NCBI RefSeq assembly: GCF_040819555.1
Contig: NZ_CP161920.1
Coordinates: 3,780,020-3,844,019 of the forward strand
Length of the DNA stretch: 64,000 bases
DNA from: Nitratireductor sp. GISD-1A_MAKvit
GTDB taxonomy: Bacteria > Pseudomonadota > Alphaproteobacteria > Rhizobiales > Rhizobiaceae
Direction: 5' to 3'
In this document: positions 1 through 64,000 of the stretch, in pieces
How positions within the stretch are numbered: position 1 is the first letter of the stretch
How the letters are laid out: the number at the start of each line of letters is the position of its first letter
Position numbers and translations under genes: made by a program
Notes under the pieces: model-generated
The model's database searches: none
Seen by the model: only the letters and a program-made list of their open reading frames with translations
What the model was told of the DNA's origin: nothing

Positions 1-286
1 CGAGAGTGTTCATCGCAAATCCAGACGCAAGATCTCCCGTATCGAGATGCGAGCCGGAAACGCCAATCTGTCCGGTGGAATCGTCGTACCGGATTATCGC
101 CCATGTGAGCGGCGAAGCCCCTGGATCGAACCGGCAATCGTAGACCGACTCCGTAGCCTGCACAGTGACCGGGTGGAAGCCAAGCACCACGCCGGCGGCT
201 ATTGCAGCAAGCGTGGCCAACGTGCGCGCTATCTGGCAGCTTATCGGATCAAACATCGCAGGTTCAGCCGTTCGCGTTGGTATCAT
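1..286 (-). CDS. Partial secreted protein of unknown function (runs off the left edge)
   Basis: An open frame on the minus strand starts with ATG at 286 (alternative in-frame ATG at 256) and is still open at the window edge. About 95 residues are visible. Residues 19-46 form a typical signal peptide: a basic/polar start, an alanine/valine/leucine-rich core and a likely cleavage after VQA. The mature part begins TESVYDCRFDPG and has no motif I recognise. It lies downstream of traD on the same strand, so it is probably cargo or an accessory gene of the mobile element. Neither start has a strong ribosome binding site. The frame and signal peptide are seen directly; function is unknown. Confidence 0.5.
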   Translation of the reverse strand, partial: MIPTRTAEPAMFDPISCQIARTLATLAAIAAGVVLGFHPVTVQATESVYDCRFDPGASPLTWAIIRYDDSTGQIGVSGSHLDTGDLASGFAMNTL

Positions 287-496
287 GGAACGAAATGACG
301 AGCCGGATTTCGGAGATCAACGACCATGAGTCCGACCAAAAACCCGGCCACGTTATGTTCCCGCCTCCAATGGTCTGACGCAACTAGCACGAATGCCCTA
401 TGGGAATTGCATTCTGCACCAGCTACCTACGATATGATCAGCGATGGCGAGCAAGGGGCCGTCCACGTATGAGGTCTCCGCGCCGCCCGCCATCGA

Positions 497-763
497 TCAG
501 GCCCGATCCTGCTGCGGTTGAGTTCTGCCATATGCGCCTGCCGGACGCTCCATCTCGAACGCCGTCTTTCCGAGTTTCGTCCATGTATCGCGCGCATGGT
601 CGCCGTCCTCGCTGTTGAGCTTGTCAGCGATCCAGAGCAGCGCGCCGTAGATCATGGCGCGGTCGTCTCCGGTCAGGTCCACGATGCCCGCCTTGACGAC
701 GAGACCGCCGAGTTCGATCAGGTGGCGCGTTCGCTTGCGTCTCTCGACCTGCCACGTCCGCAT
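497..763 (-). CDS. traD: Conjugal transfer protein TraD (small, Ti-plasmid type)
   Basis: 88 residues, starting MRTWQVERRKRTRH. The basic N-terminus is followed by a helical IELGGLVVKAGI...DRAMIYGALLWIADKL core that resembles the small TraD proteins of rhizobial plasmids and also the preceding TraC, suggesting an old duplication. Its ATG follows the traC stop with one base between (TGA-C-ATG), so the two are almost certainly translated together. In Ti-type systems these small proteins are relaxosome or transfer accessory proteins encoded divergently from traA, as here. No traG coupling-protein gene follows in the visible sequence. The start was chosen for the tight coupling and family length; a longer upstream extension would overlap traC. 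Confidence 0.75.
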   Translation of the reverse strand: MRTWQVERRKRTRHLIELGGLVVKAGIVDLTGDDRAMIYGALLWIADKLNSEDGDHARDTWTKLGKTAFEMERPAGAYGRTQPQQDRA

Positions 764-764
764 G

Positions 765-1091
765 TCATGCCGCGCCCGTGCCGCCTGATGCCGTTTGCGT
801 GCCGCCCGGTTGTGTCGGAGTGCCGCCAGCGTCGCGGTCAGGCGCTGATGCAATTCGCCGCGACCGGCCCTGAAAGAACCCAGCGCCGCGCTTGGCCCAC
901 GCCTCCCGCTTTCCGGCATCAGTTGTTTCCGCCAGTACGATCAGCGCCCCGGCCAGTTCGTCAGCTGTGAGCGCATCAGCCCCGGTGGCGATGACCAGTT
1001 CGCCGAGTTGCTGCACCTTTCGCATTTTCAGTTCCCGCGCCTTGTCCTCAAGGGCCTTCAGTTCCGCGTCGTAGTCCCGTGGTTTGCGCAT
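765..1091 (-). CDS. traC: Conjugal transfer protein TraC (small accessory protein)
   Basis: 108 residues, starting MRKPRDYDAELKALEDKARE. An N-terminal charged coiled-coil-like helix is followed by QLGELVIATGADALTADELAGALIVLAET and then a polar Gly/Thr/Pro-rich tail. Length and composition fit the TraC/TraD-like family of Ti plasmids and related mobilisable elements. The ATG at 1091 has a good ribosome binding site (GAAAGGA, 6 bases upstream). It is divergent from traA across the oriT interval, the classic arrangement, and is expected to help TraA assemble at oriT. The assignment rests on family resemblance and context, without an alignment. Confidence 0.72.
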   Translation of the reverse strand: MRKPRDYDAELKALEDKARELKMRKVQQLGELVIATGADALTADELAGALIVLAETTDAGKREAWAKRGAGFFQGRSRRIASAPDRDAGGTPTQPGGTQTASGGTGAA

Positions 1092-1213
1092 TACGGTGTC
1101 CTTTCGCTGTCGCAAGTGGTTGATGCGGTAAGGATAGTTGCGCAGGTGGCGGAACGCAGTATTGTTGCCGGGACGGTCTGGCACGTGGCGGTCCATCCCG
1201 AGATTTTTTCGAG

Positions 1214-1246
1214 GGAGGGCGCGCTTATACGTCGTTCCGACGTGCG
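1214..1246 (-). other. oriT: Predicted origin of transfer (oriT, MOBQ/IncQ type)
   Basis: On the minus strand an inverted repeat, ACGTCG-GAA-CGACGT (1243 to 1229), is followed at once by TAAGCGCGCCCTCCC. The IncQ/Ti-type nic consensus is an inverted repeat followed by TAAGTGCG/CCCT, so only one core base differs. By analogy the nick would fall between 1220 and 1219 on the minus strand. The site sits in the 181-base gap between divergent traC and traA, the usual oriT position for this relaxase family. The repeat and core are seen directly; function is inferred. Confidence 0.75.
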
Positions 1247-1272
1247 CTTCGTCGTGCCAATGCTTGATCGCG

Positions 1273-4242
1273 ATGGCGATCTATCATCTTCACGTCAAGG
1301 TCATTGGCCGCAAGGCCGGAAGCAGTGCGGTGGCGTCCGCCGCCTACCGCTCGGCCTCGCGGATGCGCGACGAGCGCATCGACCGCGTGCAGGATTTTTC
1401 CAATAAACGCGGCGTCGTCCATTCCGAAATCATGCTGCCCGACAATGCGCCCGAGCATCTTGGCGACCGCGAACGGCTCTGGAATGATGTCGAAGCCTTC
1501 GAGGTCCGCAAGGACGCCCAGCTTGCGCGCGAGGTGGAGTTCGCCATTCCGCGCGAGATTACGCAGGCGCAGGGCATCGAGTTGGCGCGCGACTTCGCCC
1601 AAGCCGAATTTGTCGATCAGGGCATGATCGCCGATTTGAACGTGCATTGGGATTTTGCCGAGAACGGAAGCCCCAAGCCTCATGCCCATGTCATGCTCAC
1701 CATGCGCAGCGTGGACGAGAACGGGTTCGGCCCGAAAGTCCGGGACTGGAACCGCACCGAGATGGTGGAGCGGTGGCGCGAGCGTTGGGCCGAGCATGTC
1801 AACGAGCGGCTGGCTGAACTCGACATAGACGCCCGGATCGACCATCGCAGCCTTGAGGCGCAGGGGATCGGGCTCGAGCCGCAAAGCCAGATCGGCGCAC
1901 CGGCGCAGCGGATCGAAGGCGAAGGCGTCGAGGCCGCAGACCGCGCCGACTTGCACCGCGAGATCGCCCGCAACAATGGCGAGAGGATCATCGCCGATCC
2001 TTCCGTGGCGCTGGACGCGATCACACAGCAGCAATCGACCTTCACGCGCCGCGACATGGCGAAGTTCGCGCACCGCCACAGCGACGGCATCGACCAGTTC
2101 AACGAGGTCATGGGCGCGATGCGCGGTTCGCCCGATCTGGTCGAGCTTGGGCAGGACGCACGCGGCGAGGACCGCTTCACGACCCGCGACATGATCGAGG
2201 CGGAACAGCGCCTGCACCGCGCCGCCGAGGTGATGGCCGGGAAGGAATTGCACGAGGTCAGCGACCGCGACAGAGAGGCCGCACTTGCCCGCGCGGAAGA
2301 ACGCGGCCTTGTCCTGTCTGGCGAGCAGGCCGACGCGCTGGCGCATGTCACGGACGGGCGCGACCTTGGCGTTGTCGTCGGCTATGCCGGGACGGGAAAG
2401 AGCGCCATGTTGGGCGTGGCGCGCGAGGCTTGGGAGGCGTCCGGCTTTGAAGTCCGAGGCGTCGCCCTGTCCGGCATCGCGGCTGAGAATCTGGAAAGCG
2501 GATCGGGCATCGCGTCCCGCACCATCGCCAGCATGGAACACGGCTGGAAGAGCGGGCGCGACATGCTCACGTCGCGCGACGTGCTTGTCATCGACGAGGC
2601 GGGCATGGTCGGGACGCGGCAGATGGAGCGCGTTCTGTCCCATGCCGCCGAGGCTGGCGCAAAGGTGGCGCTGGTCGGCGATCCGCAGCAGTTGCAATCC
2701 ATCGAGGCGGGCGCGGCGTTCCGGTCTATCCATGAGCGCCATGGCGGCGCGGAAATCGGCGAGGTGCGCCGCCAGCGCGAGGACTGGCAGCGGGACGCCA
2801 CGCGCGATCTGGCGACAGGAAGAACCGGCAATGCCATCGTCGCTTATGACCGTCACGACATGGTGCATTCCGCTGAAACCCGCGAACAGGCGCGCGGCGA
2901 TCTGATCGACCGTTGGGACCGCGAACGGCAGGCTTCTCCCGACAGCAGCCGCATCATCCTCACCCACACCAACGCCGAGGTGCGCGAACTCAACGAGGCC
3001 GCCCGTGGCCGGATGCGGGAGGCTGGCGATCTGGGCGAGGACGTGCGCGTCACGGTCGAACGGGGCGAACAGCACTTCGCCAGCGGGGATCGCGTCATGT
3101 TCCTGCAAAACGAGCGCAGTCTTGGCGTGAAGAACGGCACGCTCGGGACCATAGAACAGGTCAGCGCGCAGAGCATGAGCGTGCGCACCGATGACGGGCG
3201 CGACATCGCCTTCGACCTGAAAGACTACGACCGGATCGACCACGGCTATGCCGCGACCATCCATAGGGCGCAGGGCATGACAGTAGACCGCACCCATGTG
3301 CTGGCGACACCGGGAATGGACGCCCACGGTAGTTATGTCGCCTTGTCGCGCCATCGCGACGGCATGGACCTGCATTATGGCCGCGACGACTTCGCCGGTC
3401 AGGACAAGCTCATCAACACCCTGTCGCGCGACCGGGCCAAAGACATGGCGACGGATTACGACCCGGCGCAGAACTATGCCGAGCGGCGGGGCATCACCGT
3501 CCATGCCCATGATGCTGCCGTTGAACAGGTTCATGCTCCGAACAATGCCGTTGACCGGATCGGCGACATCATTTTCAGCGTGCGCAAAATCCGTGACGGT
3601 GCGGAGGGGCCGGAAAGGGAGACGACCGGCAGGGGAATAAGGCAGGAGATCGAGGCGGTAGCACAGGACACCGGAATAGGCCCGGAAGACGCCTTGCGCC
3701 ACGCCCGCAGAATGGCGCTCATCCGCCATGCCCATGCCGTTGGCCAGGTCTTCAACGCCGAGGATGCCGGGAGCAAGGCCAGCCCCGCGCAATGGGATGA
3801 ACTGGTCGATGCCCGCAAGGTGTTCGATGCGGTGCGGCCCTATGGATGGCGGGATGCGGAAGCGGCCTATGCCAAGGATGAGGGTCTTGCCCATGAGGCG
3901 GGATCGGGCAAGGTCAGTCGCGCCATCCGCGCCCTGCAACTAGAAACCGAAATCCGCACCAGCCCGGAGCGCTGCGCGGATCGTTTCGTGGAACGGTTCC
4001 GCGACATCAAACAGAGCGGCGAGCGCCAATATGCGGCGGGCAATTATTCCGGCTATCACGCCGCGCGCGCCGAGATGGGCAACATGGCGATGAGCCTCGA
4101 ACGCGATCCCCAGATGGAATCCCTGCTCGAAGGCCGCAAGAAGCAACTCGGCATCAGCATGGATTTTGACTCAGGGATGAGACTCGGGCGTCAACTTGCC
4201 CTCAGTCACGGCCTCGGCCGAGGCCGAGGCATCGGATTGTAG
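1273..4242 (+). CDS. traA: TraA conjugative relaxase-helicase (MOBQ family)
   Basis: 989 residues from the ATG at 1273. I preferred this start over the upstream one because MAIYHLHVKVIGRKAGSSAV is the canonical N-terminus of Ti-type TraA. The first ~240 residues are the MobA/MobL relaxase domain, with the metal-binding histidines in SPKPHAHVML (about 135-141). A RecD/TraI-like helicase follows, with Walker A GYAGTGKS (about 370) and Walker B VLVIDEAGMVG (about 438-448). TraA nicks oriT, binds the 5' end and unwinds the transferred strand. It is slightly shorter than the ~1100-residue Ti TraA. The last residues are a low-complexity GLGRGRGIGL tail. No mating-pair genes are visible, so the element may be mobilisable rather than self-transmissible. 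Confidence 0.93.
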   Translation: MAIYHLHVKVIGRKAGSSAVASAAYRSASRMRDERIDRVQDFSNKRGVVHSEIMLPDNAPEHLGDRERLWNDVEAFEVRKDAQLAREVEFAIPREITQAQGIELARDFAQAEFVDQGMIADLNVHWDFAENGSPKPHAHVMLTMRSVDENGFGPKVRDWNRTEMVERWRERWAEHVNERLAELDIDARIDHRSLEAQGIGLEPQSQIGAPAQRIEGEGVEAADRADLHREIARNNGERIIADPSVALDAITQQQSTFTRRDMAKFAHRHSDGIDQFNEVMGAMRGSPDLVELGQDARGEDRFTTRDMIEAEQRLHRAAEVMAGKELHEVSDRDREAALARAEERGLVLSGEQADALAHVTDGRDLGVVVGYAGTGKSAMLGVAREAWEASGFEVRGVALSGIAAENLESGSGIASRTIASMEHGWKSGRDMLTSRDVLVIDEAGMVGTRQMERVLSHAAEAGAKVALVGDPQQLQSIEAGAAFRSIHERHGGAEIGEVRRQREDWQRDATRDLATGRTGNAIVAYDRHDMVHSAETREQARGDLIDRWDRERQASPDSSRIILTHTNAEVRELNEAARGRMREAGDLGEDVRVTVERGEQHFASGDRVMFLQNERSLGVKNGTLGTIEQVSAQSMSVRTDDGRDIAFDLKDYDRIDHGYAATIHRAQGMTVDRTHVLATPGMDAHGSYVALSRHRDGMDLHYGRDDFAGQDKLINTLSRDRAKDMATDYDPAQNYAERRGITVHAHDAAVEQVHAPNNAVDRIGDIIFSVRKIRDGAEGPERETTGRGIRQEIEAVAQDTGIGPEDALRHARRMALIRHAHAVGQVFNAEDAGSKASPAQWDELVDARKVFDAVRPYGWRDAEAAYAKDEGLAHEAGSGKVSRAIRALQLETEIRTSPERCADRFVERFRDIKQSGERQYAAGNYSGYHAARAEMGNMAMSLERDPQMESLLEGRKKQLGISMDFDSGMRLGRQLALSHGLGRGRGIGL

Positions 4243-4379
4243 AGCGTAGAACCATCCTATTTACCGCCGTTTCTACGCTATACTACTACGACACCTAAAT
4301 AATTGTTGCACAACGATAATTCGTTGCTCTCACTGGTCTCTGCAATCGTCAGAAACAACCAGCAGGAGGCAGCACGACC

Positions 4380-4607
4380 ATGCGCCAGCCAGACCGTATC
4401 GTCCGCCTGAAGACCGTTCTCGCCCGCACCGGCCTGTCTCGATCCACCATTTACCGCAAGATCAAGGAGGGCACGTTCCCGCCCCAGATCAGGATCAGCG
4501 CCAACGGCGCGGGATGGAAGGAATCCGACCTCAACCGCTGGGTCGCCAACCCTGCCGGATGGCGGCAGCGTTCGTTCAACGAATTCGACTTCCTCGATGA
4601 CTTCTGA
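4380..4607 (+). CDS. AlpA-family helix-turn-helix regulator
   Basis: 75 residues. The IVRLKTVLARTGLSRSTIYR segment followed by KIKEGTFPPQIRIS is the AlpA/MerR-like winged helix-turn-helix found in phage P4 AlpA and in many integrative elements, where it activates excision or integrase expression. A strong ribosome binding site (GGAGG) lies about 9 bases upstream of the ATG. It is the first gene of a tight run (AlpA, hypothetical, antitoxin, toxin, integrase) after traA. The acidic tail ends FNEFDFLDDF. A role in switching on the downstream recombinase is inferred from family and context. Confidence 0.85.
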   Translation: MRQPDRIVRLKTVLARTGLSRSTIYRKIKEGTFPPQIRISANGAGWKESDLNRWVANPAGWRQRSFNEFDFLDDF

Positions 4608-4866
4608 TCGCAGCGACGACCACAAGCCGGTGACGGCATCCCGTTCCCGGAACGCCAAACGACCGCCCACGGCGTCGGAGCAGCTTGAGGAATTGTTGGG
4701 CTATCCGTGGCCATTCCCCGGCAGGCCGCCCAAGCACGACCTCAGCACATGGACCGTTACCGACGACTGGCCCGACCCCGTTCCGGTAACAGAAGCCGAG
4801 ATCGAGGTGTTCGAGCGATGGTTCGGAGACCTGTTCGATGAACTCTATGGCTCATCCGATCCTTGA
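4597..4866 (+). CDS. Small hypothetical protein in the mobile-element operon
   Basis: 89 residues. The ATG lies inside the end of the AlpA gene (11-base overlap), which points to coupled translation. The protein is hydrophilic: a basic Ser/Arg-rich N-terminus, a central proline/tryptophan-rich stretch (YPWPFPGRPPKHDLSTW), then an acidic C-terminus EIEVFERWFGDLFDELYG. There is no signal peptide or membrane segment and I do not recognise a domain. The position suggests a conserved partner of the AlpA regulator or integrase in this type of element. No function is assigned. Confidence 0.65.
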   Translation: MTSDRSDDHKPVTASRSRNAKRPPTASEQLEELLGYPWPFPGRPPKHDLSTWTVTDDWPDPVPVTEAEIEVFERWFGDLFDELYGSSDP

Positions 4867-4872
4867 TAAATC

Positions 4873-4885
4873 CGGCAATATGCCG
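4873..4885. promoter_or_regulatory. Imperfect dyad upstream of the toxin-antitoxin pair
   Basis: CGGCAATATGCCG has 4-base GC arms around an AT centre, followed immediately by TATATATT and then the AAGGAG ribosome binding site of the antitoxin gene. DUF1778 antitoxins usually repress their own promoter through short dyads, so this is a plausible operator/-10 overlap. The dyad is short and could be chance. Confidence 0.3.
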
Positions 4886-4911
4886 TATATATTCCTTCAA
4901 GGAGATCAACC

Positions 4912-5202
4912 ATGCCCAGACCCGCAAGTGAAATCGAAACCGCACGCCTTGAGGCGCGCGTTCCCGTCCATGTCTATGAGCAGATGCAGCGCGCGGCCAA
5001 GCTGCGCGGCATGACACTGACGGGCTATCTCATCGCCACGGCTGGCGAGGATGCCCGCCGCACGGTCGAGGAAGCCGATGTGCTGCGTCTGGCGGCCGAG
5101 GATCAGGTGCGCTTTGCAAAGGCGCTGATAGACCCGCCCGCGCCCAATGCACGTCTGGCCCGCGCCGCGAAGCGTCATGCTGACCTGATCGCGCCCCGGT
5201 GA
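4912..5202 (+). CDS. DUF1778 (TacA-like) antitoxin
   Basis: 96 residues. The N-terminal segment TARLEARVPVHVYEQMQRAAKLRGMTLTGYLI is a ribbon-helix-helix DNA-binding fold of the DUF1778/TacA type. The C-terminal part (about 60-96, VLRLAAEDQVRFAKALIDPPAPNARL) matches the toxin-wrapping tail of these antitoxins. A strong ribosome binding site AAGGAG precedes the ATG. The stop overlaps the GTG start of the GNAT gene (GTGA), as is usual for these pairs. It neutralises the toxin and represses the operon by family analogy. Likely role: stabilising the integrated element. Confidence 0.9.
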   Translation: MPRPASEIETARLEARVPVHVYEQMQRAAKLRGMTLTGYLIATAGEDARRTVEEADVLRLAAEDQVRFAKALIDPPAPNARLARAAKRHADLIAPR

Positions 5203-5714
5203 TTGCGAGGTTTGCGATAGAGGCGCTGACCAAGGCCCACCAGCGCAAGACGTTCTCGTGCGGCAACGAGCGGATAGACCGCTATTTCCGCGAGACGGTC
5301 ACGCAGGACATGAAGCGCCGATACGCGACCTGCTTTGTCGCCCGAGACCTTGAGACCGACCGCATTGCAGGTTTCTACACGTTGTCATCGAGCAACGTCC
5401 CGCTGACCGCCGTGCCCGAGCTGCTGGCGAGCCGGTTGCCGCGCTATCCGACCGTCCCGGCCGTTTTGATAGGCTGGCTTGGACGAGACCAGTCCTATGC
5501 CGGGTTTGGACTCGGAGAGGTATTGCTGTTCGACGCCATCAGGACCGTCGCCGAAGCGCCGATAGGCGCTCACGCCATATTCGCCGACGCTATCGACGCG
5601 AAGGCCGCAGCCTTTTACGCGGCCTTCGGCTTCACGCCGCTGACTGACCGGCCCAATACCCTTTATCTGCCTGTTGCGACCGCACAGCGCCTTTTGTCGG
5701 GAGAAGCCTCATGA
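5199..5714 (+). CDS. GNAT-family toxin (TacT-like aminoacyl-tRNA acetyltransferase)
   Basis: 171 residues with a GTG start at 5199 that overlaps the antitoxin stop by four bases. The N-terminal FSCGNERIDRYF is the hallmark of GNAT toxins paired with DUF1778. The acetyl-CoA loop appears as RDQSYAGFGLGEVLL and the C-terminal FYAAFGF motif is intact. Characterised relatives acetylate charged tRNA and block translation. The gene appears complete, so the module should be active. Its TGA overlaps the ATG of the serine recombinase (ATGA), joining toxin and integrase in one transcript. The exact tRNA target cannot be told from sequence. Confidence 0.9.
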   Translation: MIARFAIEALTKAHQRKTFSCGNERIDRYFRETVTQDMKRRYATCFVARDLETDRIAGFYTLSSSNVPLTAVPELLASRLPRYPTVPAVLIGWLGRDQSYAGFGLGEVLLFDAIRTVAEAPIGAHAIFADAIDAKAAAFYAAFGFTPLTDRPNTLYLPVATAQRLLSGEAS

Positions 5715-7651
5715 CAATTTCGAGCAATGGCGAATCTTCGCATCGGGTGATGCAGCGCGCCGCCCTCTATCTTCGTGTCTCGACGGCGCGGCAGGCCGAG
5801 CATGACGTGTCGATTCCCGACCAGAAGCGGCAGGGCGAATCCTATTGCGAGTCACGCGGGCTGCAACTGGTCGAAACCTTCATCGAACCGGGCGCATCGG
5901 CGACCAATGACCGTCGCCCCGAATTCCAGCGCATGATCGAGGCGGGAACGTCCAAGCCCGCGCCCTTCGATGTGGTCGTGGTCCATTCGTTCAGCCGGTT
6001 CTTCCGCGATCACTTCGAGCTTGAGTTCTATGTCCGCAAGCTGGCGAAGAACGGCGTGAAGCTGGTTTCGATAACACAGGAAATGGGGGATGACCCCATG
6101 CACGTCATGATGCGGCAGATCATGGCGCTGTTCGATGAATACCAGTCCAAGGAAAACGCCAAGCACGTCATGCGGGCCTTGAAGGAGAATGCCCGCCAAG
6201 GCTTCTGGAACGGCTCGCTTCCCCCTATCGGCTACCGCACCGTCGCCGCCGAGCAGCGCGGTGCGAAGACCAAGAAGAAATTGGAGATTGATCCGCTGCA
6301 CGCCGATACGGTGCGGCTGATCTATCGTCTTGCGCTGGAAGGCGACGGCACCACCGGACAGATGGGCGTCAAGAACATCGTCTCGTATCTCAACAGCCGC
6401 CGCATCTTCACCCGCGACGGCGGACGCTGGGGCATCGGTCAGGTTCACCGTATTCTGACCCGCCGCACCTATATGGGCGAGCATGAGTTCAACAAACGCT
6501 CCAAAACCAAGGAATTGAAGCCGGTCAGTGAGATCGTGACGGTTCCGGTCCCGCCGATCATCGACAGCGAAACCTTCGAGGCAGTGCAGAAGCTACTCAA
6601 AGCCCGCAACCCAAAGGTCATGCCCGCCCGCGTCATCAACGGCCCAACCATGCTGACCGGCCTGATCCATTGCGCCAAGTGCGGTGGAGCCATGACCATC
6701 CGCACCGGCAAGGGCGGGCGCTATCGCTATTATGCCTGCTCCATGAAAGCGCGACAGGGTCCCACCGCCTGCGAGGGCATGGCCGTGCCGATGGAAAAGC
6801 TGGACGATCTGGTCGTCAATCACCTTGAAAAGCAGCTACTCCAGCCCGAGCGGCTGGAAACCGTTCTTGCCGCCGCGCTCGACCGCAGGGAAGAACACGC
6901 CGAACGCCGCCGCGAGCACATCGCCGAGTTGAACAAGCGCTCAGCCGAATCGGAATTGCGCCTCAAGCGGCTCTATGACGCCATCGAGGCAGGTGTTGCC
7001 GATCTGAACGATCCGGCGCTGAAAGACCGCATCGACGGTCTCAAGGCCATCCGCGATCAGGCCAAGGCCGATGCAGCGCGCGCACAGGCCATGCTTCAGA
7101 ACACAGGACAGAAGGCGGTGACGCCGCAGATGCTGCGCAAGTTCGCCGCAACCGCCCGCGAGCGTATCCGGCTGGAAGGCGGCGGCTATCGCCGCGACCA
7201 CCTGCGCGCACTCGCTCAGCGCGTCGAGGTCGCGGAGGGCGAGGTTCGCATCATGGGATCGAAGTCCCGGCTGCTACAGACGCTCGTGGCGGGAAGTGGC
7301 GTAAACGCAGTGCCCACTCAGGGACTGAAGTGGCGGAGAGAGAGGGATTCGAACCCTCGATACGGTTTCCCGTATACACGCGTTCCAGGCGTGCGCCTTC
7401 AACCACTCGGCCACCTCTCCAGGCGCGGCTTTTTCAGCCTTGCGCGAGGCTCATCTAGTCGAAATGAACGCGAATGCCAAGTCCAGTCTGTGACAGTTTT
7501 TGCAATTTGCTGTGTTTTCCTGTTCCTGAAACGGGCAAAGGCTCGACCTCACGGGCAACGATTGCCATCCTGCATGGCGCAGCCTATGTCTCGCACACAG
7601 TCGTCCGCCTGCCGAACCTGTCGCAAAACGAGGAAGCGATGTTTCGCGTGA
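5711..7651 (+). CDS. Large serine recombinase (element integrase), reading through the tRNA-Ser attachment site
   Basis: The N-terminal resolvase/invertase domain begins [20 protein letters not shown], with the catalytic serine in RVST (about residue 25) and later arginines in [14 protein letters not shown]. It is followed by a recombinase domain ([13 protein letters not shown], about 165-180), a zinc ribbon (HCAKCGGAM...YYACS...ACEG, about 320-355) and a coiled coil (about 390-460). This is the full large serine integrase layout. The natural core ends near residue 535 (7315). Beyond that the frame crosses an antisense tRNA-Ser (7331-7420) and continues into chromosomal DNA to 7651, so the last ~110 residues are probably host-derived. 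It overlaps the toxin gene by ATGA. Confidence 0.9.
7331..7420 (-). tRNA. tRNA-Ser (anticodon GGA)
   Basis: The minus strand folds as a class II tRNA. The acceptor arm is GGAGAGG paired with TCTCTCC (one G-T pair). The D arm is present, the anticodon stem CACGC/GCGTG encloses loop CTGGAAC with anticodon GGA, a long variable arm follows, the T arm contains GGTTCGAATCC, and the 3' CCA is encoded (7331-7333). The 3' end faces the serine recombinase, marking this as the probable integration site of the 1-7.3 kb element; the tRNA remains complete. Confidence 0.97.
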
Positions 7652-7950
7652 TTTTTCGAGCTTTGGCCTTTTTCTCCCTGGCAGTCGCCGTCATCATGGC
7701 GGTGATCGATGCAACACGCTCGATAGCGGCTTCCGCGCTCACCTTCACGCCGTTGAGGGAAAGCTGGTCTTCCGTCTCTCCCGAGACGCTGAACCAGTTT
7801 CAGATGCTGATCCAGCAGCACACGCTTCCGATGCTCTGGGATCCTGTCCTTGTGTCCGTTCTCAACATGCCCGGCTGGGCGGTTTTTGCTGCTCTGGCTG
7901 TTCTGTTTCTTGCGCTCGGGCACCGGCGCCGGAGGCCGACTTTCGCCTGA
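7639..7950 (+). CDS. Small membrane protein of unknown function
   Basis: 103 residues, starting [19 protein letters not shown] with ribosome binding site GAGGAAG. There are two hydrophobic segments, about residues 5-25 and 77-95 (the latter in GWAVFAALAVLFLALG), ending in a basic HRRRRPTFA tail, so both ends are probably cytoplasmic or near the inner face. The middle is a soluble ~45-residue loop. It is the first chromosomal gene after the tRNA and overlaps the read-through end of the recombinase by 13 bases. I do not recognise a family; short two-helix proteins of this kind occur widely in Rhizobiales. Confidence 0.7.
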   Translation: MFRVIFRALAFFSLAVAVIMAVIDATRSIAASALTFTPLRESWSSVSPETLNQFQMLIQQHTLPMLWDPVLVSVLNMPGWAVFAALAVLFLALGHRRRRPTFA

Positions 7951-8226
7951 TTTCCCCGCGAAAACGGAAATCCCTCGGGCTGCGGTCGATCAGGGCAGCG
8001 CCAGAAGCGACGTGTTTTCCGGATGGTCAAAATTCCGCGTGAAATTTCAAATCAGCCATGCAACAGTGCAAGCAGGAGAAGAGTGAACCGCTTTTCTCAT
8101 GCCATCCCTGCCAGTCCATGGCCGGCGGCGGAATGCTCGCAAGGGCGCGGGAAGAGACGAGCCTTTCAGGCCGTAGCACCCGTGGCAAAGAACGAGAGAA
8201 AATACAACCGACAGGGTGTGGATCAC

Positions 8227-9219
8227 ATGAAGCGTATTGTTCTCGGCCTACTGGCCGCCACCGCATTGTCCGCAAGCGCATTCGCGGACGAAATCGCCCC
8301 CGCTCTCATCTATGACATGGGAGGAAAGTTTGACAAATCCTTCAATGAGGCTGCCTATAATGGCGCCGAGCGCTTCAAGGAAGAAACCGGCATCGAGTAT
8401 CAGGAGTTTGAAATCTCCAATGATGCCCAGCGCGAGCAGGCACTGCGCCACTTTGCCGACAAGGGCCACAATCCCATTGTCATGGCCGGATTTACCTGGG
8501 TCGACTATCTGAAAAAGGTGGCGCCCGAATATCCCGACCTCGACTTTACGATCATCGACGATGCTGTCGACGCGCCCAATGTGCGCTCGGTCACCTTCAA
8601 GGAGCAGGAAGGCTCCTATCTGGTGGGGATGCTTGCAGCGCTCGCCTCCGAGACCGGTACAGTCGGCTTTGTCGGCGGCATGCAGGTCCCGCTCATCGGA
8701 AAATTCGAGTGCGGTTATGTCGGCGGCGCAAAGGCGGCGAAATCGGACGCCAAGGTGATCCGCAATTATGCCGGTGACACGCCCGCCGCCTGGAACGACG
8801 CGACGAAGGGCAGCGAGATCGCGCGCACCCAGATCGACCAGGGCGCCGATGTGATCTACCACGCGGCCGGCGGCACGGGCGTTGGCGTTCTGCAGGCTGC
8901 AGCGGACGCGGGCAAGCTTGGCATCGGCGTCGATTCCAACCAGAACGGCCTGCATCCGGGCCATGTGCTGACCTCCATGGTCAAGAAGGTGGATGTTGCC
9001 GTCTACAATGCCTTCATGGATGCCAAGAATGGGGAATTTACCTATGGCCTTCAGGATCTCGGACTTGCCGAGGAAGGCGTTGGCTATGCGATGGATGAAC
9101 ACAACAAGGATCTCATCACTGACGAGATGAAGGCTGCGGTCGAGGAAGCCAAGCAGAAGATCATCGATGGCGAGATCGAAGTGCACAACTTCCTCAGCGA
9201 CAACGCCTGCCCCTACTGA
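8227..9219 (+). CDS. BMP-family (Med-like) periplasmic substrate-binding protein
   Basis: 330 residues. A Sec signal peptide (MKRIVLGLLAATALSASAFA) has no lipobox cysteine. The mature protein begins DEIAPALIYDMGGKFDKSFNEAAYNGAE, the signature start of the basic membrane protein family (PnrA/BmpD). The two-lobed fold is suggested by AGFTWVDYLKKVAPEYPDLDF and VGFVGGMQVPLIGKFECGYVGG. Relatives bind nucleosides, purines or autoinducer-like ligands for ABC uptake. No permease or ATPase lies beside it, so it is an orphan binding protein. An intrinsic terminator follows. The start was set at the signal peptide; a longer upstream frame lacks support. Confidence 0.9.
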   Translation: MKRIVLGLLAATALSASAFADEIAPALIYDMGGKFDKSFNEAAYNGAERFKEETGIEYQEFEISNDAQREQALRHFADKGHNPIVMAGFTWVDYLKKVAPEYPDLDFTIIDDAVDAPNVRSVTFKEQEGSYLVGMLAALASETGTVGFVGGMQVPLIGKFECGYVGGAKAAKSDAKVIRNYAGDTPAAWNDATKGSEIARTQIDQGADVIYHAAGGTGVGVLQAAADAGKLGIGVDSNQNGLHPGHVLTSMVKKVDVAVYNAFMDAKNGEFTYGLQDLGLAEEGVGYAMDEHNKDLITDEMKAAVEEAKQKIIDGEIEVHNFLSDNACPY

Positions 9220-9249
9220 GGCCTTTGCAGGTTCTGACGAAACAACCCG

Positions 9250-9274
9250 AAGGGCCGCCCGTGCGGCCCTTTTT
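9250..9274 (+). terminator. Rho-independent terminator after the BMP gene
   Basis: AAGGGCCGC and GCGGCCCTT form a nine-base perfect stem with a four-base loop, followed by a T-run, about 30 bases past the stop codon. Confidence 0.9.
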
Positions 9275-9346
9275 CCTTTCCTCATCGCGGCCTGAATGTG
9301 ATAGGCCGCTTGAGCACTTTCTCCGAACAGTCTTCAGGAGCTTTCC

Positions 9347-10729
9347 ATGTCCGATATCGCCCCGGTTCTCGATCAGCTCGATCGTTCTCTCGATCAGAGT
9401 CTGGAGCGGCTCTTCGACCTGTTAAAGATCAGGTCGATTTCCACCGACCCTGCCTTTGCCGATGAATGCCGCAAGGCTGCCGAGTGGCTGGTGGAGGACC
9501 TGAAGACGATCGGTTTCGAGGCCAGCGTGCGTGACACGGCAGGTCATCCGATGGTGGTGGCCCATCACGATGGCGAGGGGCCGCACGTGCTGTTCTACGG
9601 GCATTACGATGTGCAGCCGGTCGATCCGCTGAACCTGTGGGAGAACGATCCGTTCGATCCCGCGGTCAAGGAGATCGAGCCCGGACGCAAGGCCATTGTC
9701 GGGCGTGGCTCTTCGGACGACAAGGGCCAGCTCATGACCTTTGTGGAAGCCTGCCGCGCCTACAAGGCGGTGCATGGCAAGCTGCCCTGCAAGATCACCA
9801 TCCTGTTCGAGGGCGAAGAGGAATCCGGCTCGCCTTCGCTGCGTCCCTTCCTGGAAGAAAACCGCGCAGAGCTTTCAGCCGAATACGCGCTGGTGTGCGA
9901 CACCGCCATGTGGGACCCGCAGACGCCTGCCGTCTGCGTCGGCCTGCGTGGGCTTGTGGGTGAGGAAATCACCATTAAGGCGGCGGACCGAGACCTGCAT
10001 TCGGGCTTTTTCGGCGGAGCGGCGGCCAATCCCATCACGGTTCTGGCCCGCATTCTGGGCGACCTGCATGATGAGAACGGGCGGGTCACCGTGCCGGGCT
10101 TCTATGAAGGCGTGGAGGAAACGCCGGAAGAGATCCTGAAAAGCTGGGAAGGGCTTGGCGAGACGACGGAGAATTTCCTCGGCCCAATCGGCCTTTCAAA
10201 CCTGTTTGGCGAGAAGGATCGCTCGGCGCTGGAGCTCGTCTGGGCCCGCCCGACCGCTGAAGTGAACGGCATCACCGGCGGCTATACCGGCGAAGGCTTC
10301 AAGACCGTCATTCCGGCAGAAGCCTCGGCCAAGGTTTCTTTCCGGCTGGTCCACAAGCAGGACCCGGAGAAGATCCGCACCGCGTTCCGCGCCTTTGTCG
10401 AGGAACGGCTGCCGACCGATTGCAGCGTGGAGTTCCACGCGCACGGCGGTTCGCCGGCATTCCAACTCGATTACGACATGCCGCTGGTGACAAAGGCGCA
10501 GGGTGCGCTGAGCGACGAATGGCCCAAGCCCGCAGTGGCGATTGCAATGGGCGGTTCGATCCCGATTGCCGGCGAGTTCCGCCGCATGCTCAACATGGAA
10601 ACGCTGCTGGTGGGCTTTGGCCTGCAGGATGACCGCATCCATTCACCGAACGAGAAATACGACCTGAACTCTTTCCAGCGCGGCCAGCGCTCCTGGGTCC
10701 GCATTCTCGATGCCCTGAGCAGCAAGTAA
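9347..10729 (+). CDS. M20-family dipeptidase
   Basis: 460 residues. M20/M25/M40 metallopeptidase hallmarks are visible: FYGHYDVQPVDP (first zinc ligand and catalytic Asp, about 82-93), GRGSSDDKGQLM (bridging Asp), FEGEEESGSPS (catalytic Glu and ligand) and a C-terminal ligand in DDRIHSPNEKYDL. A dimerisation (lid) domain lies between about 210 and 350. Without a signal peptide it should act in the cytoplasm on dipeptides or N-acylated amino acids. The ribosome binding site is AGGAG. The rnd gene follows after 15 bases, so the two may be cotranscribed. Confidence 0.9.
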   Translation: MSDIAPVLDQLDRSLDQSLERLFDLLKIRSISTDPAFADECRKAAEWLVEDLKTIGFEASVRDTAGHPMVVAHHDGEGPHVLFYGHYDVQPVDPLNLWENDPFDPAVKEIEPGRKAIVGRGSSDDKGQLMTFVEACRAYKAVHGKLPCKITILFEGEEESGSPSLRPFLEENRAELSAEYALVCDTAMWDPQTPAVCVGLRGLVGEEITIKAADRDLHSGFFGGAAANPITVLARILGDLHDENGRVTVPGFYEGVEETPEEILKSWEGLGETTENFLGPIGLSNLFGEKDRSALELVWARPTAEVNGITGGYTGEGFKTVIPAEASAKVSFRLVHKQDPEKIRTAFRAFVEERLPTDCSVEFHAHGGSPAFQLDYDMPLVTKAQGALSDEWPKPAVAIAMGGSIPIAGEFRRMLNMETLLVGFGLQDDRIHSPNEKYDLNSFQRGQRSWVRILDALSSK

Positions 10730-10744
10730 GCCTGGAAGAACACC

Positions 10745-11362
10745 ATGACGATCCGATTTCACAAGAACGATCTGCCCGATCTCAGCAACTACGATGTCGA
10801 TGCCGTCGCAATCGACACGGAGACACTGGGCCTGAAACCGCACCGCGACCGGCTGTGCGTGGTGCAGCTTTCGCCCGGCGATGGCACGGCCGATGTGGTG
10901 CAAATCGATGCCGGGCAGAAGAAGGCGCCCAACCTCGTCGCACTTTTGAAGAACCGCAAGATCACCAAGCTGTTCCATTATGCGCGGTTTGATCTGGCGG
11001 TGCTCTATCACAGCTTCGGCGTGATGCCGGAGCCGGTGTTCTGCTCCAAGATCGCCTCGCGTCTCACCCGCACCTATACGGATCGCCACGGGCTGAAGGA
11101 TCTTTGCAACGAACTGCTCGGCATTTCCCTTTCCAAGGCGCAGCAGTCTTCCGACTGGGCAGCCGAGGAGCTTTCGCCCGAACAGCTCGAATACGCGGCG
11201 TCCGACGTGCTCTACCTGCATCAGTTGCGTGAAAAGCTGATTGCGCGGCTCGAGCGCGAAAAGCGTACGCGTGAGGCCGAAGCCTGCTTTCGCTTCCTGC
11301 CGACGCGGGCCAAACTGGACCTGATGGGCTGGGAAGAGGCGGATATCTTCGCTCATAGCTGA
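10745..11362 (+). CDS. rnd: Ribonuclease D (short alphaproteobacterial form)
   Basis: 205 residues. It has the DEDDy exonuclease motifs: AIDTETLGL (motif I, about 19-27), HYARFDLAVL (motif II, about 78-87) and YAASDVLYL (motif III with Tyr and Asp, about 154-162). It is much shorter than E. coli RNase D because the HRDC domains are absent, which is normal in alphaproteobacteria. It trims 3' ends of tRNA precursors and other structured RNAs. It is 15 bases downstream of the M20 dipeptidase gene. Confidence 0.92.
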   Translation: MTIRFHKNDLPDLSNYDVDAVAIDTETLGLKPHRDRLCVVQLSPGDGTADVVQIDAGQKKAPNLVALLKNRKITKLFHYARFDLAVLYHSFGVMPEPVFCSKIASRLTRTYTDRHGLKDLCNELLGISLSKAQQSSDWAAEELSPEQLEYAASDVLYLHQLREKLIARLEREKRTREAEACFRFLPTRAKLDLMGWEEADIFAHS

Positions 11363-11471
11363 GCGCTTCCAGCCGTTTTTGTTTAATTTGACTTAACTGC
11401 GCCTTAAACCGCTGCCTTTTACTGTGCCCGCAGAGTACGTGCGGGTGCAGGGTTGTGGGGTTTGTGAGCGT

Positions 11472-13674
11472 ATGGCGCGCAGGACGAAAAACCGAAGAAT
11501 CGAGCCGACTTTCGACGCGCCGGCGGCGCGCCGGAGCGGAGACGATCTGAAACTCGGTGACAGCGACCGCGTCGTGCCGACACGCCAGCGGCGCAGGCCT
11601 GCCAAAGGCAAAGGCTCCAGGCGCACAAGAAACACGCGCCGAAAAAGCGGGGGCGGTGGCGGCTTTTTCGGGTTCCTGCGCACCGCCGTCTACTGGTCGC
11701 TCGTTCTGGCGCTTTGGGGCGGCATCGCCGCGGCCGGCTTCACCGCTTACTACGGCGCCAAGATGCCGTCGGCGACCACATGGGAAATTCCTGACCGTCC
11801 GCCCAACGTGAAGATTGTCTCTGCGGACGGAGAGATGATTGCCAATCGCGGTATGACCGGTGGCGAGGCGGTGGGGCCTGCATGAAATGTCGCCGCATAT
11901 CCCGCAGGCGGTGATCGCCATCGAGGACCGGCGCTTCTACTCGCATTTCGGTGTCGATCCGGTTGGCCTTGCCCGCGCCATGGCAGAAAACGTCATGGCG
12001 GGGCGGCTGAAACAGGGTGGCTCCACCCTCACACAGCAGCTGGCCAAGAACCTTTTTCTAAAACCCGACCGGACCATTGAACGCAAGGTGCAGGAAGTGC
12101 TTCTGGCGCTGTGGCTGGAGCAAAAACATTCCAAGGACCAGATCCTGGAAATGTATCTGAACCGGGTCTATTTCGGCTCGGGCGCCTATGGTGTGGAGGC
12201 TGCCGCGCGGCGCTATTTCAACAAGTCTGCGCGGGATGTCACGCTTTCTGAAGCGGCCCTTCTGGCCGGTTTGCTGAAAGCGCCCTCGCGCCTTTCACCG
12301 GCACGTGATCCGCAGGCGGCCGAAAGCCGCGCGCAGGTGGTGCTCACTGCCATGCGGGACCAGGGCATGATCGGCGACAGCGAGATGACCACCGCCATGA
12401 GCCGCCCCGCCACGCGCGCTGCGGCCTACTGGACGGGTTCGGAACACTATTTCGCCGACCGCGTGATGGAGGAACTGCCCGGGCTGATCGGCGATGTGAA
12501 GAGCGACATCATCGTGGAGGCGACGGTCGATCTGCGCCTGCAGAAACAGGCGGAAAAGACCATCCGCAAACTGATCGACGAGAAGGGCGGGAAGCTTTCC
12601 GTAAGCCAGGGCGCGCTCGTTTCGATCGACACCAGGGGTGCGGTGCGGGCCATGGTGGGTGGCTATGACTATGCCAACAGCCAGTTCGACCGCGCCTCCG
12701 AGGCGCGCCGGCAGCCCGGCTCGGCCTTCAAACCCTTCGTATACATGGCTGCGCTCGAACAGGGGCGGCGGCCCGACAGCGTGCGCAACGATGCGCCGAT
12801 CAAGATCGGCAACTGGACGCCCGAAAACTACAAGGGCAAGTACCATGGCCCCGTCACGCTATCGGAAGCGCTCGCACGCTCACTCAATTCGGTCGCAGCT
12901 CAGCTTGCCATGGAAGCCGGCCCCAAAACCATCGTCGAGCTTGCTCACCGGATGGGCATCGAATCCGACCTGAAGGCCAACGCGTCTCTTGCTCTGGGCA
13001 CGTCCGAGGTGACCCCGCTGGAGCTGACGGCAGCCTATCTGCCCTTCGCCACCGGCGGATACAGGCCCGAGGTTTATTTCGTGCAGCGCATCACGACGGC
13101 ATCCGGCAAGGTGCTCTACCAGCACGACAGGCCACGCATGACGCGTGTGGCGAGCCCGGAGATCATCGGCATGATGAACGCAATGATGACGGGGACAATT
13201 GAATATGGCAGCGCGCGCGCAGCAAACATCGGCCGTCCGGCAGCAGGCAAAACGGGCACCACGCAGCAATCGCGCGATGCATGGTTCGTGGGATATACGG
13301 CCAATCTCGTAACAGGAGTCTGGTTCGGAAACGACGCTTCCAAGGCGACGAAGGCAACCGGCAGTTCCATGCCCGTTCCGGCATGGAAAGCCTTCATGAA
13401 GGAGGCCGAGAAGGGCCGCCCGGTCAAGAAACTGCCGGGTTCCTGGAGGCCCGGTTCACCGGGCATCGTGGCCCGTGAGCCCACGGCCCGTCCTGTCCCG
13501 CAGGCTGCTGTCGGTGGCGCAGCTCCAGCGCGAACCGCACCACCCCCCGCCCTTCCGACCCACAGCGATCCAGGCCACACGGCTTCGGTCCGCGGCCCTG
13601 TGCCGCCTGCCGATGTGGGAGGTGGTGTGCAGAAGAAGCAGACCTCCATTCTCGACATCATTCTGGGAAATTAG
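11472..13674 (+). pseudogene. Class A penicillin-binding protein (PBP1A), frameshifted as given
   Basis: The first frame (11472-11885) encodes a basic cytoplasmic N-terminus, a membrane anchor (FLRTAVYWSLVLALWGG) and the start of the periplasmic part. The second (through 13674) resumes with HEMSPHIPQAVIAIEDRRFY. It contains transglycosylase motifs EDRRFYSHFG and GGSTLTQQLAKNL, transpeptidase SAFK, SLN and KTGTTQ motifs, and a Pro/Ala-rich tail. The frames join perfectly if one base is removed at GGGGCC (11873-11878), giving VGLHEM. The joined product would be about 733 residues, bifunctional in peptidoglycan synthesis. Everything else is intact, so a sequencing error is more likely than gene loss; see findings. 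Confidence 0.9.
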
Positions 13675-13749
13675 AGCCCGCCGGTCCGCTTTTGCCTATC
13701 GCATTCCCTCGCGCACTGGCCTACATAGGAGCGGAACAGGGAGCAGGGC

Positions 13750-14493
13750 ATGGTCGACGAACGCAAGACACTGGTTTTAACCGGCGCCAGCCGGGGTATT
13801 GGCCACGCGACGGTGAAGCGTTTTTCGCGCGAGGGCTGGCGTGTGATCACATGCTCGCGGCAGGCTTTCTCGGAGGACTGCCCGTGGCCGGCGGGACCGG
13901 AAGACCATATCAAGCTTGATCTTTCCGACCAGGAAGATGTGGGCACTGCCATTGCCGAAATCCGCCACCGGCTGGAAGCCAATGGCGGACGGCTGGATGC
14001 ACTGGTCAACAATGCCGCCATCTCTCCCAAGCTCGAAGGCGGCAAACGAATGAATTCCATCGAAACGCCAATGCATGTGTGGCGCGACGTTTTTCAGGTG
14101 AATTTCTTTGCGCCGATCATGCTGGCGCGCGGGCTCTTCAGGGAACTCGGCAACGCCAGGGGTTCCGTGGTCAACGTGACCTCCATTGTCGGCAGCCGGG
14201 TGCATCCCTTTGCAGGCACCGCCTATGCCACCTCCAAGGCCGCGCTCGTGGCGCTCACGCGCGAAATGGCCGCCGATTTCGGCCCGCACGGCATTCGCGT
14301 CAACGCCATTGCGCCCGGCGAGATCGAAACCTCGATCCTCTCACCCGGCACGGAAAAGATCGTCGAGACCATTCCGCTGCGCCGGCTGGGGCAGACATCG
14401 GAAGTGGCCGAGACGATCTACTTTCTGTGCTCGGCCCAGTCGTCATATGTTTCGGGCGCGGAAATCCATATCAATGGCGGACAGCACGTCTGA
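13750..14493 (+). CDS. SDR-family NAD(P)-dependent oxidoreductase
   Basis: 247 residues. It begins with the Rossmann nucleotide-binding motif TGASRGIGHA (about 11-20), then NNAA (about 88-91), a catalytic serine in VTSIVGS, YATSK (catalytic Tyr-x3-Lys, about 159-163) and the C-terminal INGGQHV. This is a classical short-chain dehydrogenase/reductase, and the substrate cannot be told from sequence. The ribosome binding site is GGAGCAGGG. It is followed by a convergent host-attachment-family gene. Confidence 0.9.
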   Translation: MVDERKTLVLTGASRGIGHATVKRFSREGWRVITCSRQAFSEDCPWPAGPEDHIKLDLSDQEDVGTAIAEIRHRLEANGGRLDALVNNAAISPKLEGGKRMNSIETPMHVWRDVFQVNFFAPIMLARGLFRELGNARGSVVNVTSIVGSRVHPFAGTAYATSKAALVALTREMAADFGPHGIRVNAIAPGEIETSILSPGTEKIVETIPLRRLGQTSEVAETIYFLCSAQSSYVSGAEIHINGGQHV

Positions 14494-14583
14494 GCACCCA
14501 GGCCGGGTTACGGCTCCCGCTACGGTGAAACCGGATGCAGCGCGTGGCGACACAATGCCACGCACCGCCCGCCTTCGGCCCTA

Positions 14584-15030
14584 CTACTGCATCAGAACTT
14601 TCTCGATGTCGCCGACCGTGTGATTGGTCAGCGTCTTGGCGATCTCACCGATCACCTTGTCTTCCACTTCCTTGTGCATTTCCTTGCGCAGTTCACCCAT
14701 CACCAGCGGTGGGGCAACGAGCACAAGTTTGCTGAACTTGCCCTTGTGAGCGAGCTTGTAGAGCCGCTCTGCCACCTCGGCTGCAAAACGCTCCTTCTCG
14801 ATACGGTGCCAGTCTGTCTCGTCGACGGCGCTGCGGTGAACATTCTTGCCATCATTGAAGCGCCCCGGCTTGTCTGTCCCCTGCTCGCGGCTTGGTGGAT
14901 TTTCTTCGTGGATCGTTCGCACCACCTGAAGATTGGGATAGGTCGCATCGCCCTCATTGCGAAGAAACAGCGCCTTTTCGCCATCGGCGACGACAACCCA
15001 TGCATCGTGTACGAGCCGGAACTCAGCCAT
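14584..15030 (-). CDS. Host attachment family protein
   Basis: 148 residues. The sequence from FRLVHDAWVVVADGEKALFLRN, through a variable charged middle, to KLVLVAPPLVMGELRKEMHKEV matches the Host_attach family (PF10116), named after a plant-attachment gene but of unknown biochemical function. The C-terminal half resembles eRF1/archaeal release factor-like domains in fold arrangement (my inference). The start MAEFRLV was chosen because GGAG sits six bases upstream; an ATG at 15042 would add four residues. It is convergent with the SDR gene and divergent from cysG. Confidence 0.82.
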   Translation of the reverse strand: MAEFRLVHDAWVVVADGEKALFLRNEGDATYPNLQVVRTIHEENPPSREQGTDKPGRFNDGKNVHRSAVDETDWHRIEKERFAAEVAERLYKLAHKGKFSKLVLVAPPLVMGELRKEMHKEVEDKVIGEIAKTLTNHTVGDIEKVLMQ

Positions 15031-15255
15031 ATCAATCTCCATTGCTTCTATGGTTCTGAGGAAACGCAGTCTGCCGCTTCCCGTTCCACTGATGGATATG
15101 GGTATACCGAAAGGTTCGCGGAAGGATTTCCTGCCGGAAAGCGGTGCGGCGAAAAAGCAATCTTGTCGCTTCCGCGCGACGGCGAGTGTGTTTCTTCTCA
15201 GGCAATGCTGCAAGCCGCCATTATTCAGGGCATCTTTCACGAAGGCTCGCGAACC

Positions 15256-16684
15256 ATGGCGACAGACACTCAAAAGCTTGCCGCTTTCCCCGTGTTCATG
15301 CGGGTGGAAAACCGCCCGGTCGTTATTGTTGGCAATGGCGACGAGGCGCTCGCCAAGGCGCGCCTTCTCAACCAGTCGAGTGCGGCGCTCACACTTGTTG
15401 CCGATGCGCCCGAGAAAGCGCTCGCTGACTGGGCCGAGGCCAATGACGCCCGTTTGATCAGGGCACCCTATGCTCCGCGCTATATCGAGAATGCAGCGCT
15501 GGTCTTTGCCGCGACCGATGACGAGGCGCAGGATCGCATCATTGTCGCGGATGCGCGGGCGCGCTCCATTCCCGTCAACGCGGTGGATCGGCCCGAGCTT
15601 TGCGATTTCTACACGCCAGCGCTCGTGAACCGGGCGCCGCTCGCGGTTGCGATCGGAACCGAGGGCGCCGGCCCCGTGCTGGCGCAGATGGTGCGGGCGC
15701 GCGTCGACCAGATGCTCTCCCCGTCGCTTGGCGCACTCGCCCAGCTCGCCACGCAATACCGCGACGCCGTGGACCGGCTGGTGCCGCGTGGCCTTGCGCG
15801 TCGCCGGTTCTGGAAGGCCTTCTTCACTGGCGACACGGCGCGTGCGGTGGAGCGCGGTGACGCGGCCGCTGCCCGGCGCAGTGCATCCAGCCTGCTGGCC
15901 GCCGGTGAGGACATTCCCGGCCATATCGCGCTGGTGGGCGCAGGCCCGGGTGCGGAAGACCTTCTGACGCTGCGCGCCCAGCGCTTGCTCATGGAAGCCG
16001 ATGTCATCGTTTACGATGCGCTGGTGCCGGAGGCCGTGGTCGCCATGGGGCCGACGCGATGCCGAGCGCATCTCCGTCGGCAAACGCAAGGGCTGCCACT
16101 CCAAGAGCCAGGAAGAGATCAACGATCTGCTCGCGACGCTGGGGCGCGCGGGCAAGCGCGTTGTTCGGCTGAAATCCGGCGATCCGCTGATCTTCGGGCG
16201 CGCGGGCGAGGAGATGGCGGCACTCCGGGAAGCGGACGTGTCCTATGAAGTTGTGCCGGGCGTGACCGCCGCTTTCGCCGCTGCCGCCGATTTCGAGCTG
16301 CCACTGACGCTTCGCGGCATTGCCTCCTCCATCGTGTTCACCACAGGACACGATTTGAAAGGCCGCACCCTGCCCGACTGGGCGAGCCTCGCCGTCTCCG
16401 GTGCGACCATCGCCGTCTATATGGGGCGCTCCGTGGCTGCAGATGTGGCCGGGCGTCTTGTCGAGGCCGGCCTCTCGCCGGACACGGCGGTGGCCGTGAT
16501 CGAGAATGCCAGCCGCGATGACAGGCGGCTCCTGCATGGAACGCTGAATGACCTGCCTTCGCTTGCCGACCGCAGTGAACTGACCGGCCCCGTGATGACG
16601 CTGATCGGCGATGCCGTGGCCGGCGCGAATTTTGGGCGCTCGGAAGCGCTCGCGACTTACAAACACCAGCTGGAGCGCGCCTGA
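15256..16684 (+). pseudogene. cysG: Siroheme synthase CysG, frameshifted as given
   Basis: The N-terminal frame (about 210 residues, starting MATDTQKLAAFPVFM) is the precorrin-2 dehydrogenase/ferrochelatase half. The C-terminal half is uroporphyrinogen-III methyltransferase, with VGAGPGAEDLLTLRA and, in the shifted frame, RLKSGDPLIFGRAGEE and VVPGVTAA. The frame breaks at GGGGCC (16047-16052), and removing one base restores AMGRRDAERISVGKRKG. The joined product is about 475 residues and makes siroheme, the cofactor of the sulfite reductase encoded two genes downstream. Its stop overlaps the next ATG (TGATG). Because the sulfate operon otherwise looks intact, I suspect a sequencing error. Confidence 0.9.
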
Positions 16685-16992
16685 TGAAGATTGTAGCCGC
16701 CAATCGCCTGACCGATGGCGAAACCGTATGGCTGGGGGCCGGCGAGCGCTGGGTGGACACGATCGATGCCGCCCATGTGGCCAAGGATGCCGAGGATGAA
16801 GCGCGCATTGCCGCTGCTGGCAAACTGGCGCTGGCTGCCAACATCGTGATCGACGTTTCGCTGGTCGATGTGGAGCTCGTCGACGGCCGCGTCTTCCCCA
16901 AACGCCTGCGCGAACGCATCCGCGCCGGCGGGCCCTCCATTCATCCAGAGATCGGCAAGCAGGCGCGGGTCGCCGCGCAGCACGCCGCATAA
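16684..16992 (+). CDS. DUF2849 domain protein of the sulfite reductase operon
   Basis: 102 residues, beginning MKIVAANRLTDGETVWL. This family is nearly always found between siroheme synthase and nitrite/sulfite reductase in alphaproteobacteria. It is small and soluble with no cysteines, so it is unlikely to carry iron-sulfur. Its ATG overlaps the cysG stop by one base and cysI starts 17 bases later, so it is translated with them. Function is unknown; a role in sulfite reduction or siroheme handling is inferred only from conserved neighbourhood. Confidence 0.88.
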   Translation: MKIVAANRLTDGETVWLGAGERWVDTIDAAHVAKDAEDEARIAAAGKLALAANIVIDVSLVDVELVDGRVFPKRLRERIRAGGPSIHPEIGKQARVAAQHAA

Positions 16993-17008
16993 AGCCAGGT
17001 CACGTTTC

Positions 17009-18679
17009 ATGTATCGTTACGACGAATTCGACCAAGCCTTCGTGAAAGCCCGCGTTGCGGAGTTCACCGACCAGGTGGCGCGTCGCCTGTCAGGCGAACT
17101 GACGGAGGATCAGTTCAAGCCGCTCCGGCTGATGAACGGCGTCTATCTTCAGCTACACGCCTATATGCTGCGGATCGCCATCCCCTATGGCTCCCTCTCG
17201 CCGCGCCAGATGCGCAAGCTCGCCCATATCGCGCGCACCTATGACAAGGGCTATGGGCACTTCACCACGCGGCAGAACCTGCAGTTTCACTGGCCGAAGC
17301 TGGTCGACATTCCGCGCATTCTGGAAGAGCTGGCCGAGGTGGAGATGCATGCCATCCAGACCTCCGGCAACTGCATACGCAATGTGACAGCAGACCATTT
17401 TGCCGGGGCGGCGGCGGACGAAGTGGCGGACCCCCGCCCCTATGCGGAAATCCTGCGGCAATGGTCATCGCTGCATCCGGAGTTTTCGTATCTGCCGCGC
17501 AAGTTCAAGATTGCCGTGACGGGTGCTGCGCGCGACCGCGCGGCCATCGAAGTGCACGATATCGGCCTGCATTTGAAAAAGAACGACAGAGGCGAGCTCG
17601 GCTTTGCCGTCTTTGTCGGCGGCGGTCTCGGCCGCACCCCCATGGTGGCCAAGAAGATCCGCGATTTCCTGCCCGAACAGGACCTGCTCTCCTATGTGAC
17701 GGCGATCCTGCGTGTCTACAATCTGAGCGGACGCCGCGACAACAAATACAAGGCCCGGATCAAGATCCTCGTGCACGAGACCGGCACGGAAGAGCTGAAG
17801 GCGCAGGTGGAAAAGGAGTTCGACGAGCTCCGCGAAAGCGAGCTGAAACTGCCCGAGGCCGACATCCGCGCCATCGAAACCTATTTCGCGCCGCCGAAGC
17901 TGAAGGCGCGTCCGGAAGGCGACGCGGCGGTGAGCAGGGCTGTGAAGGCCGATCCGGGTTTTGCCGACTGGCTGCGCCGCAATGCGCATACGCACCGCAA
18001 CCCCGACTATGCCTGCGTGACCGTATCGCTGAAGGGGATCGGCGAGGTGCCGGGCGATGCGACCGACGCACAGATGGACGCGATTGCCGACCTTGCAGAG
18101 CAGTATGGCAATGACGAAATCCGCGTCAGCCATGAACAGAACCTGATCCTGCCGCATGTGGCGCGGGCCGACCTGCCGGCAGTGCATGCCGCCCTTGTGG
18201 AGATCGGGCTGGCAACGTCCAATGCCGGCCTCATCACCGACATCATCGCCTGCCCCGGGCTCGATTACTGCGCGCTTGCCAATGCCCGCTCCATTCCGGT
18301 GGCGCAGGAGATTTCTGAACGGTTTGCCTCTCAGACCCGGCAGGACGAAATCGGCGATTTGCAGATCAAGATTTCCGGCTGCATCAATGCCTGCGGGCAT
18401 CACCATGTGGGCCATATCGGCATTCTGGGCGTCGAGAAGAAGGGCGCCGAGCTTTATCAGGTTACCCTTGGCGGTTCGGCGCGCGAAGGCTCGACCATTG
18501 GCGAGATCATCGGGCGCGGCTTTGCACCCGATGAAATCACGGATGCGGTCGAGACCATTGTCGACACCTATCTGGCGCAACGTGAAAGCCGCGAAGAGAG
18601 CTTTCTCGACGCCTATCGCAGGCTTGGCCCCGCACCATTCAAGGAGGCCCTTTATGGCCACGAAGCCAAGGCAGCTTGA
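17009..18679 (+). CDS. cysI: Sulfite/nitrite reductase hemoprotein (CysI-like)
   Basis: 556 residues. There are two ferredoxin-like half domains and two siroheme-binding halves. The [4Fe-4S]-siroheme ligands are visible as CPGLDYC and, 40-odd residues later, GCINACGHHHVGHIG. GHFTTRQNLQFHW in the N-terminal half is the conserved substrate/siroheme region. The protein reduces sulfite to sulfide with six electrons. The operon with cysG and cysH favours sulfite over nitrite. The start MYRYDEFD matches the family. Its 3' end overlaps cysH by 26 bases. Confidence 0.92.
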   Translation: MYRYDEFDQAFVKARVAEFTDQVARRLSGELTEDQFKPLRLMNGVYLQLHAYMLRIAIPYGSLSPRQMRKLAHIARTYDKGYGHFTTRQNLQFHWPKLVDIPRILEELAEVEMHAIQTSGNCIRNVTADHFAGAAADEVADPRPYAEILRQWSSLHPEFSYLPRKFKIAVTGAARDRAAIEVHDIGLHLKKNDRGELGFAVFVGGGLGRTPMVAKKIRDFLPEQDLLSYVTAILRVYNLSGRRDNKYKARIKILVHETGTEELKAQVEKEFDELRESELKLPEADIRAIETYFAPPKLKARPEGDAAVSRAVKADPGFADWLRRNAHTHRNPDYACVTVSLKGIGEVPGDATDAQMDAIADLAEQYGNDEIRVSHEQNLILPHVARADLPAVHAALVEIGLATSNAGLITDIIACPGLDYCALANARSIPVAQEISERFASQTRQDEIGDLQIKISGCINACGHHHVGHIGILGVEKKGAELYQVTLGGSAREGSTIGEIIGRGFAPDEITDAVETIVDTYLAQRESREESFLDAYRRLGPAPFKEALYGHEAKAA

Positions 18680-19421
18680 TCGCGATTTCGCCGCAAATGG
18701 CGGTGCGACCGAACTCGCGGATGCGCTGAACCTGCGCTACGGGCATCTGCCGGCGGAAGAGATCATTGCCGTGGCAATCGATCTGTTTGAAGGTGCCGGG
18801 GGCATTTCGGCAACATCCTCGTTCGGGGCGGATTCGGCGGCTCTTCTGCATTTGATCGCCGAAGCGGAGCCTGGCCTGCCGATCACGTTTCTCGACACCG
18901 GCCAGCACTTTGGCGAGACGCTGCAATATCGCGACCAGCTTGCGGCAGATCTGGGTCTTACCAACATTGTGATCGTGAAGCCGCTCGATGATGCGCTCAA
19001 TGCTGACGATCCCGACGGCATTCTGCACCGGAGCGATACGGAGCGCTGCTGCGCGATCCGCAAGGTGGAGCCCATGGCCCGCGCCGTCGCTCCCTATCGC
19101 GCGTGGTTTACCGGGCGCAAGCGCGGGCAGGCCTCGACACGGGCGGAAATGCCGGTGTTCGAGGCCGTCGGCCCGCGCATCCGCGTCAATCCGCTGGCAC
19201 GGTGGACGACCGAGGATCAGGCCGACTATATGCGCCGGCACGATCTGCGCCAGAACCCGCTTGTGGCTTTCGGCTATCTGTCGATCGGCTGCTTCCCCTG
19301 CACGAGCCCGGTCAAGCCCGGCGAAGACGCGCGCTCCGGCCGCTGGGTCGGACAGGCGAAGACAGAATGCGGCATTCATCTGCCCGGCCTTGAAGCTGCG
19401 CTTCCTTCGGCTTCGGGATAG
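18654..19421 (+). CDS. cysH: Adenylylsulfate (APS/PAPS) reductase CysH
   Basis: 255 residues. The PP-loop-type fold starts around SFGADSAALLHLI. The cysteine pattern RCC (about 129-130), GCFPC (about 212-215) and the catalytic ECGIHL near the C-terminus (about 238) indicate a [4Fe-4S] enzyme. That pattern is typical of assimilatory APS reductases rather than the cluster-free PAPS type. It makes sulfite for CysI using thioredoxin. It starts inside the end of cysI with GGAGG upstream. Confidence 0.92.
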   Translation: MATKPRQLDRDFAANGGATELADALNLRYGHLPAEEIIAVAIDLFEGAGGISATSSFGADSAALLHLIAEAEPGLPITFLDTGQHFGETLQYRDQLAADLGLTNIVIVKPLDDALNADDPDGILHRSDTERCCAIRKVEPMARAVAPYRAWFTGRKRGQASTRAEMPVFEAVGPRIRVNPLARWTTEDQADYMRRHDLRQNPLVAFGYLSIGCFPCTSPVKPGEDARSGRWVGQAKTECGIHLPGLEAALPSASG

Positions 19422-19431
19422 GAGTTTTTTC

Positions 19432-19953
19432 ATGAGCACATCAGACATCCGCCTCTGGTCTCCCGAAGGCTTCCGCGAAAACCGCTGGCACAGGGCCGAG
19501 GATGCCGCCGCGCTCAAAGAGGGCGGGTATGTGATCCTGCCGCTCGCGGTTTTTCTCGAACTCGATGATGAGACGCGCGAAGGTGCTGCGGAGCGTATTG
19601 GCGTCGAGCTTCAGCCGGGCGATGCGCTCGACGCGCTGTTGCCGCATCTCAGACATCTGCCGCTGGTGGCGCTTGCTTTCCCCGCCTTCAACGATGGGCG
19701 CAGCTATTCAAAGGCGGAACTCCTGCGCACCCGCCACGGGTATCGTGGGGAAATCCGGGCAACCGGCGACGTGCTGATCGACCAGGTCGCGCATATGTTC
19801 CGGGTGGGGTTCTCAACGCTGGAGATCGTCAACCCGTACACGATCAGCCAGCTTGAGGCCGGAAAGGAAGCGGGCATTCCGCTTTACTATCAGCCTGCAG
19901 CGAAGGCGGCCGCCGCGCCCGGATCCTATGCCTGGCGGCGTGTTTCTGCCTGA
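19432..19953 (+). CDS. DUF934 protein, sulfate assimilation operon
   Basis: 173 residues. LPLVALAFPAFNDGRSYSKAELLRTR and VLIDQVAHMFRVGFSTLEI are typical of DUF934, a family described as possibly involved in sulfite reduction and encoded next to cysH/cysI across proteobacteria. It has no cysteines or membrane segments. Ten bases separate it from the cysH stop, and the ribosome binding site is GGAG. It is the last gene of the operon. Molecular function is unknown. Confidence 0.87.
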   Translation: MSTSDIRLWSPEGFRENRWHRAEDAAALKEGGYVILPLAVFLELDDETREGAAERIGVELQPGDALDALLPHLRHLPLVALAFPAFNDGRSYSKAELLRTRHGYRGEIRATGDVLIDQVAHMFRVGFSTLEIVNPYTISQLEAGKEAGIPLYYQPAAKAAAAPGSYAWRRVSA

Positions 19954-20248
19954 ATTTCCAGGAATTATGCCAAAAATGCGGGGGCTGGAGGCCCTTCTGC
20001 GGCATTTCATCTCGAAATGTCAGGATTTCGGCCTATATGAGAGCCAAGGGGTGCATTCCGCACAACTTCTGTTATGGTGCGCTCCATCTTGAGTCGCCCT
20101 TAAGCTTGGGCGCCTTTGCATCTTTGCGCCGGCTGATGCCAGGCCCTTGCACCGATGTAGAATAAGATTGACCGAGAGCTGCTCTTCGCGCTTTTAAGCG
20201 CACTGGCCACGCTCAACCATTGAAACGCCAACTGAAGAAGGAAGTCCA
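19954..20248. other. Intergenic region upstream of rpsU, no gene seen
   Basis: About 295 bases between the sulfate operon and rpsU. No convincing frame, RNA gene or strong intrinsic terminator was seen. Several GC-rich partial inverted repeats (around 19970-20015, ATGCCAAAAATGC to GCGGCATTTC) might act at the 3' end of the operon. It should contain the rpsU promoter. Confidence 0.4.
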
Positions 20249-20476
20249 TTGCAGGTTATCGTTCGCGACAACAATGTCGATCAGGCCCTTAAAGTGCTCA
20301 AGAAGAAGATGCAGCGCGAGGGTGTTTTCCGGGAGATGAAATCCCGCCGTTCTTATGAAAAGCCGTCGGAAAAGCGCGCACGCCAGCGTGCCGAAGCTGT
20401 CCGTCGTGCACGCAAGCTGGCCCGCAAGCAGGCCCAGCGCGAAGGCCTTCTGCCGAAGAAGCGCCGCGCAGCCTAA
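20249..20476 (+). CDS. rpsU: 30S ribosomal protein S21
   Basis: 75 residues, [20 protein letters not shown], with the highly basic C-terminus KKRRAA typical of bS21. The start is TTG at 20249, preceded by AAGAAGGAAG; no ATG gives the conserved N-terminus. bS21 acts in initiation on the small subunit. It is monocistronic, with a strong terminator downstream. Confidence 0.96.
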
Positions 20477-20513
20477 GGGCTGTCGCCCAGGCTTGACCTG
20501 GCTATCGGATTTG

Positions 20514-20552
20514 AAAACAGGGACGGTGCGGCTCAGGCCCCGTCCCTGTTTT
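20514..20552 (+). terminator. Rho-independent terminator after rpsU
   Basis: AAAACAGGGACGG and CCGTCCCTGTTTT form a 13-base perfect stem around a 13-base loop. The T-run makes it usable from the plus strand, and the A-run makes it bidirectional for the convergent small gene. Confidence 0.9.
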
Positions 20553-20578
20553 GATTCACGGATTATGCGTGAAGTGGA

Positions 20579-20782
20579 TCAGCCGGCGCGGCGCTCTGCC
20601 TCGTCAAGCTTGCCCAGAAGGTCGTGAAACTCTTCCGGCATCTCGGCATCCAGCGAGAAATGCGGCATTCTGTTGAGAAACCGCGTATTTTCGGGGTGGC
20701 CAAGACGCTGTCTGACACTGCGCGCAGTGTCAGCGCGACTTGCATCGCTCCGGCGCTCCTGTCGTTTGCTGTGCTGCGTCAT
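20579..20782 (-). CDS. Small hypothetical protein with a NepR-like C-terminal stretch
   Basis: 67 residues. A strong ribosome binding site (GGGCAAGGACA directly before ATG) supports it. The basic N-terminus is followed by MPEEFHDLLGKLDEAERR, which loosely recalls the second helix of NepR anti-sigma factors (PDRFLDLLxxLD), but the first NepR helix is missing and no PhyR or EcfG gene is nearby. The coding region contains a perfect 22-base palindrome (20712-20733). It converges on rpsU and shares its bidirectional terminator. It is probably a real gene; function is unknown. Confidence 0.6.
   Translation of the reverse strand: MTQHSKRQERRSDASRADTARSVRQRLGHPENTRFLNRMPHFSLDAEMPEEFHDLLGKLDEAERRAG
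20712..20733. repeat. Perfect 22-base palindrome inside a small gene
   Basis: The half-site CTGACACTGCG is followed with no spacer by its exact reverse complement. It lies within the coding sequence of the small hypothetical gene, about 50-70 bases after its start codon, so it could be an operator, a nucleoid-protein site or an mRNA hairpin. The symmetry is seen directly; the role is unknown. Confidence 0.8.
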
Positions 20783-20902
20783 TGTCCTTGCCCAATCGTT
20801 TTAAATCGCACTCGGTGAGTTAAACCGTCAGACGGGGATTTGTTCCGAGGAATGAGGCGCTTCAGCCACATTCGAGCAACAGGGTAAATTTTTCCTAAAA
20901 TC

Positions 20903-21931
20903 TTAAATATCGACCCAGGTGTCGGAAATTCGATATCCCTCGGGCCATGGATCGGCAGGGTCGAGCATCAATTGGTGCGTGCCTGTGACCCAGCCACGGC
21001 CAGCGATCTCCGGAATGATAGCCGGCTTATTGCCTGCGCGGGTTTCTCCCGCAATGCGGCACTCGAAACGCGAGCCGAGCACGGACACACCCGTGAAACG
21101 GTCGCCCGGTTTCATGTGGCCTCGTGCGTGTAGCACGGCCATGCGGGCGGAACAGCCGGTGCCGGTGGGCGAGCGGTCGAGCTTTGCCGGACGGATGACC
21201 ACCGTGTTGCGCCCCATGAGACCATCGGCCGTTTTTTCCACCGGCAGGGCGAGCTGGCAGAAGGAGATGTGATCCCATTCCGGATTTTCAGGATGGGAGA
21301 AGCCAAGCTGCTCATTGGCAGCCCGTGTGATCTTTGCCCCGGTTTCGGCCAGATCGCGGGCTTCATCGGGCGTGACGGAGAAGCCGAGGGCGGCGGCATC
21401 GGCGATGACGAAACTGTCGCCGCCATAGGCGGTATCGACCGTCAGCGTGCCGAGACCCGCAACCTCGAGAGGCGCGTCCAGACGGTCGGCGAAGGAGGGC
21501 ACATTGGTGACGCGGATACGCTCGGCCTTGCCATTGCGGCATTCGGCGACCACGTGAACGAGACCGCCCGGCGCTTCCAGTACGATTTTCGTCTCGGGCT
21601 CGGTCATGGGCACGATGCCCGTGTCGAGGAGCACTGTGGCGACGCAGATGGAGTTGGAACCCGACATGGGCGGCGTGTCTTCCGGCTCCATGATGATAAA
21701 GCCCATATCCGCTGCGGGGTTTTTCGGCGGGACGAGTAGATTGACATGGCGGAAGACGCCGCCGCGCGGCTCATTGAGCACAAAGTTGCGCAGCTTGCCG
21801 TCGCTGGCGATGAAATTGCGCTGCTCCCACAGCGTATCGCCCGGCGGCGGCAGGACGCCACCGACAATGACGTCGCCCACCTCGCCCTCGGCATGGCAGG
21901 AGACGATGTGAATGGCTCGGCTGGAACGCAC
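20903..21931 (-). CDS. Proline racemase superfamily enzyme with Ser/Thr active site
   Basis: 342 residues. The fold is that of proline racemase/4-hydroxyproline epimerase. The first catalytic position, normally Cys in MCGHGT, is Ser here ([12 protein letters not shown], about 88-99). The second, normally Cys in SPCGTGTSA, is Thr ([12 protein letters not shown], about 253-264). With both cysteines replaced it should not be a standard two-base epimerase. Within the superfamily a Thr at the second site is linked to trans-3-hydroxy-L-proline dehydratases, so a dehydratase is my best guess. It is the last gene of the hydroxyproline cluster, four bases after the MLE-family gene. Confidence 0.82.
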
Positions 21932-21934
21932 GGA

Positions 21935-23047
21935 TCAAACTCCTTCACCAAACGAAAGAACCGGCGCGCCGAGCGCCTCGAAATCGGGCTCGATGCCAAG
22001 CCCCGGTCCTGAGGGCGCCTTCATGCCGCCATTGACGCGTTTCGGCGCGTTGGCGGCGATGGTTTTGGTGCCATAGGAATTGAAATCCGTTGCCGAGAAG
22101 ACGAAATCGGACGGCGTCGACTGTGCCAGATGGGCAATCGCGGCGGTGACGATGTCGCCGCCCCACGTGTCTTCAATGGTCATGGGAATGCCGTGTGCCA
22201 CGCAGACATCGCGCATGGTGCGCGCCTTCGACAGACCGCCGACCTTGGAGATTTTCAGGTTGATGACGTCGAAAGCATCGTCGGCCAGACCGCGCACGAG
22301 CGTATCGAGACCGGTGATGTTTTCATCCATGACGAAAGGCTTTGCCGTGCGCCGGCGGATCGACAGGCATTCATCATAAGTGGGGCATGGCTGCTCGATA
22401 TAGACATCGAGATCGGCCACCGCATCGACCACACGTGCCGCTTCATGGCGGGTCCAGCCGGTGTTGGCGTCGGCAACGAGAATGTCCGTATCGTCGAGGA
22501 TATCGCGGCAGGCGCGGATGCGGGCAATGTCGTCATCCGCATTGCCGCCGACCTTGAGCTGGAACTTGGTGTAGCCCTCGGCCTTGTAACCGGCAATCTT
22601 CTTCGCCATCTGCTCCGGATCTTCCTGCGAAATGGCGCGGTAGAGGCGCACTTCATCCTGCGCGCTGCCGCCAAGAAGCGTGACGAGTGGCAAGCCGCTC
22701 GCCTTGCCGAGAAGATCCCAGCACGCAATGTCGAGCGGAGCCTTTACATAGGGATGCCCGTTGAGTGCCGCATCCATGGTGCGATTGACGAGACCGAGAT
22801 TGGTGGGGTCGAGGCCGATCAGCGTTGGTGCGATTTCCTCAAGCCCGGCCCGCACGCCGCGCGCATAGGACGGCAGATAGGCCGAACCCAGCGGGCAGCA
22901 TTCGGCATAGCCGGTAAGGCCTTCATCCGTCTCGATGGCAACGACGGTGGAATCGAAGACCTCGACAAAATTTCCGTTCGACCAGGAATAGCGGCCTTCC
23001 TTCAGCGGCAGATCGACCTGATAGGCGCGGATAGCTGTGATTTTCAT
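21935..23047 (-). CDS. Enolase-superfamily enzyme, probable cis-3-hydroxy-L-proline dehydratase or hydroxyproline-betaine epimerase
   Basis: 370 residues. It has a mandelate racemase/muconate lactonizing fold. The N-terminal capping domain runs to about residue 125. The barrel carries KFQLKVGG (Lys-x-Lys region, second strand), VADANTGW (Asp metal ligand), [10 protein letters not shown] (Glu), VMDENITG (Asp/Glu) and NLKISKVGG (Lys on the sixth strand). Lysines on both faces are as in racemases or dehydratases acting at proline C2. The neighbourhood with 4-hydroxyproline epimerase favours cis-3-hydroxyproline dehydration or betaine epimerisation, and sequence alone does not separate these. It is cotranscribed with its neighbours. 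Confidence 0.82.
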
Positions 23048-23064
23048 GGTCTCTCCTCAGGGCT

Positions 23065-23156
23065 TTTCCACTTTTCCTGGAATTGCTTTCTGTCTTGTTG
23101 TTTTACGCAATTCCGGACGGAAAACCGGTACCCACTTTTCCTGGAATTGCTTTAGA
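23065..23156 (-). repeat. TARAGCAATTCC interspersed repeat, copy 1
   Basis: On the minus strand it reads TAAAGCAATTCCAGGAAAAG, then ACCGGTTTTCCGTCCGGAATTGCG, followed by a second GCAATTCCAGGAAAAGTGG unit. The GCAATTCC/GGAATTGC arms can pair. The core 23099-23152 is nearly identical to copy 2 near 29.8 kb. The repeat begins with the stop codon of the 4-hydroxyproline epimerase gene. Similar elements are common in Rhizobiales intergenic regions. Confidence 0.85.
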
Positions 23157-24153
23157 CGACAACAAAGCCGTGGGCATAAGGATCGCGGTCGTCGATCATG
23201 ATCGTATTGTAGCCCGTGACGCGCGCCCAGCCGGCGACCGAAGGCACGATGGCGGGTTTGCCGGCAATTTGCGTTTCGGCCTCCACACGGCCCTCGAACA
23301 TGGAACCAATGATGCTTTCATGGACGAAATCATCGCCGGGTTTCAAAAGCCCCCTGGCATGCCAGTGCGCCATGCGGGCGGAGGTGCCCGTACCACAGGG
23401 CGAGCGGTCGATCGCCTTGTCTCCATAAAACACCGCATTGCGGGCATGCGCTTGCGGCTGCATGGGACGGCCGGTCCACAGAATGTGGCTCAACCCCCTG
23501 ATGTCGGGCTTTTCTGGATGGACGAAATCGTATTTCGCGTTGAGGGCTGCGCGCAGTTTCGGGCTCCAGCCGATGAGCTCGCCCGCCGTATGATTTGCCA
23601 TATCCTCGAAGGCCGCCTGCGGCTCGACGATGGCGTAGAAATTGCCGCCATAGGCGACATCGACCGTGATTTCGCCCAGCCCCTCGACCTCTGCGGTCAG
23701 CCCGGTGGAATGCACGAAGGCAGGCACATTGGTGAGGCGCACCTTTTCGACAAAACGGTCGTTCTGCTCATATTCCGCGACGACGAGACCCGCCGGCGTA
23801 TCGAGGCGCACCACACCGGGCTCGCGCGGACGGATGAGGCCATTCTCGATGCCGATGGTGATGGTGCCGATGGTGCCATGCCCGCACATGGGCAGGCAGC
23901 CGGACGTTTCGATGAAGAGGATGCCGATATCGCAATCCTCCCGCGTGGGCGGATAGAGGATGGAGCCGGACATCATGTCGTGGCCGCGCGGCTCGAACAT
24001 CAGGCCGGTGCGGATCCAGTCATACTCGGCGAGGAAGTGCGCGCGACGCTCCAGCATTGTGGAGCCCTGGAGCTGCGGACCGCCACCGGCCACGACCCGC
24101 ACGGGGTTTCCGCAGGTGTGTCCGTCGATACAGGTGAAAGTGCTGACCGCCAT
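23152..24153 (-). CDS. 4-hydroxyproline 2-epimerase
   Basis: 333 residues. It has both classical catalytic cysteines of the proline racemase family: PMCGHGTIGTIT (about 90) and SPCGTGTSARMAHW (about 253). ESIIGSMFEGRVE follows. It converts trans-4-hydroxy-L-proline to cis-4-hydroxy-D-proline, the entry step of bacterial hydroxyproline breakdown. The adjacent D-amino acid oxidoreductase (12 bases upstream) would take the product on, which supports 4-hydroxyproline over proline as substrate. Its TAA lies within an interspersed repeat. Confidence 0.9.
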   Translation of the reverse strand: MAVSTFTCIDGHTCGNPVRVVAGGGPQLQGSTMLERRAHFLAEYDWIRTGLMFEPRGHDMMSGSILYPPTREDCDIGILFIETSGCLPMCGHGTIGTITIGIENGLIRPREPGVVRLDTPAGLVVAEYEQNDRFVEKVRLTNVPAFVHSTGLTAEVEGLGEITVDVAYGGNFYAIVEPQAAFEDMANHTAGELIGWSPKLRAALNAKYDFVHPEKPDIRGLSHILWTGRPMQPQAHARNAVFYGDKAIDRSPCGTGTSARMAHWHARGLLKPGDDFVHESIIGSMFEGRVEAETQIAGKPAIVPSVAGWARVTGYNTIMIDDRDPYAHGFVVV

Positions 24154-24165
24154 GGTGTTTTCCTG

Positions 24166-25425
24166 TCAAAACCGGTCGGGCCGGAAGGGCGATATGTCGA
24201 TGGGTGGATTTCGATCAAGGATCAGATCAGTGATGAGCCGCGCCGTGGCCGCCGACTGGGTGAGCCCCAGATGACCGTGGCCGAAGGCATGGAGAATGCG
24301 CGGGCTGGACGGGGCGCGACCGATGACGGGAAGTGAATCGGGCATTGAGGGGCGCGAACCCATCCACTCCGTGCCGCCTTCGCGTTTCAGCCCCGGCAGG
24401 AAGCCGGCAGCCTTGTCGAGCATATGCCGGGCGCGCCTGAAATTGACCGGGGCATCGAAGCCGGCAAGCTCGGACGCGCCGCCCACACGGATGCCGGTGG
24501 CAAGCGGCGTGACGACAAACCCATGCGCGGGGAAGATGACCTGACGTTTCAGATCGAAACTGCCGGGTGGCAGCGTGGTGTTGTAGCCGCGCTCAGGCGT
24601 GACAGGCAGTTTCTTCCCGAGTGCGGCGGTGAGCCTGCTCGACCACGGCCCGGCGGCGAGAACCGCATGGCCGGCCATGAGCCTGCGGCTGTCCTCAAGC
24701 GTGATGCAGACGCCTTCGGCATCCGGATGCATGTGCGAGACCGTGCCTTTGATCAGCTCGACGCCACGCGCCCGGACGGCTTCCAGCAGGGCAAGCGCAT
24801 AGTCGCGCGGGTCGCTGACCGTTTTCCACTGCGGCAGGAACACGCCCCTCACCAGCCTCGGCGAGAGGCCCGGCTGCAATTCGGCAAGGCGCGCGCCTTC
24901 CACGTGCTCGATCTCGACGCCGGCCTTTTCGCAACGCTCCCAGCTCTTCAGCGAGGCGCGCCATGCGGCCTCGCTCTCATAGAGCTCCAGAGCGCCATCA
25001 TGGCGAACCAGATGATCGAGGTCCGCTTCTTTCGTGAGGGTCGCGGTCTCAGCTTCAGAGAGCCTGTTCAGCGCCGCCTGCGCCGCCGTGCTGGCCTCGA
25101 TGCGGTCTGGCATGGAGGCGCGGAAGAAGCGCAGAAGCCAGGGCAGAACCTTTGGGAACTCCGCCGGCGGAATGGAGAGCGGCCCCAGCGGATCGAACAG
25201 CCATTTGGGCGCCTTGAAGAGAATGCCGGGCGACGCGAGCGGGAGGATGGCCGGGAAAGCAAAGGCACCGGCATTGCCCCGGCTTGCGGCATTGGCCGGA
25301 GCATCGCGCTCGATGAGCGTGACCTTCCGGCCTTCCTGCGCCAGCCGGAATGCGGTGGCGATGCCGATGATGCCGCCACCTATGATGGCGACATCGGCTC
25401 GATCTTCCGCCCGGGCTTTGCCCAT
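24166..25425 (-). CDS. FAD-dependent D-amino acid (cis-4-hydroxy-D-proline) dehydrogenase
   Basis: 419 residues. The N-terminal FAD motif is DVAIIGGGIIGIATAFRLAQEGRKVTLIE-like (about 11-40). The C-terminal DAO-type stretch PVIGRAPSSPRILHAFGHGHLGLT is conserved. The length matches DadA-type enzymes. Between a hydroxyproline epimerase and a semialdehyde dehydrogenase gene, the likely reaction is oxidation of cis-4-hydroxy-D-proline to a pyrroline carboxylate. Electron acceptor unknown; such enzymes are usually membrane-associated dehydrogenases. Confidence 0.88.
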   Translation of the reverse strand: MGKARAEDRADVAIIGGGIIGIATAFRLAQEGRKVTLIERDAPANAASRGNAGAFAFPAILPLASPGILFKAPKWLFDPLGPLSIPPAEFPKVLPWLLRFFRASMPDRIEASTAAQAALNRLSEAETATLTKEADLDHLVRHDGALELYESEAAWRASLKSWERCEKAGVEIEHVEGARLAELQPGLSPRLVRGVFLPQWKTVSDPRDYALALLEAVRARGVELIKGTVSHMHPDAEGVCITLEDSRRLMAGHAVLAAGPWSSRLTAALGKKLPVTPERGYNTTLPPGSFDLKRQVIFPAHGFVVTPLATGIRVGGASELAGFDAPVNFRRARHMLDKAAGFLPGLKREGGTEWMGSRPSMPDSLPVIGRAPSSPRILHAFGHGHLGLTQSAATARLITDLILDRNPPIDISPFRPDRF

Positions 25426-25442
25426 CCCTTCCCTCCTTGCGA

Positions 25443-26900
25443 TCAGGGCTGCGTGTAGGCCGTCTTCACCGTCGTGTAGAACTCGACGGCATAGCGCCCC
25501 TGCTCGCGCGAACCGAAGCTCGAGCCCTTCGTGCCGCCGAAAGGCACGTTGTAGTCAACACCGGCGGTCGGCAGGTTGACCATGACCATGCCGGCCTCCG
25601 ACTTCTGCTTGAAGTCGCTCGCATATTTGAGCGAAGTGGTGCAGATGCCCGAGGAAAGACCAAAGCTTGTGTCGTTGGCGACACTGAGTGCCTCCTCGTA
25701 ATCCTTGACGCGGATGACGCTGGCGACAGGGCCGAAAACCTCTTCGCGATTGATGCGCATGTCGTTGCTGGTCTCGGTGAAGAGTGCTGGCGCCATGTAG
25801 AAGCCGGGTTTCTCCAGTGTCAGCCGCTCTCCGCCGATGGCGAGCTTTCCGCCTTCCTGTCCAGCGATCTCCACATAGGAGAGGTTCTGTTCGAGCTGTT
25901 TTTCATCGACCACCGGCCCCATCTGGGTCTTGGGGTCGAGCGCATCGCCGACGACGAGGGACTTGAGCTGTTCAGTCAGTGCGGAAACGAAACGGTCGTG
26001 AATGCCCTCCGTCACAACAAGCCGGCTTGAAGCCGTGCAACGCTGGCCGGTGGAGAAGAATGCGCCGTTGAGTGCGGCACCGACCGCCACATCGAGGTCG
26101 GCATCGTCCAGAACCACGAGCGGGTTCTTGCCGCCCATTTCGAGCTGGACCTTCTTCAGATGCTCGCCACAGGCTGCAGCAATGCCGCGTCCGGTTGGCA
26201 CGGAGCCGGTGAAGGAGATGGCCCGGACCTTCGGGTTTTCGATCATGCGCGGGCCGAGCTCGGAGCCGCGACCGGCGACCATGTTGAAGACGCCCTCGGG
26301 CAGGCCGGAGCGGGAAAGGATTTCCGCCAGCGCCCAGGCCGAGCCCGGAACCAGCTCTGCCGGCTTCAGCACAACCGCATTGCCATAGGCGAGCGCCGGG
26401 GCGATTTTCCACGCCGGGATGGCAATGGGGAAGTTCCACGGGGTGATCATGCCGATAACGCCCATGGGCTCGCGGCGCATGTCCACCTCGACGCCGGGGC
26501 GGATGGAATCAAGGCGCTCGCCCGGCAGGCGCACGGCCTCTCCTGCGAAGAACTTGAACACCTGACCGGCGCGCACCACTTCGCCGATGCCTTCGGCCAG
26601 TGTCTTGCCTTCCTCGCGGGAGAGGAGATGGCCAAGCTCGTCCTTGCGGGCAATGATCTCATTGCCGACAGCGTCAAGCACATCGAAGCGCTGCTGTGGC
26701 GTGGACCGCGCCCAGCCCGGTGCTGCATCATGAGCGGCGTCGATGGCTCGGTCGAGGTCGGCTGCGCCAGAACGCGCCGCAAGGCCAACGACATCGCGCG
26801 TGTCGGACGGGTTGATGTTTTCAACCTGGCTGTCGCCCTCGATCCACTCGCCGGCAATGTGGTTCTTGAAATGATAGGTGCGTGCTTCGCTTGTCGCCAT
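25443..26900 (-). CDS. Aldehyde dehydrogenase, probable alpha-ketoglutarate semialdehyde dehydrogenase
   Basis: 485 residues. It has the canonical ALDH signatures: TPWNFPIAIPAWK (cofactor), FTGSVPTGRGIA, the catalytic Glu in LEMGGKNPLVV, and the catalytic Cys in FFSTGQRCTASSR (about 288). The final step of hydroxyproline breakdown oxidises 2,5-dioxopentanoate to alpha-ketoglutarate, and the context points to that substrate. It is the first gene of the five-gene minus-strand operon, read away from the GntR regulator. The pathway's deaminase (DapA-like) is not in the cluster. Confidence 0.87.
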   Translation of the reverse strand: MATSEARTYHFKNHIAGEWIEGDSQVENINPSDTRDVVGLAARSGAADLDRAIDAAHDAAPGWARSTPQQRFDVLDAVGNEIIARKDELGHLLSREEGKTLAEGIGEVVRAGQVFKFFAGEAVRLPGERLDSIRPGVEVDMRREPMGVIGMITPWNFPIAIPAWKIAPALAYGNAVVLKPAELVPGSAWALAEILSRSGLPEGVFNMVAGRGSELGPRMIENPKVRAISFTGSVPTGRGIAAACGEHLKKVQLEMGGKNPLVVLDDADLDVAVGAALNGAFFSTGQRCTASSRLVVTEGIHDRFVSALTEQLKSLVVGDALDPKTQMGPVVDEKQLEQNLSYVEIAGQEGGKLAIGGERLTLEKPGFYMAPALFTETSNDMRINREEVFGPVASVIRVKDYEEALSVANDTSFGLSSGICTTSLKYASDFKQKSEAGMVMVNLPTAGVDYNVPFGGTKGSSFGSREQGRYAVEFYTTVKTAYTQP

Positions 26901-27268
26901 TATCTGAATATCCCGAATTGGAAAGTTTCTGCTCTGCCAGACCCTAGACCAGTCACGGTGGGCCAGTCATGCGATGCTTCATTATGCCAGCCTGTCATTT
27001 GCGCATGAAACACACGTCCCGCCCCGTCTCTGTGTCAGACCGCCATCTTTTGTCGCCAGTCACGAGGATGAAACTGCTGGAGAACCCAACCGATCCTGCG
27101 GTGCCGACAAAACCGCCGGCGCATGTTTAACTCATATTGGATCCAATATACAATCATAATTATCAGGACAACCGCCACAAGCTGGTGCAAAGACACAGGA
27201 AAAGGTTGGCGCGGTCGATATGGCAGTGCACCATGGAGTAAGCTCGCAAGGACGGGTCGAGGCAGGAC
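26901..27268. other. Intergenic control region between the hydroxyproline operon and its regulator
   Basis: 368 bases between divergent genes. It contains a perfect 16-base palindrome (27134-27149) in an AT-rich patch (about 27128-27165), the obvious place for divergent promoters. No gene or RNA was recognised. Short frames here lack ribosome binding sites. Confidence 0.6.
27134..27149. promoter_or_regulatory. Perfect palindrome, candidate GntR/FCD operator
   Basis: ATATTGGATCCAATAT is an exact 16-base palindrome, of the T-G-G-N-C-C-A style bound by FadR/FCD-type GntR proteins. It lies 120 bases before the GntR gene and 234 bases before the semialdehyde dehydrogenase gene, in the AT-rich shared control region. 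The symmetry is seen; binding by the neighbouring regulator is inferred. Confidence 0.65.
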
Positions 27269-27934
27269 ATGAAGCTGAAAAGCATTGATGTAAGACAGAC
27301 AGCATCTGCGACCGATCTGGTGTTCGAGGCTTTGCGAAAAGCGATTGTGGAAGGCGAACTCTCCGAAGGCGAGCATCTTCGCCAGGATCACATCGCCCGA
27401 ATGTTCAACACGAGCCGCATACCCGTTCGTGAGGCGCTACAGCGACTGGAACAGGATGGGCTTGTAACCACACAGCGCTACAAGGGCACCGTGGTAGCAG
27501 CACTCTCCGCTTCCGAAATCAGCGAGATATTCGACTTTCGTGCACTTCTGGAGAGCGAGGTGATCCGGCTTGCGGTGCCGCGTCTCACACCCCTGCATCT
27601 GAAAACGGCCCGAACCCATCTGGAAGCATTTTCAGCGGAAACGGAACCCGCCCGGCTTGGTGAGGCGAACCGGAATTTCCACTACTGTCTCTATGAGACG
27701 GCCGATCGCCCCTATCATCTTCAGATCATCCGAACGTCACTCGACCGGGTGGACCGATATCTGCGCGCGCAGCTTAGCCTGACGGGCGGCCAGAAGCGCG
27801 CTCATGACGAGCATCTCAAAATTTTCAAAGCCTGTGAGGATGGCGCTGCGGATGAGGCCTCTCGTCTCACCCGAGCGCACATTCTCGATGCCGGCCGCTC
27901 ACTCCTGAACTTTCTGGAGAAGCGACGCGGCTGA
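27269..27934 (+). CDS. GntR-family regulator (FCD domain) of the hydroxyproline cluster
   Basis: 221 residues. The winged helix-turn-helix (about 17-75, with HIARMFNTSRIPVREALQRL) is followed by a helical FCD ligand-binding domain (about 80-215), with the metal/ligand-type residues in RALLESEVIRLAVP and HDEHLKIFKACEDG. The ribosome binding site is GGCAGGAC. It is divergent from the hydroxyproline operon with a perfect palindrome between them. It is probably a repressor responding to hydroxyproline or an intermediate. Confidence 0.9.
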   Translation: MKLKSIDVRQTASATDLVFEALRKAIVEGELSEGEHLRQDHIARMFNTSRIPVREALQRLEQDGLVTTQRYKGTVVAALSASEISEIFDFRALLESEVIRLAVPRLTPLHLKTARTHLEAFSAETEPARLGEANRNFHYCLYETADRPYHLQIIRTSLDRVDRYLRAQLSLTGGQKRAHDEHLKIFKACEDGAADEASRLTRAHILDAGRSLLNFLEKRRG

Positions 27935-27940
27935 GCGCGA

Positions 27941-28339
27941 TCAGCAACGGCCGGGGCGGACGATTCTGAAGCCGGCTGCGCGGGCAGAACAGGCATTTCC
28001 AAACGATCGGCGCTGGCCACCCTTGCGGGCGCACACCGGACGGTATTCACGCGTGCAGATCTGCGGCCGGTCCGGACGATTCGACTGCGGGCGGCAACGT
28101 CCCTGGTTCACAACGCGGAAGCCGGCTGCGCGCGCGCTGCATGCATTGGAAAACGTGCGCCGTTCCCCGCTTTTACGCGCGCAGACCGGTTTGTATTCCA
28201 TCGTGCATATCTGCGGACGATCCGGACGGGGCGGGCGCGGCCGGTTTGACCCTTCTTCCACGACCACAGTACAACCGGCAAGAATCCCCGCCGCCCCGAC
28301 CAGAACGCATGCGCGGGTTAGTATCTTTCCAATAAACAT
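27941..28339 (-). CDS. Lipoprotein with two Kazal-type protease-inhibitor repeats
   Basis: 132 residues. The start MFIGKILTRACVLV was chosen because the signal peptide ends in the lipobox LAGC (about residue 24), and a longer start would spoil it. After a Pro/Arg linker come two ~40-residue repeats, QICTMEYKPVCARKSGERR...NACSARAAGFRVV and QICTREYRPVCARKGGQRR...NACSARAAGFRIV. Each has the PVCA and NAC spacing of Kazal domains. It is probably anchored in the outer membrane and may inhibit serine proteases. The target is unknown. It converges on the gntR gene with a six-base gap. Confidence 0.85.
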   Translation of the reverse strand: MFIGKILTRACVLVGAAGILAGCTVVVEEGSNRPRPPRPDRPQICTMEYKPVCARKSGERRTFSNACSARAAGFRVVNQGRCRPQSNRPDRPQICTREYRPVCARKGGQRRSFGNACSARAAGFRIVRPGRC

Positions 28340-28478
28340 GAAGCTGCCCTCTCTTCTTTCAGTGCAAACCAGCACGCCAACATTTCATCCCCAGGGCAGC
28401 GTATTCGATTTTTGCGAACACGCCAGCATTGAAAAATGCACGTGACCTCAATTAATCGGCTAATAAAATGAAAATTTC

Positions 28479-29711
28479 CTACTTCAGGGCGCGAATCACA
28501 CCGTCGGCAGGGAAGCAGGTGGGCGTGACACCGTTTTTCTGCTGCCAATCGCCAATGGAACGACGGGTCTTGAAACCGACGAGGCCGTCAGCGCCCCCGA
28601 CATCATAGCCGAGCTTTTCGAGACCGCGCTGCATGGCAGCGACCTGACCCCGGCTGAAACCACCGACACGCTGCCAGGATGCTGCAAACGCGCTGTTTCC
28701 ATACATGATGCGATCACCCGCATGGCCGACGAACAGCGCGTAGAGATCGCTCTCATTGTAATCCTTGAGTCGGTAGAAATTCGGTGTGACGTTGAAGGCC
28801 GGGCCGTAGCGGCCAGCGGGCATCATGAGATACCCCTCGCCTCTCAACTCGTGCTCGGGAAACGCCTTTCCGCCAACCCGGCGGATTCCGAGCGCCTGCC
28901 AGTCTGCTATGCGCTTGCCGCGATCCGGCCCTTCGAGAGCGCAGGACACGGATTGCGGGACGGTAACCTCAAAACCCCAGTCGCGACCGCGCACCCAGCC
29001 ATGCTGGGCCAGGTAGTTGGCGATGGAGGCCAAAGTGTCGGCCTGCGAGTTCCAGATATCGGCGGTGCCGTTGCCATCTCCATCGACGGCGTATTTCAGA
29101 TAGGAACTGGGCATGAACTGCGGCTGGCCCATCGCACCCGCCCAGGAAGAGCGCATGGCACGCGGCGAGACGCCACGGCGCTCCACCATTTCGAGTGCCG
29201 ACAGAACCTCTTCCCGGAACATTTCCCGGCGGGTTGCGAGGAAAGCCTTGGTTCCAAGCACCTCAAAGGCGTCATAGGGGATTTTTGCGCGACCGAAGCC
29301 GGATTCGCGCCCCCAGATGGCGAGCACGATGCCGCGCGAAACGCCGTATCGTTTCTCGATGGAAGATAGGACACCTGCGAGCTGGCCGGCGCGGGAGCGA
29401 CCTCCCGAAACAACGCCGCCAATATGTTTGAAATAGGCGGATGGAGCGCGGAACTCGGCCTGATGCTGCTTATCGCTGCGTGGCTTGCTCTGTCCTGGAA
29501 GAACGAGGTCGGGCAGTTTCAGATTGGGGGAAACATTTGCAAAGGCCGCGTTGAAGGTGGCGGAAGAAATGCCGCGGCGCTGCGCCTCTGGCCAGAGATC
29601 GTTGGTCAACCAATTGCGAAACTGAGCCTCAATGGATTGAGCCGACGCAGGAATGGCGATGAAGCAGAGGAAAAGAAAGGCCATGAGGCGGCTTGTCTTG
29701 CGGTATCTCAT
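28479..29711 (-). CDS. Lytic murein transglycosylase (MltB type) with peptidoglycan-binding domain
   Basis: 410 residues. The signal peptide is MAFLFLCFIAIPASAQS. The SLT-like catalytic domain (about 60-330) has the catalytic Glu in AIWGRESGFG and GAMGQPQFMPSSYLKYAVDGDG. The C-terminal PG_binding_1 repeat (about 345-405) has GQVAAMQRGLEKLGYDVGGADGLVG-like sequence. It cleaves glycan strands in the periplasm, forming 1,6-anhydro ends. It has no lipobox, so it is soluble unlike E. coli MltB. An interspersed repeat separates it from recR upstream. Confidence 0.92.
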   Translation of the reverse strand: MRYRKTSRLMAFLFLCFIAIPASAQSIEAQFRNWLTNDLWPEAQRRGISSATFNAAFANVSPNLKLPDLVLPGQSKPRSDKQHQAEFRAPSAYFKHIGGVVSGGRSRAGQLAGVLSSIEKRYGVSRGIVLAIWGRESGFGRAKIPYDAFEVLGTKAFLATRREMFREEVLSALEMVERRGVSPRAMRSSWAGAMGQPQFMPSSYLKYAVDGDGNGTADIWNSQADTLASIANYLAQHGWVRGRDWGFEVTVPQSVSCALEGPDRGKRIADWQALGIRRVGGKAFPEHELRGEGYLMMPAGRYGPAFNVTPNFYRLKDYNESDLYALFVGHAGDRIMYGNSAFAASWQRVGGFSRGQVAAMQRGLEKLGYDVGGADGLVGFKTRRSIGDWQQKNGVTPTCFPADGVIRALK

Positions 29712-29728
29712 GGCATTTCTCCCATATC

Positions 29729-29833
29729 TAGAGCATTTCCGCTTTTCCCCGAGTCGCGTAGATGCTCTATCTCTTTGTTTTTACGCAATTCCGGACGGAA
29801 AACCGGTTCCCACTTTTCCTGGAATTGCTCTAA
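29729..29833 (-). repeat. TARAGCAATTCC interspersed repeat, copy 2
   Basis: On the minus strand it begins TAGAGCAATTCCAGGAAAAG, then ACCGGTTTTCCGTCCGGAATTGCG and a shorter tail ending GAAATGCTCTA. It shares the core of copy 1 near 23.1 kb (two differences in about 50 bases). The outer ends TAGAGCA.../...TGCTCTA are themselves inverted. The first codon of the repeat, TAG, is the stop codon of recR. Confidence 0.87.
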
Positions 29834-30435
29834 AAGCTTGTGCGCGATTTGAGGGCTGCCGACAGCGTTCCCTCGTCCAGATAGTCGAGCTCGCCGCCCA
29901 CCGGAACGCCATGTGCAAGGCGCGTGACCTTCACCTCCATCCCGGCAAGCTGATCGGTGATATAGTGGGCCGTGGTCTGGCCCTCGACCGTGGCGTTGAC
30001 GGCGAGGATCAGCTCCGAGACGCCGCCTTCGGCGACACGACTGGTCAGCCCCTTGATGTTGAGATCATCAGGCCCCACACCATCAAGCGGCGAGAGCGTG
30101 CCTCCAAGAACGTGGTAGCGCGCATTCATGGCGCCGGCGCGCTCCAGCGCCCAGAGATCGGACACGTCTTCCACCACGATGATCGTGCTGCCATCGCGAC
30201 GCGGATCGGTGCACATGGTGCACGGATCGCTGGTGTCGACATTGCCACAGGTTGAGCAGACCCGCACCCTGTCGACCGCCTCGGCCATGGCCGCCGTGAG
30301 CGGGGCGAGGAGCTGATCCTTCTTCTTGATCAGATGCAATGCGGCCCGCCGGGCCGAGCGCGGGCCAAGCCCCGGCACACGCGCAAGGAGCTGGATGAGA
30401 CGCTCGATTTCGGGTCCGGCAATGGATTTTGACAT
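29830..30435 (-). CDS. recR: Recombination protein RecR
   Basis: 201 residues, [20 protein letters not shown], with the helix-hairpin-helix [16 protein letters not shown], a C4 zinc finger ([16 protein letters not shown], about 57-72), and a Toprim domain with [12 protein letters not shown]. It works with RecF/RecO in gap repair. The start was set at MSKS, as in the family; an upstream ATG adds five residues. It lies in the conserved dnaX-ybaB-recR order. Its TAG stop lies in an interspersed repeat. Confidence 0.95.
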
Positions 30436-30483
30436 GACTGCTCCGCCCACACATGGCCAAGCCGAGGCCGGCCACTCTTGCTG

Positions 30484-30807
30484 CTAGAACGGCAGTTTCA
30501 TGCCGGGAGGGATCGGCAGGCCGGCCGTCATCTCCTGAGTCTTTTCCTGAATGGCCGCTTCGAGCTTCGTCTTTGCATCATTGTGTGCAGCGAGGATCAG
30601 GTCTTCGAGGATCTCCACGTCGTCTTCCTTGAAGAGCGACGGGTCGATTTTCAAAGCCTTCATCTCCGATTTGCCGCTCAACGTCACCTTGACGGTACCG
30701 CCGCCGGCCTGACCTTCGATTTCCATCTCGGCCATTTCTTCCTGCATGGCCTGAAACTTGGCCTGCATCTCCTTGGCCTTGCCCATAAGGCCCATCAGAT
30801 CGCGCAT
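30484..30807 (-). CDS. YbaB/EbfC nucleoid-associated protein
   Basis: 107 residues, [19 protein letters not shown], then [20 protein letters not shown] and a C-terminal [13 protein letters not shown] typical of the family. The start at 30807 has GGAG six bases upstream; an ATG at 30828 would overlap the dnaX stop. It is a small dimeric DNA-binding protein with tweezer-like shape. It lies between dnaX and recR, as in most bacteria. Confidence 0.93.
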
Positions 30808-30824
30808 CTTGATCTCCAGTTCAT

Positions 30825-32654
30825 TCAAAAATCGTCGTCGTCATCATCGTCGGGATCGACCGGCACCATGGTGTCGGTTGCTTCTTCGACGGTATCGGGA
30901 TCGGTCGCATCCGGAATGCGGATGTCGATGATCTTCGCTCCGGGAAAGGCCTGCAGAATGGCAGCCACCGCCGGATCGGCCTTTGCATCGGCCATCGCGC
31001 TCTCGCGGCGTCCCTCTTCCTGCTCGGCAAGGGTCGGCCCACCAGCCTCGCTCGACAGCGAGACGATCCAGCGACGGCCGGTCCAGTCCTTCAGCCGATT
31101 GGTGAGATCGCCCATCACGGTCTTGGGCGCATCCTCGGTGAGGCTGATGTCGAGGCGACCCGGCTCAATCGAGACAAGACGGACACACCGCTTGAGAAGA
31201 ACCTTGAAGGCCATGTCGCGCTTCGCATCGGCGAGTTTGGCGATGTCCTCAAGCGAGTTGAGCGGAACGGCATCCGCCTCCACGGGCATCGTAGCCGGCT
31301 GCTGCATCGCCACCGGCGCTGCGTCGGGCTGAACGAGGCGCATGGTCTGCCCGCCACCGGACACGGGAGCCTGCTGCGTGGCAATGGCAGATGCCATGGC
31401 GCCACCGCCGCCATTCCCCGAGGGAGAAACCCCACCCGGTGAAGATGCTTGCCCATTGCCTGCACCTGCCGGCAGATCATCCAGCCGCTTCAGTGCCTCA
31501 TCGAGTGTGGGAAGGCTGGCGGCATGGGCGATGCGGATCAGCACCATTTCGCCGGCGGCCATGGGCCTGCCGGAAGACTGCACCTCCTGAATGCCCTTGA
31601 GCAGCATCTGCCAGGTACGGGAAAGAACACGCACGGAGAGCGTTTTGGAAAACTCCAGGCCGCGCATACGTTCGTCTTCGGACAGGGCCGCGTCCTGCGC
31701 TGCTTCGGGTACGAAACGCAGACGGGTGACCAGATGATTGAACTCGGCAAGATCGTTGAGCACCGTTGCCGGGTCCGCGCCAACATCGTATTGCGCACGG
31801 AATTCGGCAAGGGCAGCCGCCACATCGCCCTTCATCAGATTTTCGAACAGGCCGATGATGCGGCTTCTGTCGGCCAACCCGAGCATGTCGCGCACGGTGT
31901 CTGCCGTGACCTTGCCGGAGGAATGGGCAATCGCCTGATCGAAGATCGACTGGGCGTCGCGCATGGACCCTTCGGAGGCACGCGCGATCATGGCCAGAGC
32001 CTCGTCCTCCGCCTCAACGCCCTCGAGCCCGCCAATACGGGCGAGATCGGCCTTGATCATCGCTGCATCGATGCGACGCAGATCGAAACGCTGGCAGCGC
32101 GACAGGATGGTGATGGGAACCTTGCGGATTTCCGTGGTGGCGAAGATGAACTTCACATGCGGCGGCGGCTCCTCAAGCGTCTTCAACAGGCCGTTGAAGG
32201 CCTGGTTGGAGAGCATGTGGACCTCATCGATGATGAAGACCTTGTAGCGCGCGGAAACCGGTGCGTAGCGGGCCTGGTCGATGATGTCGCGTATGTCGTC
32301 GATGCCGGTATGGGAAGCGGCATCCATCTCAACCACGTCCACATGCCGACCTTCGAGGATGGCGCGACAATGCTCGCCTTCCGTGGAGAGGTCGACCGTG
32401 GGTCTGTCTATGGAATCGGTTTTGTAATTGAGAGCGCGCGCGAGAATGCGCGCCGTCGTCGTCTTGCCGACACCGCGCACGCCCGTCAGCATCCATGCCT
32501 GCGCGATGCGCCCGGCATTGAACGCATTGGTGAGCGTGCGCACCATCGGCTCCTGGCCGATCAGTCCAGTGAAATCACTTGGACGGTACTTGCGGGCCAG
32601 AACCCGGTAGGCGCCGCCGGCCTTGTCGCTCGTCTTGGTGCCGGCCTCGGTCAT
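30825..32654 (-). CDS. dnaX: DNA polymerase III subunits gamma/tau
   Basis: 609 residues from [19 protein letters not shown]. The clamp-loader AAA+ domain carries Walker [14 protein letters not shown], Walker [11 protein letters not shown] and the sensor/SRC motif [13 protein letters not shown]. The zinc-module cysteines of E. coli DnaX are mostly lost here (only GEHCRAI remains), as in related alphaproteobacteria. The long C-terminal tau region ends in an acidic run DDDDDDDF. It loads the beta clamp and couples polymerase and helicase. It lies downstream of the SRP RNA, followed by ybaB. Confidence 0.95.
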
Positions 32655-32781
32655 TGCCCTCTTGCGCTCCGTGTTTTGTCCTGACGCCGGCAGTGTCCCC
32701 TTGGACAAGGTTCTGCGTCAATGGACAATGTGGACGGCAAGGCTGAAATCCGATGAATGCGGCCAGGAAAGCAAGAAGAAG

Positions 32782-32886
32782 GTGGGAGGCTGGCACGGCG
32801 ACCCGTGCCTGGCTCGTTAGGGCTGCTTCCTTCCGGACCTGACCCGGTTGGCGAGTGGCGCGTCCACCACCAACCTCCCGGCCCCC
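32782..32886 (-). ncRNA. ffs: Signal recognition particle RNA (4.5S type)
   Basis: The minus strand contains GGTCAGGTCCGGAAGGAAGC followed by AGCC, the invariant SRP RNA apical loop. Flanking GGGAGG and CCTCCC segments near each end pair to close a ~100-base hairpin. Ends are approximate. It binds Ffh for cotranslational targeting. It is upstream of dnaX on the same strand, the usual place in Rhizobiales. Confidence 0.95.
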
Positions 32887-33008
32887 ATATCGGAAATTGC
32901 GAGAACAAATGCAAGGGGCGCAGATGTGCTTTCGTGTCATCAACCAATCATTTGCTTGCAGGCGCCCACGGCTGCCTCTAGCGTTGATGACCATTATGGG
33001 GAGAGTCA

Positions 33009-33429
33009 ATGCTGCCAGACACCAAACAGGGATTCGAACTCGATCCACGGCTGGAGGCTGAAAGCCTGCATGTGATGTGGCTCGGCCTGTGTGAGTTGCG
33101 CCTTTGCGATGACAAAAGATGGCCCTGGCTCATTCTGATTCCGCAACGTCCCGGCGTGGAAGAAATCCATGACCTGACGCCTCTCGATCAGGCGATGGTG
33201 AGCTTTGAAACCAATATGGTTGCGCAGATGCTGAAAGAACTAACCGGCTGCACCAAGATCAACAGCGCCGCGCTCGGCAATGTCGTTCGCCAGTTGCACA
33301 TTCATGTGGTGGCGCGCGACGAAGGCGACCCTGGCTGGCCGGGGGCCTATCTGGGGACATGGCGTGCGTGAACCTTATCGACGTGAAGACCTGCACCAGT
33401 TCGCCGAGACGATACGCGGCAAGCTTTGA
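33009..33429 (+). pseudogene. HIT-family protein, frameshifted near the C-terminus as given
   Basis: The intact part (MLPDTKQGFELDPRL...) reaches the HIT triad QLHIHVVARDEGDPGWPG. As given, the frame then stops at 33371 after AYLGTWRA. Removing one base in GGGGGCC (33341-33347) restores PGPIWGHGVREPYRREDLHQ and a stop at 33429, the normal C-terminus, for a 139-residue product. The family hydrolyses nucleotide phosphoramides or dinucleoside phosphates. The ribosome binding site is GGGGAGAG. The catalytic histidines precede the break. A sequencing error is suspected. Confidence 0.85.
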
Positions 33430-33460
33430 GTATTTTTGTAACCCGGTAGAACGCCTTTTC

Positions 33461-34405
33461 ATGACCTTTCCATACTTCGACACAGCACGCGACGAGGCTA
33501 GCCAAGGGGTCGCCTTTTCGGGAAACCGCATCGACCGGCAGGCCGAAACGCGCACGGACGATGCCAGCGAGCGAGCGCTCGCGAGCCCGGACGCGCGCCT
33601 GCTCCTCTTCTCGCAGGGGCGGCTCTTTCTGCGCGTTGAAGGTGGCGAGGCGTTCAATCCCTATTTCACTCTGCACGACGCCCGCGACTTTGCACCCTCA
33701 CTCGGGCAGGCAGTGCTGCTTGGCCATGAGGGAGAAAAACCCGTTCTTGCTGTGCCTTCGGCGGCGGATATCGAAACCCTGCCTGGGCCTTTCAAGGCGA
33801 TCGACTATCGCTCCATCTATACGCAGGGGCTTCTGCAGCCCTCTGAGCTTGGGGCGCTGGCACAGGGCGCGGCGCTGCTCGCCTGGCACGACAGCCACCG
33901 TTTCTGCGGGCGCTGCGGCCATGAGACGGAGATGCGCGACGGCGGCTACAAGCGGCACTGCCCGGCCTGCGAACGCGATCATTTTCCGCGCACCGACCCG
34001 GTGGTGATCATGCTTGCCGTGCGGGGCGATCAATGTTTGCTGGGCCGCAGCCCGCATTTTGCGCCCGGCATGGTTTCCTGTCTTGCCGGTTTTGTGGAGC
34101 CCGGCGAGACGATCGAGGCGGCGGTTCGTCGCGAAACACACGAGGAGGCGGGCATCGCTGTTGGCGCGGTCGCCTATCATGCCAGCCAGCCCTGGCCGTT
34201 TCCCTATTCGCTGATGATCGGCTGTTATGGCAAGGCTGAGAGCGCAGCAATCACCATGGACGAGAACGAGCTTGAGGAATGTCGCTGGTTTTCCCGCGAT
34301 GAAGTGCGGCTCATGCTGGACGACAGACATCCCGATGGCTATCGCGTTCCGCCAACGGGTGCGATTGCCAACCGGCTTATCGGCGACTGGGTGCTCGCAC
34401 CCTGA
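33461..34405 (+). CDS. nudC: NAD+/NADH diphosphatase (NudC), RNA decapping Nudix
   Basis: 314 residues from MTFPYFDTARDEASQG. The C4 zinc ribbon FCGRCGHE...HCPACERDHFPR (about 144-168) is followed by the Nudix box GFVEPGETIEAAVRRETHEEAGI (about 209-231), split here for reading only, and the NudC-specific SQPWPFPYSLMIG. It hydrolyses NAD(H) and removes NAD caps from RNA. The start follows the HIT gene by 31 bases, so cotranscription is likely. Confidence 0.93.
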   Translation: MTFPYFDTARDEASQGVAFSGNRIDRQAETRTDDASERALASPDARLLLFSQGRLFLRVEGGEAFNPYFTLHDARDFAPSLGQAVLLGHEGEKPVLAVPSAADIETLPGPFKAIDYRSIYTQGLLQPSELGALAQGAALLAWHDSHRFCGRCGHETEMRDGGYKRHCPACERDHFPRTDPVVIMLAVRGDQCLLGRSPHFAPGMVSCLAGFVEPGETIEAAVRRETHEEAGIAVGAVAYHASQPWPFPYSLMIGCYGKAESAAITMDENELEECRWFSRDEVRLMLDDRHPDGYRVPPTGAIANRLIGDWVLAP

Positions 34406-34422
34406 CGCCTGCCTTGAAGCGG

Positions 34423-35298
34423 CTAGTCTTCATCCTCGGTCTGGGTAGCGCGGAAAGAATGCCCTTCATAAACGCCGAGAATGCGCACTTCCCTTGAGAA
34501 GAAGCCAAGTTCTTCGAGCGCCAGTGCAACATTGCGGTCGTCCGGATGCCCCTCCACATCGGCATAAAAGAGGGTGGAAAAGAATTTTCCGCCAAGCTGA
34601 TAGCTTTCAAGCTTCGTCATGTTGACGCCATTGGTGGCGAAGCCGCCCATGGTTTTGTAGAGCGCGGCCGGCACGTTGCGCACACGGAAGATGAAGGTGG
34701 TCATCATCAACTGGTCGGGGCTCTTGCGCTCTGCCCATTTCTGCTCCCTTGAGAGGACAACGAAACGCGTGACATTATTATCGGTGTCCTCGACGTTTTC
34801 CATCGCGATGTCGAGACCGTAGAGCTCGGAGGCCAACAGTGGCGCCAGCGCGGCATTGGAGCGCTCACCCATTTCGGCGACAAGCCGCGCGGCACCCGCA
34901 GTGTCTCCCGCGACAGTGCCCTTCCAGCGGTTCTCGCGAATGATGTTGCGGCACTGACCGAGCGCATGGATGTGGCTGTAAACGGTTTTGATTTCCTCGA
35001 CCTTTACGCCGGGAAGCACCATGAGCTGAAAGTGGATCGGCAGGAAATACTCACCGACGATGTGCAGCTTGGAGCGCGGCAGAAGATGATGAATGTCGGC
35101 CACACGCCCGGCAATCGTGTTCTCGATGGGGATCATCGCCAGATCGGCCGCGCCGGTTTCGACAACGGTGAAACAGTCTTCGAACGTGGCGCACGGTAGA
35201 GGCTCCATATCCGGAAACATGTTGCGGCAGGCCGTATCCGAATTCGCACCGGGTTCGCCCTGAAAGGCAATCTTGTTGGTGTTGGCTGCCATGATCAT
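34423..35298 (-). CDS. pheA: Prephenate dehydratase
   Basis: 291 residues. The catalytic domain begins [17 protein letters not shown] and contains the conserved ENTIAGRV (about 59) and [12 protein letters not shown] with the catalytic TRF. The C-terminal ACT domain (about 195-275, with [13 protein letters not shown]) binds phenylalanine for feedback control. It makes phenylpyruvate in phenylalanine synthesis. The ATG at 35298 overlaps the kdsB stop (ATGA); MAANTNKI at 35292 is an alternative start. Confidence 0.94.
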
Positions 35299-36041
35299 GT
35301 GTCCGTGTTCAATGCTAGTCTCTGCCTGGCTTTTTCCAGATCTTCGGGTGTGTCGACACCCAGCGGTACCGAGGCGACGATCTGTGCATCAATGCGCATG
35401 CCCGCCTCCAGCGCCCGCAATTGCTCAAGCCGCTCCCGTTTTTCCAGAACCGACGGCGAAAGCGACACGAAGCGCTGAAGCGCTGCGCGACGATACGCAT
35501 AGATGCCGACATGATGATAGAGCGGCCCCTCGCCCCAAGGAGCCGTGGCACGGGTGAAATAGAGGGCTCGCAGACGGGCCGGGTCGGCTTCTCGCGGTGC
35601 GCCCACGATCTTCACCACATTGGGGTTGGACTTTTCCGCCTCATCCACGATTTCGACGCCAAGCGTGGCGATGTCCACCTGCGGGTCGTTCAGCGGGCCG
35701 GTGACGGCGCGAATGTCCCCGGGGGCAATGGTGGGCAGGTCGCCCTGAAGATTGATGATCTTGTCGAAGCGACCATCGGGATCGATCGTCCCCAGTGCCT
35801 CGAAGATGCGATCCGAGCCGGACTGGTGGTCGGCGCGGGTCATGACGGCTTTGAAGCCGGCATTCTCAACCGCATCCGCCACGTCTTTCGAATCGGTCGC
35901 GACCGCCACAACGCCGGCTCCGCTCTCCGCAGCCCGGCGCGCCACCTGAACGATCATGGGCATGCCGGCGATATCCGCCATGGGTTTGCCGGGCAAACGC
36001 GTGGAAGCCATGCGCGCTGGAATGACGATGAGGCTGGACAT
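35295..36041 (-). CDS. kdsB: 3-deoxy-manno-octulosonate cytidylyltransferase
   Basis: 248 residues. It begins [20 protein letters not shown], the CMP-Kdo synthetase nucleotide-binding signature, with [15 protein letters not shown] and NLQGDLPTI further on. It activates Kdo with CTP for lipopolysaccharide inner core synthesis. It is coupled by ATGA overlap to pheA, an association common in Rhizobiales, and divergent from the cytochrome gene across about 200 bases. Confidence 0.94.
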
Positions 36042-36238
36042 CAGGGCGGGAACTCTTTTGAATCGCTAAAGTGGCAAAAAGTCTCACTGGTAAGTGCCTT
36101 ATATGTGTTGCATGCGCGGAGCAAAAGACCTAGTTTCCGCGCGATTTTACCGGCAACGGCCGAACGCGGGGGACACTGGCGCTGAAGTTTCTTTCTTCTC
36201 GCCGCCGCGAGCGTCCGGAATAGGGAGCCTCAGGGCGT

Positions 36239-36976
36239 ATGAACTCGTTCGAACTCAACAAAATCCTCGGCGCTCTTCTCGGCGTCGTTTTCGTAATCTT
36301 CTCGGTCAGCATTCTTTCGGACGCGATTTTCTCGTCGCCACCGCCAGCCACACCGGGCTATGCGATTGAGGTGGCTGAGGACGATGGCGCAGGCGCATCC
36401 GATGAACCGGCAGAGCCGGAGTCCATCGCGCCGCTGCTGGCCTCGGCCGACGCAGGCAAGGGCGAGAACATTTTCAAGCGCTGTCAGGCCTGTCACACCG
36501 TGGATGAGGGTGGCGCCAACAAGGTTGGCCCCAATCTCTGGGAGATCGTGGATCGCCCCGTAGCCGGGCACGAGGGCTTCGGCTACTCGGCGGCTCTTCA
36601 GGAATTTGCCGAGGGCGGCAGCGTCACCTGGACCTACGAGAATCTCGATCACTTCCTCGCGAGCCCCAAAGGGCTGGTGCCTGGAACGGCCATGGCGTTT
36701 GCCGGCCTCAAGAAGATCGAAGACCGCGCCAATCTGATCGCTTATCTGCGCCAGCATGCTGCAACGCCTGCCCCCCTTCCCGAGCCGGAAGCGGAGAGTG
36801 GCGATGATGCCTCAGCGGAAGAGGCCGAGGTTGAGGAAGCGGCACCGGCAACCGAAGGTGAGAGCACACCGGAAGAGACGGAGAGCGGTGAAGACGCTTC
36901 GTCGACTGAGGAAGCCGCCCCTGCCGATAGTGAGGCCGAAGAAGGCCAGGCCGAGGACGCAGCGTCCGGCAACTAA
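36239..36976 (+). CDS. Membrane-anchored cytochrome c (CycM-like) with acidic tail
   Basis: 245 residues. An uncleaved N-terminal membrane anchor (about 8-30, ILGALLGVVFVIFSVSIL) is followed by a linker and a class I cytochrome c domain with heme site CQACH (about 82-86) and axial Met in GTAMAFAG. The last ~75 residues are an Ala/Glu/Ser/Asp-rich low-complexity acidic tail not expected for the core family. CycM-type cytochromes carry electrons from the bc1 complex to aa3 oxidase. An intrinsic terminator follows closely. Confidence 0.9.
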   Translation: MNSFELNKILGALLGVVFVIFSVSILSDAIFSSPPPATPGYAIEVAEDDGAGASDEPAEPESIAPLLASADAGKGENIFKRCQACHTVDEGGANKVGPNLWEIVDRPVAGHEGFGYSAALQEFAEGGSVTWTYENLDHFLASPKGLVPGTAMAFAGLKKIEDRANLIAYLRQHAATPAPLPEPEAESGDDASAEEAEVEEAAPATEGESTPEETESGEDASSTEEAAPADSEAEEGQAEDAASGN

Positions 36977-37001
36977 CGAAAATTTAATTTTACCCAACTT
37001 G

Positions 37002-37028
37002 AAAAAGCCGGTTTCGACCGGCTTTTTT
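37002..37028 (+). terminator. Rho-independent terminator after the cytochrome c gene
   Basis: AAAAAGCCGGT and ACCGGCTTTTTT pair around a TTCG-type loop with a T-run, 26 bases after the stop. Confidence 0.92.
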
Positions 37029-37129
37029 GTTGCCTGAAAGTGGTCGCCAAGACGACCGTTTGCCCTTGCCATGAGCGGGGGATGGTCTACCCTTCGACTG
37101 GGAACGAAAAAAGAAACAAGGAGAATGCC

Positions 37130-39010
37130 ATGCGGGTGATCGGTGCAAGAGCAACATGGGCGGCCTGCCTTGCCGCGGCGCTTCTCTTCGCCAGCCACCC
37201 CGCAAGCGCAGAAGACGAGTGGCTCACCAGTTCGTCGCTGATCCACCCAGAAAGCGAACAGGGCACATTCGAGCGGTATGACTATGTAAACCCCGATGCT
37301 CCGAAGGGCGGAACGCTGAATGCGGTCGCGCTGGGGACTTACGACAGCTTCAACCCGTTTATCGTGCGAGGCACAAGGGCAGCCGGGCTGAGTTACTTTG
37401 GAGGGTTTCTCTGGGATACGCTGATGCAGCAGTCGCTCACCGAACCCAGCACGAGCTATCCGCTGATCGCCGAAGCCTTCAAGCATCCCGATGACAATTC
37501 TTCGGCCACCTATCGCATCAACCCCAAAGCGCGCTGGCATGACGGAAAGCCTATCACGGCGGAAGACGTGGTCTGGTCCTTGAACATGCTCAAGAAGCAC
37601 AGCCCCCAGCACACACGTTATTTTTCGAGTGTCGTGGAAGCGGTGGCGCTGTCGGAGCGCGAGGTTGAATTTCGCTTCGACCAGGCCGGCAACAAGGAAT
37701 TGCCCCACATCATGGGCGACCTGCCTGTCCTGCCCAAACACTGGTGGGAGGGAACCGACGCAGAGGGCAAAAAGCGCGATTTCACCCAGCCCACGCTCGA
37801 ACCGCCGCTGGGAAGCGGTCCCTATAAGATCGAGAGCTTTACACCCGGCTCCGAGGTCGTTTGGAAACGGGTAGAAGATTACTGGGCCGCCGATCTGCCT
37901 GTGCATGTCGGACGCTACAATTTCGACCGCCGCCGATACACCTATATTCAGGATGAGAACGCTGCATGGCTCGCCTTCACCAAGGGTGGTCTTCAGGACA
38001 TCCGCGTTGAGAACCGCTCACGCCGCTGGGCGACGGAATACACGTTCCCGGCGTTCAGGGACGGTGATGTCATCAAGAAGGAGTTTCCGACGGGCGGCGC
38101 CGAGCCCATGCAGGGGTTCGTTTTGAACACTCGCCGCCCGAAGTTTCAGGATCGCCGCATTCGCGAAGCACTCACGCTTGCCTTCAACTTCGAGGACATG
38201 AACCGGACCCTCTTCTTCGACAGCTACACCCGCACGGACAGCTATTTCGAAGGAAGCGAACTTGCTGCCACCGGCCTGCCTGAGGGGCGTGAACTGGAAA
38301 TTCTCGAGGAGTTCAAGGACAAGCTTCCGCCTGCACTGTTCACCGAGGAATTCAAGCTGCCGGTCTACGACAATCCGCAGGCGGAACGAACCTATCTGCG
38401 CGAGGCCATCAAGCTCTTTTCCGAGGCGGGCTGGAGCATCAAGGGTGGAAAGATGACGAACGACGGCACCGGCCAGCAGTTCACCATCGAGTTTCTCGGC
38501 AACAGCCCCACGGACGAGATCACGACAGGGCCTTATATGACAGCGTTGCGCAAGATCGGTATCGACGTCTCGCTGCGCATCATCGACCCGTCGCAATATG
38601 TGAACCGCATCCGCAATTTCGATTTCGACGCTGTGGCGAGCATCTTCGTCAACTCGCTTTCACCGGGGAACGAGCAACGCGAGTATTGGGGATCCAAGGC
38701 GGCGGACACCCCCGGCACGCGCAACCTTGCCGGGGTAAAGAGCCCCGTCGTGGATGCGCTCGTTGAGAAAATCATCTACGCGCAGGAGCGTGAGGAACTC
38801 GTTGCCGCCAGCCGAGCGCTCGATCGCGTGCTTCTGTGGAATTACTACTGGGTGCCGCAATGGCACGCGCCCTACACACGTATTGCCTATTGGGATAAAT
38901 TCGGCATGCCGGAGAAACAGCCCGAATATGCAGGTGTTGACCTCGATTCCTGGTGGATCGACCCGGAACGTGAGAAAGCGCTCGCAGCCAAGTACCGGAG
39001 CCAGAATTGA
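37130..39010 (+). CDS. Peptide ABC transporter substrate-binding protein 1 (YejA-like)
   Basis: 626 residues from MRVIGARATWAACL, with a Sec signal peptide ending ASAEDE. It is a family 5 extracellular solute-binding protein: YDYVNPDAPKGGTLN, ARWHDGKPITAEDVVWS, PPLGSGPYKIESFTPGSEV. YejA relatives bind microcin C and oligopeptides. It is the first gene of a five-gene operon (two binding proteins, two permeases, one double ATPase), with ribosome binding site AAGGAG. It shares its layout with the next gene, so the two are a tandem pair. Confidence 0.92.
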   Translation: MRVIGARATWAACLAAALLFASHPASAEDEWLTSSSLIHPESEQGTFERYDYVNPDAPKGGTLNAVALGTYDSFNPFIVRGTRAAGLSYFGGFLWDTLMQQSLTEPSTSYPLIAEAFKHPDDNSSATYRINPKARWHDGKPITAEDVVWSLNMLKKHSPQHTRYFSSVVEAVALSEREVEFRFDQAGNKELPHIMGDLPVLPKHWWEGTDAEGKKRDFTQPTLEPPLGSGPYKIESFTPGSEVVWKRVEDYWAADLPVHVGRYNFDRRRYTYIQDENAAWLAFTKGGLQDIRVENRSRRWATEYTFPAFRDGDVIKKEFPTGGAEPMQGFVLNTRRPKFQDRRIREALTLAFNFEDMNRTLFFDSYTRTDSYFEGSELAATGLPEGRELEILEEFKDKLPPALFTEEFKLPVYDNPQAERTYLREAIKLFSEAGWSIKGGKMTNDGTGQQFTIEFLGNSPTDEITTGPYMTALRKIGIDVSLRIIDPSQYVNRIRNFDFDAVASIFVNSLSPGNEQREYWGSKAADTPGTRNLAGVKSPVVDALVEKIIYAQEREELVAASRALDRVLLWNYYWVPQWHAPYTRIAYWDKFGMPEKQPEYAGVDLDSWWIDPEREKALAAKYRSQN

Positions 39011-40884
39011 GCGGCCTTCTCGAGCTCCCGCGCCGCGAGTTTCTAGCGCTTGCCGGGGCGGCAATCGCCGCACCACTTCTGCCGCGCGAGGTGTTTGCCG
39101 ATGTGGAGACGGGCACGCCACTGCACGGCCTCTCGGCATTTGGCGATCTCAAATACGCTCGGGGCTTCAGCCATTTCGACTATGCCTGTCCCGAGGCGCC
39201 GAAGGGTGGCACGTTCAATTTCCAGCCGGGGTACTGGTATTTCAACCAGAATGTTCTGACATTCAATACGCTGAACGCCTTCGTGCGCACCGGGGATGCG
39301 CCGCCGCGCATGGAGATATGCTTCGATTCGCTGATGGTGCGGGCCTATGACGAACCTGACGCGATCTACGGGCTTCTGGCCGAGAGCGTGACACTTTCCG
39401 AGGATCGCAACGGGTTTGCCTTCAAGCTGCGTCCGGAGGCACGTTTTCACGATGGGTCGCCGGTCACCGCCGAAGACGTCGCATTTTCGTACAATCTCCT
39501 GCAGGAGAAGGGACACCCGCAGCTACAACTGCCCCTTTCCGAGATGACCGAAGCCACCGCCGAGGGCACAGACATGGTCCATCTCCGGTTTTCGGGGCAG
39601 CAGTCACGCCGCAACATTCTCACCGTGGCCGGCTACCCGATTTTCTCAAAGGCATTCGTCGAGGAGAACGGCTTCGACAGTTCCCGCCTCGTCCCGGTGC
39701 TCGGCTCAGGTCCCTACAAGGTGGGCCGGTTTTCGGCCGGCCGCTATGTGGAATATGAGCGGGTTGAAGACTACTGGGCGCGCGATCTTGGCCCCGCAAA
39801 TGGGTTCAACCATTTCGACACGATCCGCATCGATTTCTACCGCGACCGCAATGCCGGTTTTGAGGCTTTCAAGAAAGGCGATGTCTACTGGCGCCAGGAA
39901 TTCACGTCGCGCATATGGGCAACGGGGTACGATTTTCCTGCCATTCACGATGGGCGCGTGGTTCGGACGGAGATCCCCGGCGAAAAACGCCCTCAGCTCT
40001 ACGGCCTCGTGCTCAACCAGCGGCGCGAGCAGTTCAAGGATGTGCGGGTGCGCGAGGCCATCAGCCTGTGCTTCGACTTTGAATGGACGAACCGCAACCT
40101 TTTCTACGACGCATACACGCGGTCGCATTCCTTCTTCGAACGCTCGCCCTACAAGGCTGAGGGAGAACCCTCACCCGAAGAACAGGCGCTGCTCGACCGC
40201 TTGCGCAGCGATGTGCCGGAAGCAGCCTTTGGAGAGGCGGTGAAACAGCCAGCCTCCGACGGATCGGGACGCGACCGTAACAATCTGCGTCGGGCGCGCG
40301 AGCTCTTGACCGAAGCGGGCTGGACGCCGCGCGATGGTGTTCTCCACAACGAGAAGGGCACGCGCTTCACACTGGAATATCTGGTGCGGGATGAAATCTT
40401 CCTGCGCCAGGATGCCAGCTTCGGCGAGAACCTGCGGGCCATCGGCATTGATGCCTCCACCCGCGTGGTCGATGCCTCACAGTACCAGAGTCGGCAGAAT
40501 GCTTTCGACTTCGACATGATCCCCGTGGCGATCGACCTGACCGCCACCCCCGATGCCAACGGGCTTGAGCAGATATTCCACTCGCGCACCGCAGGTGTGG
40601 AAGGCTCCTACAATTATTCGGGCACCGTTGACCCCGTGGTCGATGAACTGATCGAGATTGCCGGTAAGGCGAAAACCCGTGACGAACTTGCCACAACGCT
40701 GAAGGTGCTGGACAGGGTCTTGCGTGCAAGGCGCGACTGGATTCCAAATTGGCACCTGACGAATCACCGGGTGGCTCACTGGGACATGTTCGGGTACAGC
40801 GACAACAAGCCGGATTACTTTTTTCCGGTGGAATCGCTCTGGTGGTTTGAGCAAGAGAAGGCAAAAGCGATTGGCAAGGCATAA
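39007..40884 (+). CDS. Peptide ABC transporter substrate-binding protein 2 (YejA-like), probable Tat signal
   Basis: 625 residues with a TTG start overlapping the stop of the first binding protein. The N-terminus PRREFLALAGAAIAAPLLPR resembles a twin-arginine signal, unlike the Sec signal of its neighbour. The mature part has the same family 5 layout (FDYACPEAPKGGTFNF, ARFHDGSPVTAEDVAFS, VLGSGPYKVGRF). Two binding proteins with different export routes feeding one transporter suggest broadened substrate range. Paralogy is clear from shared motifs; ligand unknown. Confidence 0.9.
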   Translation: MSGLLELPRREFLALAGAAIAAPLLPREVFADVETGTPLHGLSAFGDLKYARGFSHFDYACPEAPKGGTFNFQPGYWYFNQNVLTFNTLNAFVRTGDAPPRMEICFDSLMVRAYDEPDAIYGLLAESVTLSEDRNGFAFKLRPEARFHDGSPVTAEDVAFSYNLLQEKGHPQLQLPLSEMTEATAEGTDMVHLRFSGQQSRRNILTVAGYPIFSKAFVEENGFDSSRLVPVLGSGPYKVGRFSAGRYVEYERVEDYWARDLGPANGFNHFDTIRIDFYRDRNAGFEAFKKGDVYWRQEFTSRIWATGYDFPAIHDGRVVRTEIPGEKRPQLYGLVLNQRREQFKDVRVREAISLCFDFEWTNRNLFYDAYTRSHSFFERSPYKAEGEPSPEEQALLDRLRSDVPEAAFGEAVKQPASDGSGRDRNNLRRARELLTEAGWTPRDGVLHNEKGTRFTLEYLVRDEIFLRQDASFGENLRAIGIDASTRVVDASQYQSRQNAFDFDMIPVAIDLTATPDANGLEQIFHSRTAGVEGSYNYSGTVDPVVDELIEIAGKAKTRDELATTLKVLDRVLRARRDWIPNWHLTNHRVAHWDMFGYSDNKPDYFFPVESLWWFEQEKAKAIGKA

Positions 40885-40938
40885 GGGCGGCGTGACAGAA
40901 GTTTCCTCGATCCCAACCGTGAAGAGAGTGGCTGACTG

Positions 40939-42051
40939 ATGGGCGCCTATATCCTCCGTCGACTGCTTCTCATGATCCCGACACTCTTCGGCATCATGGC
41001 CATTTCCTTCATCGTCGTGCAATTCGCACCCGGCGGGCCCGTGGAACAGGTGATTGCCCAGATCACCGGTCAGGCCGGCGGCGCCGATGCGCGCATCTCC
41101 GGTGGCGGCGGCGATCTTGGCAATCAGGGTTTTGACGGCAGTTCGGTCGAAGGCAGTGGCGTAACCTCGAAATATCGTGGCGCGCAGGGTCTCGATCCGG
41201 AATTCATCGCATCGCTTGAAAAGCAATTCGGTTTCGACAAGCCGCCGCTCGAGCGCTTTGGCCTGATGATCTGGAACTATGCGCGTTTCGACTTTGGCGA
41301 GAGTTATTTCCGCGACATTTCGGTGATCGACCTGATCCTTGAAAAGATGCCGGTCTCGATCTCGCTCGGCCTCTGGATCACGCTGATCTCCTACGGGATT
41401 TCCATTCCACTCGGCATCCGCAAGGCGGTGAAGGACGGTTCGGCATTCGATGTGTGGACCAGCGGCGTTGTGATTGTTGCCTATGCCATTCCCGGCTTCC
41501 TGTTTGCCATTCTCCTGATGGTTCTGTTCGCCGGTGGATCCTTCTTCGACTGGTTTCCGCTGCGCGGCCTGACTTCCGACAATTGGGAAAGCCTTTCCTG
41601 GCCTGCGCGTATTCTCGATTATTTCTGGCACCTTGCCCTGCCTTTGACGGCCATGGTGCTCTCGGCCTTCGCCACGACGACGCTTCTGACAAAGAATTCG
41701 TTTCTCGATGAAATCCGCAAACAGTATGTGGTGACCGCACGCGCCAAGGGGCTTTCGGAACGACAGGTGCTCTATGGCCATGTGTTCCGCAATGCGATGC
41801 TGATCATCATCGCCGGCTTTCCCGGCGCGTTCATTTCGGCATTCTTCACCGGCTCGCTGCTGATCGAGAGCATCTTCTCGCTCGACGGGCTCGGGCTTCT
41901 GGGCTTCCGCTCGGTGATCGACCGTGACTATCCGGTGGTGTTCGCCAATCTCTACATCTTCTCGCTGCTCGGTCTGGTCATCAGCCTGATCTCGGATGTG
42001 ACCTACACGCTGATCGACCCCCGCATCGACTTCGAGCGGAGGGATGTGTGA
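40939..42051 (+). CDS. yejB: Peptide ABC transporter permease (YejB-like)
   Basis: 370 residues. The N-terminal helix ([20 protein letters not shown]) is followed by a periplasmic loop containing a Gly/Asp-rich insert (about 45-75), then five membrane segments. The permease EAA-type loop [19 protein letters not shown] lies near the C-terminus. It pairs with the following YejE-like permease, whose ATG overlaps this stop by one base. Confidence 0.92.
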
Positions 42052-43202
42052 TGTCTGACATTCAGGTGCAAAGTGAGGTGGCAGCGGTGCGCCGCCCCGG
42101 CAGAAGGCCGTGGCTTTCGCCGATCAACAAGCGCCGCTGGCAGAATTTCTGCGCCAACCGGCGCGGCTACTGGTCTCTCTGGATTTTCCTGATCCTGTTC
42201 GTTCTGTCGCTGTTTGCCGAATTTCTGGCCAACGACAAACCGGTGCTTGCCTATTACAAGGGCGAGGTTCTGTTTCCGGTTCTGGTGGACTACCCCGAAG
42301 AGAAGTTCGGCGGTTTCCTCGCGGTGACAGACTATCGCGATCCGATCATCTCCGAGGAGATCGAGGCCAATGGCTGGATGGTGTGGCCGCCGATCCGTTA
42401 TTCCTACCGCACGGTGAACAACGAAATTCCCGAGGCGGCGCCGGCCAAACCTTCATGGATGTACACCAAGGAAGAACGCTGCGGGCGTTATCTGCAGGGG
42501 GTGGACGACCCGGCCTGCACGCCCGGAAACTGGAACTGGCTCGGCACGGATGATCAGGCGCGCGACGTGCTTTCGCGGGTGATCTACGGGTTTCGCATCT
42601 CGGTGCTTTTCGGCCTGATCCTGACCGGCGCCTCGGCGCTGATCGGGGTCAGCGCCGGCGCGATACAGGGCTATTTCGGTGGCTGGACGGACCTTCTCTT
42701 CCAGCGTTTCATCGAGATCTGGTCCTCAATTCCGGTGCTCTATCTGATCCTGATCATCGCCGCCGTTTTGCCGCCGGGCTTCTTCATCCTGCTCGGCATC
42801 ATGCTGCTTTTTTCATGGGTGGCTTTTGTGGGTGTTGTGCGCGCCGAATTCCTGCGAGCCCGCAACTTCGAATATGTGAGCGCGGCGCGGGCGCTTGGCG
42901 TTTCCAACCGCACGATCATCTTCCGCCACCTTCTGCCCAATGCGATGGTGGCCACCCTCACCTTCCTGCCCTTCATCCTGAACGGCTCGATCACAACGCT
43001 GACCTCGCTCGATTTTCTGGGCTTCGGACTTCCGCCCGGCTCGCCTTCGCTGGGTGAACTCCTGCGGCAGGGCCAGCGCAACCTCAACGCGCCATGGCTC
43101 GGCATTGCCGGCTTCCTGAGCCTCTCGATCATGCTGTCGCTCTTGATCTTCATCGGCGAAGCCGTGCGCGACGCCTTCGACCCGCGGAAGACATTCAAAT
43201 GA
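42051..43202 (+). CDS. yejE: Peptide ABC transporter permease (YejE-like)
   Basis: 383 residues from the ATG at 42051 (GGAGGG upstream; a GTG one codon earlier is possible). An N-terminal cytoplasmic and single-helix section (WSLWIFLILFVLSLFAEFL) precedes a ~130-residue periplasmic part with WNWLGTDDQARDVLSRVIYG, a DppC/OppC hallmark. Four to five membrane helices and the loop LRARNFEYVSAARALGV follow. It pairs with YejB. Confidence 0.92.
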   Translation: MSDIQVQSEVAAVRRPGRRPWLSPINKRRWQNFCANRRGYWSLWIFLILFVLSLFAEFLANDKPVLAYYKGEVLFPVLVDYPEEKFGGFLAVTDYRDPIISEEIEANGWMVWPPIRYSYRTVNNEIPEAAPAKPSWMYTKEERCGRYLQGVDDPACTPGNWNWLGTDDQARDVLSRVIYGFRISVLFGLILTGASALIGVSAGAIQGYFGGWTDLLFQRFIEIWSSIPVLYLILIIAAVLPPGFFILLGIMLLFSWVAFVGVVRAEFLRARNFEYVSAARALGVSNRTIIFRHLLPNAMVATLTFLPFILNGSITTLTSLDFLGFGLPPGSPSLGELLRQGQRNLNAPWLGIAGFLSLSIMLSLLIFIGEAVRDAFDPRKTFK

Positions 43203-44830
43203 GTGACACGCCCCTTCTCTCGATCCGCGATCTTTCCGTGTCCTTCCGGCAGGGTGCGCAGGAGACGCTCGCGGTCGATCACATCTCGTTCGACATCGCA
43301 CGTGGCGAGACCGTTGCGCTGGTGGGCGAATCGGGGTCGGGGAAATCGGTTTCGGCACTCTCGGTCCTGCGGCTTCTGCCCTATCCGGCGGCGAGCCATC
43401 CGTCCGGACAGATCTTCTACAACGGCGTGGACATCCTTGCCGCCGATGAAACGACACAGCGCAAGGTGCGCGGCAACGAGATCTCCATGATCTTCCAGGA
43501 GCCGATGACCTCGCTCAACCCGCTGCACACCATCGAGCGGCAGGTGGGCGAAATGCTGAAGCTGCATCGTGGCATGGGAGACAAGGCAGCGCGGGAGCGG
43601 ACCCTTGAACTGCTCAATCAGGTGGGGATCCGCGATCCAGAAAAGCGGCTCGATTCCTTTCCGCACCAGCTCTCCGGCGGCCAGCGCCAGCGCGTGATGA
43701 TTGCCATGGCGCTCGCCAACGAGCCCGATCTCCTGATCGCCGACGAGCCGACCACCGCGCTCGACGTGACAGTGCAGGCGCAGATCCTGGAACTTCTGGC
43801 CGACCTGCGGCGCAAGAAATCCATGTCGATGCTTTTCATCACTCATGATCTGGGCATCGTGCGCAAGGTGGCAGACCGGGTCTGCGTGATGACCGACGGG
43901 AAGATCGTGGAGACCGGTCGGACTGAAGAAATATTCACCAACCCCCAGCATGCCTATACGCGCCATCTCATCGAGGCCGAACCCAAGGGGCGCCCGCCGA
44001 AAGCGGATCCGACTGCAGAAACGGTGATGGAAGGTGACGCGATCAAGGTGTGGTTCCCGGTGAAGAAGGGGCTTCTGCGCCGCACGGTCGATCACATCAA
44101 GGGTGTCGACGGGGTGGACGTGACAGTACGCGCCGGCCAGACACTCGGCGTGGTGGGTGAATCGGGCTCCGGCAAGACGACGCTTGGCCTGGCCCTTGCC
44201 CGCATGATCGGATCAGAGGGGCACATACGCTTCTCGGGCAAGGAGATCGACCAGCTTTCCTTTCGCCAGATGCGCCCCTATCGGCACGCCTTGCAGGTGG
44301 TGTTTCAGGATCCCTATGGTTCGCTGAGCCCGCGCATGTCTGTCGCCGAGATCATCGAGGAAGGGCTGCGCATTCACGAGCCCGGCCTTTCGGCCGATGA
44401 ACGCGACGCGATGGTGGTCGATGCGTTGAAGGAGGTCGATCTCGACCCCGATAGCCGGTTCCGCTACCCACACGAATTCTCCGGCGGTCAGCGCCAGCGT
44501 ATCGCGATTGCCCGCGCGATGGTGCTGAAACCGCGTTTCGTGATGCTGGACGAGCCCACATCGGCGCTCGACATGAGCGTGCAGGCGCAGGTGGTGGACC
44601 TTCTGCGCGATTTGCAGAAGCGGCACAATCTGGCCTATCTCTTCATCAGCCATGACCTGAAAGTGGTGCGCGCACTTGCCAATGAGGTGATCGTCATGCG
44701 CGCCGGCAAGGTGGTGGAGGCTGGTCCGGCGGAGCAAATCTTCGATGCGCCACAGACCGATTACACACGCGCGCTGATCGCAGCCGCGTTCAACATCGAA
44801 GCCACGCCCGGAGGCGTGGTCAGCGAATAG
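43199..44830 (+). CDS. yejF: Peptide ABC transporter double ATPase (YejF-like)
   Basis: 543 residues with two nucleotide-binding domains in one chain. NBD1 has Walker A GESGSGKS (about 42), signature LSGGQRQR and Walker [16 protein letters not shown]2 has GESGSGKTT (about 320), FSGGQRQR and [11 protein letters not shown]. The fused arrangement is that of YejF/GsiA. The start overlaps the yejE stop (ATGA). It energises uptake by the preceding permeases. Confidence 0.94.
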
Positions 44831-44847
44831 AATTCGAGGGGCAAACC

Positions 44848-45798
44848 ATGAGCACTCAGAAACGCGGTCGCGTCCTTCTTTCCGTTACCGGTTTCAACCC
44901 GCAGCGCTGGTATGACCTTCTCTCCAGGGAGCGGGAGGTGGTGCTGGAACCAGATGGCGCGGAAGACCCTTCGGTCGACTATGCCGTTGTCTGGAAACAG
45001 CAGCCTGGTGTGCTCGCCAGACTGCCGAACCTGAAGGTCATCTTCTCCATCGGCGCGGGCGTGGACCACATCTTCGCCGATGACCAGGTGCCCGATGTAC
45101 CCATCGTGCGCGTGGTGGCGGAAAACCTCACACAACACATGTGCGAATATGTGACGTGGCGTGTGCTCGATCATCACAGGCAGGGCGCCGTCTACCGGGA
45201 ACAACAGGCCCGAAAGGTCTGGCACGAGCCGCGGCAGCCGCCAGCCAACGACGTTTCGGTGGGCATTATGGGGCTCGGCCAGCTTGGCACACGGGCCGCA
45301 AAGGCACTGCATGCGCTCGGTTTTTCGGTGAATGGCTGGAGCCGCACGCCAAAGGATGTCGATGGTGTCAAAGGCTATCACGGTGAAGACGGGCTGACGC
45401 CCTTTCTCAACGCGACCGACATTCTGGTGGTGCTCTTACCGCTGTCGGCGGCAACAGAAGGCATTGTGGACTATTCAGTCATCTCGAGGCTGCGCCAGGA
45501 CGGGCCGTTGGGCGGCCCCTGTCTCATCAATGCGGGCCGCGGGAGACTGCAGCGCGAGACAGACATACTGAAGGCGCTTGAAGACGGTGTTTTGAAGGAA
45601 GCGAGCCTCGACGTGTTTGAGCGAGAACCGCTGGCGCCGGAAAGTCCGCTCTGGGCGCATCCGCGCGTGTTCGTGACACCGCACGCGGCGGCCACTTCGG
45701 ATCCCGCACATCTGGTGCCGCCAATGCTGCAACAGATGGCTGCGTTTGAGCGTGGTGAGGCGTTGACAAATCTCGTCGACCGCAAGGCCGGATATTAA
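44848..45798 (+). CDS. ghrA: Glyoxylate/hydroxypyruvate reductase A (D-2-hydroxyacid dehydrogenase)
   Basis: 316 residues. The NAD(P) motif VGIMGLGQLGTRAAKA (about 132-147), INAGRGRL and the catalytic Arg/Glu/His set (NAGRG, FEREPL, TPHAAA) mark the GhrA subgroup of 2-hydroxyacid dehydrogenases. It reduces glyoxylate and hydroxypyruvate. It starts 17 bases after yejF with GAGGGGC, so it may be read with the transporter. Its TAA overlaps the convergent NlpC/P60 stop at TTAA. Confidence 0.9.
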   Translation: MSTQKRGRVLLSVTGFNPQRWYDLLSREREVVLEPDGAEDPSVDYAVVWKQQPGVLARLPNLKVIFSIGAGVDHIFADDQVPDVPIVRVVAENLTQHMCEYVTWRVLDHHRQGAVYREQQARKVWHEPRQPPANDVSVGIMGLGQLGTRAAKALHALGFSVNGWSRTPKDVDGVKGYHGEDGLTPFLNATDILVVLLPLSAATEGIVDYSVISRLRQDGPLGGPCLINAGRGRLQRETDILKALEDGVLKEASLDVFEREPLAPESPLWAHPRVFVTPHAAATSDPAHLVPPMLQQMAAFERGEALTNLVDRKAGY

Positions 45799-46649
45799 GG
45801 CCGGCGATAATGCGTCGGGCGGCCGTAGAGACGTTCGATCCGCTCGACCGCATCACTCAGCGGTTCGCGTGCGACGGTCATCGTGTTGCCGTTGGCATGC
45901 AACATCATCACGTGATCAAGCATGATCGCCACATGGCCTTTCCAGAAAACGAGATCACCCCGCCGAAGCGCGGTCTCGGCGGGATCGATCAGAAACCCGA
46001 TGCTCTCGGCCTGCATGTCCGTATCGCGCAGCACGGTTTTCCCGGCCATGCGCATGGATAGCTGCACCAGACCGGAACAGTCGATACCGAAGCCGCTCGT
46101 CCCTCCCCACAGATAGGGTGTGTGCAGAAAGGTTTCTGCGACTGTGACGTAGTCCTCTTGATGCACATCGAGCGGCTGCAGGTGCCCGGCGATCACCGCG
46201 CCCCCTGACGCGAGAAGCGCATATTGCGTGCCACGGTTCTCAACCGTCTCCGTGACACAAAGCGCCGCTCCTATACTGTGCGTGGTGGTTGCGGGTTTCT
46301 TCAATTCAGGTTCGGGGTAGACGAAACTGCGCTGCGCGGTGACGCGATGAGTGGGCAACACGCCTTCCTCCTCGAGGGAGGCGGCATTCACATAGCCGAC
46401 ATAGCCGTCATGCTCAGCCTGCACCCAGGCCCAGCCTTCACGACGCTCGAAGACACGCACCCGGTCGCCATGAAGGAACTGAGTGTCGATGCCGGCGTCA
46501 AGACGCGGGGCGCCGTGCACGTCGACAACGGGCGCGCCGACGCGGGCGGGCATGCCTGCGGTGAAACGAGCCGCCTCCACCCTGCCCTCAAGACGGGCAT
46601 CGGCGAGATCCGGTCGGTGGGCGTGAAGACGCCGGTCGAGTGTGGTCAT
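45795..46649 (-). CDS. NlpC/P60 family cysteine peptidase with SH3-type domains
   Basis: 284 residues. Two bacterial SH3-like regions (about 40-95 and 105-160, with VRVFERREGWAWVQAEHDGYVGYV) precede a C40 peptidase domain with the catalytic Cys in GIDCSGLVQLSMR (about 192), His in FWKGHVAIML, and TPYLWGGTSGFG. It probably cleaves peptidoglycan stem peptides, but no signal peptide is evident, so it may act in recycling in the cytoplasm. The ATG overlaps the marR stop (ATGA). Confidence 0.9.
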   Translation of the reverse strand: MTTLDRRLHAHRPDLADARLEGRVEAARFTAGMPARVGAPVVDVHGAPRLDAGIDTQFLHGDRVRVFERREGWAWVQAEHDGYVGYVNAASLEEEGVLPTHRVTAQRSFVYPEPELKKPATTTHSIGAALCVTETVENRGTQYALLASGGAVIAGHLQPLDVHQEDYVTVAETFLHTPYLWGGTSGFGIDCSGLVQLSMRMAGKTVLRDTDMQAESIGFLIDPAETALRRGDLVFWKGHVAIMLDHVMMLHANGNTMTVAREPLSDAVERIERLYGRPTHYRRP

Positions 46650-46996
46650 AAGGGTAGCTCCGCGGACTTTTCCACCACCACATCGCCGAACCGTTCCACG
46701 AACAAGGCACCTTCGACGGTGCGCTTGATCAGGACATTACGGCGGTCGCTCGGGTCGCGGTGGCGTGAAACGAGTTTCAATGCGCCCATCGTGTCGAGCG
46801 CTCGGGTGATGACGGGTTTGGAAACATCCAGTTTTTCGGCGAGCCCCCGCACAGTGTGCGGCGGCGGGTCCAGATAGATCGTCAGAAGGATCGCAAGCTG
46901 GCGCTCCGTGAGGTCTGGTGCCTTGCCGCGCACCTCGGCAAGGCTGACCTGCTGCCACAGACGCAGCGCCTGGCTTGGCCTAAGCTGGACGGACAT
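46646..46996 (-). CDS. MarR-family transcriptional regulator
   Basis: 116 residues from MSVQLRPSQALRLW. The winged helix-turn-helix has DLTERQLAILLTIYL, VRGLAEKLDVSKPVITRALDTM and RDPSDRRNVLI (wing). The C-terminus is short for MarR. It is translationally coupled to the NlpC/P60 gene downstream, so it may control cell-wall turnover or itself. A longer upstream start (47047) lacks a good ribosome binding site. Confidence 0.87.
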   Translation of the reverse strand: MSVQLRPSQALRLWQQVSLAEVRGKAPDLTERQLAILLTIYLDPPPHTVRGLAEKLDVSKPVITRALDTMGALKLVSRHRDPSDRRNVLIKRTVEGALFVERFGDVVVEKSAELPL

Positions 46997-47092
46997 TTCA
47001 GGGCCTGCCTTTGCAGAAAAACAACAACCGTTTCGGCTCCGTTCCATTCATGCAGACAAAGGCAGGCCGGCGCAAGCGCAAGCTGCTACTTG

Positions 47093-48472
47093 CTAGGAAG
47101 CACCTCCATAACGCTCTGCAAGCATGCGTTCGATGGCGCGGATGCCCTGCGCCTCGCCGCCGACCGGAGCGTGCGGCTTGTCTGCCGGGTTCCAGCCATA
47201 GATGTCGAAATGCGCCCAGCTCTTCGCCTTCTCCACGAAACGGCCAAGGAAGAGACCGGCGATTGGCGAACCGGCAAAACCGTCGAGCGAGACATTGTTG
47301 ATGTCTGCGATCTTCGAATCGAGACGCGAGAGATAAGGCTTCCAGAGCGGCATCCGCCAGAGAGGGTCGGCAACTGCCTGCGATGCCTGCGCCAACGCAG
47401 CCGCCAGCGCTTCGTCGTCGGTGTAGAAGGGCGGCACATCGGGCCCGAGCGCAACGCGCGCAGCGCCCGTCAGCGTTGCCATGTCGATCAGGAGCTCAGG
47501 CTCCTCCTCGTCCGCCAGCGCCATCGCATCGGCAAGCACCAGGCGACCCTCGGCATCGGTGTTTCCGATCTCGACGGTGAGCCCCTTGCGGCTGGTCAGC
47601 ACATCGCCGGGACGGAAGGCATTGCCGGCGACGGCGTTTTCCACGGCAGGAATGAGCACACGCAGGCGAATGTCGATCTTTGCCGCCATGAGCATCGAGG
47701 CAAGGCCGAGGACATTGGCAGCGCCGCCCATATCCTTCTTCATGAGCAGCATGCCGGCGGCCGGTTTCAGATCAAGACCGCCGGTATCGAAACAGACGCC
47801 CTTGCCGACAAGCGTAACCTTCGGCGCATCGTCCCGTCCCCAGCGCAGATCGAGAAGGCGCGGGGCCACCTCCGCGGCACGGCCGACCGCGTGGATCATC
47901 GGCAGGTTTTCTTTGAGGAGGTCCTCACCCGCCGTCACCGTCAGCGTTGCGCCATGTTCGGAAGCGAGTTCACGGGTGGCTACTTCGAGCGCATCGGGCC
48001 CCATATCGCCGGCTGGCGTGTTGATGAGATCGCGTGCAAGGAAGCTGCCGCCGGCCAGCCGCTCGACGCGAGCTGCATCCACTCCTTCGGGAGCGGCAAA
48101 GCGAAGCGTGTTGCGTGGCTTCTTGCCATAGCGCGTGAAGGAATAAGCCCCAAGCATCAGGCCCAGAACTGCAAGTTCCGCCTCTTTCGGAGCCTCGGCA
48201 AAGTGCCAGTCGCCTTCCGGCAGATGCCGTGCGAGCGCTCCTGCGCAAAGTGGATTGGCGGCGTCGGATGTGCCAAGCCCGAGAAATGCGCCGGCTACCG
48301 CGCCCGCTTCACCCGGCACGATCAGTACCGTTCCGGCAGCCCCAGAAAAGCCGTTGGCCCTTGCCCAAGTGATCGCTTGCTTCGGTGCATTGCAGGCATC
48401 CAGGCCATCGGCCGCCACCGTGTAGACAGGCAGCGATGAAGCCTCTTTCGAGGTCAGGAGCGTGACGGGCAT
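47093..48472 (-). CDS. Leucyl aminopeptidase family (M17) protein
   Basis: 459 residues from MPVTLLTSKEASSLPVY. The M17 catalytic region has GKGVCFDTGGLDLKPA (metal and catalytic Lys region), MKKDMGGAAN and the signature NTDAEGRLVLADAM. The N-terminal macro-like domain is shorter than in E. coli PepA, as in the PepB-like alphaproteobacterial branch. It is a cytoplasmic di-metal aminopeptidase. It is divergent from tadD. Confidence 0.92.
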   Translation of the reverse strand: MPVTLLTSKEASSLPVYTVAADGLDACNAPKQAITWARANGFSGAAGTVLIVPGEAGAVAGAFLGLGTSDAANPLCAGALARHLPEGDWHFAEAPKEAELAVLGLMLGAYSFTRYGKKPRNTLRFAAPEGVDAARVERLAGGSFLARDLINTPAGDMGPDALEVATRELASEHGATLTVTAGEDLLKENLPMIHAVGRAAEVAPRLLDLRWGRDDAPKVTLVGKGVCFDTGGLDLKPAAGMLLMKKDMGGAANVLGLASMLMAAKIDIRLRVLIPAVENAVAGNAFRPGDVLTSRKGLTVEIGNTDAEGRLVLADAMALADEEEPELLIDMATLTGAARVALGPDVPPFYTDDEALAAALAQASQAVADPLWRMPLWKPYLSRLDSKIADINNVSLDGFAGSPIAGLFLGRFVEKAKSWAHFDIYGWNPADKPHAPVGGEAQGIRAIERMLAERYGGAS

Positions 48473-48593
48473 TTCTTGTCTCCTCATTTACGTTTTGCGG
48501 CGCGCTTTAACGCTCCGTTAGGGTTAACAGAATATTTCTCTCTGTTGAGAGTTGGCCGGAGGGCGGCCGAAGCCAATCGGAGGGCGCGCGCAG

Positions 48594-49418
48594 ATGTTTA
48601 CCGAACAGCGCACGAATGCAACCGTAAACAGAATGGCCATGACAGCCATGGCGCTGATCATGGCAGTTTCAGTGGCCGGCTGCGCCAAGGACCGGATGAC
48701 AACCGGGTCCATCAGCCGCAGCACGCCCAAGGCCGCATCCAATGTCGCAAGCATGAGCGAGCCGCAATTGCGGAGTGCTGCAGATGCTCTTGGCCGGGCC
48801 TACACAAAGAACACCAAGGACAAGTCAACCGCACTGCGTTATGCCTCTGTGCTTCAGATGACGGGTCGTGTGGACCAGTCTCTAGCGGTGATGCGCAAAC
48901 TGGCCATTGACCACCCAACGGATCGCGAAGTGCTGGCAGCCTATGGCAAGGCACTGGCAGCGGCAGGAGAATTGCAGCCGGCACTCGATGCGGTGCGCCG
49001 GGCGCAGACGCCGGAATATCCCGACTGGCGCCTTCAGTCGGCCGAGGGTGCGATCCTGGATCAGCTGGGTCAGAAGGAAGCGGCGCGCGCGCTCTATCGC
49101 CAGGCGTTGAACCTGAAACCGGGTGAATCCTCCATCCTTTCAAACATGGGCATGTCGTATCTGTTGGAAGGTGACCTGAAATCGGCCGAGCACTATATGC
49201 GACAGGCGGCACAGGCTTCCGGCGCGGATAGCCGGGTGCGACAGAACCTGGCGCTCGTCGTCGGACTTCAGGGACGCTTCGAGGAAGCCGAGCGGCTGGC
49301 ACGGCAGGAGCTTTCGCCCGAACAGGCCGAGGCAAACGTGACGTATCTGCGCTCCATGCTCGCACAGCAGAACGCGTGGAGCCAGCTTTCCGAAAAAGAC
49401 AAGAAAAAGCGCCAGTAA
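48594..49418 (+). CDS. tadD: TPR lipoprotein of the Tad pilus locus (TadD-like)
   Basis: 274 residues. The signal peptide ends in lipobox SVAGC (about 30). Four to five tetratricopeptide units span about 60-255 (for example AYGKALAAAGELQPALDAVRRA, LYRQALNLKPGESSILSNMGM). GGAGGG precedes the ATG. TadD is thought to help secretin assembly (pilotin-like). It lies convergent to tadC across a shared terminator, so it is a separate transcription unit of the pilus locus. Confidence 0.88.
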   Translation: MFTEQRTNATVNRMAMTAMALIMAVSVAGCAKDRMTTGSISRSTPKAASNVASMSEPQLRSAADALGRAYTKNTKDKSTALRYASVLQMTGRVDQSLAVMRKLAIDHPTDREVLAAYGKALAAAGELQPALDAVRRAQTPEYPDWRLQSAEGAILDQLGQKEAARALYRQALNLKPGESSILSNMGMSYLLEGDLKSAEHYMRQAAQASGADSRVRQNLALVVGLQGRFEEAERLARQELSPEQAEANVTYLRSMLAQQNAWSQLSEKDKKKRQ

Positions 49419-49447
49419 CGGCGCTTCAATTCCCCTGACAATGTTCG

Positions 49448-49472
49448 AAAAGGCCGCTTCAAGCGGCCTTTT
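49448..49472. terminator. Bidirectional terminator between tadD and tadC
   Basis: AAAAGGCCGCTT and AAGCGGCCTTTT form a perfect stem with a one-base loop region; A- and T-runs on the two sides let it serve both converging genes. Confidence 0.9.
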
Positions 49473-49480
49473 GCATGATC

Positions 49481-50470
49481 TCAGAACAGCCCCTGCTGCT
49501 TGATCTGGATGCCTGCCGGTCCGAGGATGACTGCGAACAGAACCGGGATGAAGAAGAGAATCATCGGCACGGTGAGTTTCGGTGGCAGCGCGGCGGCCTT
49601 TTTCTCGGCCTCGTTCATGCGCATCTCGCGGCTTTCGTCCGCAAGCACCCTGAGCGCGTGGCTGACGGGCGTGCCATATCTTTCTGCCTGTATCAGCGCC
49701 TGGGTCACACTCTTCACGGTTTCAAGGCCTGTGCGCGAGGCAAAGTTTTCATAGGCCTGCCGCCTCTCCTGAAGGAACGAGAGTTCTGCGTTCGTCAGCA
49801 CAAGCTCCTCCGCCAGCGCCACAGACTGGGCGCCAATCTCGTCTGCCACGCGCCGGAAAGCCGCTTCGATGGACATGCCCGATTCCACGCATATCAGCAT
49901 CAGATCGAGCGCATCGGGCCAGGCAATCTGGATCGAGGCTTTTCGTTTCGAGGCCAGATTGCTGACATAGAGGACCGGAGCATAGAAACCGGCATAGGCC
50001 GCAAGCACACACACGAACAGCTTTACGAACAGAGGCTGTTCGGGCAGGTGGCCCAGAACGAAAATGTAGACGACAGCGATCGACAGCGCCGCGAAGGGAA
50101 GGACAAGACGGAAGAACAGGAACTTCGTGAGAGGATTCTGGCCTCGGAAACCTGCGGTTCTGAGTTTGGCGACAGTAGCGTCGTCGGCAAGAGCGCGCCG
50201 TAGATCGAGGCGATCGACAACCGCCCGCATTCCTTCCGACTGATGCTCACGCAAACCGCGCCGGCGCTTGTCTGCTTCTGCCGCAAGGCGCGCCCGCTGT
50301 TTGGCGCGCAGTTCGTCGCGTTCCAGGGCAACGCTTTTCATTCGAGCTTTCAGCGGATCGCCGCCGAACGCCGGCAGCAGGGTGAACACGGTCGCGAACA
50401 CGGCCACCGCAACCAGAATTGCGATCAGAAAACTGGGTTCAAGGAAACTTCCGACAGCATCTGCAGGCAT
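49481..50470 (-). CDS. tadC: Tad pilus inner-membrane platform protein TadC
   Basis: 329 residues. A GspF/T2SSF domain (about 170-300, with DALDLMLICVESGMSIEAAFRRVADEIG) is bordered by three to four membrane segments, including the C-terminal VPMILFFIPVLFAVILGPAGI. It forms the platform with TadB on which the TadA ATPase works. It is the last gene of the minus-strand operon, three bases after tadB. Confidence 0.93.
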   Translation of the reverse strand: MPADAVGSFLEPSFLIAILVAVAVFATVFTLLPAFGGDPLKARMKSVALERDELRAKQRARLAAEADKRRRGLREHQSEGMRAVVDRLDLRRALADDATVAKLRTAGFRGQNPLTKFLFFRLVLPFAALSIAVVYIFVLGHLPEQPLFVKLFVCVLAAYAGFYAPVLYVSNLASKRKASIQIAWPDALDLMLICVESGMSIEAAFRRVADEIGAQSVALAEELVLTNAELSFLQERRQAYENFASRTGLETVKSVTQALIQAERYGTPVSHALRVLADESREMRMNEAEKKAAALPPKLTVPMILFFIPVLFAVILGPAGIQIKQQGLF

Positions 50471-50473
50471 TGG

Positions 50474-51487
50474 CTAGACCTCGAAGTTGATCATGTTCCG
50501 CATCACGAGAATGCCGATTGCCATCCACAGCGCCGCGAACCCCAAAATGAGGTGCCCCGGGCTCGTCGTGAACAGCGGCATGATGTAAGTCGGACTGGTG
50601 AGATAGACGAGAAAGGCCACGACGAAGGGCAGCGCCCCAATGATCATGGCCGATGCCTTGGCCTCCATCGACAGTGCCTGCACCTTGGCCTTCATTTTCT
50701 TGCGATTGCGCAACACGCGGGAAAGATTGGCCAGCGCTTCGGACAGGTTGCCGCCGGCCTGCGACTGAATCTGGATCACGATACCGAAGAAACCGGCTTC
50801 CGAGCATGGCATGGTCTCGCCCATTCGCATGCAGGCTTCCGGAGTCGACACTCCCATCTGCTGGGCCTCGACAATCCGCCGAAATTCGGTTCGCACCGGT
50901 TCCTGTGCCTCATTCGCGATCAGACGAATGCCGTCATTGATCGGGAGACCCGACTTCACAGCACGAACGATGACATCGAGCGAATTCGGAAATTCGTTCA
51001 GGAACGCCTTCACACGCCTGCGGCGCTTCATCGCAACGAACCAGCGGGGCAGGCCCAGAGTACCAACGATCAACGCCCCCGGCAGGACCAGAAGCGGAGC
51101 ACCCAGAACGAACGCGACCACGGTGAGAACCAGCCCGGATATCGCTGACAGGATGTAGAAGCGCTCGGGGGTTACATCCATCCCTGCCTGTTTCAGCTGC
51201 ATCTTCAACGGTGGTTTGCGGACCCTGGTGTCACGTTTTTTCTGACGCTCTTCGAGATCCTTGAGCGAATCCTGAATGGATTTTCGGCGTTTGGCTGTCT
51301 CCACCACGCGATCGCGCGAGGCCTTGATGGCCACCTGATCCGTTTGCGCACGCTTGACGGTGTCCAGCCGCCGGCCGACTTTTTTCTCACTGGCAATACT
51401 GTTGAACATCAGCGCGTAGGCCACGGCGCCCGCGCTGCAACCGGCCAGAAGAATGAAAGCGATCAGGGTGATATCCATGCCGAACAT
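50474..51487 (-). CDS. tadB: Tad pilus inner-membrane platform protein TadB
   Basis: 337 residues. The N-terminal membrane helix (ITLIAFILLAGCSAGAVAYAL) is followed by a basic coiled region (about 45-95), two further helices and the T2SSF domain (FPNSLDVIVRAVKSGLPINDGIRL, about 165-295). It pairs with TadC. A three-base gap to tadC and 41 bases after cpaF fit one operon. Confidence 0.93.
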   Translation of the reverse strand: MFGMDITLIAFILLAGCSAGAVAYALMFNSIASEKKVGRRLDTVKRAQTDQVAIKASRDRVVETAKRRKSIQDSLKDLEERQKKRDTRVRKPPLKMQLKQAGMDVTPERFYILSAISGLVLTVVAFVLGAPLLVLPGALIVGTLGLPRWFVAMKRRRRVKAFLNEFPNSLDVIVRAVKSGLPINDGIRLIANEAQEPVRTEFRRIVEAQQMGVSTPEACMRMGETMPCSEAGFFGIVIQIQSQAGGNLSEALANLSRVLRNRKKMKAKVQALSMEAKASAMIIGALPFVVAFLVYLTSPTYIMPLFTTSPGHLILGFAALWMAIGILVMRNMINFEV

Positions 51488-51528
51488 GACGTTACCTGCT
51501 CCAAATGGTGAGGAATGTCAGACTCATG

Positions 51529-53046
51529 TCAGTCAGTTTTCCTTTCCATCGCTTCCAACGCGGTTGCGAGACGCTGCTCCTCACCGTAATAGCGGGCGCG
51601 ATCCCAGAAGTGAGGCCGCGCAATGCCGGTCGATACGTGCTCCCCGATAATCTTGCCGTTCGCGTCCTCACCCTTCATGTCGTAGAGCATCAGATCCTGG
51701 GTGATGATCACATCTCCTTCCATGCCGATCACTTCGGTGACGTGTGTGATCCGGCGTGAACCGTCACGCAGGCGGGTGGCCTGAATGATCACATCCACCG
51801 AGCCGACGATGATCTCGCGGACGGTTTTCTGCGGCAGCGTGAAGCCGCCCATGGCAACCATCGATTCGATGCGGTTCAGACACTCGCGTGGATTGTTGGA
51901 GTGGATTGTTCCCATGGAACCGTCGTGACCGGTGTTCATGGCCTGCAGGAGATCGAAGACCTCCGGGCCGCGCACCTCGCCCACGATGATCCGCTCCGGA
52001 CGCATGCGCAGACAGTTGCGCACCAGATCGCGCATGGTGACCTCACCCTCGCCTTCCAGATTGGGAGGGCGGGTTTCCAGGCGAACCACATGGGGCTGCT
52101 GCAGCTGGAGCTCGGCAGAATCCTCACATGTGATGATGCGCTCGTCGAGATCGATGAAGTTGGTCAGGCAGTTCAGCAGCGTCGTCTTGCCCGAGCCGGT
52201 ACCGCCGGAGATAAGAACATTGCAGCGAACGCGGCCGATGATCTTGAGCAGCTCCGCACCCTCCGGCGAGATCGCGCCGAACCGCACGAGCTGGTCGAGT
52301 GTGAGCTTGTCTTTCTTGAACTTACGAATGGTGAGCGAGGCACCGTCGATGGCGAGCGGGGGCGCGATGACATTGACACGGGAACCGTCGGGAAGGCGCG
52401 CGTCGCAGATCGGGCTGGATTCATCGACGCGCCGGCCAACCTGGCTGACGATGCGCTGGCAGATATTGAGCAGTTGCTGATTGTCGCGAAAACGCACGCT
52501 GGTCTGTTCGACCTTGCCGTTCACTTCTATGTAAACATGCTCGGCGCCATTGACCATGATGTCGGCAATGTCGTCGCGTGCCAGAAGCGGCTCCAGGGGG
52601 CCATAACCCAGCACGTCATTGCAGATGTCCTCGAGCAGATCTTCCTGTTCGGAGATCGACATCGCAAAATTCTTGATCGCGATGATGTCGTTGACGATGT
52701 CGCGAATTTCCTCGCGCGCGCTGTCCGGGTCGAGATTGGCAAGCTGCGAGAGATCAATCGTTTCGATCAGCGCCGAAAACACCTGACTTTTGGTGTCGTA
52801 GTAGGAATCGCTGCGGGCGCGCTGTTTGGGAGCCTGTCGGGCCGGCTGCGGGGCGGCGGGCCTTGGGGCCTCTGCGGCCGTGCGCGAGGCCGGTGCCTCG
52901 GGCACGCTCGGGCGCTCCACCTCCGATGCCGGGGGTGCTGCCGGGCGCTCCTGCGTCAATACCTCCGCCCCTCCCGAGAGGGGTTTAGGGGCTGCGGTGT
53001 GCGGTGCTGCGGGATGCGAAGCTCCCGCGCCTCTCTTTCCGAACAT
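51529..53046 (-). CDS. cpaF: Tad pilus secretion ATPase CpaF/TadA
   Basis: 505 residues. A Pro/Ala-rich N-terminal ~75 residues is followed by the type II/IV secretion ATPase core: Walker A ISGGTGSGKTTLLN (about 285), Asp box, Walker B IIVGEVRGPE and the His box TGHDGSMGTIHSNN. It powers both extension and retraction of the Flp pilus in Tad systems. Confidence 0.95.
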   Translation of the reverse strand: MFGKRGAGASHPAAPHTAAPKPLSGGAEVLTQERPAAPPASEVERPSVPEAPASRTAAEAPRPAAPQPARQAPKQRARSDSYYDTKSQVFSALIETIDLSQLANLDPDSAREEIRDIVNDIIAIKNFAMSISEQEDLLEDICNDVLGYGPLEPLLARDDIADIMVNGAEHVYIEVNGKVEQTSVRFRDNQQLLNICQRIVSQVGRRVDESSPICDARLPDGSRVNVIAPPLAIDGASLTIRKFKKDKLTLDQLVRFGAISPEGAELLKIIGRVRCNVLISGGTGSGKTTLLNCLTNFIDLDERIITCEDSAELQLQQPHVVRLETRPPNLEGEGEVTMRDLVRNCLRMRPERIIVGEVRGPEVFDLLQAMNTGHDGSMGTIHSNNPRECLNRIESMVAMGGFTLPQKTVREIIVGSVDVIIQATRLRDGSRRITHVTEVIGMEGDVIITQDLMLYDMKGEDANGKIIGEHVSTGIARPHFWDRARYYGEEQRLATALEAMERKTD

Positions 53047-53065
53047 CTGACGCTACCAATCCATC

Positions 53066-54346
53066 TCAGCTCTTGCGTTTCAACTTGTCCAGGATGCCAA
53101 ACAATCCGCTCTTCTTTTTCGGTTGCACGTCTCTGCGACCGGTCAGCACGTGAGCAAGGTCGTTGATCGTCTCGACGATCGGGCTGGCGGCATCCATTTC
53201 GCCCAGCATGCGCCCATTGTTGGCCGCATTGCCGAACAATTGCGGCTCGAAGGGAATGGTCGCGGCAGGCGTGATCCCCAGAGGCTCGGCAAAATCCTCA
53301 AGTGATATCTCGGGACGCTTCGGGATGCCCGCCTGGTTGAGAAGCAGTATCGGTGGCTTGTCGTTTGGACGCAGCTTCTTCAGCGTGTCGATGAGGTTCT
53401 TCGTGTTGCGCAGATTGGCAAGGTCCGGCGTGGCCGTGATGACGATCTCATCGGCCTGCGCAAGCGTTGTTTTCGTCCACCCGTTCCATGTGTGCGGCAC
53501 GTCGAGTACGAGAACGGGCGCGGTGCGCTGCGTCGTGTCGATGATCTGCGCAAAGGCCTCGGGATCGAAATCATAGACCCGGTCGAGCGTGGAAGGCGCT
53601 GCGAGCAGGGAGAGCCGTTCAGCGCATTGCGCGAGAAGTCGGTCGAGATAAACCTCGTCGATGCGTTCAGGGGAGAACACCGCCTCTGCGATGCCCTGCG
53701 CCGGATCCTGATCGAAGTTGATGTTGGCAGTACCGAACGGCAGATCCAGATCGGCAACCACAACCTCGTTTTCGAACAGGTTGGAGATGGTCCACGCCAC
53801 ATTGTGTGCGACCGTGGACGATCCGACACCACCTTTGGCGCCGATAAAGGCGATGGAATGCCCCAGAGGTTCAGCTTCCGGATCGACAAAGATGTTTGCG
53901 ATCACGCTGACGATGTCGGCCATCGAGATCGGAGCGACAACATATTCGGAGATGCCTGCGCGGATCAGCTCGCGATAGAGCCAGACATCGTTGTAATGCC
54001 CGATGATGATCACCTTTGTGGAGGGATCACACACGGCGGCGAGCTGCTCAAGCGAGCCCAGAAGCTCTCTTGGCTCGCTGGACGATTCCACGATGACAAG
54101 GTTTGGTGTTGCTGCGGTCTGATAGAATTCGACTGCGGTCGCGACGCCTCCCATGTGAACCTTGAGGTGGGTCTTCGACATGCGGCGGTCTTCGCCCGCC
54201 CGCTCAATGGGGTTGGCGACGCTGTCCGTCTCGCAAAATGCCTGAATGGAGATGCGCGGGATGGGACGCAGTGTCTGAAGTGCAGACGACGATTCTGCTT
54301 CGGCTGCAAGGGCGTCTGGATCCGTTTCGTAGGCTAGATTGCTCAT
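53066..54346 (-). CDS. cpaE: Tad pilus localisation protein CpaE/TadZ
   Basis: 426 residues from MSNLAYETDPDAL (GAGGAG just upstream). An N-terminal atypical receiver-like domain (about 60-170) is followed by a ParA/MinD-like ATPase with the deviant motif IGAKGGVGSSTVAHNVAW, where the usual P-loop lysine is replaced by serine, as is common in CpaE/TadZ. It places the pilus machine at the pole in relatives. Confidence 0.92.
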   Translation of the reverse strand: MSNLAYETDPDALAAEAESSSALQTLRPIPRISIQAFCETDSVANPIERAGEDRRMSKTHLKVHMGGVATAVEFYQTAATPNLVIVESSSEPRELLGSLEQLAAVCDPSTKVIIIGHYNDVWLYRELIRAGISEYVVAPISMADIVSVIANIFVDPEAEPLGHSIAFIGAKGGVGSSTVAHNVAWTISNLFENEVVVADLDLPFGTANINFDQDPAQGIAEAVFSPERIDEVYLDRLLAQCAERLSLLAAPSTLDRVYDFDPEAFAQIIDTTQRTAPVLVLDVPHTWNGWTKTTLAQADEIVITATPDLANLRNTKNLIDTLKKLRPNDKPPILLLNQAGIPKRPEISLEDFAEPLGITPAATIPFEPQLFGNAANNGRMLGEMDAASPIVETINDLAHVLTGRRDVQPKKKSGLFGILDKLKRKS

Positions 54347-54359
54347 CTCATCTCCTCGC

Positions 54360-55088
54360 CTAGTACTCGACTTCGCTGGCATTGCGGAAGTCGCTGGAAA
54401 CCTTGCCAGCCTTGTAATTGCTTTCTTCGCCGCGATACTTGTCGATCACGCCCATCCGGTTCTCCGCATCGATCTCGCCCTGCTTGCGGGGACCGAGGAA
54501 ATCGTTCGGATTGGCGACCTGGGCGGCGAGATTGTTCTGAAACGAACAGCCGAAATTCGCGTAATGCTTGTTGTCGGTCGTATCGAGAATGTCTTCTGGC
54601 CATCGTCCGCACGGACCCGTCGACGCCTGAATGGACGGATAGGAGACACGAATGGGAGGAGACGTGTCAGCAGATGGAGCCTGGAATGAGACTATGGATA
54701 TAGACTCCGGCGGCACACCCTGTTTCTGGAGAAGGCTGGTAATGTGTGACGCCACATTGGACGCTCCAAGTTCATTGGCCGAACCCGACGGCACCAATAC
54801 CGAAACCGTGCCTCCGGAGCGCTTGTCGTAGCCACTCATGAAGCCGGCCAGCGTTTTCGCCTGGTCTCGCGTCATCCGGCGCGCGGACATGGCGACCGGC
54901 AGATCGATCTGCTTCGATTTCTCCGAGATCACGATCGGATGGTTTGTCCGGTAATCGTCGGGGATCGACCCCACGATGACAGAATCCCGCTTGGCAGTGC
55001 AGCCTGCCACGAGCGCGGTTGCGCAGACGATCAGGGCGGCTCCTGCCAGGCTTGGCCTTTGAGTCTTCCGAATGTTCTTTCTCATCAT
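54360..55088 (-). CDS. cpaD: CpaD-family pilus assembly lipoprotein
   Basis: 242 residues from MMRKNIRKTQRPS. The signal peptide ends in lipobox VAGC (about 30). The mature part has QAKTLAGFMSGYDKRSGGTVSVLVPSG (OmpA-like half) and the family's CGRWPEDI...NFGCSFQNNLAAQVANPNDFL. It is an outer-membrane partner of the CpaC secretin. An ATG at 55121 would add 11 residues and overlap cpaC. Confidence 0.92.
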   Translation of the reverse strand: MMRKNIRKTQRPSLAGAALIVCATALVAGCTAKRDSVIVGSIPDDYRTNHPIVISEKSKQIDLPVAMSARRMTRDQAKTLAGFMSGYDKRSGGTVSVLVPSGSANELGASNVASHITSLLQKQGVPPESISIVSFQAPSADTSPPIRVSYPSIQASTGPCGRWPEDILDTTDNKHYANFGCSFQNNLAAQVANPNDFLGPRKQGEIDAENRMGVIDKYRGEESNYKAGKVSSDFRNASEVEY

Positions 55089-55117
55089 AACCACCCCCGG
55101 CATGACCTTTCCCCTGC

Positions 55118-56710
55118 TCATTTGTAGATGTAGCCGACAACGCCGTGGTAGCGGCCATCGGGCAGGTTGGTTTTCATGGTTCCGTAGACACGGTTGACCC
55201 GTCCCAGGAACATGCCCGCGCCATCGCTGGCGGGCGTGAAATTGTCGTCTGGCTTGGCAAGCGCGGTGCGTGCCGTTGGCTTGGAGAGGAACGGGGTCAC
55301 GATGATGACCAGTTCCGTCTCGTTGCGCACGAAGTCGCGGCTGCGGAACAGCGCGCCGAGCACCGGCACTTTCGAAAGACCCGGCACGCCGTTAAAGGCC
55401 TGCCGCACATCATCCTGCACCAGACCGGCGATCATCATCGATCCGCCCGATGGCAGTTCAACCGTCGTATCGGCGAGACGCTTGCGGATCGAGATCGCGT
55501 TCATGCTGGAGGCGTTCCGGTAGCGCTGGCCCCGTCCAATACCTGATGAAAAGGATTGCGAACCCTGCATTGTCGGCTCCGAGACCTGGGTTCGGATTTT
55601 CAGGCTGATACGTCCGGGAGACAGAACGGTGGGCAGGAACTCCAGACCAATGCCGTAGTCGATCTTTTCGACCTCGTATTTGAGCGCATTCGTGTCGGGA
55701 TCGATCTCCTGGGAGGTGACGAGGTTGAATTCGCCTCCAACCTTGAACGTGGCCTTCTCGCCCGAAACGGCCGTCAATGCCGGCTCGGCCAGTGTCTTCA
55801 TGACGCCAGCCTGTTCCATTGCATTGATGTAGGCGTCGATCAGCGAGCCTCCTACGGAGAACTGCGTTGGGGAAAGCGGTTTTCCGAGCCCAAACGCATT
55901 GTCGGCCACGGCCCCCCATGAGATGCCGTCGGTACTGCCCGAGCCGATCATGTTTACGCCGAGCTGTTTCATGACGGAGCGGCTGACCTCGGCGACCGTG
56001 ACTTTCAGGGTCACCTGATCTTCGCCGATGATCTGCAGCATGTTGACGATTTTGCTGGTCTGGCGCTTCTGATCGGGGTTGTTGATCGTGACGCCGCCGC
56101 CATCGGTGGGCGCTGCCGCGCTCTGCGAATACTGGCCGGTTGTCGCTTCACCGCCGGTAACAAAAATCTGCGCCAGCTGCGCAGCTCTTGAGGCATCGAG
56201 CGGCGTTTCGACGGTGCCGGTGAGGACAACGTTGTCGTTGATCAGCTCGACGTCGATATCGGAGTCTGGAATAAAGCGCGTCAGATACTCTTCGAGGCCT
56301 GCCACATCCCGCTCTACCGCGACATCAAGGCTTGCGATCTGCTCACCATTTGCTCCGAAGACAAATATGTTGGTTTCGCCGACCTGCTTTCCGAACAGGT
56401 AGATGCGCCGTGACGTGCGGGTGACGGCATCGGCGACGGCAGGATTGGCGACCAGAATGTCATAGGCATCGGCGGGCAGATCCAGCACCAGAGACTTGTT
56501 AAGGCCGAGCTGCAGCCGCTGGGTAGCGCTGCTCCCGCCGCGTGTCTTGACGAGTTGTTGCTGTGCGGAGGCGTCGCCGACGGGCAGGGCAAGCTGAAGG
56601 GATATCGCGGCGGCGCATCCCAGAAGAACTCGTGCGGTCAGTTTCAGGTTGCTATGCATAACCCGCCCCATCCTTGTCGCGGCAATTGCTCCGTTGGCGT
56701 CCTGGTTCAT
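55118..56710 (-). CDS. cpaC: Tad pilus secretin CpaC/RcpA
   Basis: 530 residues with the ATG at 56710 overlapping the cpaB stop (ATGA); the signal peptide really begins around MHSNLKLTARVLLG. An N-terminal pilus domain (LNKSLVLDLPADAYDILVANPAV) is followed by a BON-like repeat and the C-terminal secretin domain (about 275-480, with VPGLSKVPVLGALFRSRDF). It forms the outer-membrane gate for the pilus. Confidence 0.94.
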   Translation of the reverse strand: MNQDANGAIAATRMGRVMHSNLKLTARVLLGCAAAISLQLALPVGDASAQQQLVKTRGGSSATQRLQLGLNKSLVLDLPADAYDILVANPAVADAVTRTSRRIYLFGKQVGETNIFVFGANGEQIASLDVAVERDVAGLEEYLTRFIPDSDIDVELINDNVVLTGTVETPLDASRAAQLAQIFVTGGEATTGQYSQSAAAPTDGGGVTINNPDQKRQTSKIVNMLQIIGEDQVTLKVTVAEVSRSVMKQLGVNMIGSGSTDGISWGAVADNAFGLGKPLSPTQFSVGGSLIDAYINAMEQAGVMKTLAEPALTAVSGEKATFKVGGEFNLVTSQEIDPDTNALKYEVEKIDYGIGLEFLPTVLSPGRISLKIRTQVSEPTMQGSQSFSSGIGRGQRYRNASSMNAISIRKRLADTTVELPSGGSMMIAGLVQDDVRQAFNGVPGLSKVPVLGALFRSRDFVRNETELVIIVTPFLSKPTARTALAKPDDNFTPASDGAGMFLGRVNRVYGTMKTNLPDGRYHGVVGYIYK

Positions 56711-57523
56711 TTCCGGGTCCCCACTTCAGTCACTTCTCCGGACTTGATCATCCGAACGCTGTTGCCCCGTCCCTGACCGGATACGAGGTAGGACCCATCA
56801 TTCGTCGGTGCTTCGTTGGTATCGGTGATCGCCCGTAGAGACAGCGTAAGGCGATCGGCCATCTGCTGCGCAACCGTGATGATTTCCGCCTGTTCCGGCG
56901 TCAATTCCAGGGTGGCCGTTTCGCCAACCTTCACCCGGCGCCCGTCTTCATCCTCCTGGATCGCCTGATCGATCGCCAGAACCTTGATGTTCTTGAGGAT
57001 GGTCTCGGTAATGAAGCCGTTCGGCGTTGCGGTGTCCTGGGTTCTGCGCGTCATGATGACGTCGACATAATCATTGGGAAGAATGAAACCGCCCGCCGAG
57101 GTATCGGCCGCGATCTGGGTGGCCACCGCACGTTTGCCCGATGGCAGGATGGCCGACATGAAGCTCATCCCCTCGCCGATCAGCTTCGAGCGCCTGAGCG
57201 GCTCGCCGGTGTAGAGCGCGACACGGGCAATGGAGCTGCGCAGCTCTTCGAGTGCCTCGGGGCTCTCCTGGCGCGTGATCATGTTGGCGTTGATGTTGTC
57301 TGCTGGCCAGGGCCTGCCAGCTCACGGCATTGCCAAGCTCCGTTCCCATCGGCACATCCTGACCGATGACAAGAACCTCCACCAGATCGATTTCGGGTTC
57401 CTGGGGCCCTGCGCTCACCGCCGGCTGCTGCGGAGCCGGCGCCGTGAGATTTTTGGCCACGTAACCGGCACCAAGCGCGGCCAGCACGGCCACACCTAGA
57501 ATGACGATCCGGGATTTGCTCAT
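56707..57523 (-). pseudogene. cpaB: Tad pilus assembly protein CpaB/RcpC, frameshifted as given
   Basis: The first frame (MSKSRIVILGVAVLAALGAG...) runs through the membrane anchor and the SAF start (VLVIGQDVPMGTELGNAVSW). The second resumes with MITRQESPEALEELRSSIAR and reaches the normal end. Removing one base at GGGCC (plus-strand 57310-57314) joins them as WQAWPADNINANMITR. The joined product is about 271 residues. Two SAF-like domains are expected. All other pilus genes are intact, so the break is more likely a sequence error than decay. Confidence 0.88.
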
Positions 57524-57655
57524 AACTCCGCCCCTCGTACTCGGACTTCCCTTGCGTGAAGCGGAGAATGACGTGTCAATCGTCAAATTATGGTTAACGC
57601 GAACCTTACAGCCATGATTAATTTAAAGTTGAACAGTTCCCGGGAGAAACCGGGA

Positions 57656-57690
57656 ATACAAAACGCCCCGATGCAGGATCGGGGCGTGGT
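57656..57690 (-). terminator. Terminator between cpaA and cpaB
   Basis: On the minus strand CGCCCCGAT and ATCGGGGCG form a nine-base perfect stem followed by TTTTGTATT. It ends the flp/cpaA transcript, so cpaB to tadC must have their own promoter in 57524-57655. Confidence 0.85.
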
Positions 57691-57723
57691 GAAGAATGGG
57701 TACGATATCGCGGCCTATGGCAA

Positions 57724-58245
57724 CTAGAACCCTGAAAGCCTGGCGAGCGCCCATTGCATGAGCGGTGTTTCAGGATAGGCGACGAGCCCCCCCAGCCCCA
57801 GCGCAATGCCATAGGGAATGCCTGCCTTTGGATCTGCCAGATTTCTCAAAAGCAGGTTGTTCACCGACACGTAGGACACATAAGAATTCCGGAACATAAT
57901 CAGAGCGAGTGTCAGACCGCCTCCTATGAGAGCGGCAAGGCAAAGATACTGCACAAGCAGTGGGCTGAGGCCAAACCACACGGATGTGGCTGCGATGAGT
58001 TTCGCATCGCCGCCGCCCATGCCACCGACTGCAAAGAGTGCAAAGGTTACCGCCAGAACCAGAAGGCCGGCTGAAAGATGCAAGCCGATCTGCGACCAGT
58101 CCATGCCCGTCATCGGCGCCACGATCATGAAAGTCCCGACCAGCAACACCGAAACGCGGTTTGCGATGGTCATGGACAACAGGTCCGAGACTGCCGCAAA
58201 CACCATGCAGAACGGAAAGACCACGAGAATCACAGCTTCAAGCAT
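57724..58245 (-). CDS. cpaA: Prepilin peptidase CpaA (A24 family)
   Basis: 173 residues from MLEAVILVVFPFCM. It is hydrophobic, with about six membrane helices. The aspartyl protease pair is visible as AAVSDLLSM (first Asp) and GMGGGDAKLIAA (GxGD second Asp). It cleaves the Flp prepilin leader. There is no N-methyltransferase domain, as usual for CpaA/TadV. It lies between the pilin gene and the main operon. Confidence 0.93.
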   Translation of the reverse strand: MLEAVILVVFPFCMVFAAVSDLLSMTIANRVSVLLVGTFMIVAPMTGMDWSQIGLHLSAGLLVLAVTFALFAVGGMGGGDAKLIAATSVWFGLSPLLVQYLCLAALIGGGLTLALIMFRNSYVSYVSVNNLLLRNLADPKAGIPYGIALGLGGLVAYPETPLMQWALARLSGF

Positions 58246-58387
58246 CAACGACACCCCAGTTTTGATGACCTGCGCATTTCGCCGCAAAAACCTTAAGGAA
58301 TTGACTTTCTGGCACATCGAAAAGAAAGGGCCACCTCTTTGCTCAAGAGGTGGCCCGTTCAATCAACCAGTTTAGGACCTGGGCTGA

Positions 58388-58564
58388 TTAGTTGGTATTG
58401 CCCGGCAGTTTGCCAGCGACGCCCGTGAAGGTGTCATTGATCTTCGTTCCGAGAGCGGTCGCGCCGCCGATGATTGCAAGAGCAATGAGCGCTGCCAGGA
58501 GGCCATACTCGATTGCAGTTGCACCGGACTCGTCTTTCAGGAAGCGTGAAAACAGATTAGCCAT
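58388..58564 (-). CDS. flp: Flp family type IVb major pilin
   Basis: 58 residues from MANLFSRFLKDESG. The prepilin cleavage site is G/ATAIEYG, followed by the hydrophobic helix LLAALIALAIIGGATAL and the short C-terminus NDTFTGVAGKLPGNTN. It is processed by CpaA encoded just downstream. GGAAGAGGAG lies upstream of the ATG. It is a single copy in this window. Confidence 0.95.
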   Translation of the reverse strand: MANLFSRFLKDESGATAIEYGLLAALIALAIIGGATALGTKINDTFTGVAGKLPGNTN

Positions 58565-58891
58565 TGTGTAAAACTCCTCTTCCGCGTTTTTGTTCAGCAA
58601 GACCGTCAACGATCTTTGTTGTGTTGATCGGATGGCCTGAACTTACAAAGGAGCTCTTTCAACCTGCTTAAGAAACAGCCTTACCAAAACCTTGCCTGCG
58701 CAAAGCGAGCCGATTGGTTAACAGTTGTATAACAGGAAACCTGCAACCAGCCATGCCGCACTCTCTTTATAATGGTACGTCTTGAAACACTGTTCCCTCG
58801 CCGTGTTTGGGCCCCCACGAACTGGCCTGCTTAACCGTTGGTTCACCAATACGCTTCATAGTCTCTTCAGCTTGACTTGGGGAGCAGCGCA
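58565..58891. other. Intergenic region between the Flp pilin gene and the divergent pilus gene
   Basis: 327 bases with no gene seen. It should hold divergent promoters. The AT-rich segment TTAACAGTTGTATAACAGG (near 58718-58736) is the least GC-rich patch and a plausible promoter or binding site. No RNA gene was recognised. Confidence 0.45.
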
Positions 58892-59332
58892 ATGCGCAAC
58901 GCGTTTTCTAAATCCGGAATGATCGTGACAGCAGGCGCTTTGCTTGCGGGATTGCTCGTCATGCCTGCAGTGAGCATGGCCGACAGCTCGTCGATAAGGG
59001 TGGTCATGAATCAGGCCAAGATCGTCAAGCTTGCCCGCCCGGCAGACACGATCGTCGTGGGCAATCCCGAGATTGCCGACGCCGCCGTTCAGGATGCACA
59101 GACAATTGTTCTGACAGGCAAGGGTTTCGGTGTGACCAACCTTGTCGTGCTCGACATCGACGGGTTGCCCGTGGTCGACGAACAGGTTGTGGTCAGCCGA
59201 CAGACCGTTGACTCGGTACGAATCTACCGCCGTTCCAACGTGCAGACGCTGTCGTGCACTCCATTCTGTGAGAGCGCCTACAAGACTGATGCCGAGCGCC
59301 TTTCCGAAACCGAGCTGAACGCCAGCCAGTAG
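58892..59332 (+). CDS. Stand-alone pilus/secretin N-terminal domain protein
   Basis: 146 residues from MRNAFSKSGMIVTAG (GGGGAGC upstream). A Sec signal peptide ends VSMADS. The mature part (VVMNQAKIVKLARPADTIVVGNPEIADAA) matches the N-terminal domain of CpaC/RcpA (LNKSLVLDLPADAYDILVANPAVADAV) but the BON and secretin domains are missing. The C-terminus has a Cys pair (LSCTPFCES) that could form a disulfide. It may be a periplasmic accessory of the Tad channel. Confidence 0.88.
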   Translation: MRNAFSKSGMIVTAGALLAGLLVMPAVSMADSSSIRVVMNQAKIVKLARPADTIVVGNPEIADAAVQDAQTIVLTGKGFGVTNLVVLDIDGLPVVDEQVVVSRQTVDSVRIYRRSNVQTLSCTPFCESAYKTDAERLSETELNASQ

Positions 59333-59499
59333 GATAGCTCCGTATCCGGACGTGCTTCCCGTGCCTCCCGGCGATACGAATGCCGGTGGTTTACGAAATC
59401 TCAAAACGGAAGCAGAAAATTGACTCGCCATCACAACGGGAATGCAACCTGAACGCGCTAGGTATCCAATCGTCGAGTTAGTCAACTCAGGGGCCAGGA

Positions 59500-60048
59500 A
59501 TGGGCGAGCGTAGCAATCTGAACGGAGCTGAAAGGCGGTCGAAACGGCCCCTCTTGCGCGGATTCATAAAGAATCGGGACGGCGCAACAGCGGTCGAGTT
59601 CGCTATTCTCATTTTTCCGTTCCTGTTGCTGGTGTTCATCATCGTGGAATCGAGCATCGCTTTTGCGGCACAGCAGTTGCTGACAAACGCAACGGATGAT
59701 GTGGCACGGCTTTTCCGGACGGGCCAGGAGCAGCGGGCAACGCTCAACGAAACCAAGCTGCACAAGATGATCTGCGATCGGATATCGATGCTTATGACGG
59801 GCGATTGTCCCGGCCTTGCGGTTGATCTTCGCCAGTTCGACAGTTTTGAAGACGCCGCCAAAGCCAGTCAGGGCTTCAACCCAGATGGTTCCTTTGACAC
59901 AAGGCTGGATCTCGGACCCGCTTTGTCCAAGAACATGATCCGTGTCTATTACCGCTGGCCGGTGATTACCAACATCCTGGCAGACCAGTTGCCTGACGGA
60001 AAAATGCTGCTCTTCTCGACCAGTACCTGGCAGAACGAGCCATTCTGA
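59500..60048 (+). CDS. tadE: TadE-like pseudopilin
   Basis: 182 residues. A basic N-terminus followed by RDGATAVEFAILIFPFLLLVFIIVES shows the prepilin-type cleavage (G/ATAVEF) and TadE hydrophobic helix. The C-terminal periplasmic part has a Cys pair (ICDR...GDCPG) likely disulfide-linked. It is a minor pilin-like subunit of the Tad system, coupled by TGATG to the next gene. Confidence 0.9.
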   Translation: MGERSNLNGAERRSKRPLLRGFIKNRDGATAVEFAILIFPFLLLVFIIVESSIAFAAQQLLTNATDDVARLFRTGQEQRATLNETKLHKMICDRISMLMTGDCPGLAVDLRQFDSFEDAAKASQGFNPDGSFDTRLDLGPALSKNMIRVYYRWPVITNILADQLPDGKMLLFSTSTWQNEPF

Positions 60049-60716
60049 TGAAGGCATTTCCCCGGCAGGCGTGTAAGGAAAGCGAGATGATGCGCAATCG
60101 AATTACCGACAGCCCCAGGAACGGCATCATGATCGCCATAGGGGCTTTTCTGCGGGACCGGCGAGGCATTGCGGCGACCGAATTTGTGATCGTCCTGCCT
60201 ATATTGCTGGCCTTCTACTTTCTGACCATGGAGTTCAGTCAGGCCATCGACACGAGCAAGAAGGTGAGTCGTGCAGCAAGCATGGTCGGCGACCTGATTG
60301 CACAGCAACCCTCGATCTCCCCCGGAGAAGTTGACGCCATCATGAAGATTGGCAGTGCGATTCTGAAACCGTACAATCGTTCCATGCCCACCGTCACAGT
60401 CACCGCCATCGAGATCACTGACGAAGAAGATCCGAAGGTGAAGGTTGTCTGGTCACGCGAGCTTCGAAATGGTTCCCCGCAACCTGGAGCGCCCAAGGGC
60501 AGCAACGCGACCGTTCCCAACGATCTCAAGAAGAGGGGCACGTTCTACATCAAATCGTCTACATCGCTCGGCTACAAGCCCCGCCTCGCCTGGTCGAGTG
60601 AGGGCGCCAAGGCAGCCGGTCTGACGGCAATGCTGAGCCTCGACAACCTCCCGCTGAGCGAGAGCTACTATCTGCGCCCACGGATGAGCCGCACGATACC
60701 CTGTGCGGACTGTTGA
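60048..60716 (+). CDS. TadE/TadG-like pseudopilin
   Basis: 222 residues with the ATG overlapping the preceding stop. The helix RRGIAATEFVIVLPILLAFYFL carries the TadE motif with the G/IAATEF junction. The long periplasmic part ends in PCADC. It is probably the second TadE/TadG subunit; a large TadG with a von Willebrand domain is not seen in this window. Confidence 0.87.
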   Translation: MKAFPRQACKESEMMRNRITDSPRNGIMIAIGAFLRDRRGIAATEFVIVLPILLAFYFLTMEFSQAIDTSKKVSRAASMVGDLIAQQPSISPGEVDAIMKIGSAILKPYNRSMPTVTVTAIEITDEEDPKVKVVWSRELRNGSPQPGAPKGSNATVPNDLKKRGTFYIKSSTSLGYKPRLAWSSEGAKAAGLTAMLSLDNLPLSESYYLRPRMSRTIPCADC

Positions 60717-60977
60717 GCGGCACGCATCCAGCATCACTCCATCAGGGAACGCTGCAGCTCGATTGCCATTTCCCAAACGTCCTACTATGTCTTGCTGAGT
60801 GGTAGCGGCGAGGGACTGGCATGGCGTGCGTATCGATTTCCGTTCCGGGTGGGCCCGTCCTTTCGGCGCGCCGCTCCAGGGCTGCGGGTTTGCCGCTTTC
60901 CTGCACGCCTGAAGCATTCGATATGCAGAACTGCGCCCCACGCCGCGGCGCGTTTTTCCTGAGCGGACCGGCCTCAC

Positions 60978-61886
60978 ATGCCTGAATTGCCCGAGGTTGA
61001 AACCGTCCGTCGTGGCTTGCAGCCAATCATGGAAGGTGCGCACATCGACGCGGTTGAGCTGCGTCGACCCGATCTGCGGTTTCCGTTTCCCGACGGGTTC
61101 GCCGAGCGGCTCAAAGGACAGGAGATCATCGCGCTGGGACGGCGCGCCAAGTATCTTTTGGTCCATTTGGAGACATCGGATGTGGTGATCTGTCACCTGG
61201 GCATGTCCGGATCGTTTCGCGTGGACCATGACGAGGAACGATCGTCGTCTCCGGGGGCATTTCATCACGCGCGTTCCAAAGCGGAGAAACACGACCATGT
61301 CCTGTTTCATCTGCGGCTGGGCGACGGTCGAAACGTTCGTGTGATCTACAACGATCCGAGGCGGTTCGGCTTCATGTTGCTGCATGACCGGGGACCGCTG
61401 GACAGCCATCCGCTTCTGGCGCCGCTGGGAACCGAACCGACGGGGAACGCGCTGGATGGAGCATTGCTTTCTGCACGCCTGAAACGCAAACGCACGCCGC
61501 TGAAGGCCGCTCTCCTGGATCAGCGGGTGATCGCCGGTCTCGGCAACATTTATGTCTGTGAAGCACTCTGGAGGGCGCGACTTTCCCCAAGACGCAGCGC
61601 GGAAACGATTGTGAACGCTCGGGGAACGTCCGAGCGGTGTGACCGACTTGCGATTGCCATCCGTTCGGTCATCGCCGAAGCGATTGCAGCCGGAGGGTCT
61701 TCATTGCGCGATTATGTTCAGGCAGACGGCTCACTGGGGTACTTCCAGCATGCATTCAAGGTGTACGGGCGGGAAGGAAGCCCCTGCCCTCGCGACACCT
61801 GCAGCGGCAGCGTACAGCGGATCGTTCAGAGCGGGCCGCTCGACGTTTCACTGCCCCGCCTGTCAACGTTAGAGAGTGCATACTAG
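60978..61886 (+). CDS. mutM: Formamidopyrimidine-DNA glycosylase (Fpg/MutM), last codons frameshifted as given
   Basis: 302 residues as given. The N-terminus [13 protein letters not shown] carries catalytic Pro2 and Glu3. NDPRRFGFM and the helix-two-turn-helix with [14 protein letters not shown] follow. The C-terminal zinc finger begins [18 protein letters not shown], then leaves frame at GGGCC (61833-61837). Removing one base gives [12 protein letters not shown] and a stop at 61872, which restores the two missing zinc cysteines. The true product is probably 297 residues. It excises oxidised purines. Confidence 0.9.
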
Positions 61887-61933
61887 CAAACGCGAGCTCG
61901 TCTCGTTCACGGTTACGGAAAGGTATTCACACC

Positions 61934-62707
61934 ATGGCATATGACACAATTCTGGTTGAGACACGGGAACGTGTCGGTCTGATAACCCTGAACCGCCCCA
62001 AGGCGCTGAATGCGCTGAACTCGAAAGTGCAGGAAGAGGTTGTCGCTGCACTTGAGGCTTTTGACGAGAACCCGCGGATCGGCGCCATTGTGCTAACCGG
62101 TTCGGAAAAGGCGTTCGCCGCTGGAGCGGATATCAAGGAAATGGCTTCGAAAACCTATGTCGATGCCTATATGGAAGACCTGTTCGCCGGCTGGGACGGC
62201 CTTACACGCATTCGCAAACCGATCATTGCAGCGGTGGCGGGCTATGCGCTTGGAGGCGGTTGCGAGCTTGCAATGATGTGCGATTTCATCATCGCCGCCG
62301 ACAATGCGAAGTTTGGTCAGCCGGAAATCACGCTCGGTGTGATGCCGGGCATGGGCGGCTCCCAGCGCCTGACGCGGTTCGTGGGCAAGTCGAAAGCGAT
62401 GGATATGTGCCTGACCGGGCGCTTCATGGACGCAGAAGAGGCAGAAAGATCGGGACTCGTCTCGCGTGTGGTGCCGCCGGGCGAACTCATCGAGGAGGCG
62501 CTGAAAGCGGCGGAGACCATTGCCGACTTCTCGTTGCCGGCGGTAATGATGACCAAGGAAGCGGTCAACCGGGCCTATGAAACCACCCTCTCAGAAGGCC
62601 TGCGCTTCGAGCGACGTGTCTTTCACGCCATGTTTGCGCTTGACGATCAAAAGGAGGGAATGGCGGCGTTCACCGAGAAGCGGTCGGCGAATTTCAAGAA
62701 CCGCTGA
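61934..62707 (+). CDS. Enoyl-CoA hydratase
   Basis: 257 residues. It is a crotonase-fold enzyme: [13 protein letters not shown] (CoA/oxyanion region, about 67), [18 protein letters not shown] (catalytic Glu about 108), [19 protein letters not shown] (second catalytic Glu and oxyanion loop). It acts in fatty acid or amino acid breakdown. The fpg-echA-rpsT order is typical of Rhizobiales near dnaA. Confidence 0.93.
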
Positions 62708-62771
62708 CCCTGGCAAACCGGGGAACCGCAGGATCAGCTTCCCGCATTCTGCGGTTTCCTGCCAATAGACG

Positions 62772-62800
62772 TTGACGTTGTTCGAAAGCTCCACTATAAG
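62772..62800 (+). promoter_or_regulatory. Sigma-70-type promoter of rpsT
   Basis: TTGACG (62772-62777) and TATAAG (62795-62800) are separated by 17 bases, near the ideal vegetative promoter. The transcript would start around 62807, leaving a ~85-base leader before rpsT. Confidence 0.75.
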
Positions 62801-62893
62801 CCGCCACGACTGTGGTGGCCCTGCGGCTGCCCTTTTTGTTTTGCGCTCGCGAGACATCGTCGCGACGAGATTTGTAGATACGAGAGAGGACAC

Positions 62894-63160
62894 ATGGCCA
62901 ACACGACTTCGGCCAAGAAGGCGGTGCGCAAGATTGCTCGCCGTACTGCGGTTAACAAAAACCGTCGCTCGCGCGTACGCAGCTTCGTTCGCAAGGTCGA
63001 AGAAGCGCTGGCCACGGGCGACAAGGCAGCTGCCGAGAGCGCATTCAAAGCTGCGCAGCCGGAACTGATGCGCGCAGCCAGCAAGGGCGTGATGCACCAG
63101 AATACGGCATCGCGGAAGGTTTCCCGCCTTGCACAGCGTGTGAAGGCGCTGGGCGCTTAA
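62894..63160 (+). CDS. rpsT: 30S ribosomal protein S20
   Basis: 88 residues, [20 protein letters not shown], with the basic helical pattern of bS20 and the C-terminal [22 protein letters not shown] precedes the ATG. It is monocistronic with a strong promoter upstream and two terminators downstream. Confidence 0.97.
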
Positions 63161-63183
63161 ACGCTGCCTCAGACTATTTTCGG

Positions 63184-63212
63184 AGCCCGGCTTTCAGGCC
63201 GGGCTTTTTCTT
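63184..63212 (+). terminator. First terminator after rpsT
   Basis: AGCCCGGC and GCCGGGCT form an eight-base perfect stem around TTTCAG, followed by a T-run. Confidence 0.92.
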
Positions 63213-63224
63213 GGCCTGAACCAA

Positions 63225-63267
63225 GCCCGCGAGGCAACTTTGCGTTGTCGGCAGCGGGCTTTTTTGC
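63225..63267 (+). terminator. Second terminator after rpsT
   Basis: AAGCCCGC and GCGGGCTT flank a longer loop and are followed by TTTTT. It is a back-up to the first terminator. Confidence 0.75.
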
Positions 63268-64000
63268 ATCAATCGGCCTAAGCCTTTGAGAATCGTATAA
63301 TCTTCGTCACATAAGCTCGCGCTTAAATTGGCGACGATGGAGATTTTTGTTATATATCAGTAAGATGCAGATGTTTATCCACAGGTTGCCCCTGTCATAT
63401 CCGCCCTTACCAGAGCACGAATATGTCAAGCGGTTTTTTATGATTTTTTTTGCAGCCGCAGTTTGCATGCGGGCATTTCGAAAAGGCTCTTGAATCCAAA
63501 TGGCTTATTCGCACGAGCGCGGTTTGATGCCGATTCTGGGCGCGCGAACAAGACCAGATTCGAGAAAAAAGCGGCAGCCCTGCCCTTGCCCTTTCCACAA
63601 GGATTTCGGTAATGTCAGGCCATCGAGAGGGCAGTCAGAGCCCGAGGAACCAAGCCCAAATCGGCACCCGTTTTGACGCGGTAACGTTTTCCGCGAGGTG
63701 TTTTGCGCGCTCTCGAAAATCCACCTCGTCGCAGCAGCTGGCGGGGCGAAAATTTCCGGCGCCGATGCGCCCACGCTCGAATGAGCCAGATTCATTTTCA
63801 TGCCGGAGAATAATCAACCGGCGGTTGTATTTTTGACTTGTATCTGCAGCGTGATGCCTGCAGAGAGGAAAGGGAGGCCGACCCGCGATCAGGCTGGAAA
63901 GTTACGGTTCAGGAAGGAAACGGAGCAAGCAGGGGCGAAATACCTGAAGGTGAGCTTCTCCGTAAGAAAAACACCACTCAAAAAAGCAGGGACACGAGGA
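63268..64000. other. Gene-free region, probably the dnaA upstream control region
   Basis: About 730 bases without a convincing gene. There are AT-rich patches (for example around 63344-63360 and 63431-63451), one consensus DnaA box at 63375 and a weaker one (TTATTCGCA, 63505-63513). In related genomes dnaA begins a short way past rpsT, so its start is probably just beyond the window. A 74-codon frame at 63612 lacks a ribosome binding site. This is a candidate dnaA promoter rather than a proven origin. Confidence 0.55.
63375..63383 (+). promoter_or_regulatory. Consensus DnaA box
   Basis: TTATCCACA is an exact match to the strong DnaA-binding consensus, embedded in an AT-rich part of the gene-free stretch between rpsT and the expected dnaA. 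Confidence 0.8.

What the first reader, a model, noticed from the sequence alone, without database searches (positions are those of the whole stretch)
11472..61872. Five conserved genes each broken by a one-base insertion at GGGCC
PBP1A (11873-11878), cysG (16047-16052), HIT (33341-33347), cpaB (57310-57314) and fpg (61833-61837) are each restored to a full family-like protein by removing one G or C, and in all five the plus strand reads at least GGG followed by CC. The G-runs are only 3 to 5 long, so ordinary homopolymer slippage is a poor fit. Genes on both strands are affected. PBP1A, siroheme synthase within an intact sulfate operon and CpaB within an intact Tad locus are unlikely to be lost together. 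A systematic read or consensus error at GGCC, possibly caused by base modification there, explains it best; a GGCC-targeted mutational process is the more exciting alternative.
Basis: partly seen in the sequence, partly recalled or inferred. Interest (0 to 1): 0.75.

Follow-up and report, generated by a model that had tools for sequence, protein, structure and literature searches.

The report
Sulfur-DNA marks scar a genome sequence
Many genes in this bacterium's deposited sequence look broken by one extra letter at GGCC, most likely because the cell puts sulfur into its DNA at GGCC and the sequencing machine misread those spots, so the genes are probably intact and the errors reveal the chemical mark.

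Summary
All five window genes carry one extra base in a GGCC core relative to two syntenic congeners. In 517,505 own bases aligned to both, 56 of 86 own-specific one-base insertions lie at GGCC runs, against 2 of 37 own deletions and 1 of 21 relative-specific insertions. Ordinary slippage fails: 15,276 other G/C runs hold one insertion. The all-GGG look is chance: G-side 27, C-side 25.

The motif suggested DNA phosphorothioation. The genome then proved to hold a dndA-E locus; dndC is over cut-off in own alone of 10 genus genomes. Its specificity loop reads R-P-K, the published GpsGCC class. dndB and dndD are themselves broken three times at GGCC, and the only dxs copy is split there; these breaks are hardly real.

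Best explanation: consensus errors where phosphorothioated GGCC was read from native DNA. Platform unknown, no reads seen, sulfur not measured.

The parts
11424..13674 (+). PBP1A-family gene in two frames; extra base within the run at 11873-11878 (GGGGCC)
   Evidence: alignment; TIGR02074 on the G008 orthologue; Transgly and Transpeptidase on the second piece; eight of nine congeners match it in one open frame, G004 in three pieces
15256..16684 (+). cysG (siroheme synthase) in two frames; extra base within 16047-16052 (GGGGCC)
   Evidence: NF007922 on the G008 orthologue
33009..33426 (+). HIT-domain gene, C-terminal frame change; extra base within 33341-33347 (GGGGGCC)
   Evidence: PF01230 on own piece and on the G008 orthologue
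56707..57586 (-). cpaB of the Tad locus in two frames; extra base within 57310-57314 (GGGCC on plus)
   Evidence: TIGR03177 on the second piece
60978..61886 (+). fpg, last residues out of frame (recalled: the zinc-finger end); extra base within 61833-61837 (GGGCC)
   Evidence: insertion at C2:3841858; own profile match stops at residue 286 of 302 while the G002 orthologue matches to the profile's end

Best explanation
The insertions are consensus errors, not mutations. The strain carries a GGCC-type Dnd system that replaces a phosphate oxygen with sulfur between the two Gs of GGCC on each strand (GpsGCC), at a fraction of sites. When native DNA is read by a single-molecule method, the sulfur-bearing GG is often read as one base too many. 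At heavily modified sites the extra base wins the consensus and gives GGGCC or, if the other strand's mark dominates, GGCCC. Shown here: the GGCC-specific insertion bias, its absence from two relatives, strand symmetry, flank preference, the dnd locus, and the R-P-K loop. Inferred: that PT is present, that it causes the extra call, and that reads were of native DNA.
For: Bias: 56 of 86 own insertions, 2 of 37 own deletions, 1 of 10 G002 and 0 of 11 G008 insertions at GGCC runs; 1 insertion in 15,276 G3+/C3+ runs outside GGCC against 56 at 1,708 GGCC runs of 5 or more (runs counted over all 684 kb, insertions only where aligned). Strand-symmetric 27:25. Partial and context-dependent: 56 of 4,224 GGCC cores, 55 of the 56 in V-GGCC-B; S. 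lividans sulfur sites are described as CGGCC or GGCCG (PMC6186775 passages) and PT systems use a minority of sites (PMC8053081 passages). dndC was predicted from the motif, then found: over cut-off in own alone of 10 genus genomes and in 5 of 397 order genomes including own. Loop R-P-K falls in the GpsGCC class Arg-X-Lys/Arg (PMC12193691 passages). dndA 510.6 bits and dndC 690 bits, over cut-off; DndE 72% identical to a reference. The breaks in dndB (1) and dndD (2) sit at GGCC runs; in the other dnd loci compared, dndB to dndD are unbroken over the part held. A dead Dnd could not mark GGCC. The only dxs copy is split at a GGCC run. 46 of 56 GGCC insertions are deep inside genes against 22 of 67 other own indels. 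PT raises nanopore base-call errors around the site (PMC9069010 passages).
Against: No raw reads, platform or sulfur measurement. In E. coli B7A the 8 tested sites were at most 50% modified (PMC6459556 passages), so a majority consensus error needs higher occupancy or a strong per-read effect. Modification errors in one nanopore study were mismatches, not insertions (PMC10687267 passages). Six E. coli dnd+ stretches have gap-free dndB-E, and five comparisons gave 8 one-base gaps, none with GAAC/GTTC in the bases shown; other dnd loci are unbroken. Platforms of these are unknown. CGGCCG is nearly spared (1 of 436), which does not follow the CGGCC/GGCCG rule simply. Bulk frequencies of GGCC runs in own differ little from the relatives. 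The dnd breaks are placed by frame junctions only, without a close relative. A dnd-associated putative methyltransferase (TIGR04096) could be the writer instead.
Confidence: 0.8

Rival explanations
1. Consensus errors caused by a base methylation at GGCC (m5C or m4C), not by phosphorothioation; the dnd locus is incidental, or its linked TIGR04096 methyltransferase is the writer.
For: Motif-specific errors from unknown modification are documented (PMC10687267 passages). Own has TIGR04096 beside dnd and a second PF01555 enzyme not found in the 5 congeners searched.
Against: No PF00145 match in own. The second PF01555 enzyme has a DPPY motif, usual for m6A enzymes (recalled), and GGCC holds no A. 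A methylase usually marks nearly all sites (recalled); only 1.3% of GGCC cores are hit, with sharp flank rules.
Confidence: 0.12
2. The insertions are real: a GGCC-targeted mutational process, perhaps mis-repair or misreplication at phosphorothioated GG.
For: The bias is strong and own-specific, and a GGCC-type marking system is present.
Against: The only dxs copy is split and mutS is frameshifted. dndB and dndD are hit, which would switch the process off. GGCC insertions do not avoid gene interiors and are not richer between genes: 0 of 159 against 56 of 4,065 (not significant).
Confidence: 0.04
3. Ordinary homopolymer or GC-context consensus error of the platform, unrelated to modification.
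For: Long-read assemblies do carry one-base indels (recalled). G004 of the same genus has a PBP1A in three pieces as well.
Against: 1 insertion in 15,276 G3+/C3+ runs outside GGCC. Sites with T before or A after GGCC are nearly spared. In the 14 kb of G004 compared, no insertion lies at a GGCC run of 5 or more; one deletion does.
Confidence: 0.03
4. Real insertions tolerated by programmed or general +1 recoding at GGGCC.
For: Frames on both sides stay conserved.
Against: I know of no mechanism that reads both GGGCC and GGCCC in any frame (recalled); the two relatives lack the insertions; most of the 1,708 GGCC runs of 5 or more carry no insertion.
Confidence: 0.01

Closest known systems
Nanopore detection of phosphorothioate sites through base-call errors (PMC9069010; passages seen)
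   Same: PT in native DNA raises base-call errors near the mark
   Different: That work compared reads of a PT-bearing plasmid with a modification-free control, and GAAC/GTTC in Salmonella; here errors survive into a deposited consensus as one-base insertions at GGCC and break genes
Modification-mediated errors in nanopore assemblies (PMC10687267; passages seen)
   Same: Motif-specific, strain-specific consensus errors, in four strains linked to a defence system
   Different: There mismatches at GCAGC and GCTGG; here insertions at GGCC and a backbone mark
GGCC-type Dnd phosphorothioation of Streptomyces lividans 1326 and Pseudomonas fluorescens Pf0-1 (PMC12193691, PMC6186775; passages seen)
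   Same: GGCC core, DndC specificity loop of the Arg-X-Lys/Arg class (R-P-K as in S. lividans), partial site use; dndA divergent from dndB-E (for S. lividans recalled)
   Different: Here the neighbours are PbeA-like and Orf5-like genes (PADLOC names) and a TIGR04096 methyltransferase; AGGCCT is the best context and CGGCCG nearly spared

Membership tests
Dnd phosphorothioation system | DndC sulfurtransferase over the curated cut-off | tested here: met
   TIGR03183, 690 bits against a cut-off of 290.4
Dnd phosphorothioation system | DndA cysteine desulfurase | tested here: met
   TIGR03235, 510.6 against 480
Dnd phosphorothioation system | Intact DndD and DndE | tested here: inconclusive
   DndE in one frame, 72% identical to a reference; DndD present in three frames, each piece scanned below the whole-protein cut-off, each break at a GGCC run
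Dnd phosphorothioation system | Sulfur in DNA, as d(GpsG) | not testable with these tools
   needs LC-MS/MS or iodine cleavage
GGCC-type (GpsGCC) Dnd | Arg-X-Lys/Arg in the DndC specificity loop | tested here: met
   GYPAPRPKFRW in own; class described in PMC12193691
Modification-mediated sequencing error | Errors confined to one motif and one strain, absent in relatives | tested here: met
   two relatives compared
Modification-mediated sequencing error | Errors vanish in amplified DNA | not testable with these tools
   no reads available
Homopolymer slippage | Indels spread over G/C runs whatever their neighbours | tested here: not met
   1 in 15,276 runs outside GGCC
HaeIII-type GGCC C5 methyltransferase | PF00145 gene in the genome | tested here: not met
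   0 matches in own; 3 of 10 genus genomes have one

The most novel reading that the evidence does not exclude
The frameshift scars are a strand-resolved map of the most heavily phosphorothioated sites: deposited long-read assemblies of dnd+ bacteria hold unread PT maps, and here they show a specificity V-GGCC-B (almost no T before, no A after) that may be set by DndC or DndE.
Probability: 0.5. Interest if true: 0.75.

Novelty: new variant of a known kind. Interest (0 to 1): 0.62.

Why it matters
If true, several hundred genes in this genome (about 445 if the 517,505 bases aligned are typical; extrapolation) are wrongly read as broken. A frameshift motif alone predicted a rare backbone-modification system and its specificity, which was then found. 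The same test can be run on existing assemblies to find active PT systems, learn their flank rules and flag false pseudogenes. In the titles and abstract openings listed by my searches (20 of 40 listed, 28: 25 of 25, 79: 15 of 39, 80: 3 of 3, 98: 10 of 24) I saw no paper that describes insertion scars of phosphorothioation in assemblies; preprints and most subscription journals are not held.

Tried and rejected
Homopolymer slippage: rejected. GGCC C5 methyltransferase: none found. Second PF01555 enzyme: own-only among 6 genomes searched, but DPPY type; judged unlikely. A second strain of the species as an independent witness: none among the 120 proteins listed; the best other PodJL relative is 72% identical. 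Generality in E. coli dnd+ genomes (204 of 5,426): six stretches examined, no one-base gap at GAAC/GTTC; platforms unknown, so uninformative rather than refuting. G004, another assembly with a broken PBP1A: in 14 kb its indels are not GGCC insertions. Non-coding against coding rate: too few non-coding sites (0 of 159). Internal-stop counts in the same gene test differ less between genomes (own 18 and 21, G008 11 and 12, G002 15 and 14) and were not pursued. Contig C1 (100 kb fetched) was not analysed.
Full report
Setting. The window is C2:3780020-3844019 of a 4,115,723-base genome in two contigs, the last 64 kb of the larger contig (3,844,019 bases). PBP1A points to Nitratireductor (best named matches N. 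soli and N. indicus). Nine same-genus genomes besides own are held. G002 (contig of 3,790,143 bases, the length given for a protein record named N. kimnyeongensis) and G008 are syntenic at 83-84% nucleotide identity in the first block.

Observation. In 284 kb of own sequence, conserved genes that are intact in both relatives were tested in own: 16 of 266 (66 absent) and 19 of 263 (63 absent) are frameshifted, depending on the anchor. For G008 the figures are 5 of 187 and 4 of 186, for G002 3 of 211 and 4 of 201. Of 23 aligned frameshift cases, 17 show a one-base insertion in own against both relatives, all 17 in a GGCC run of 5 or more. There are four one-base deletions, none at GGCC, one of them in a case that also has an insertion; in three cases no one-sided event was found. 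PBP1A, cysG, HIT and cpaB are among the 17; fpg appears in the next scan.

Bias. I aligned 684 kb of own in two blocks to about 0.8 Mb of each relative (81-82% identity over both) and kept clean one-base gaps seen against both (517,505 bases aligned to both). Own has 86 specific insertions, 56 at a GGCC run of 5 or more, and 37 deletions, 2 there. G002 has 1 of 10 insertions and 1 of 16 deletions there, G008 0 of 11 and 1 of 7. The background is 2.5%. Own also has more of the other indels than the relatives, as expected for the more distant branch of the three. Outside GGCC, 15,276 runs of three or more G or C hold 1 own insertion. The G side is longer in 27 runs, the C side in 25, equal in 5 (57 runs for 56 events). 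Of 4,224 GGCC cores 1.3% are affected: AGGCCT 7 of 147, GGGCCC 4 of 91, CGGCCC 21 of 615, AGGCCG 18 of 809, AGGCCC 4 of 293, CGGCCG 1 of 436 (each with its reverse complement); with T before or A after, 1 of 1,833. In one search a run with equal sides was assigned to the G side by rule.

Real or error. Fifty-six of 56 lie in conserved coding sequence (4,065 sites) and 0 at 159 others, a difference that is not significant. Deep inside genes lie 46 of 56 GGCC insertions but 22 of 67 other own indels. The sites map to 56 genes of the relatives (the best-scoring overlapping gene was taken, which can be a neighbour, as at HIT). Thirty of these orthologues were scanned and four more; among them are mutS, purF, purN, hrpB, moaB, dxs, glyQ and O-succinylhomoserine sulfhydrylase. 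For mutS the frame change was seen directly, for purF, purN and moaB it follows from the insertion inside the gene. The only dxs copy is split in two frames at a GGCC run (weaker matches elsewhere are to remote relatives), and the only glyQ copy ends differently (profile match to 276 instead of 282). dxs is essential in most bacteria that rely on the MEP pathway (recalled). These breaks are not credible as mutations in a living strain.

Writer. A GGCC core, both strands and few sites pointed to Dnd phosphorothioation (idea noted). The search made on that idea found dndC over cut-off in own alone among 10 genus genomes (G001 has a weaker relative below cut-off with a T-N-S loop) and in 5 of 397 order genomes, own included. 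The locus, C2:2743407-2757724, holds dndA, dndB, dndC, dndD, dndE, a TIGR04096 methyltransferase, a PbeA-like gene, an Orf5-like gene (PADLOC name; weaker HEC-06 and SspE matches) and a weakly PbeC/DndD-like gene. The DndC loop is GYPAPRPKFRW. A 2025 study assigns Arg-X-Lys/Arg there to GpsGCC, Thr-Arg-Ser to GAAC/GTTC and Thr-Gln-Asn or Asn-Gln-Thr to GATC (PMC12193691, passages). R-P-K also occurs in G202, G253, Massilia, Arthrobacter and the A. larrymoorei plasmids (two records, identical over 30,926 bases); Nonomuraea has K-P-K; G104 and G130 have S-R-R.

The self-referential point. In own, dndB is broken once (C2:2752014) and dndD twice (C2:2754263 and 2755389), each at a GGCC run that coincides with the frame junction. 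There is no close relative of this locus, so the base itself was not polarised by DNA alignment. In the other dnd loci compared, dndB to dndD lie in one frame over the part held (A. larrymoorei supplied the queries and is intact by construction, G104, G130, G202 and G253 are partial, and G130 gave no dndB). A truly dead dndD could not mark GGCC, so the marks and the breaks are compatible only if the breaks are errors. The alternative, that the breaks came last, is strained.

Mechanism. PT lies between the Gs of GGCC on each strand. An extra call at that dinucleotide gives GGGCC from one strand and GGCCC from the other, as seen. PT is known to raise nanopore base-call errors around the site (PMC9069010, passages) and to be seen by SMRT kinetics (PMC9521924, passages). 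S. lividans carries about 471 d(GpsG) per million nucleotides (PMC6186775, passages). The scars here number about 108 per million bases (56 in 517,505), so they could be the most occupied sites (inference). Weak points: occupancy was at most 50% at the 8 sites tested in E. coli B7A (PMC6459556, passages), the platform is unknown, and no E. coli dnd+ stretch examined shows the analogous scar.

Verdict. It is most likely a sequencing artefact with a biological cause: a GGCC-type phosphorothioation system. The five genes should be regarded as probably intact until reads are checked.

Noticed in passing
G000 C2:2743407-2757724 (L235, L236): Dnd locus with PbeA-like, Orf5-like and weakly PbeC/DndD-like genes on the opposite strand and a TIGR04096 methyltransferase downstream: a possible mixed restriction partner for Dnd.
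   Followed up: partly
L234 (G001 C1:1137839-1138660) and L249 (G133): DndC-like proteins below cut-off with loop GYPPPTNSFRW, a loop class not among those in the passages of PMC12193691 that I saw.
   Followed up: no
L247 (G104) and L248 (G130): DndC over cut-off with loop S-R-R; target motif unknown to me.
   Followed up: no
L237:5739-6509 (G000 C2 about 955.7-956.5 kb): Second N6/N4 DNA methyltransferase (DPPY motif), not found in the 5 congeners searched.
   Followed up: partly
L238 (G004 C192): PBP1A of G004 is also fragmented, with indels that are not GGCC insertions, so that assembly has a different error type.
   Followed up: partly
L117:1-3597 (own, about 100 kb before the window): PodJL-like gene is cut to 1,179 aa next to a GGCC insertion; the listed relatives named Nitratireductor are 1,224-1,253 aa.
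   Followed up: yes
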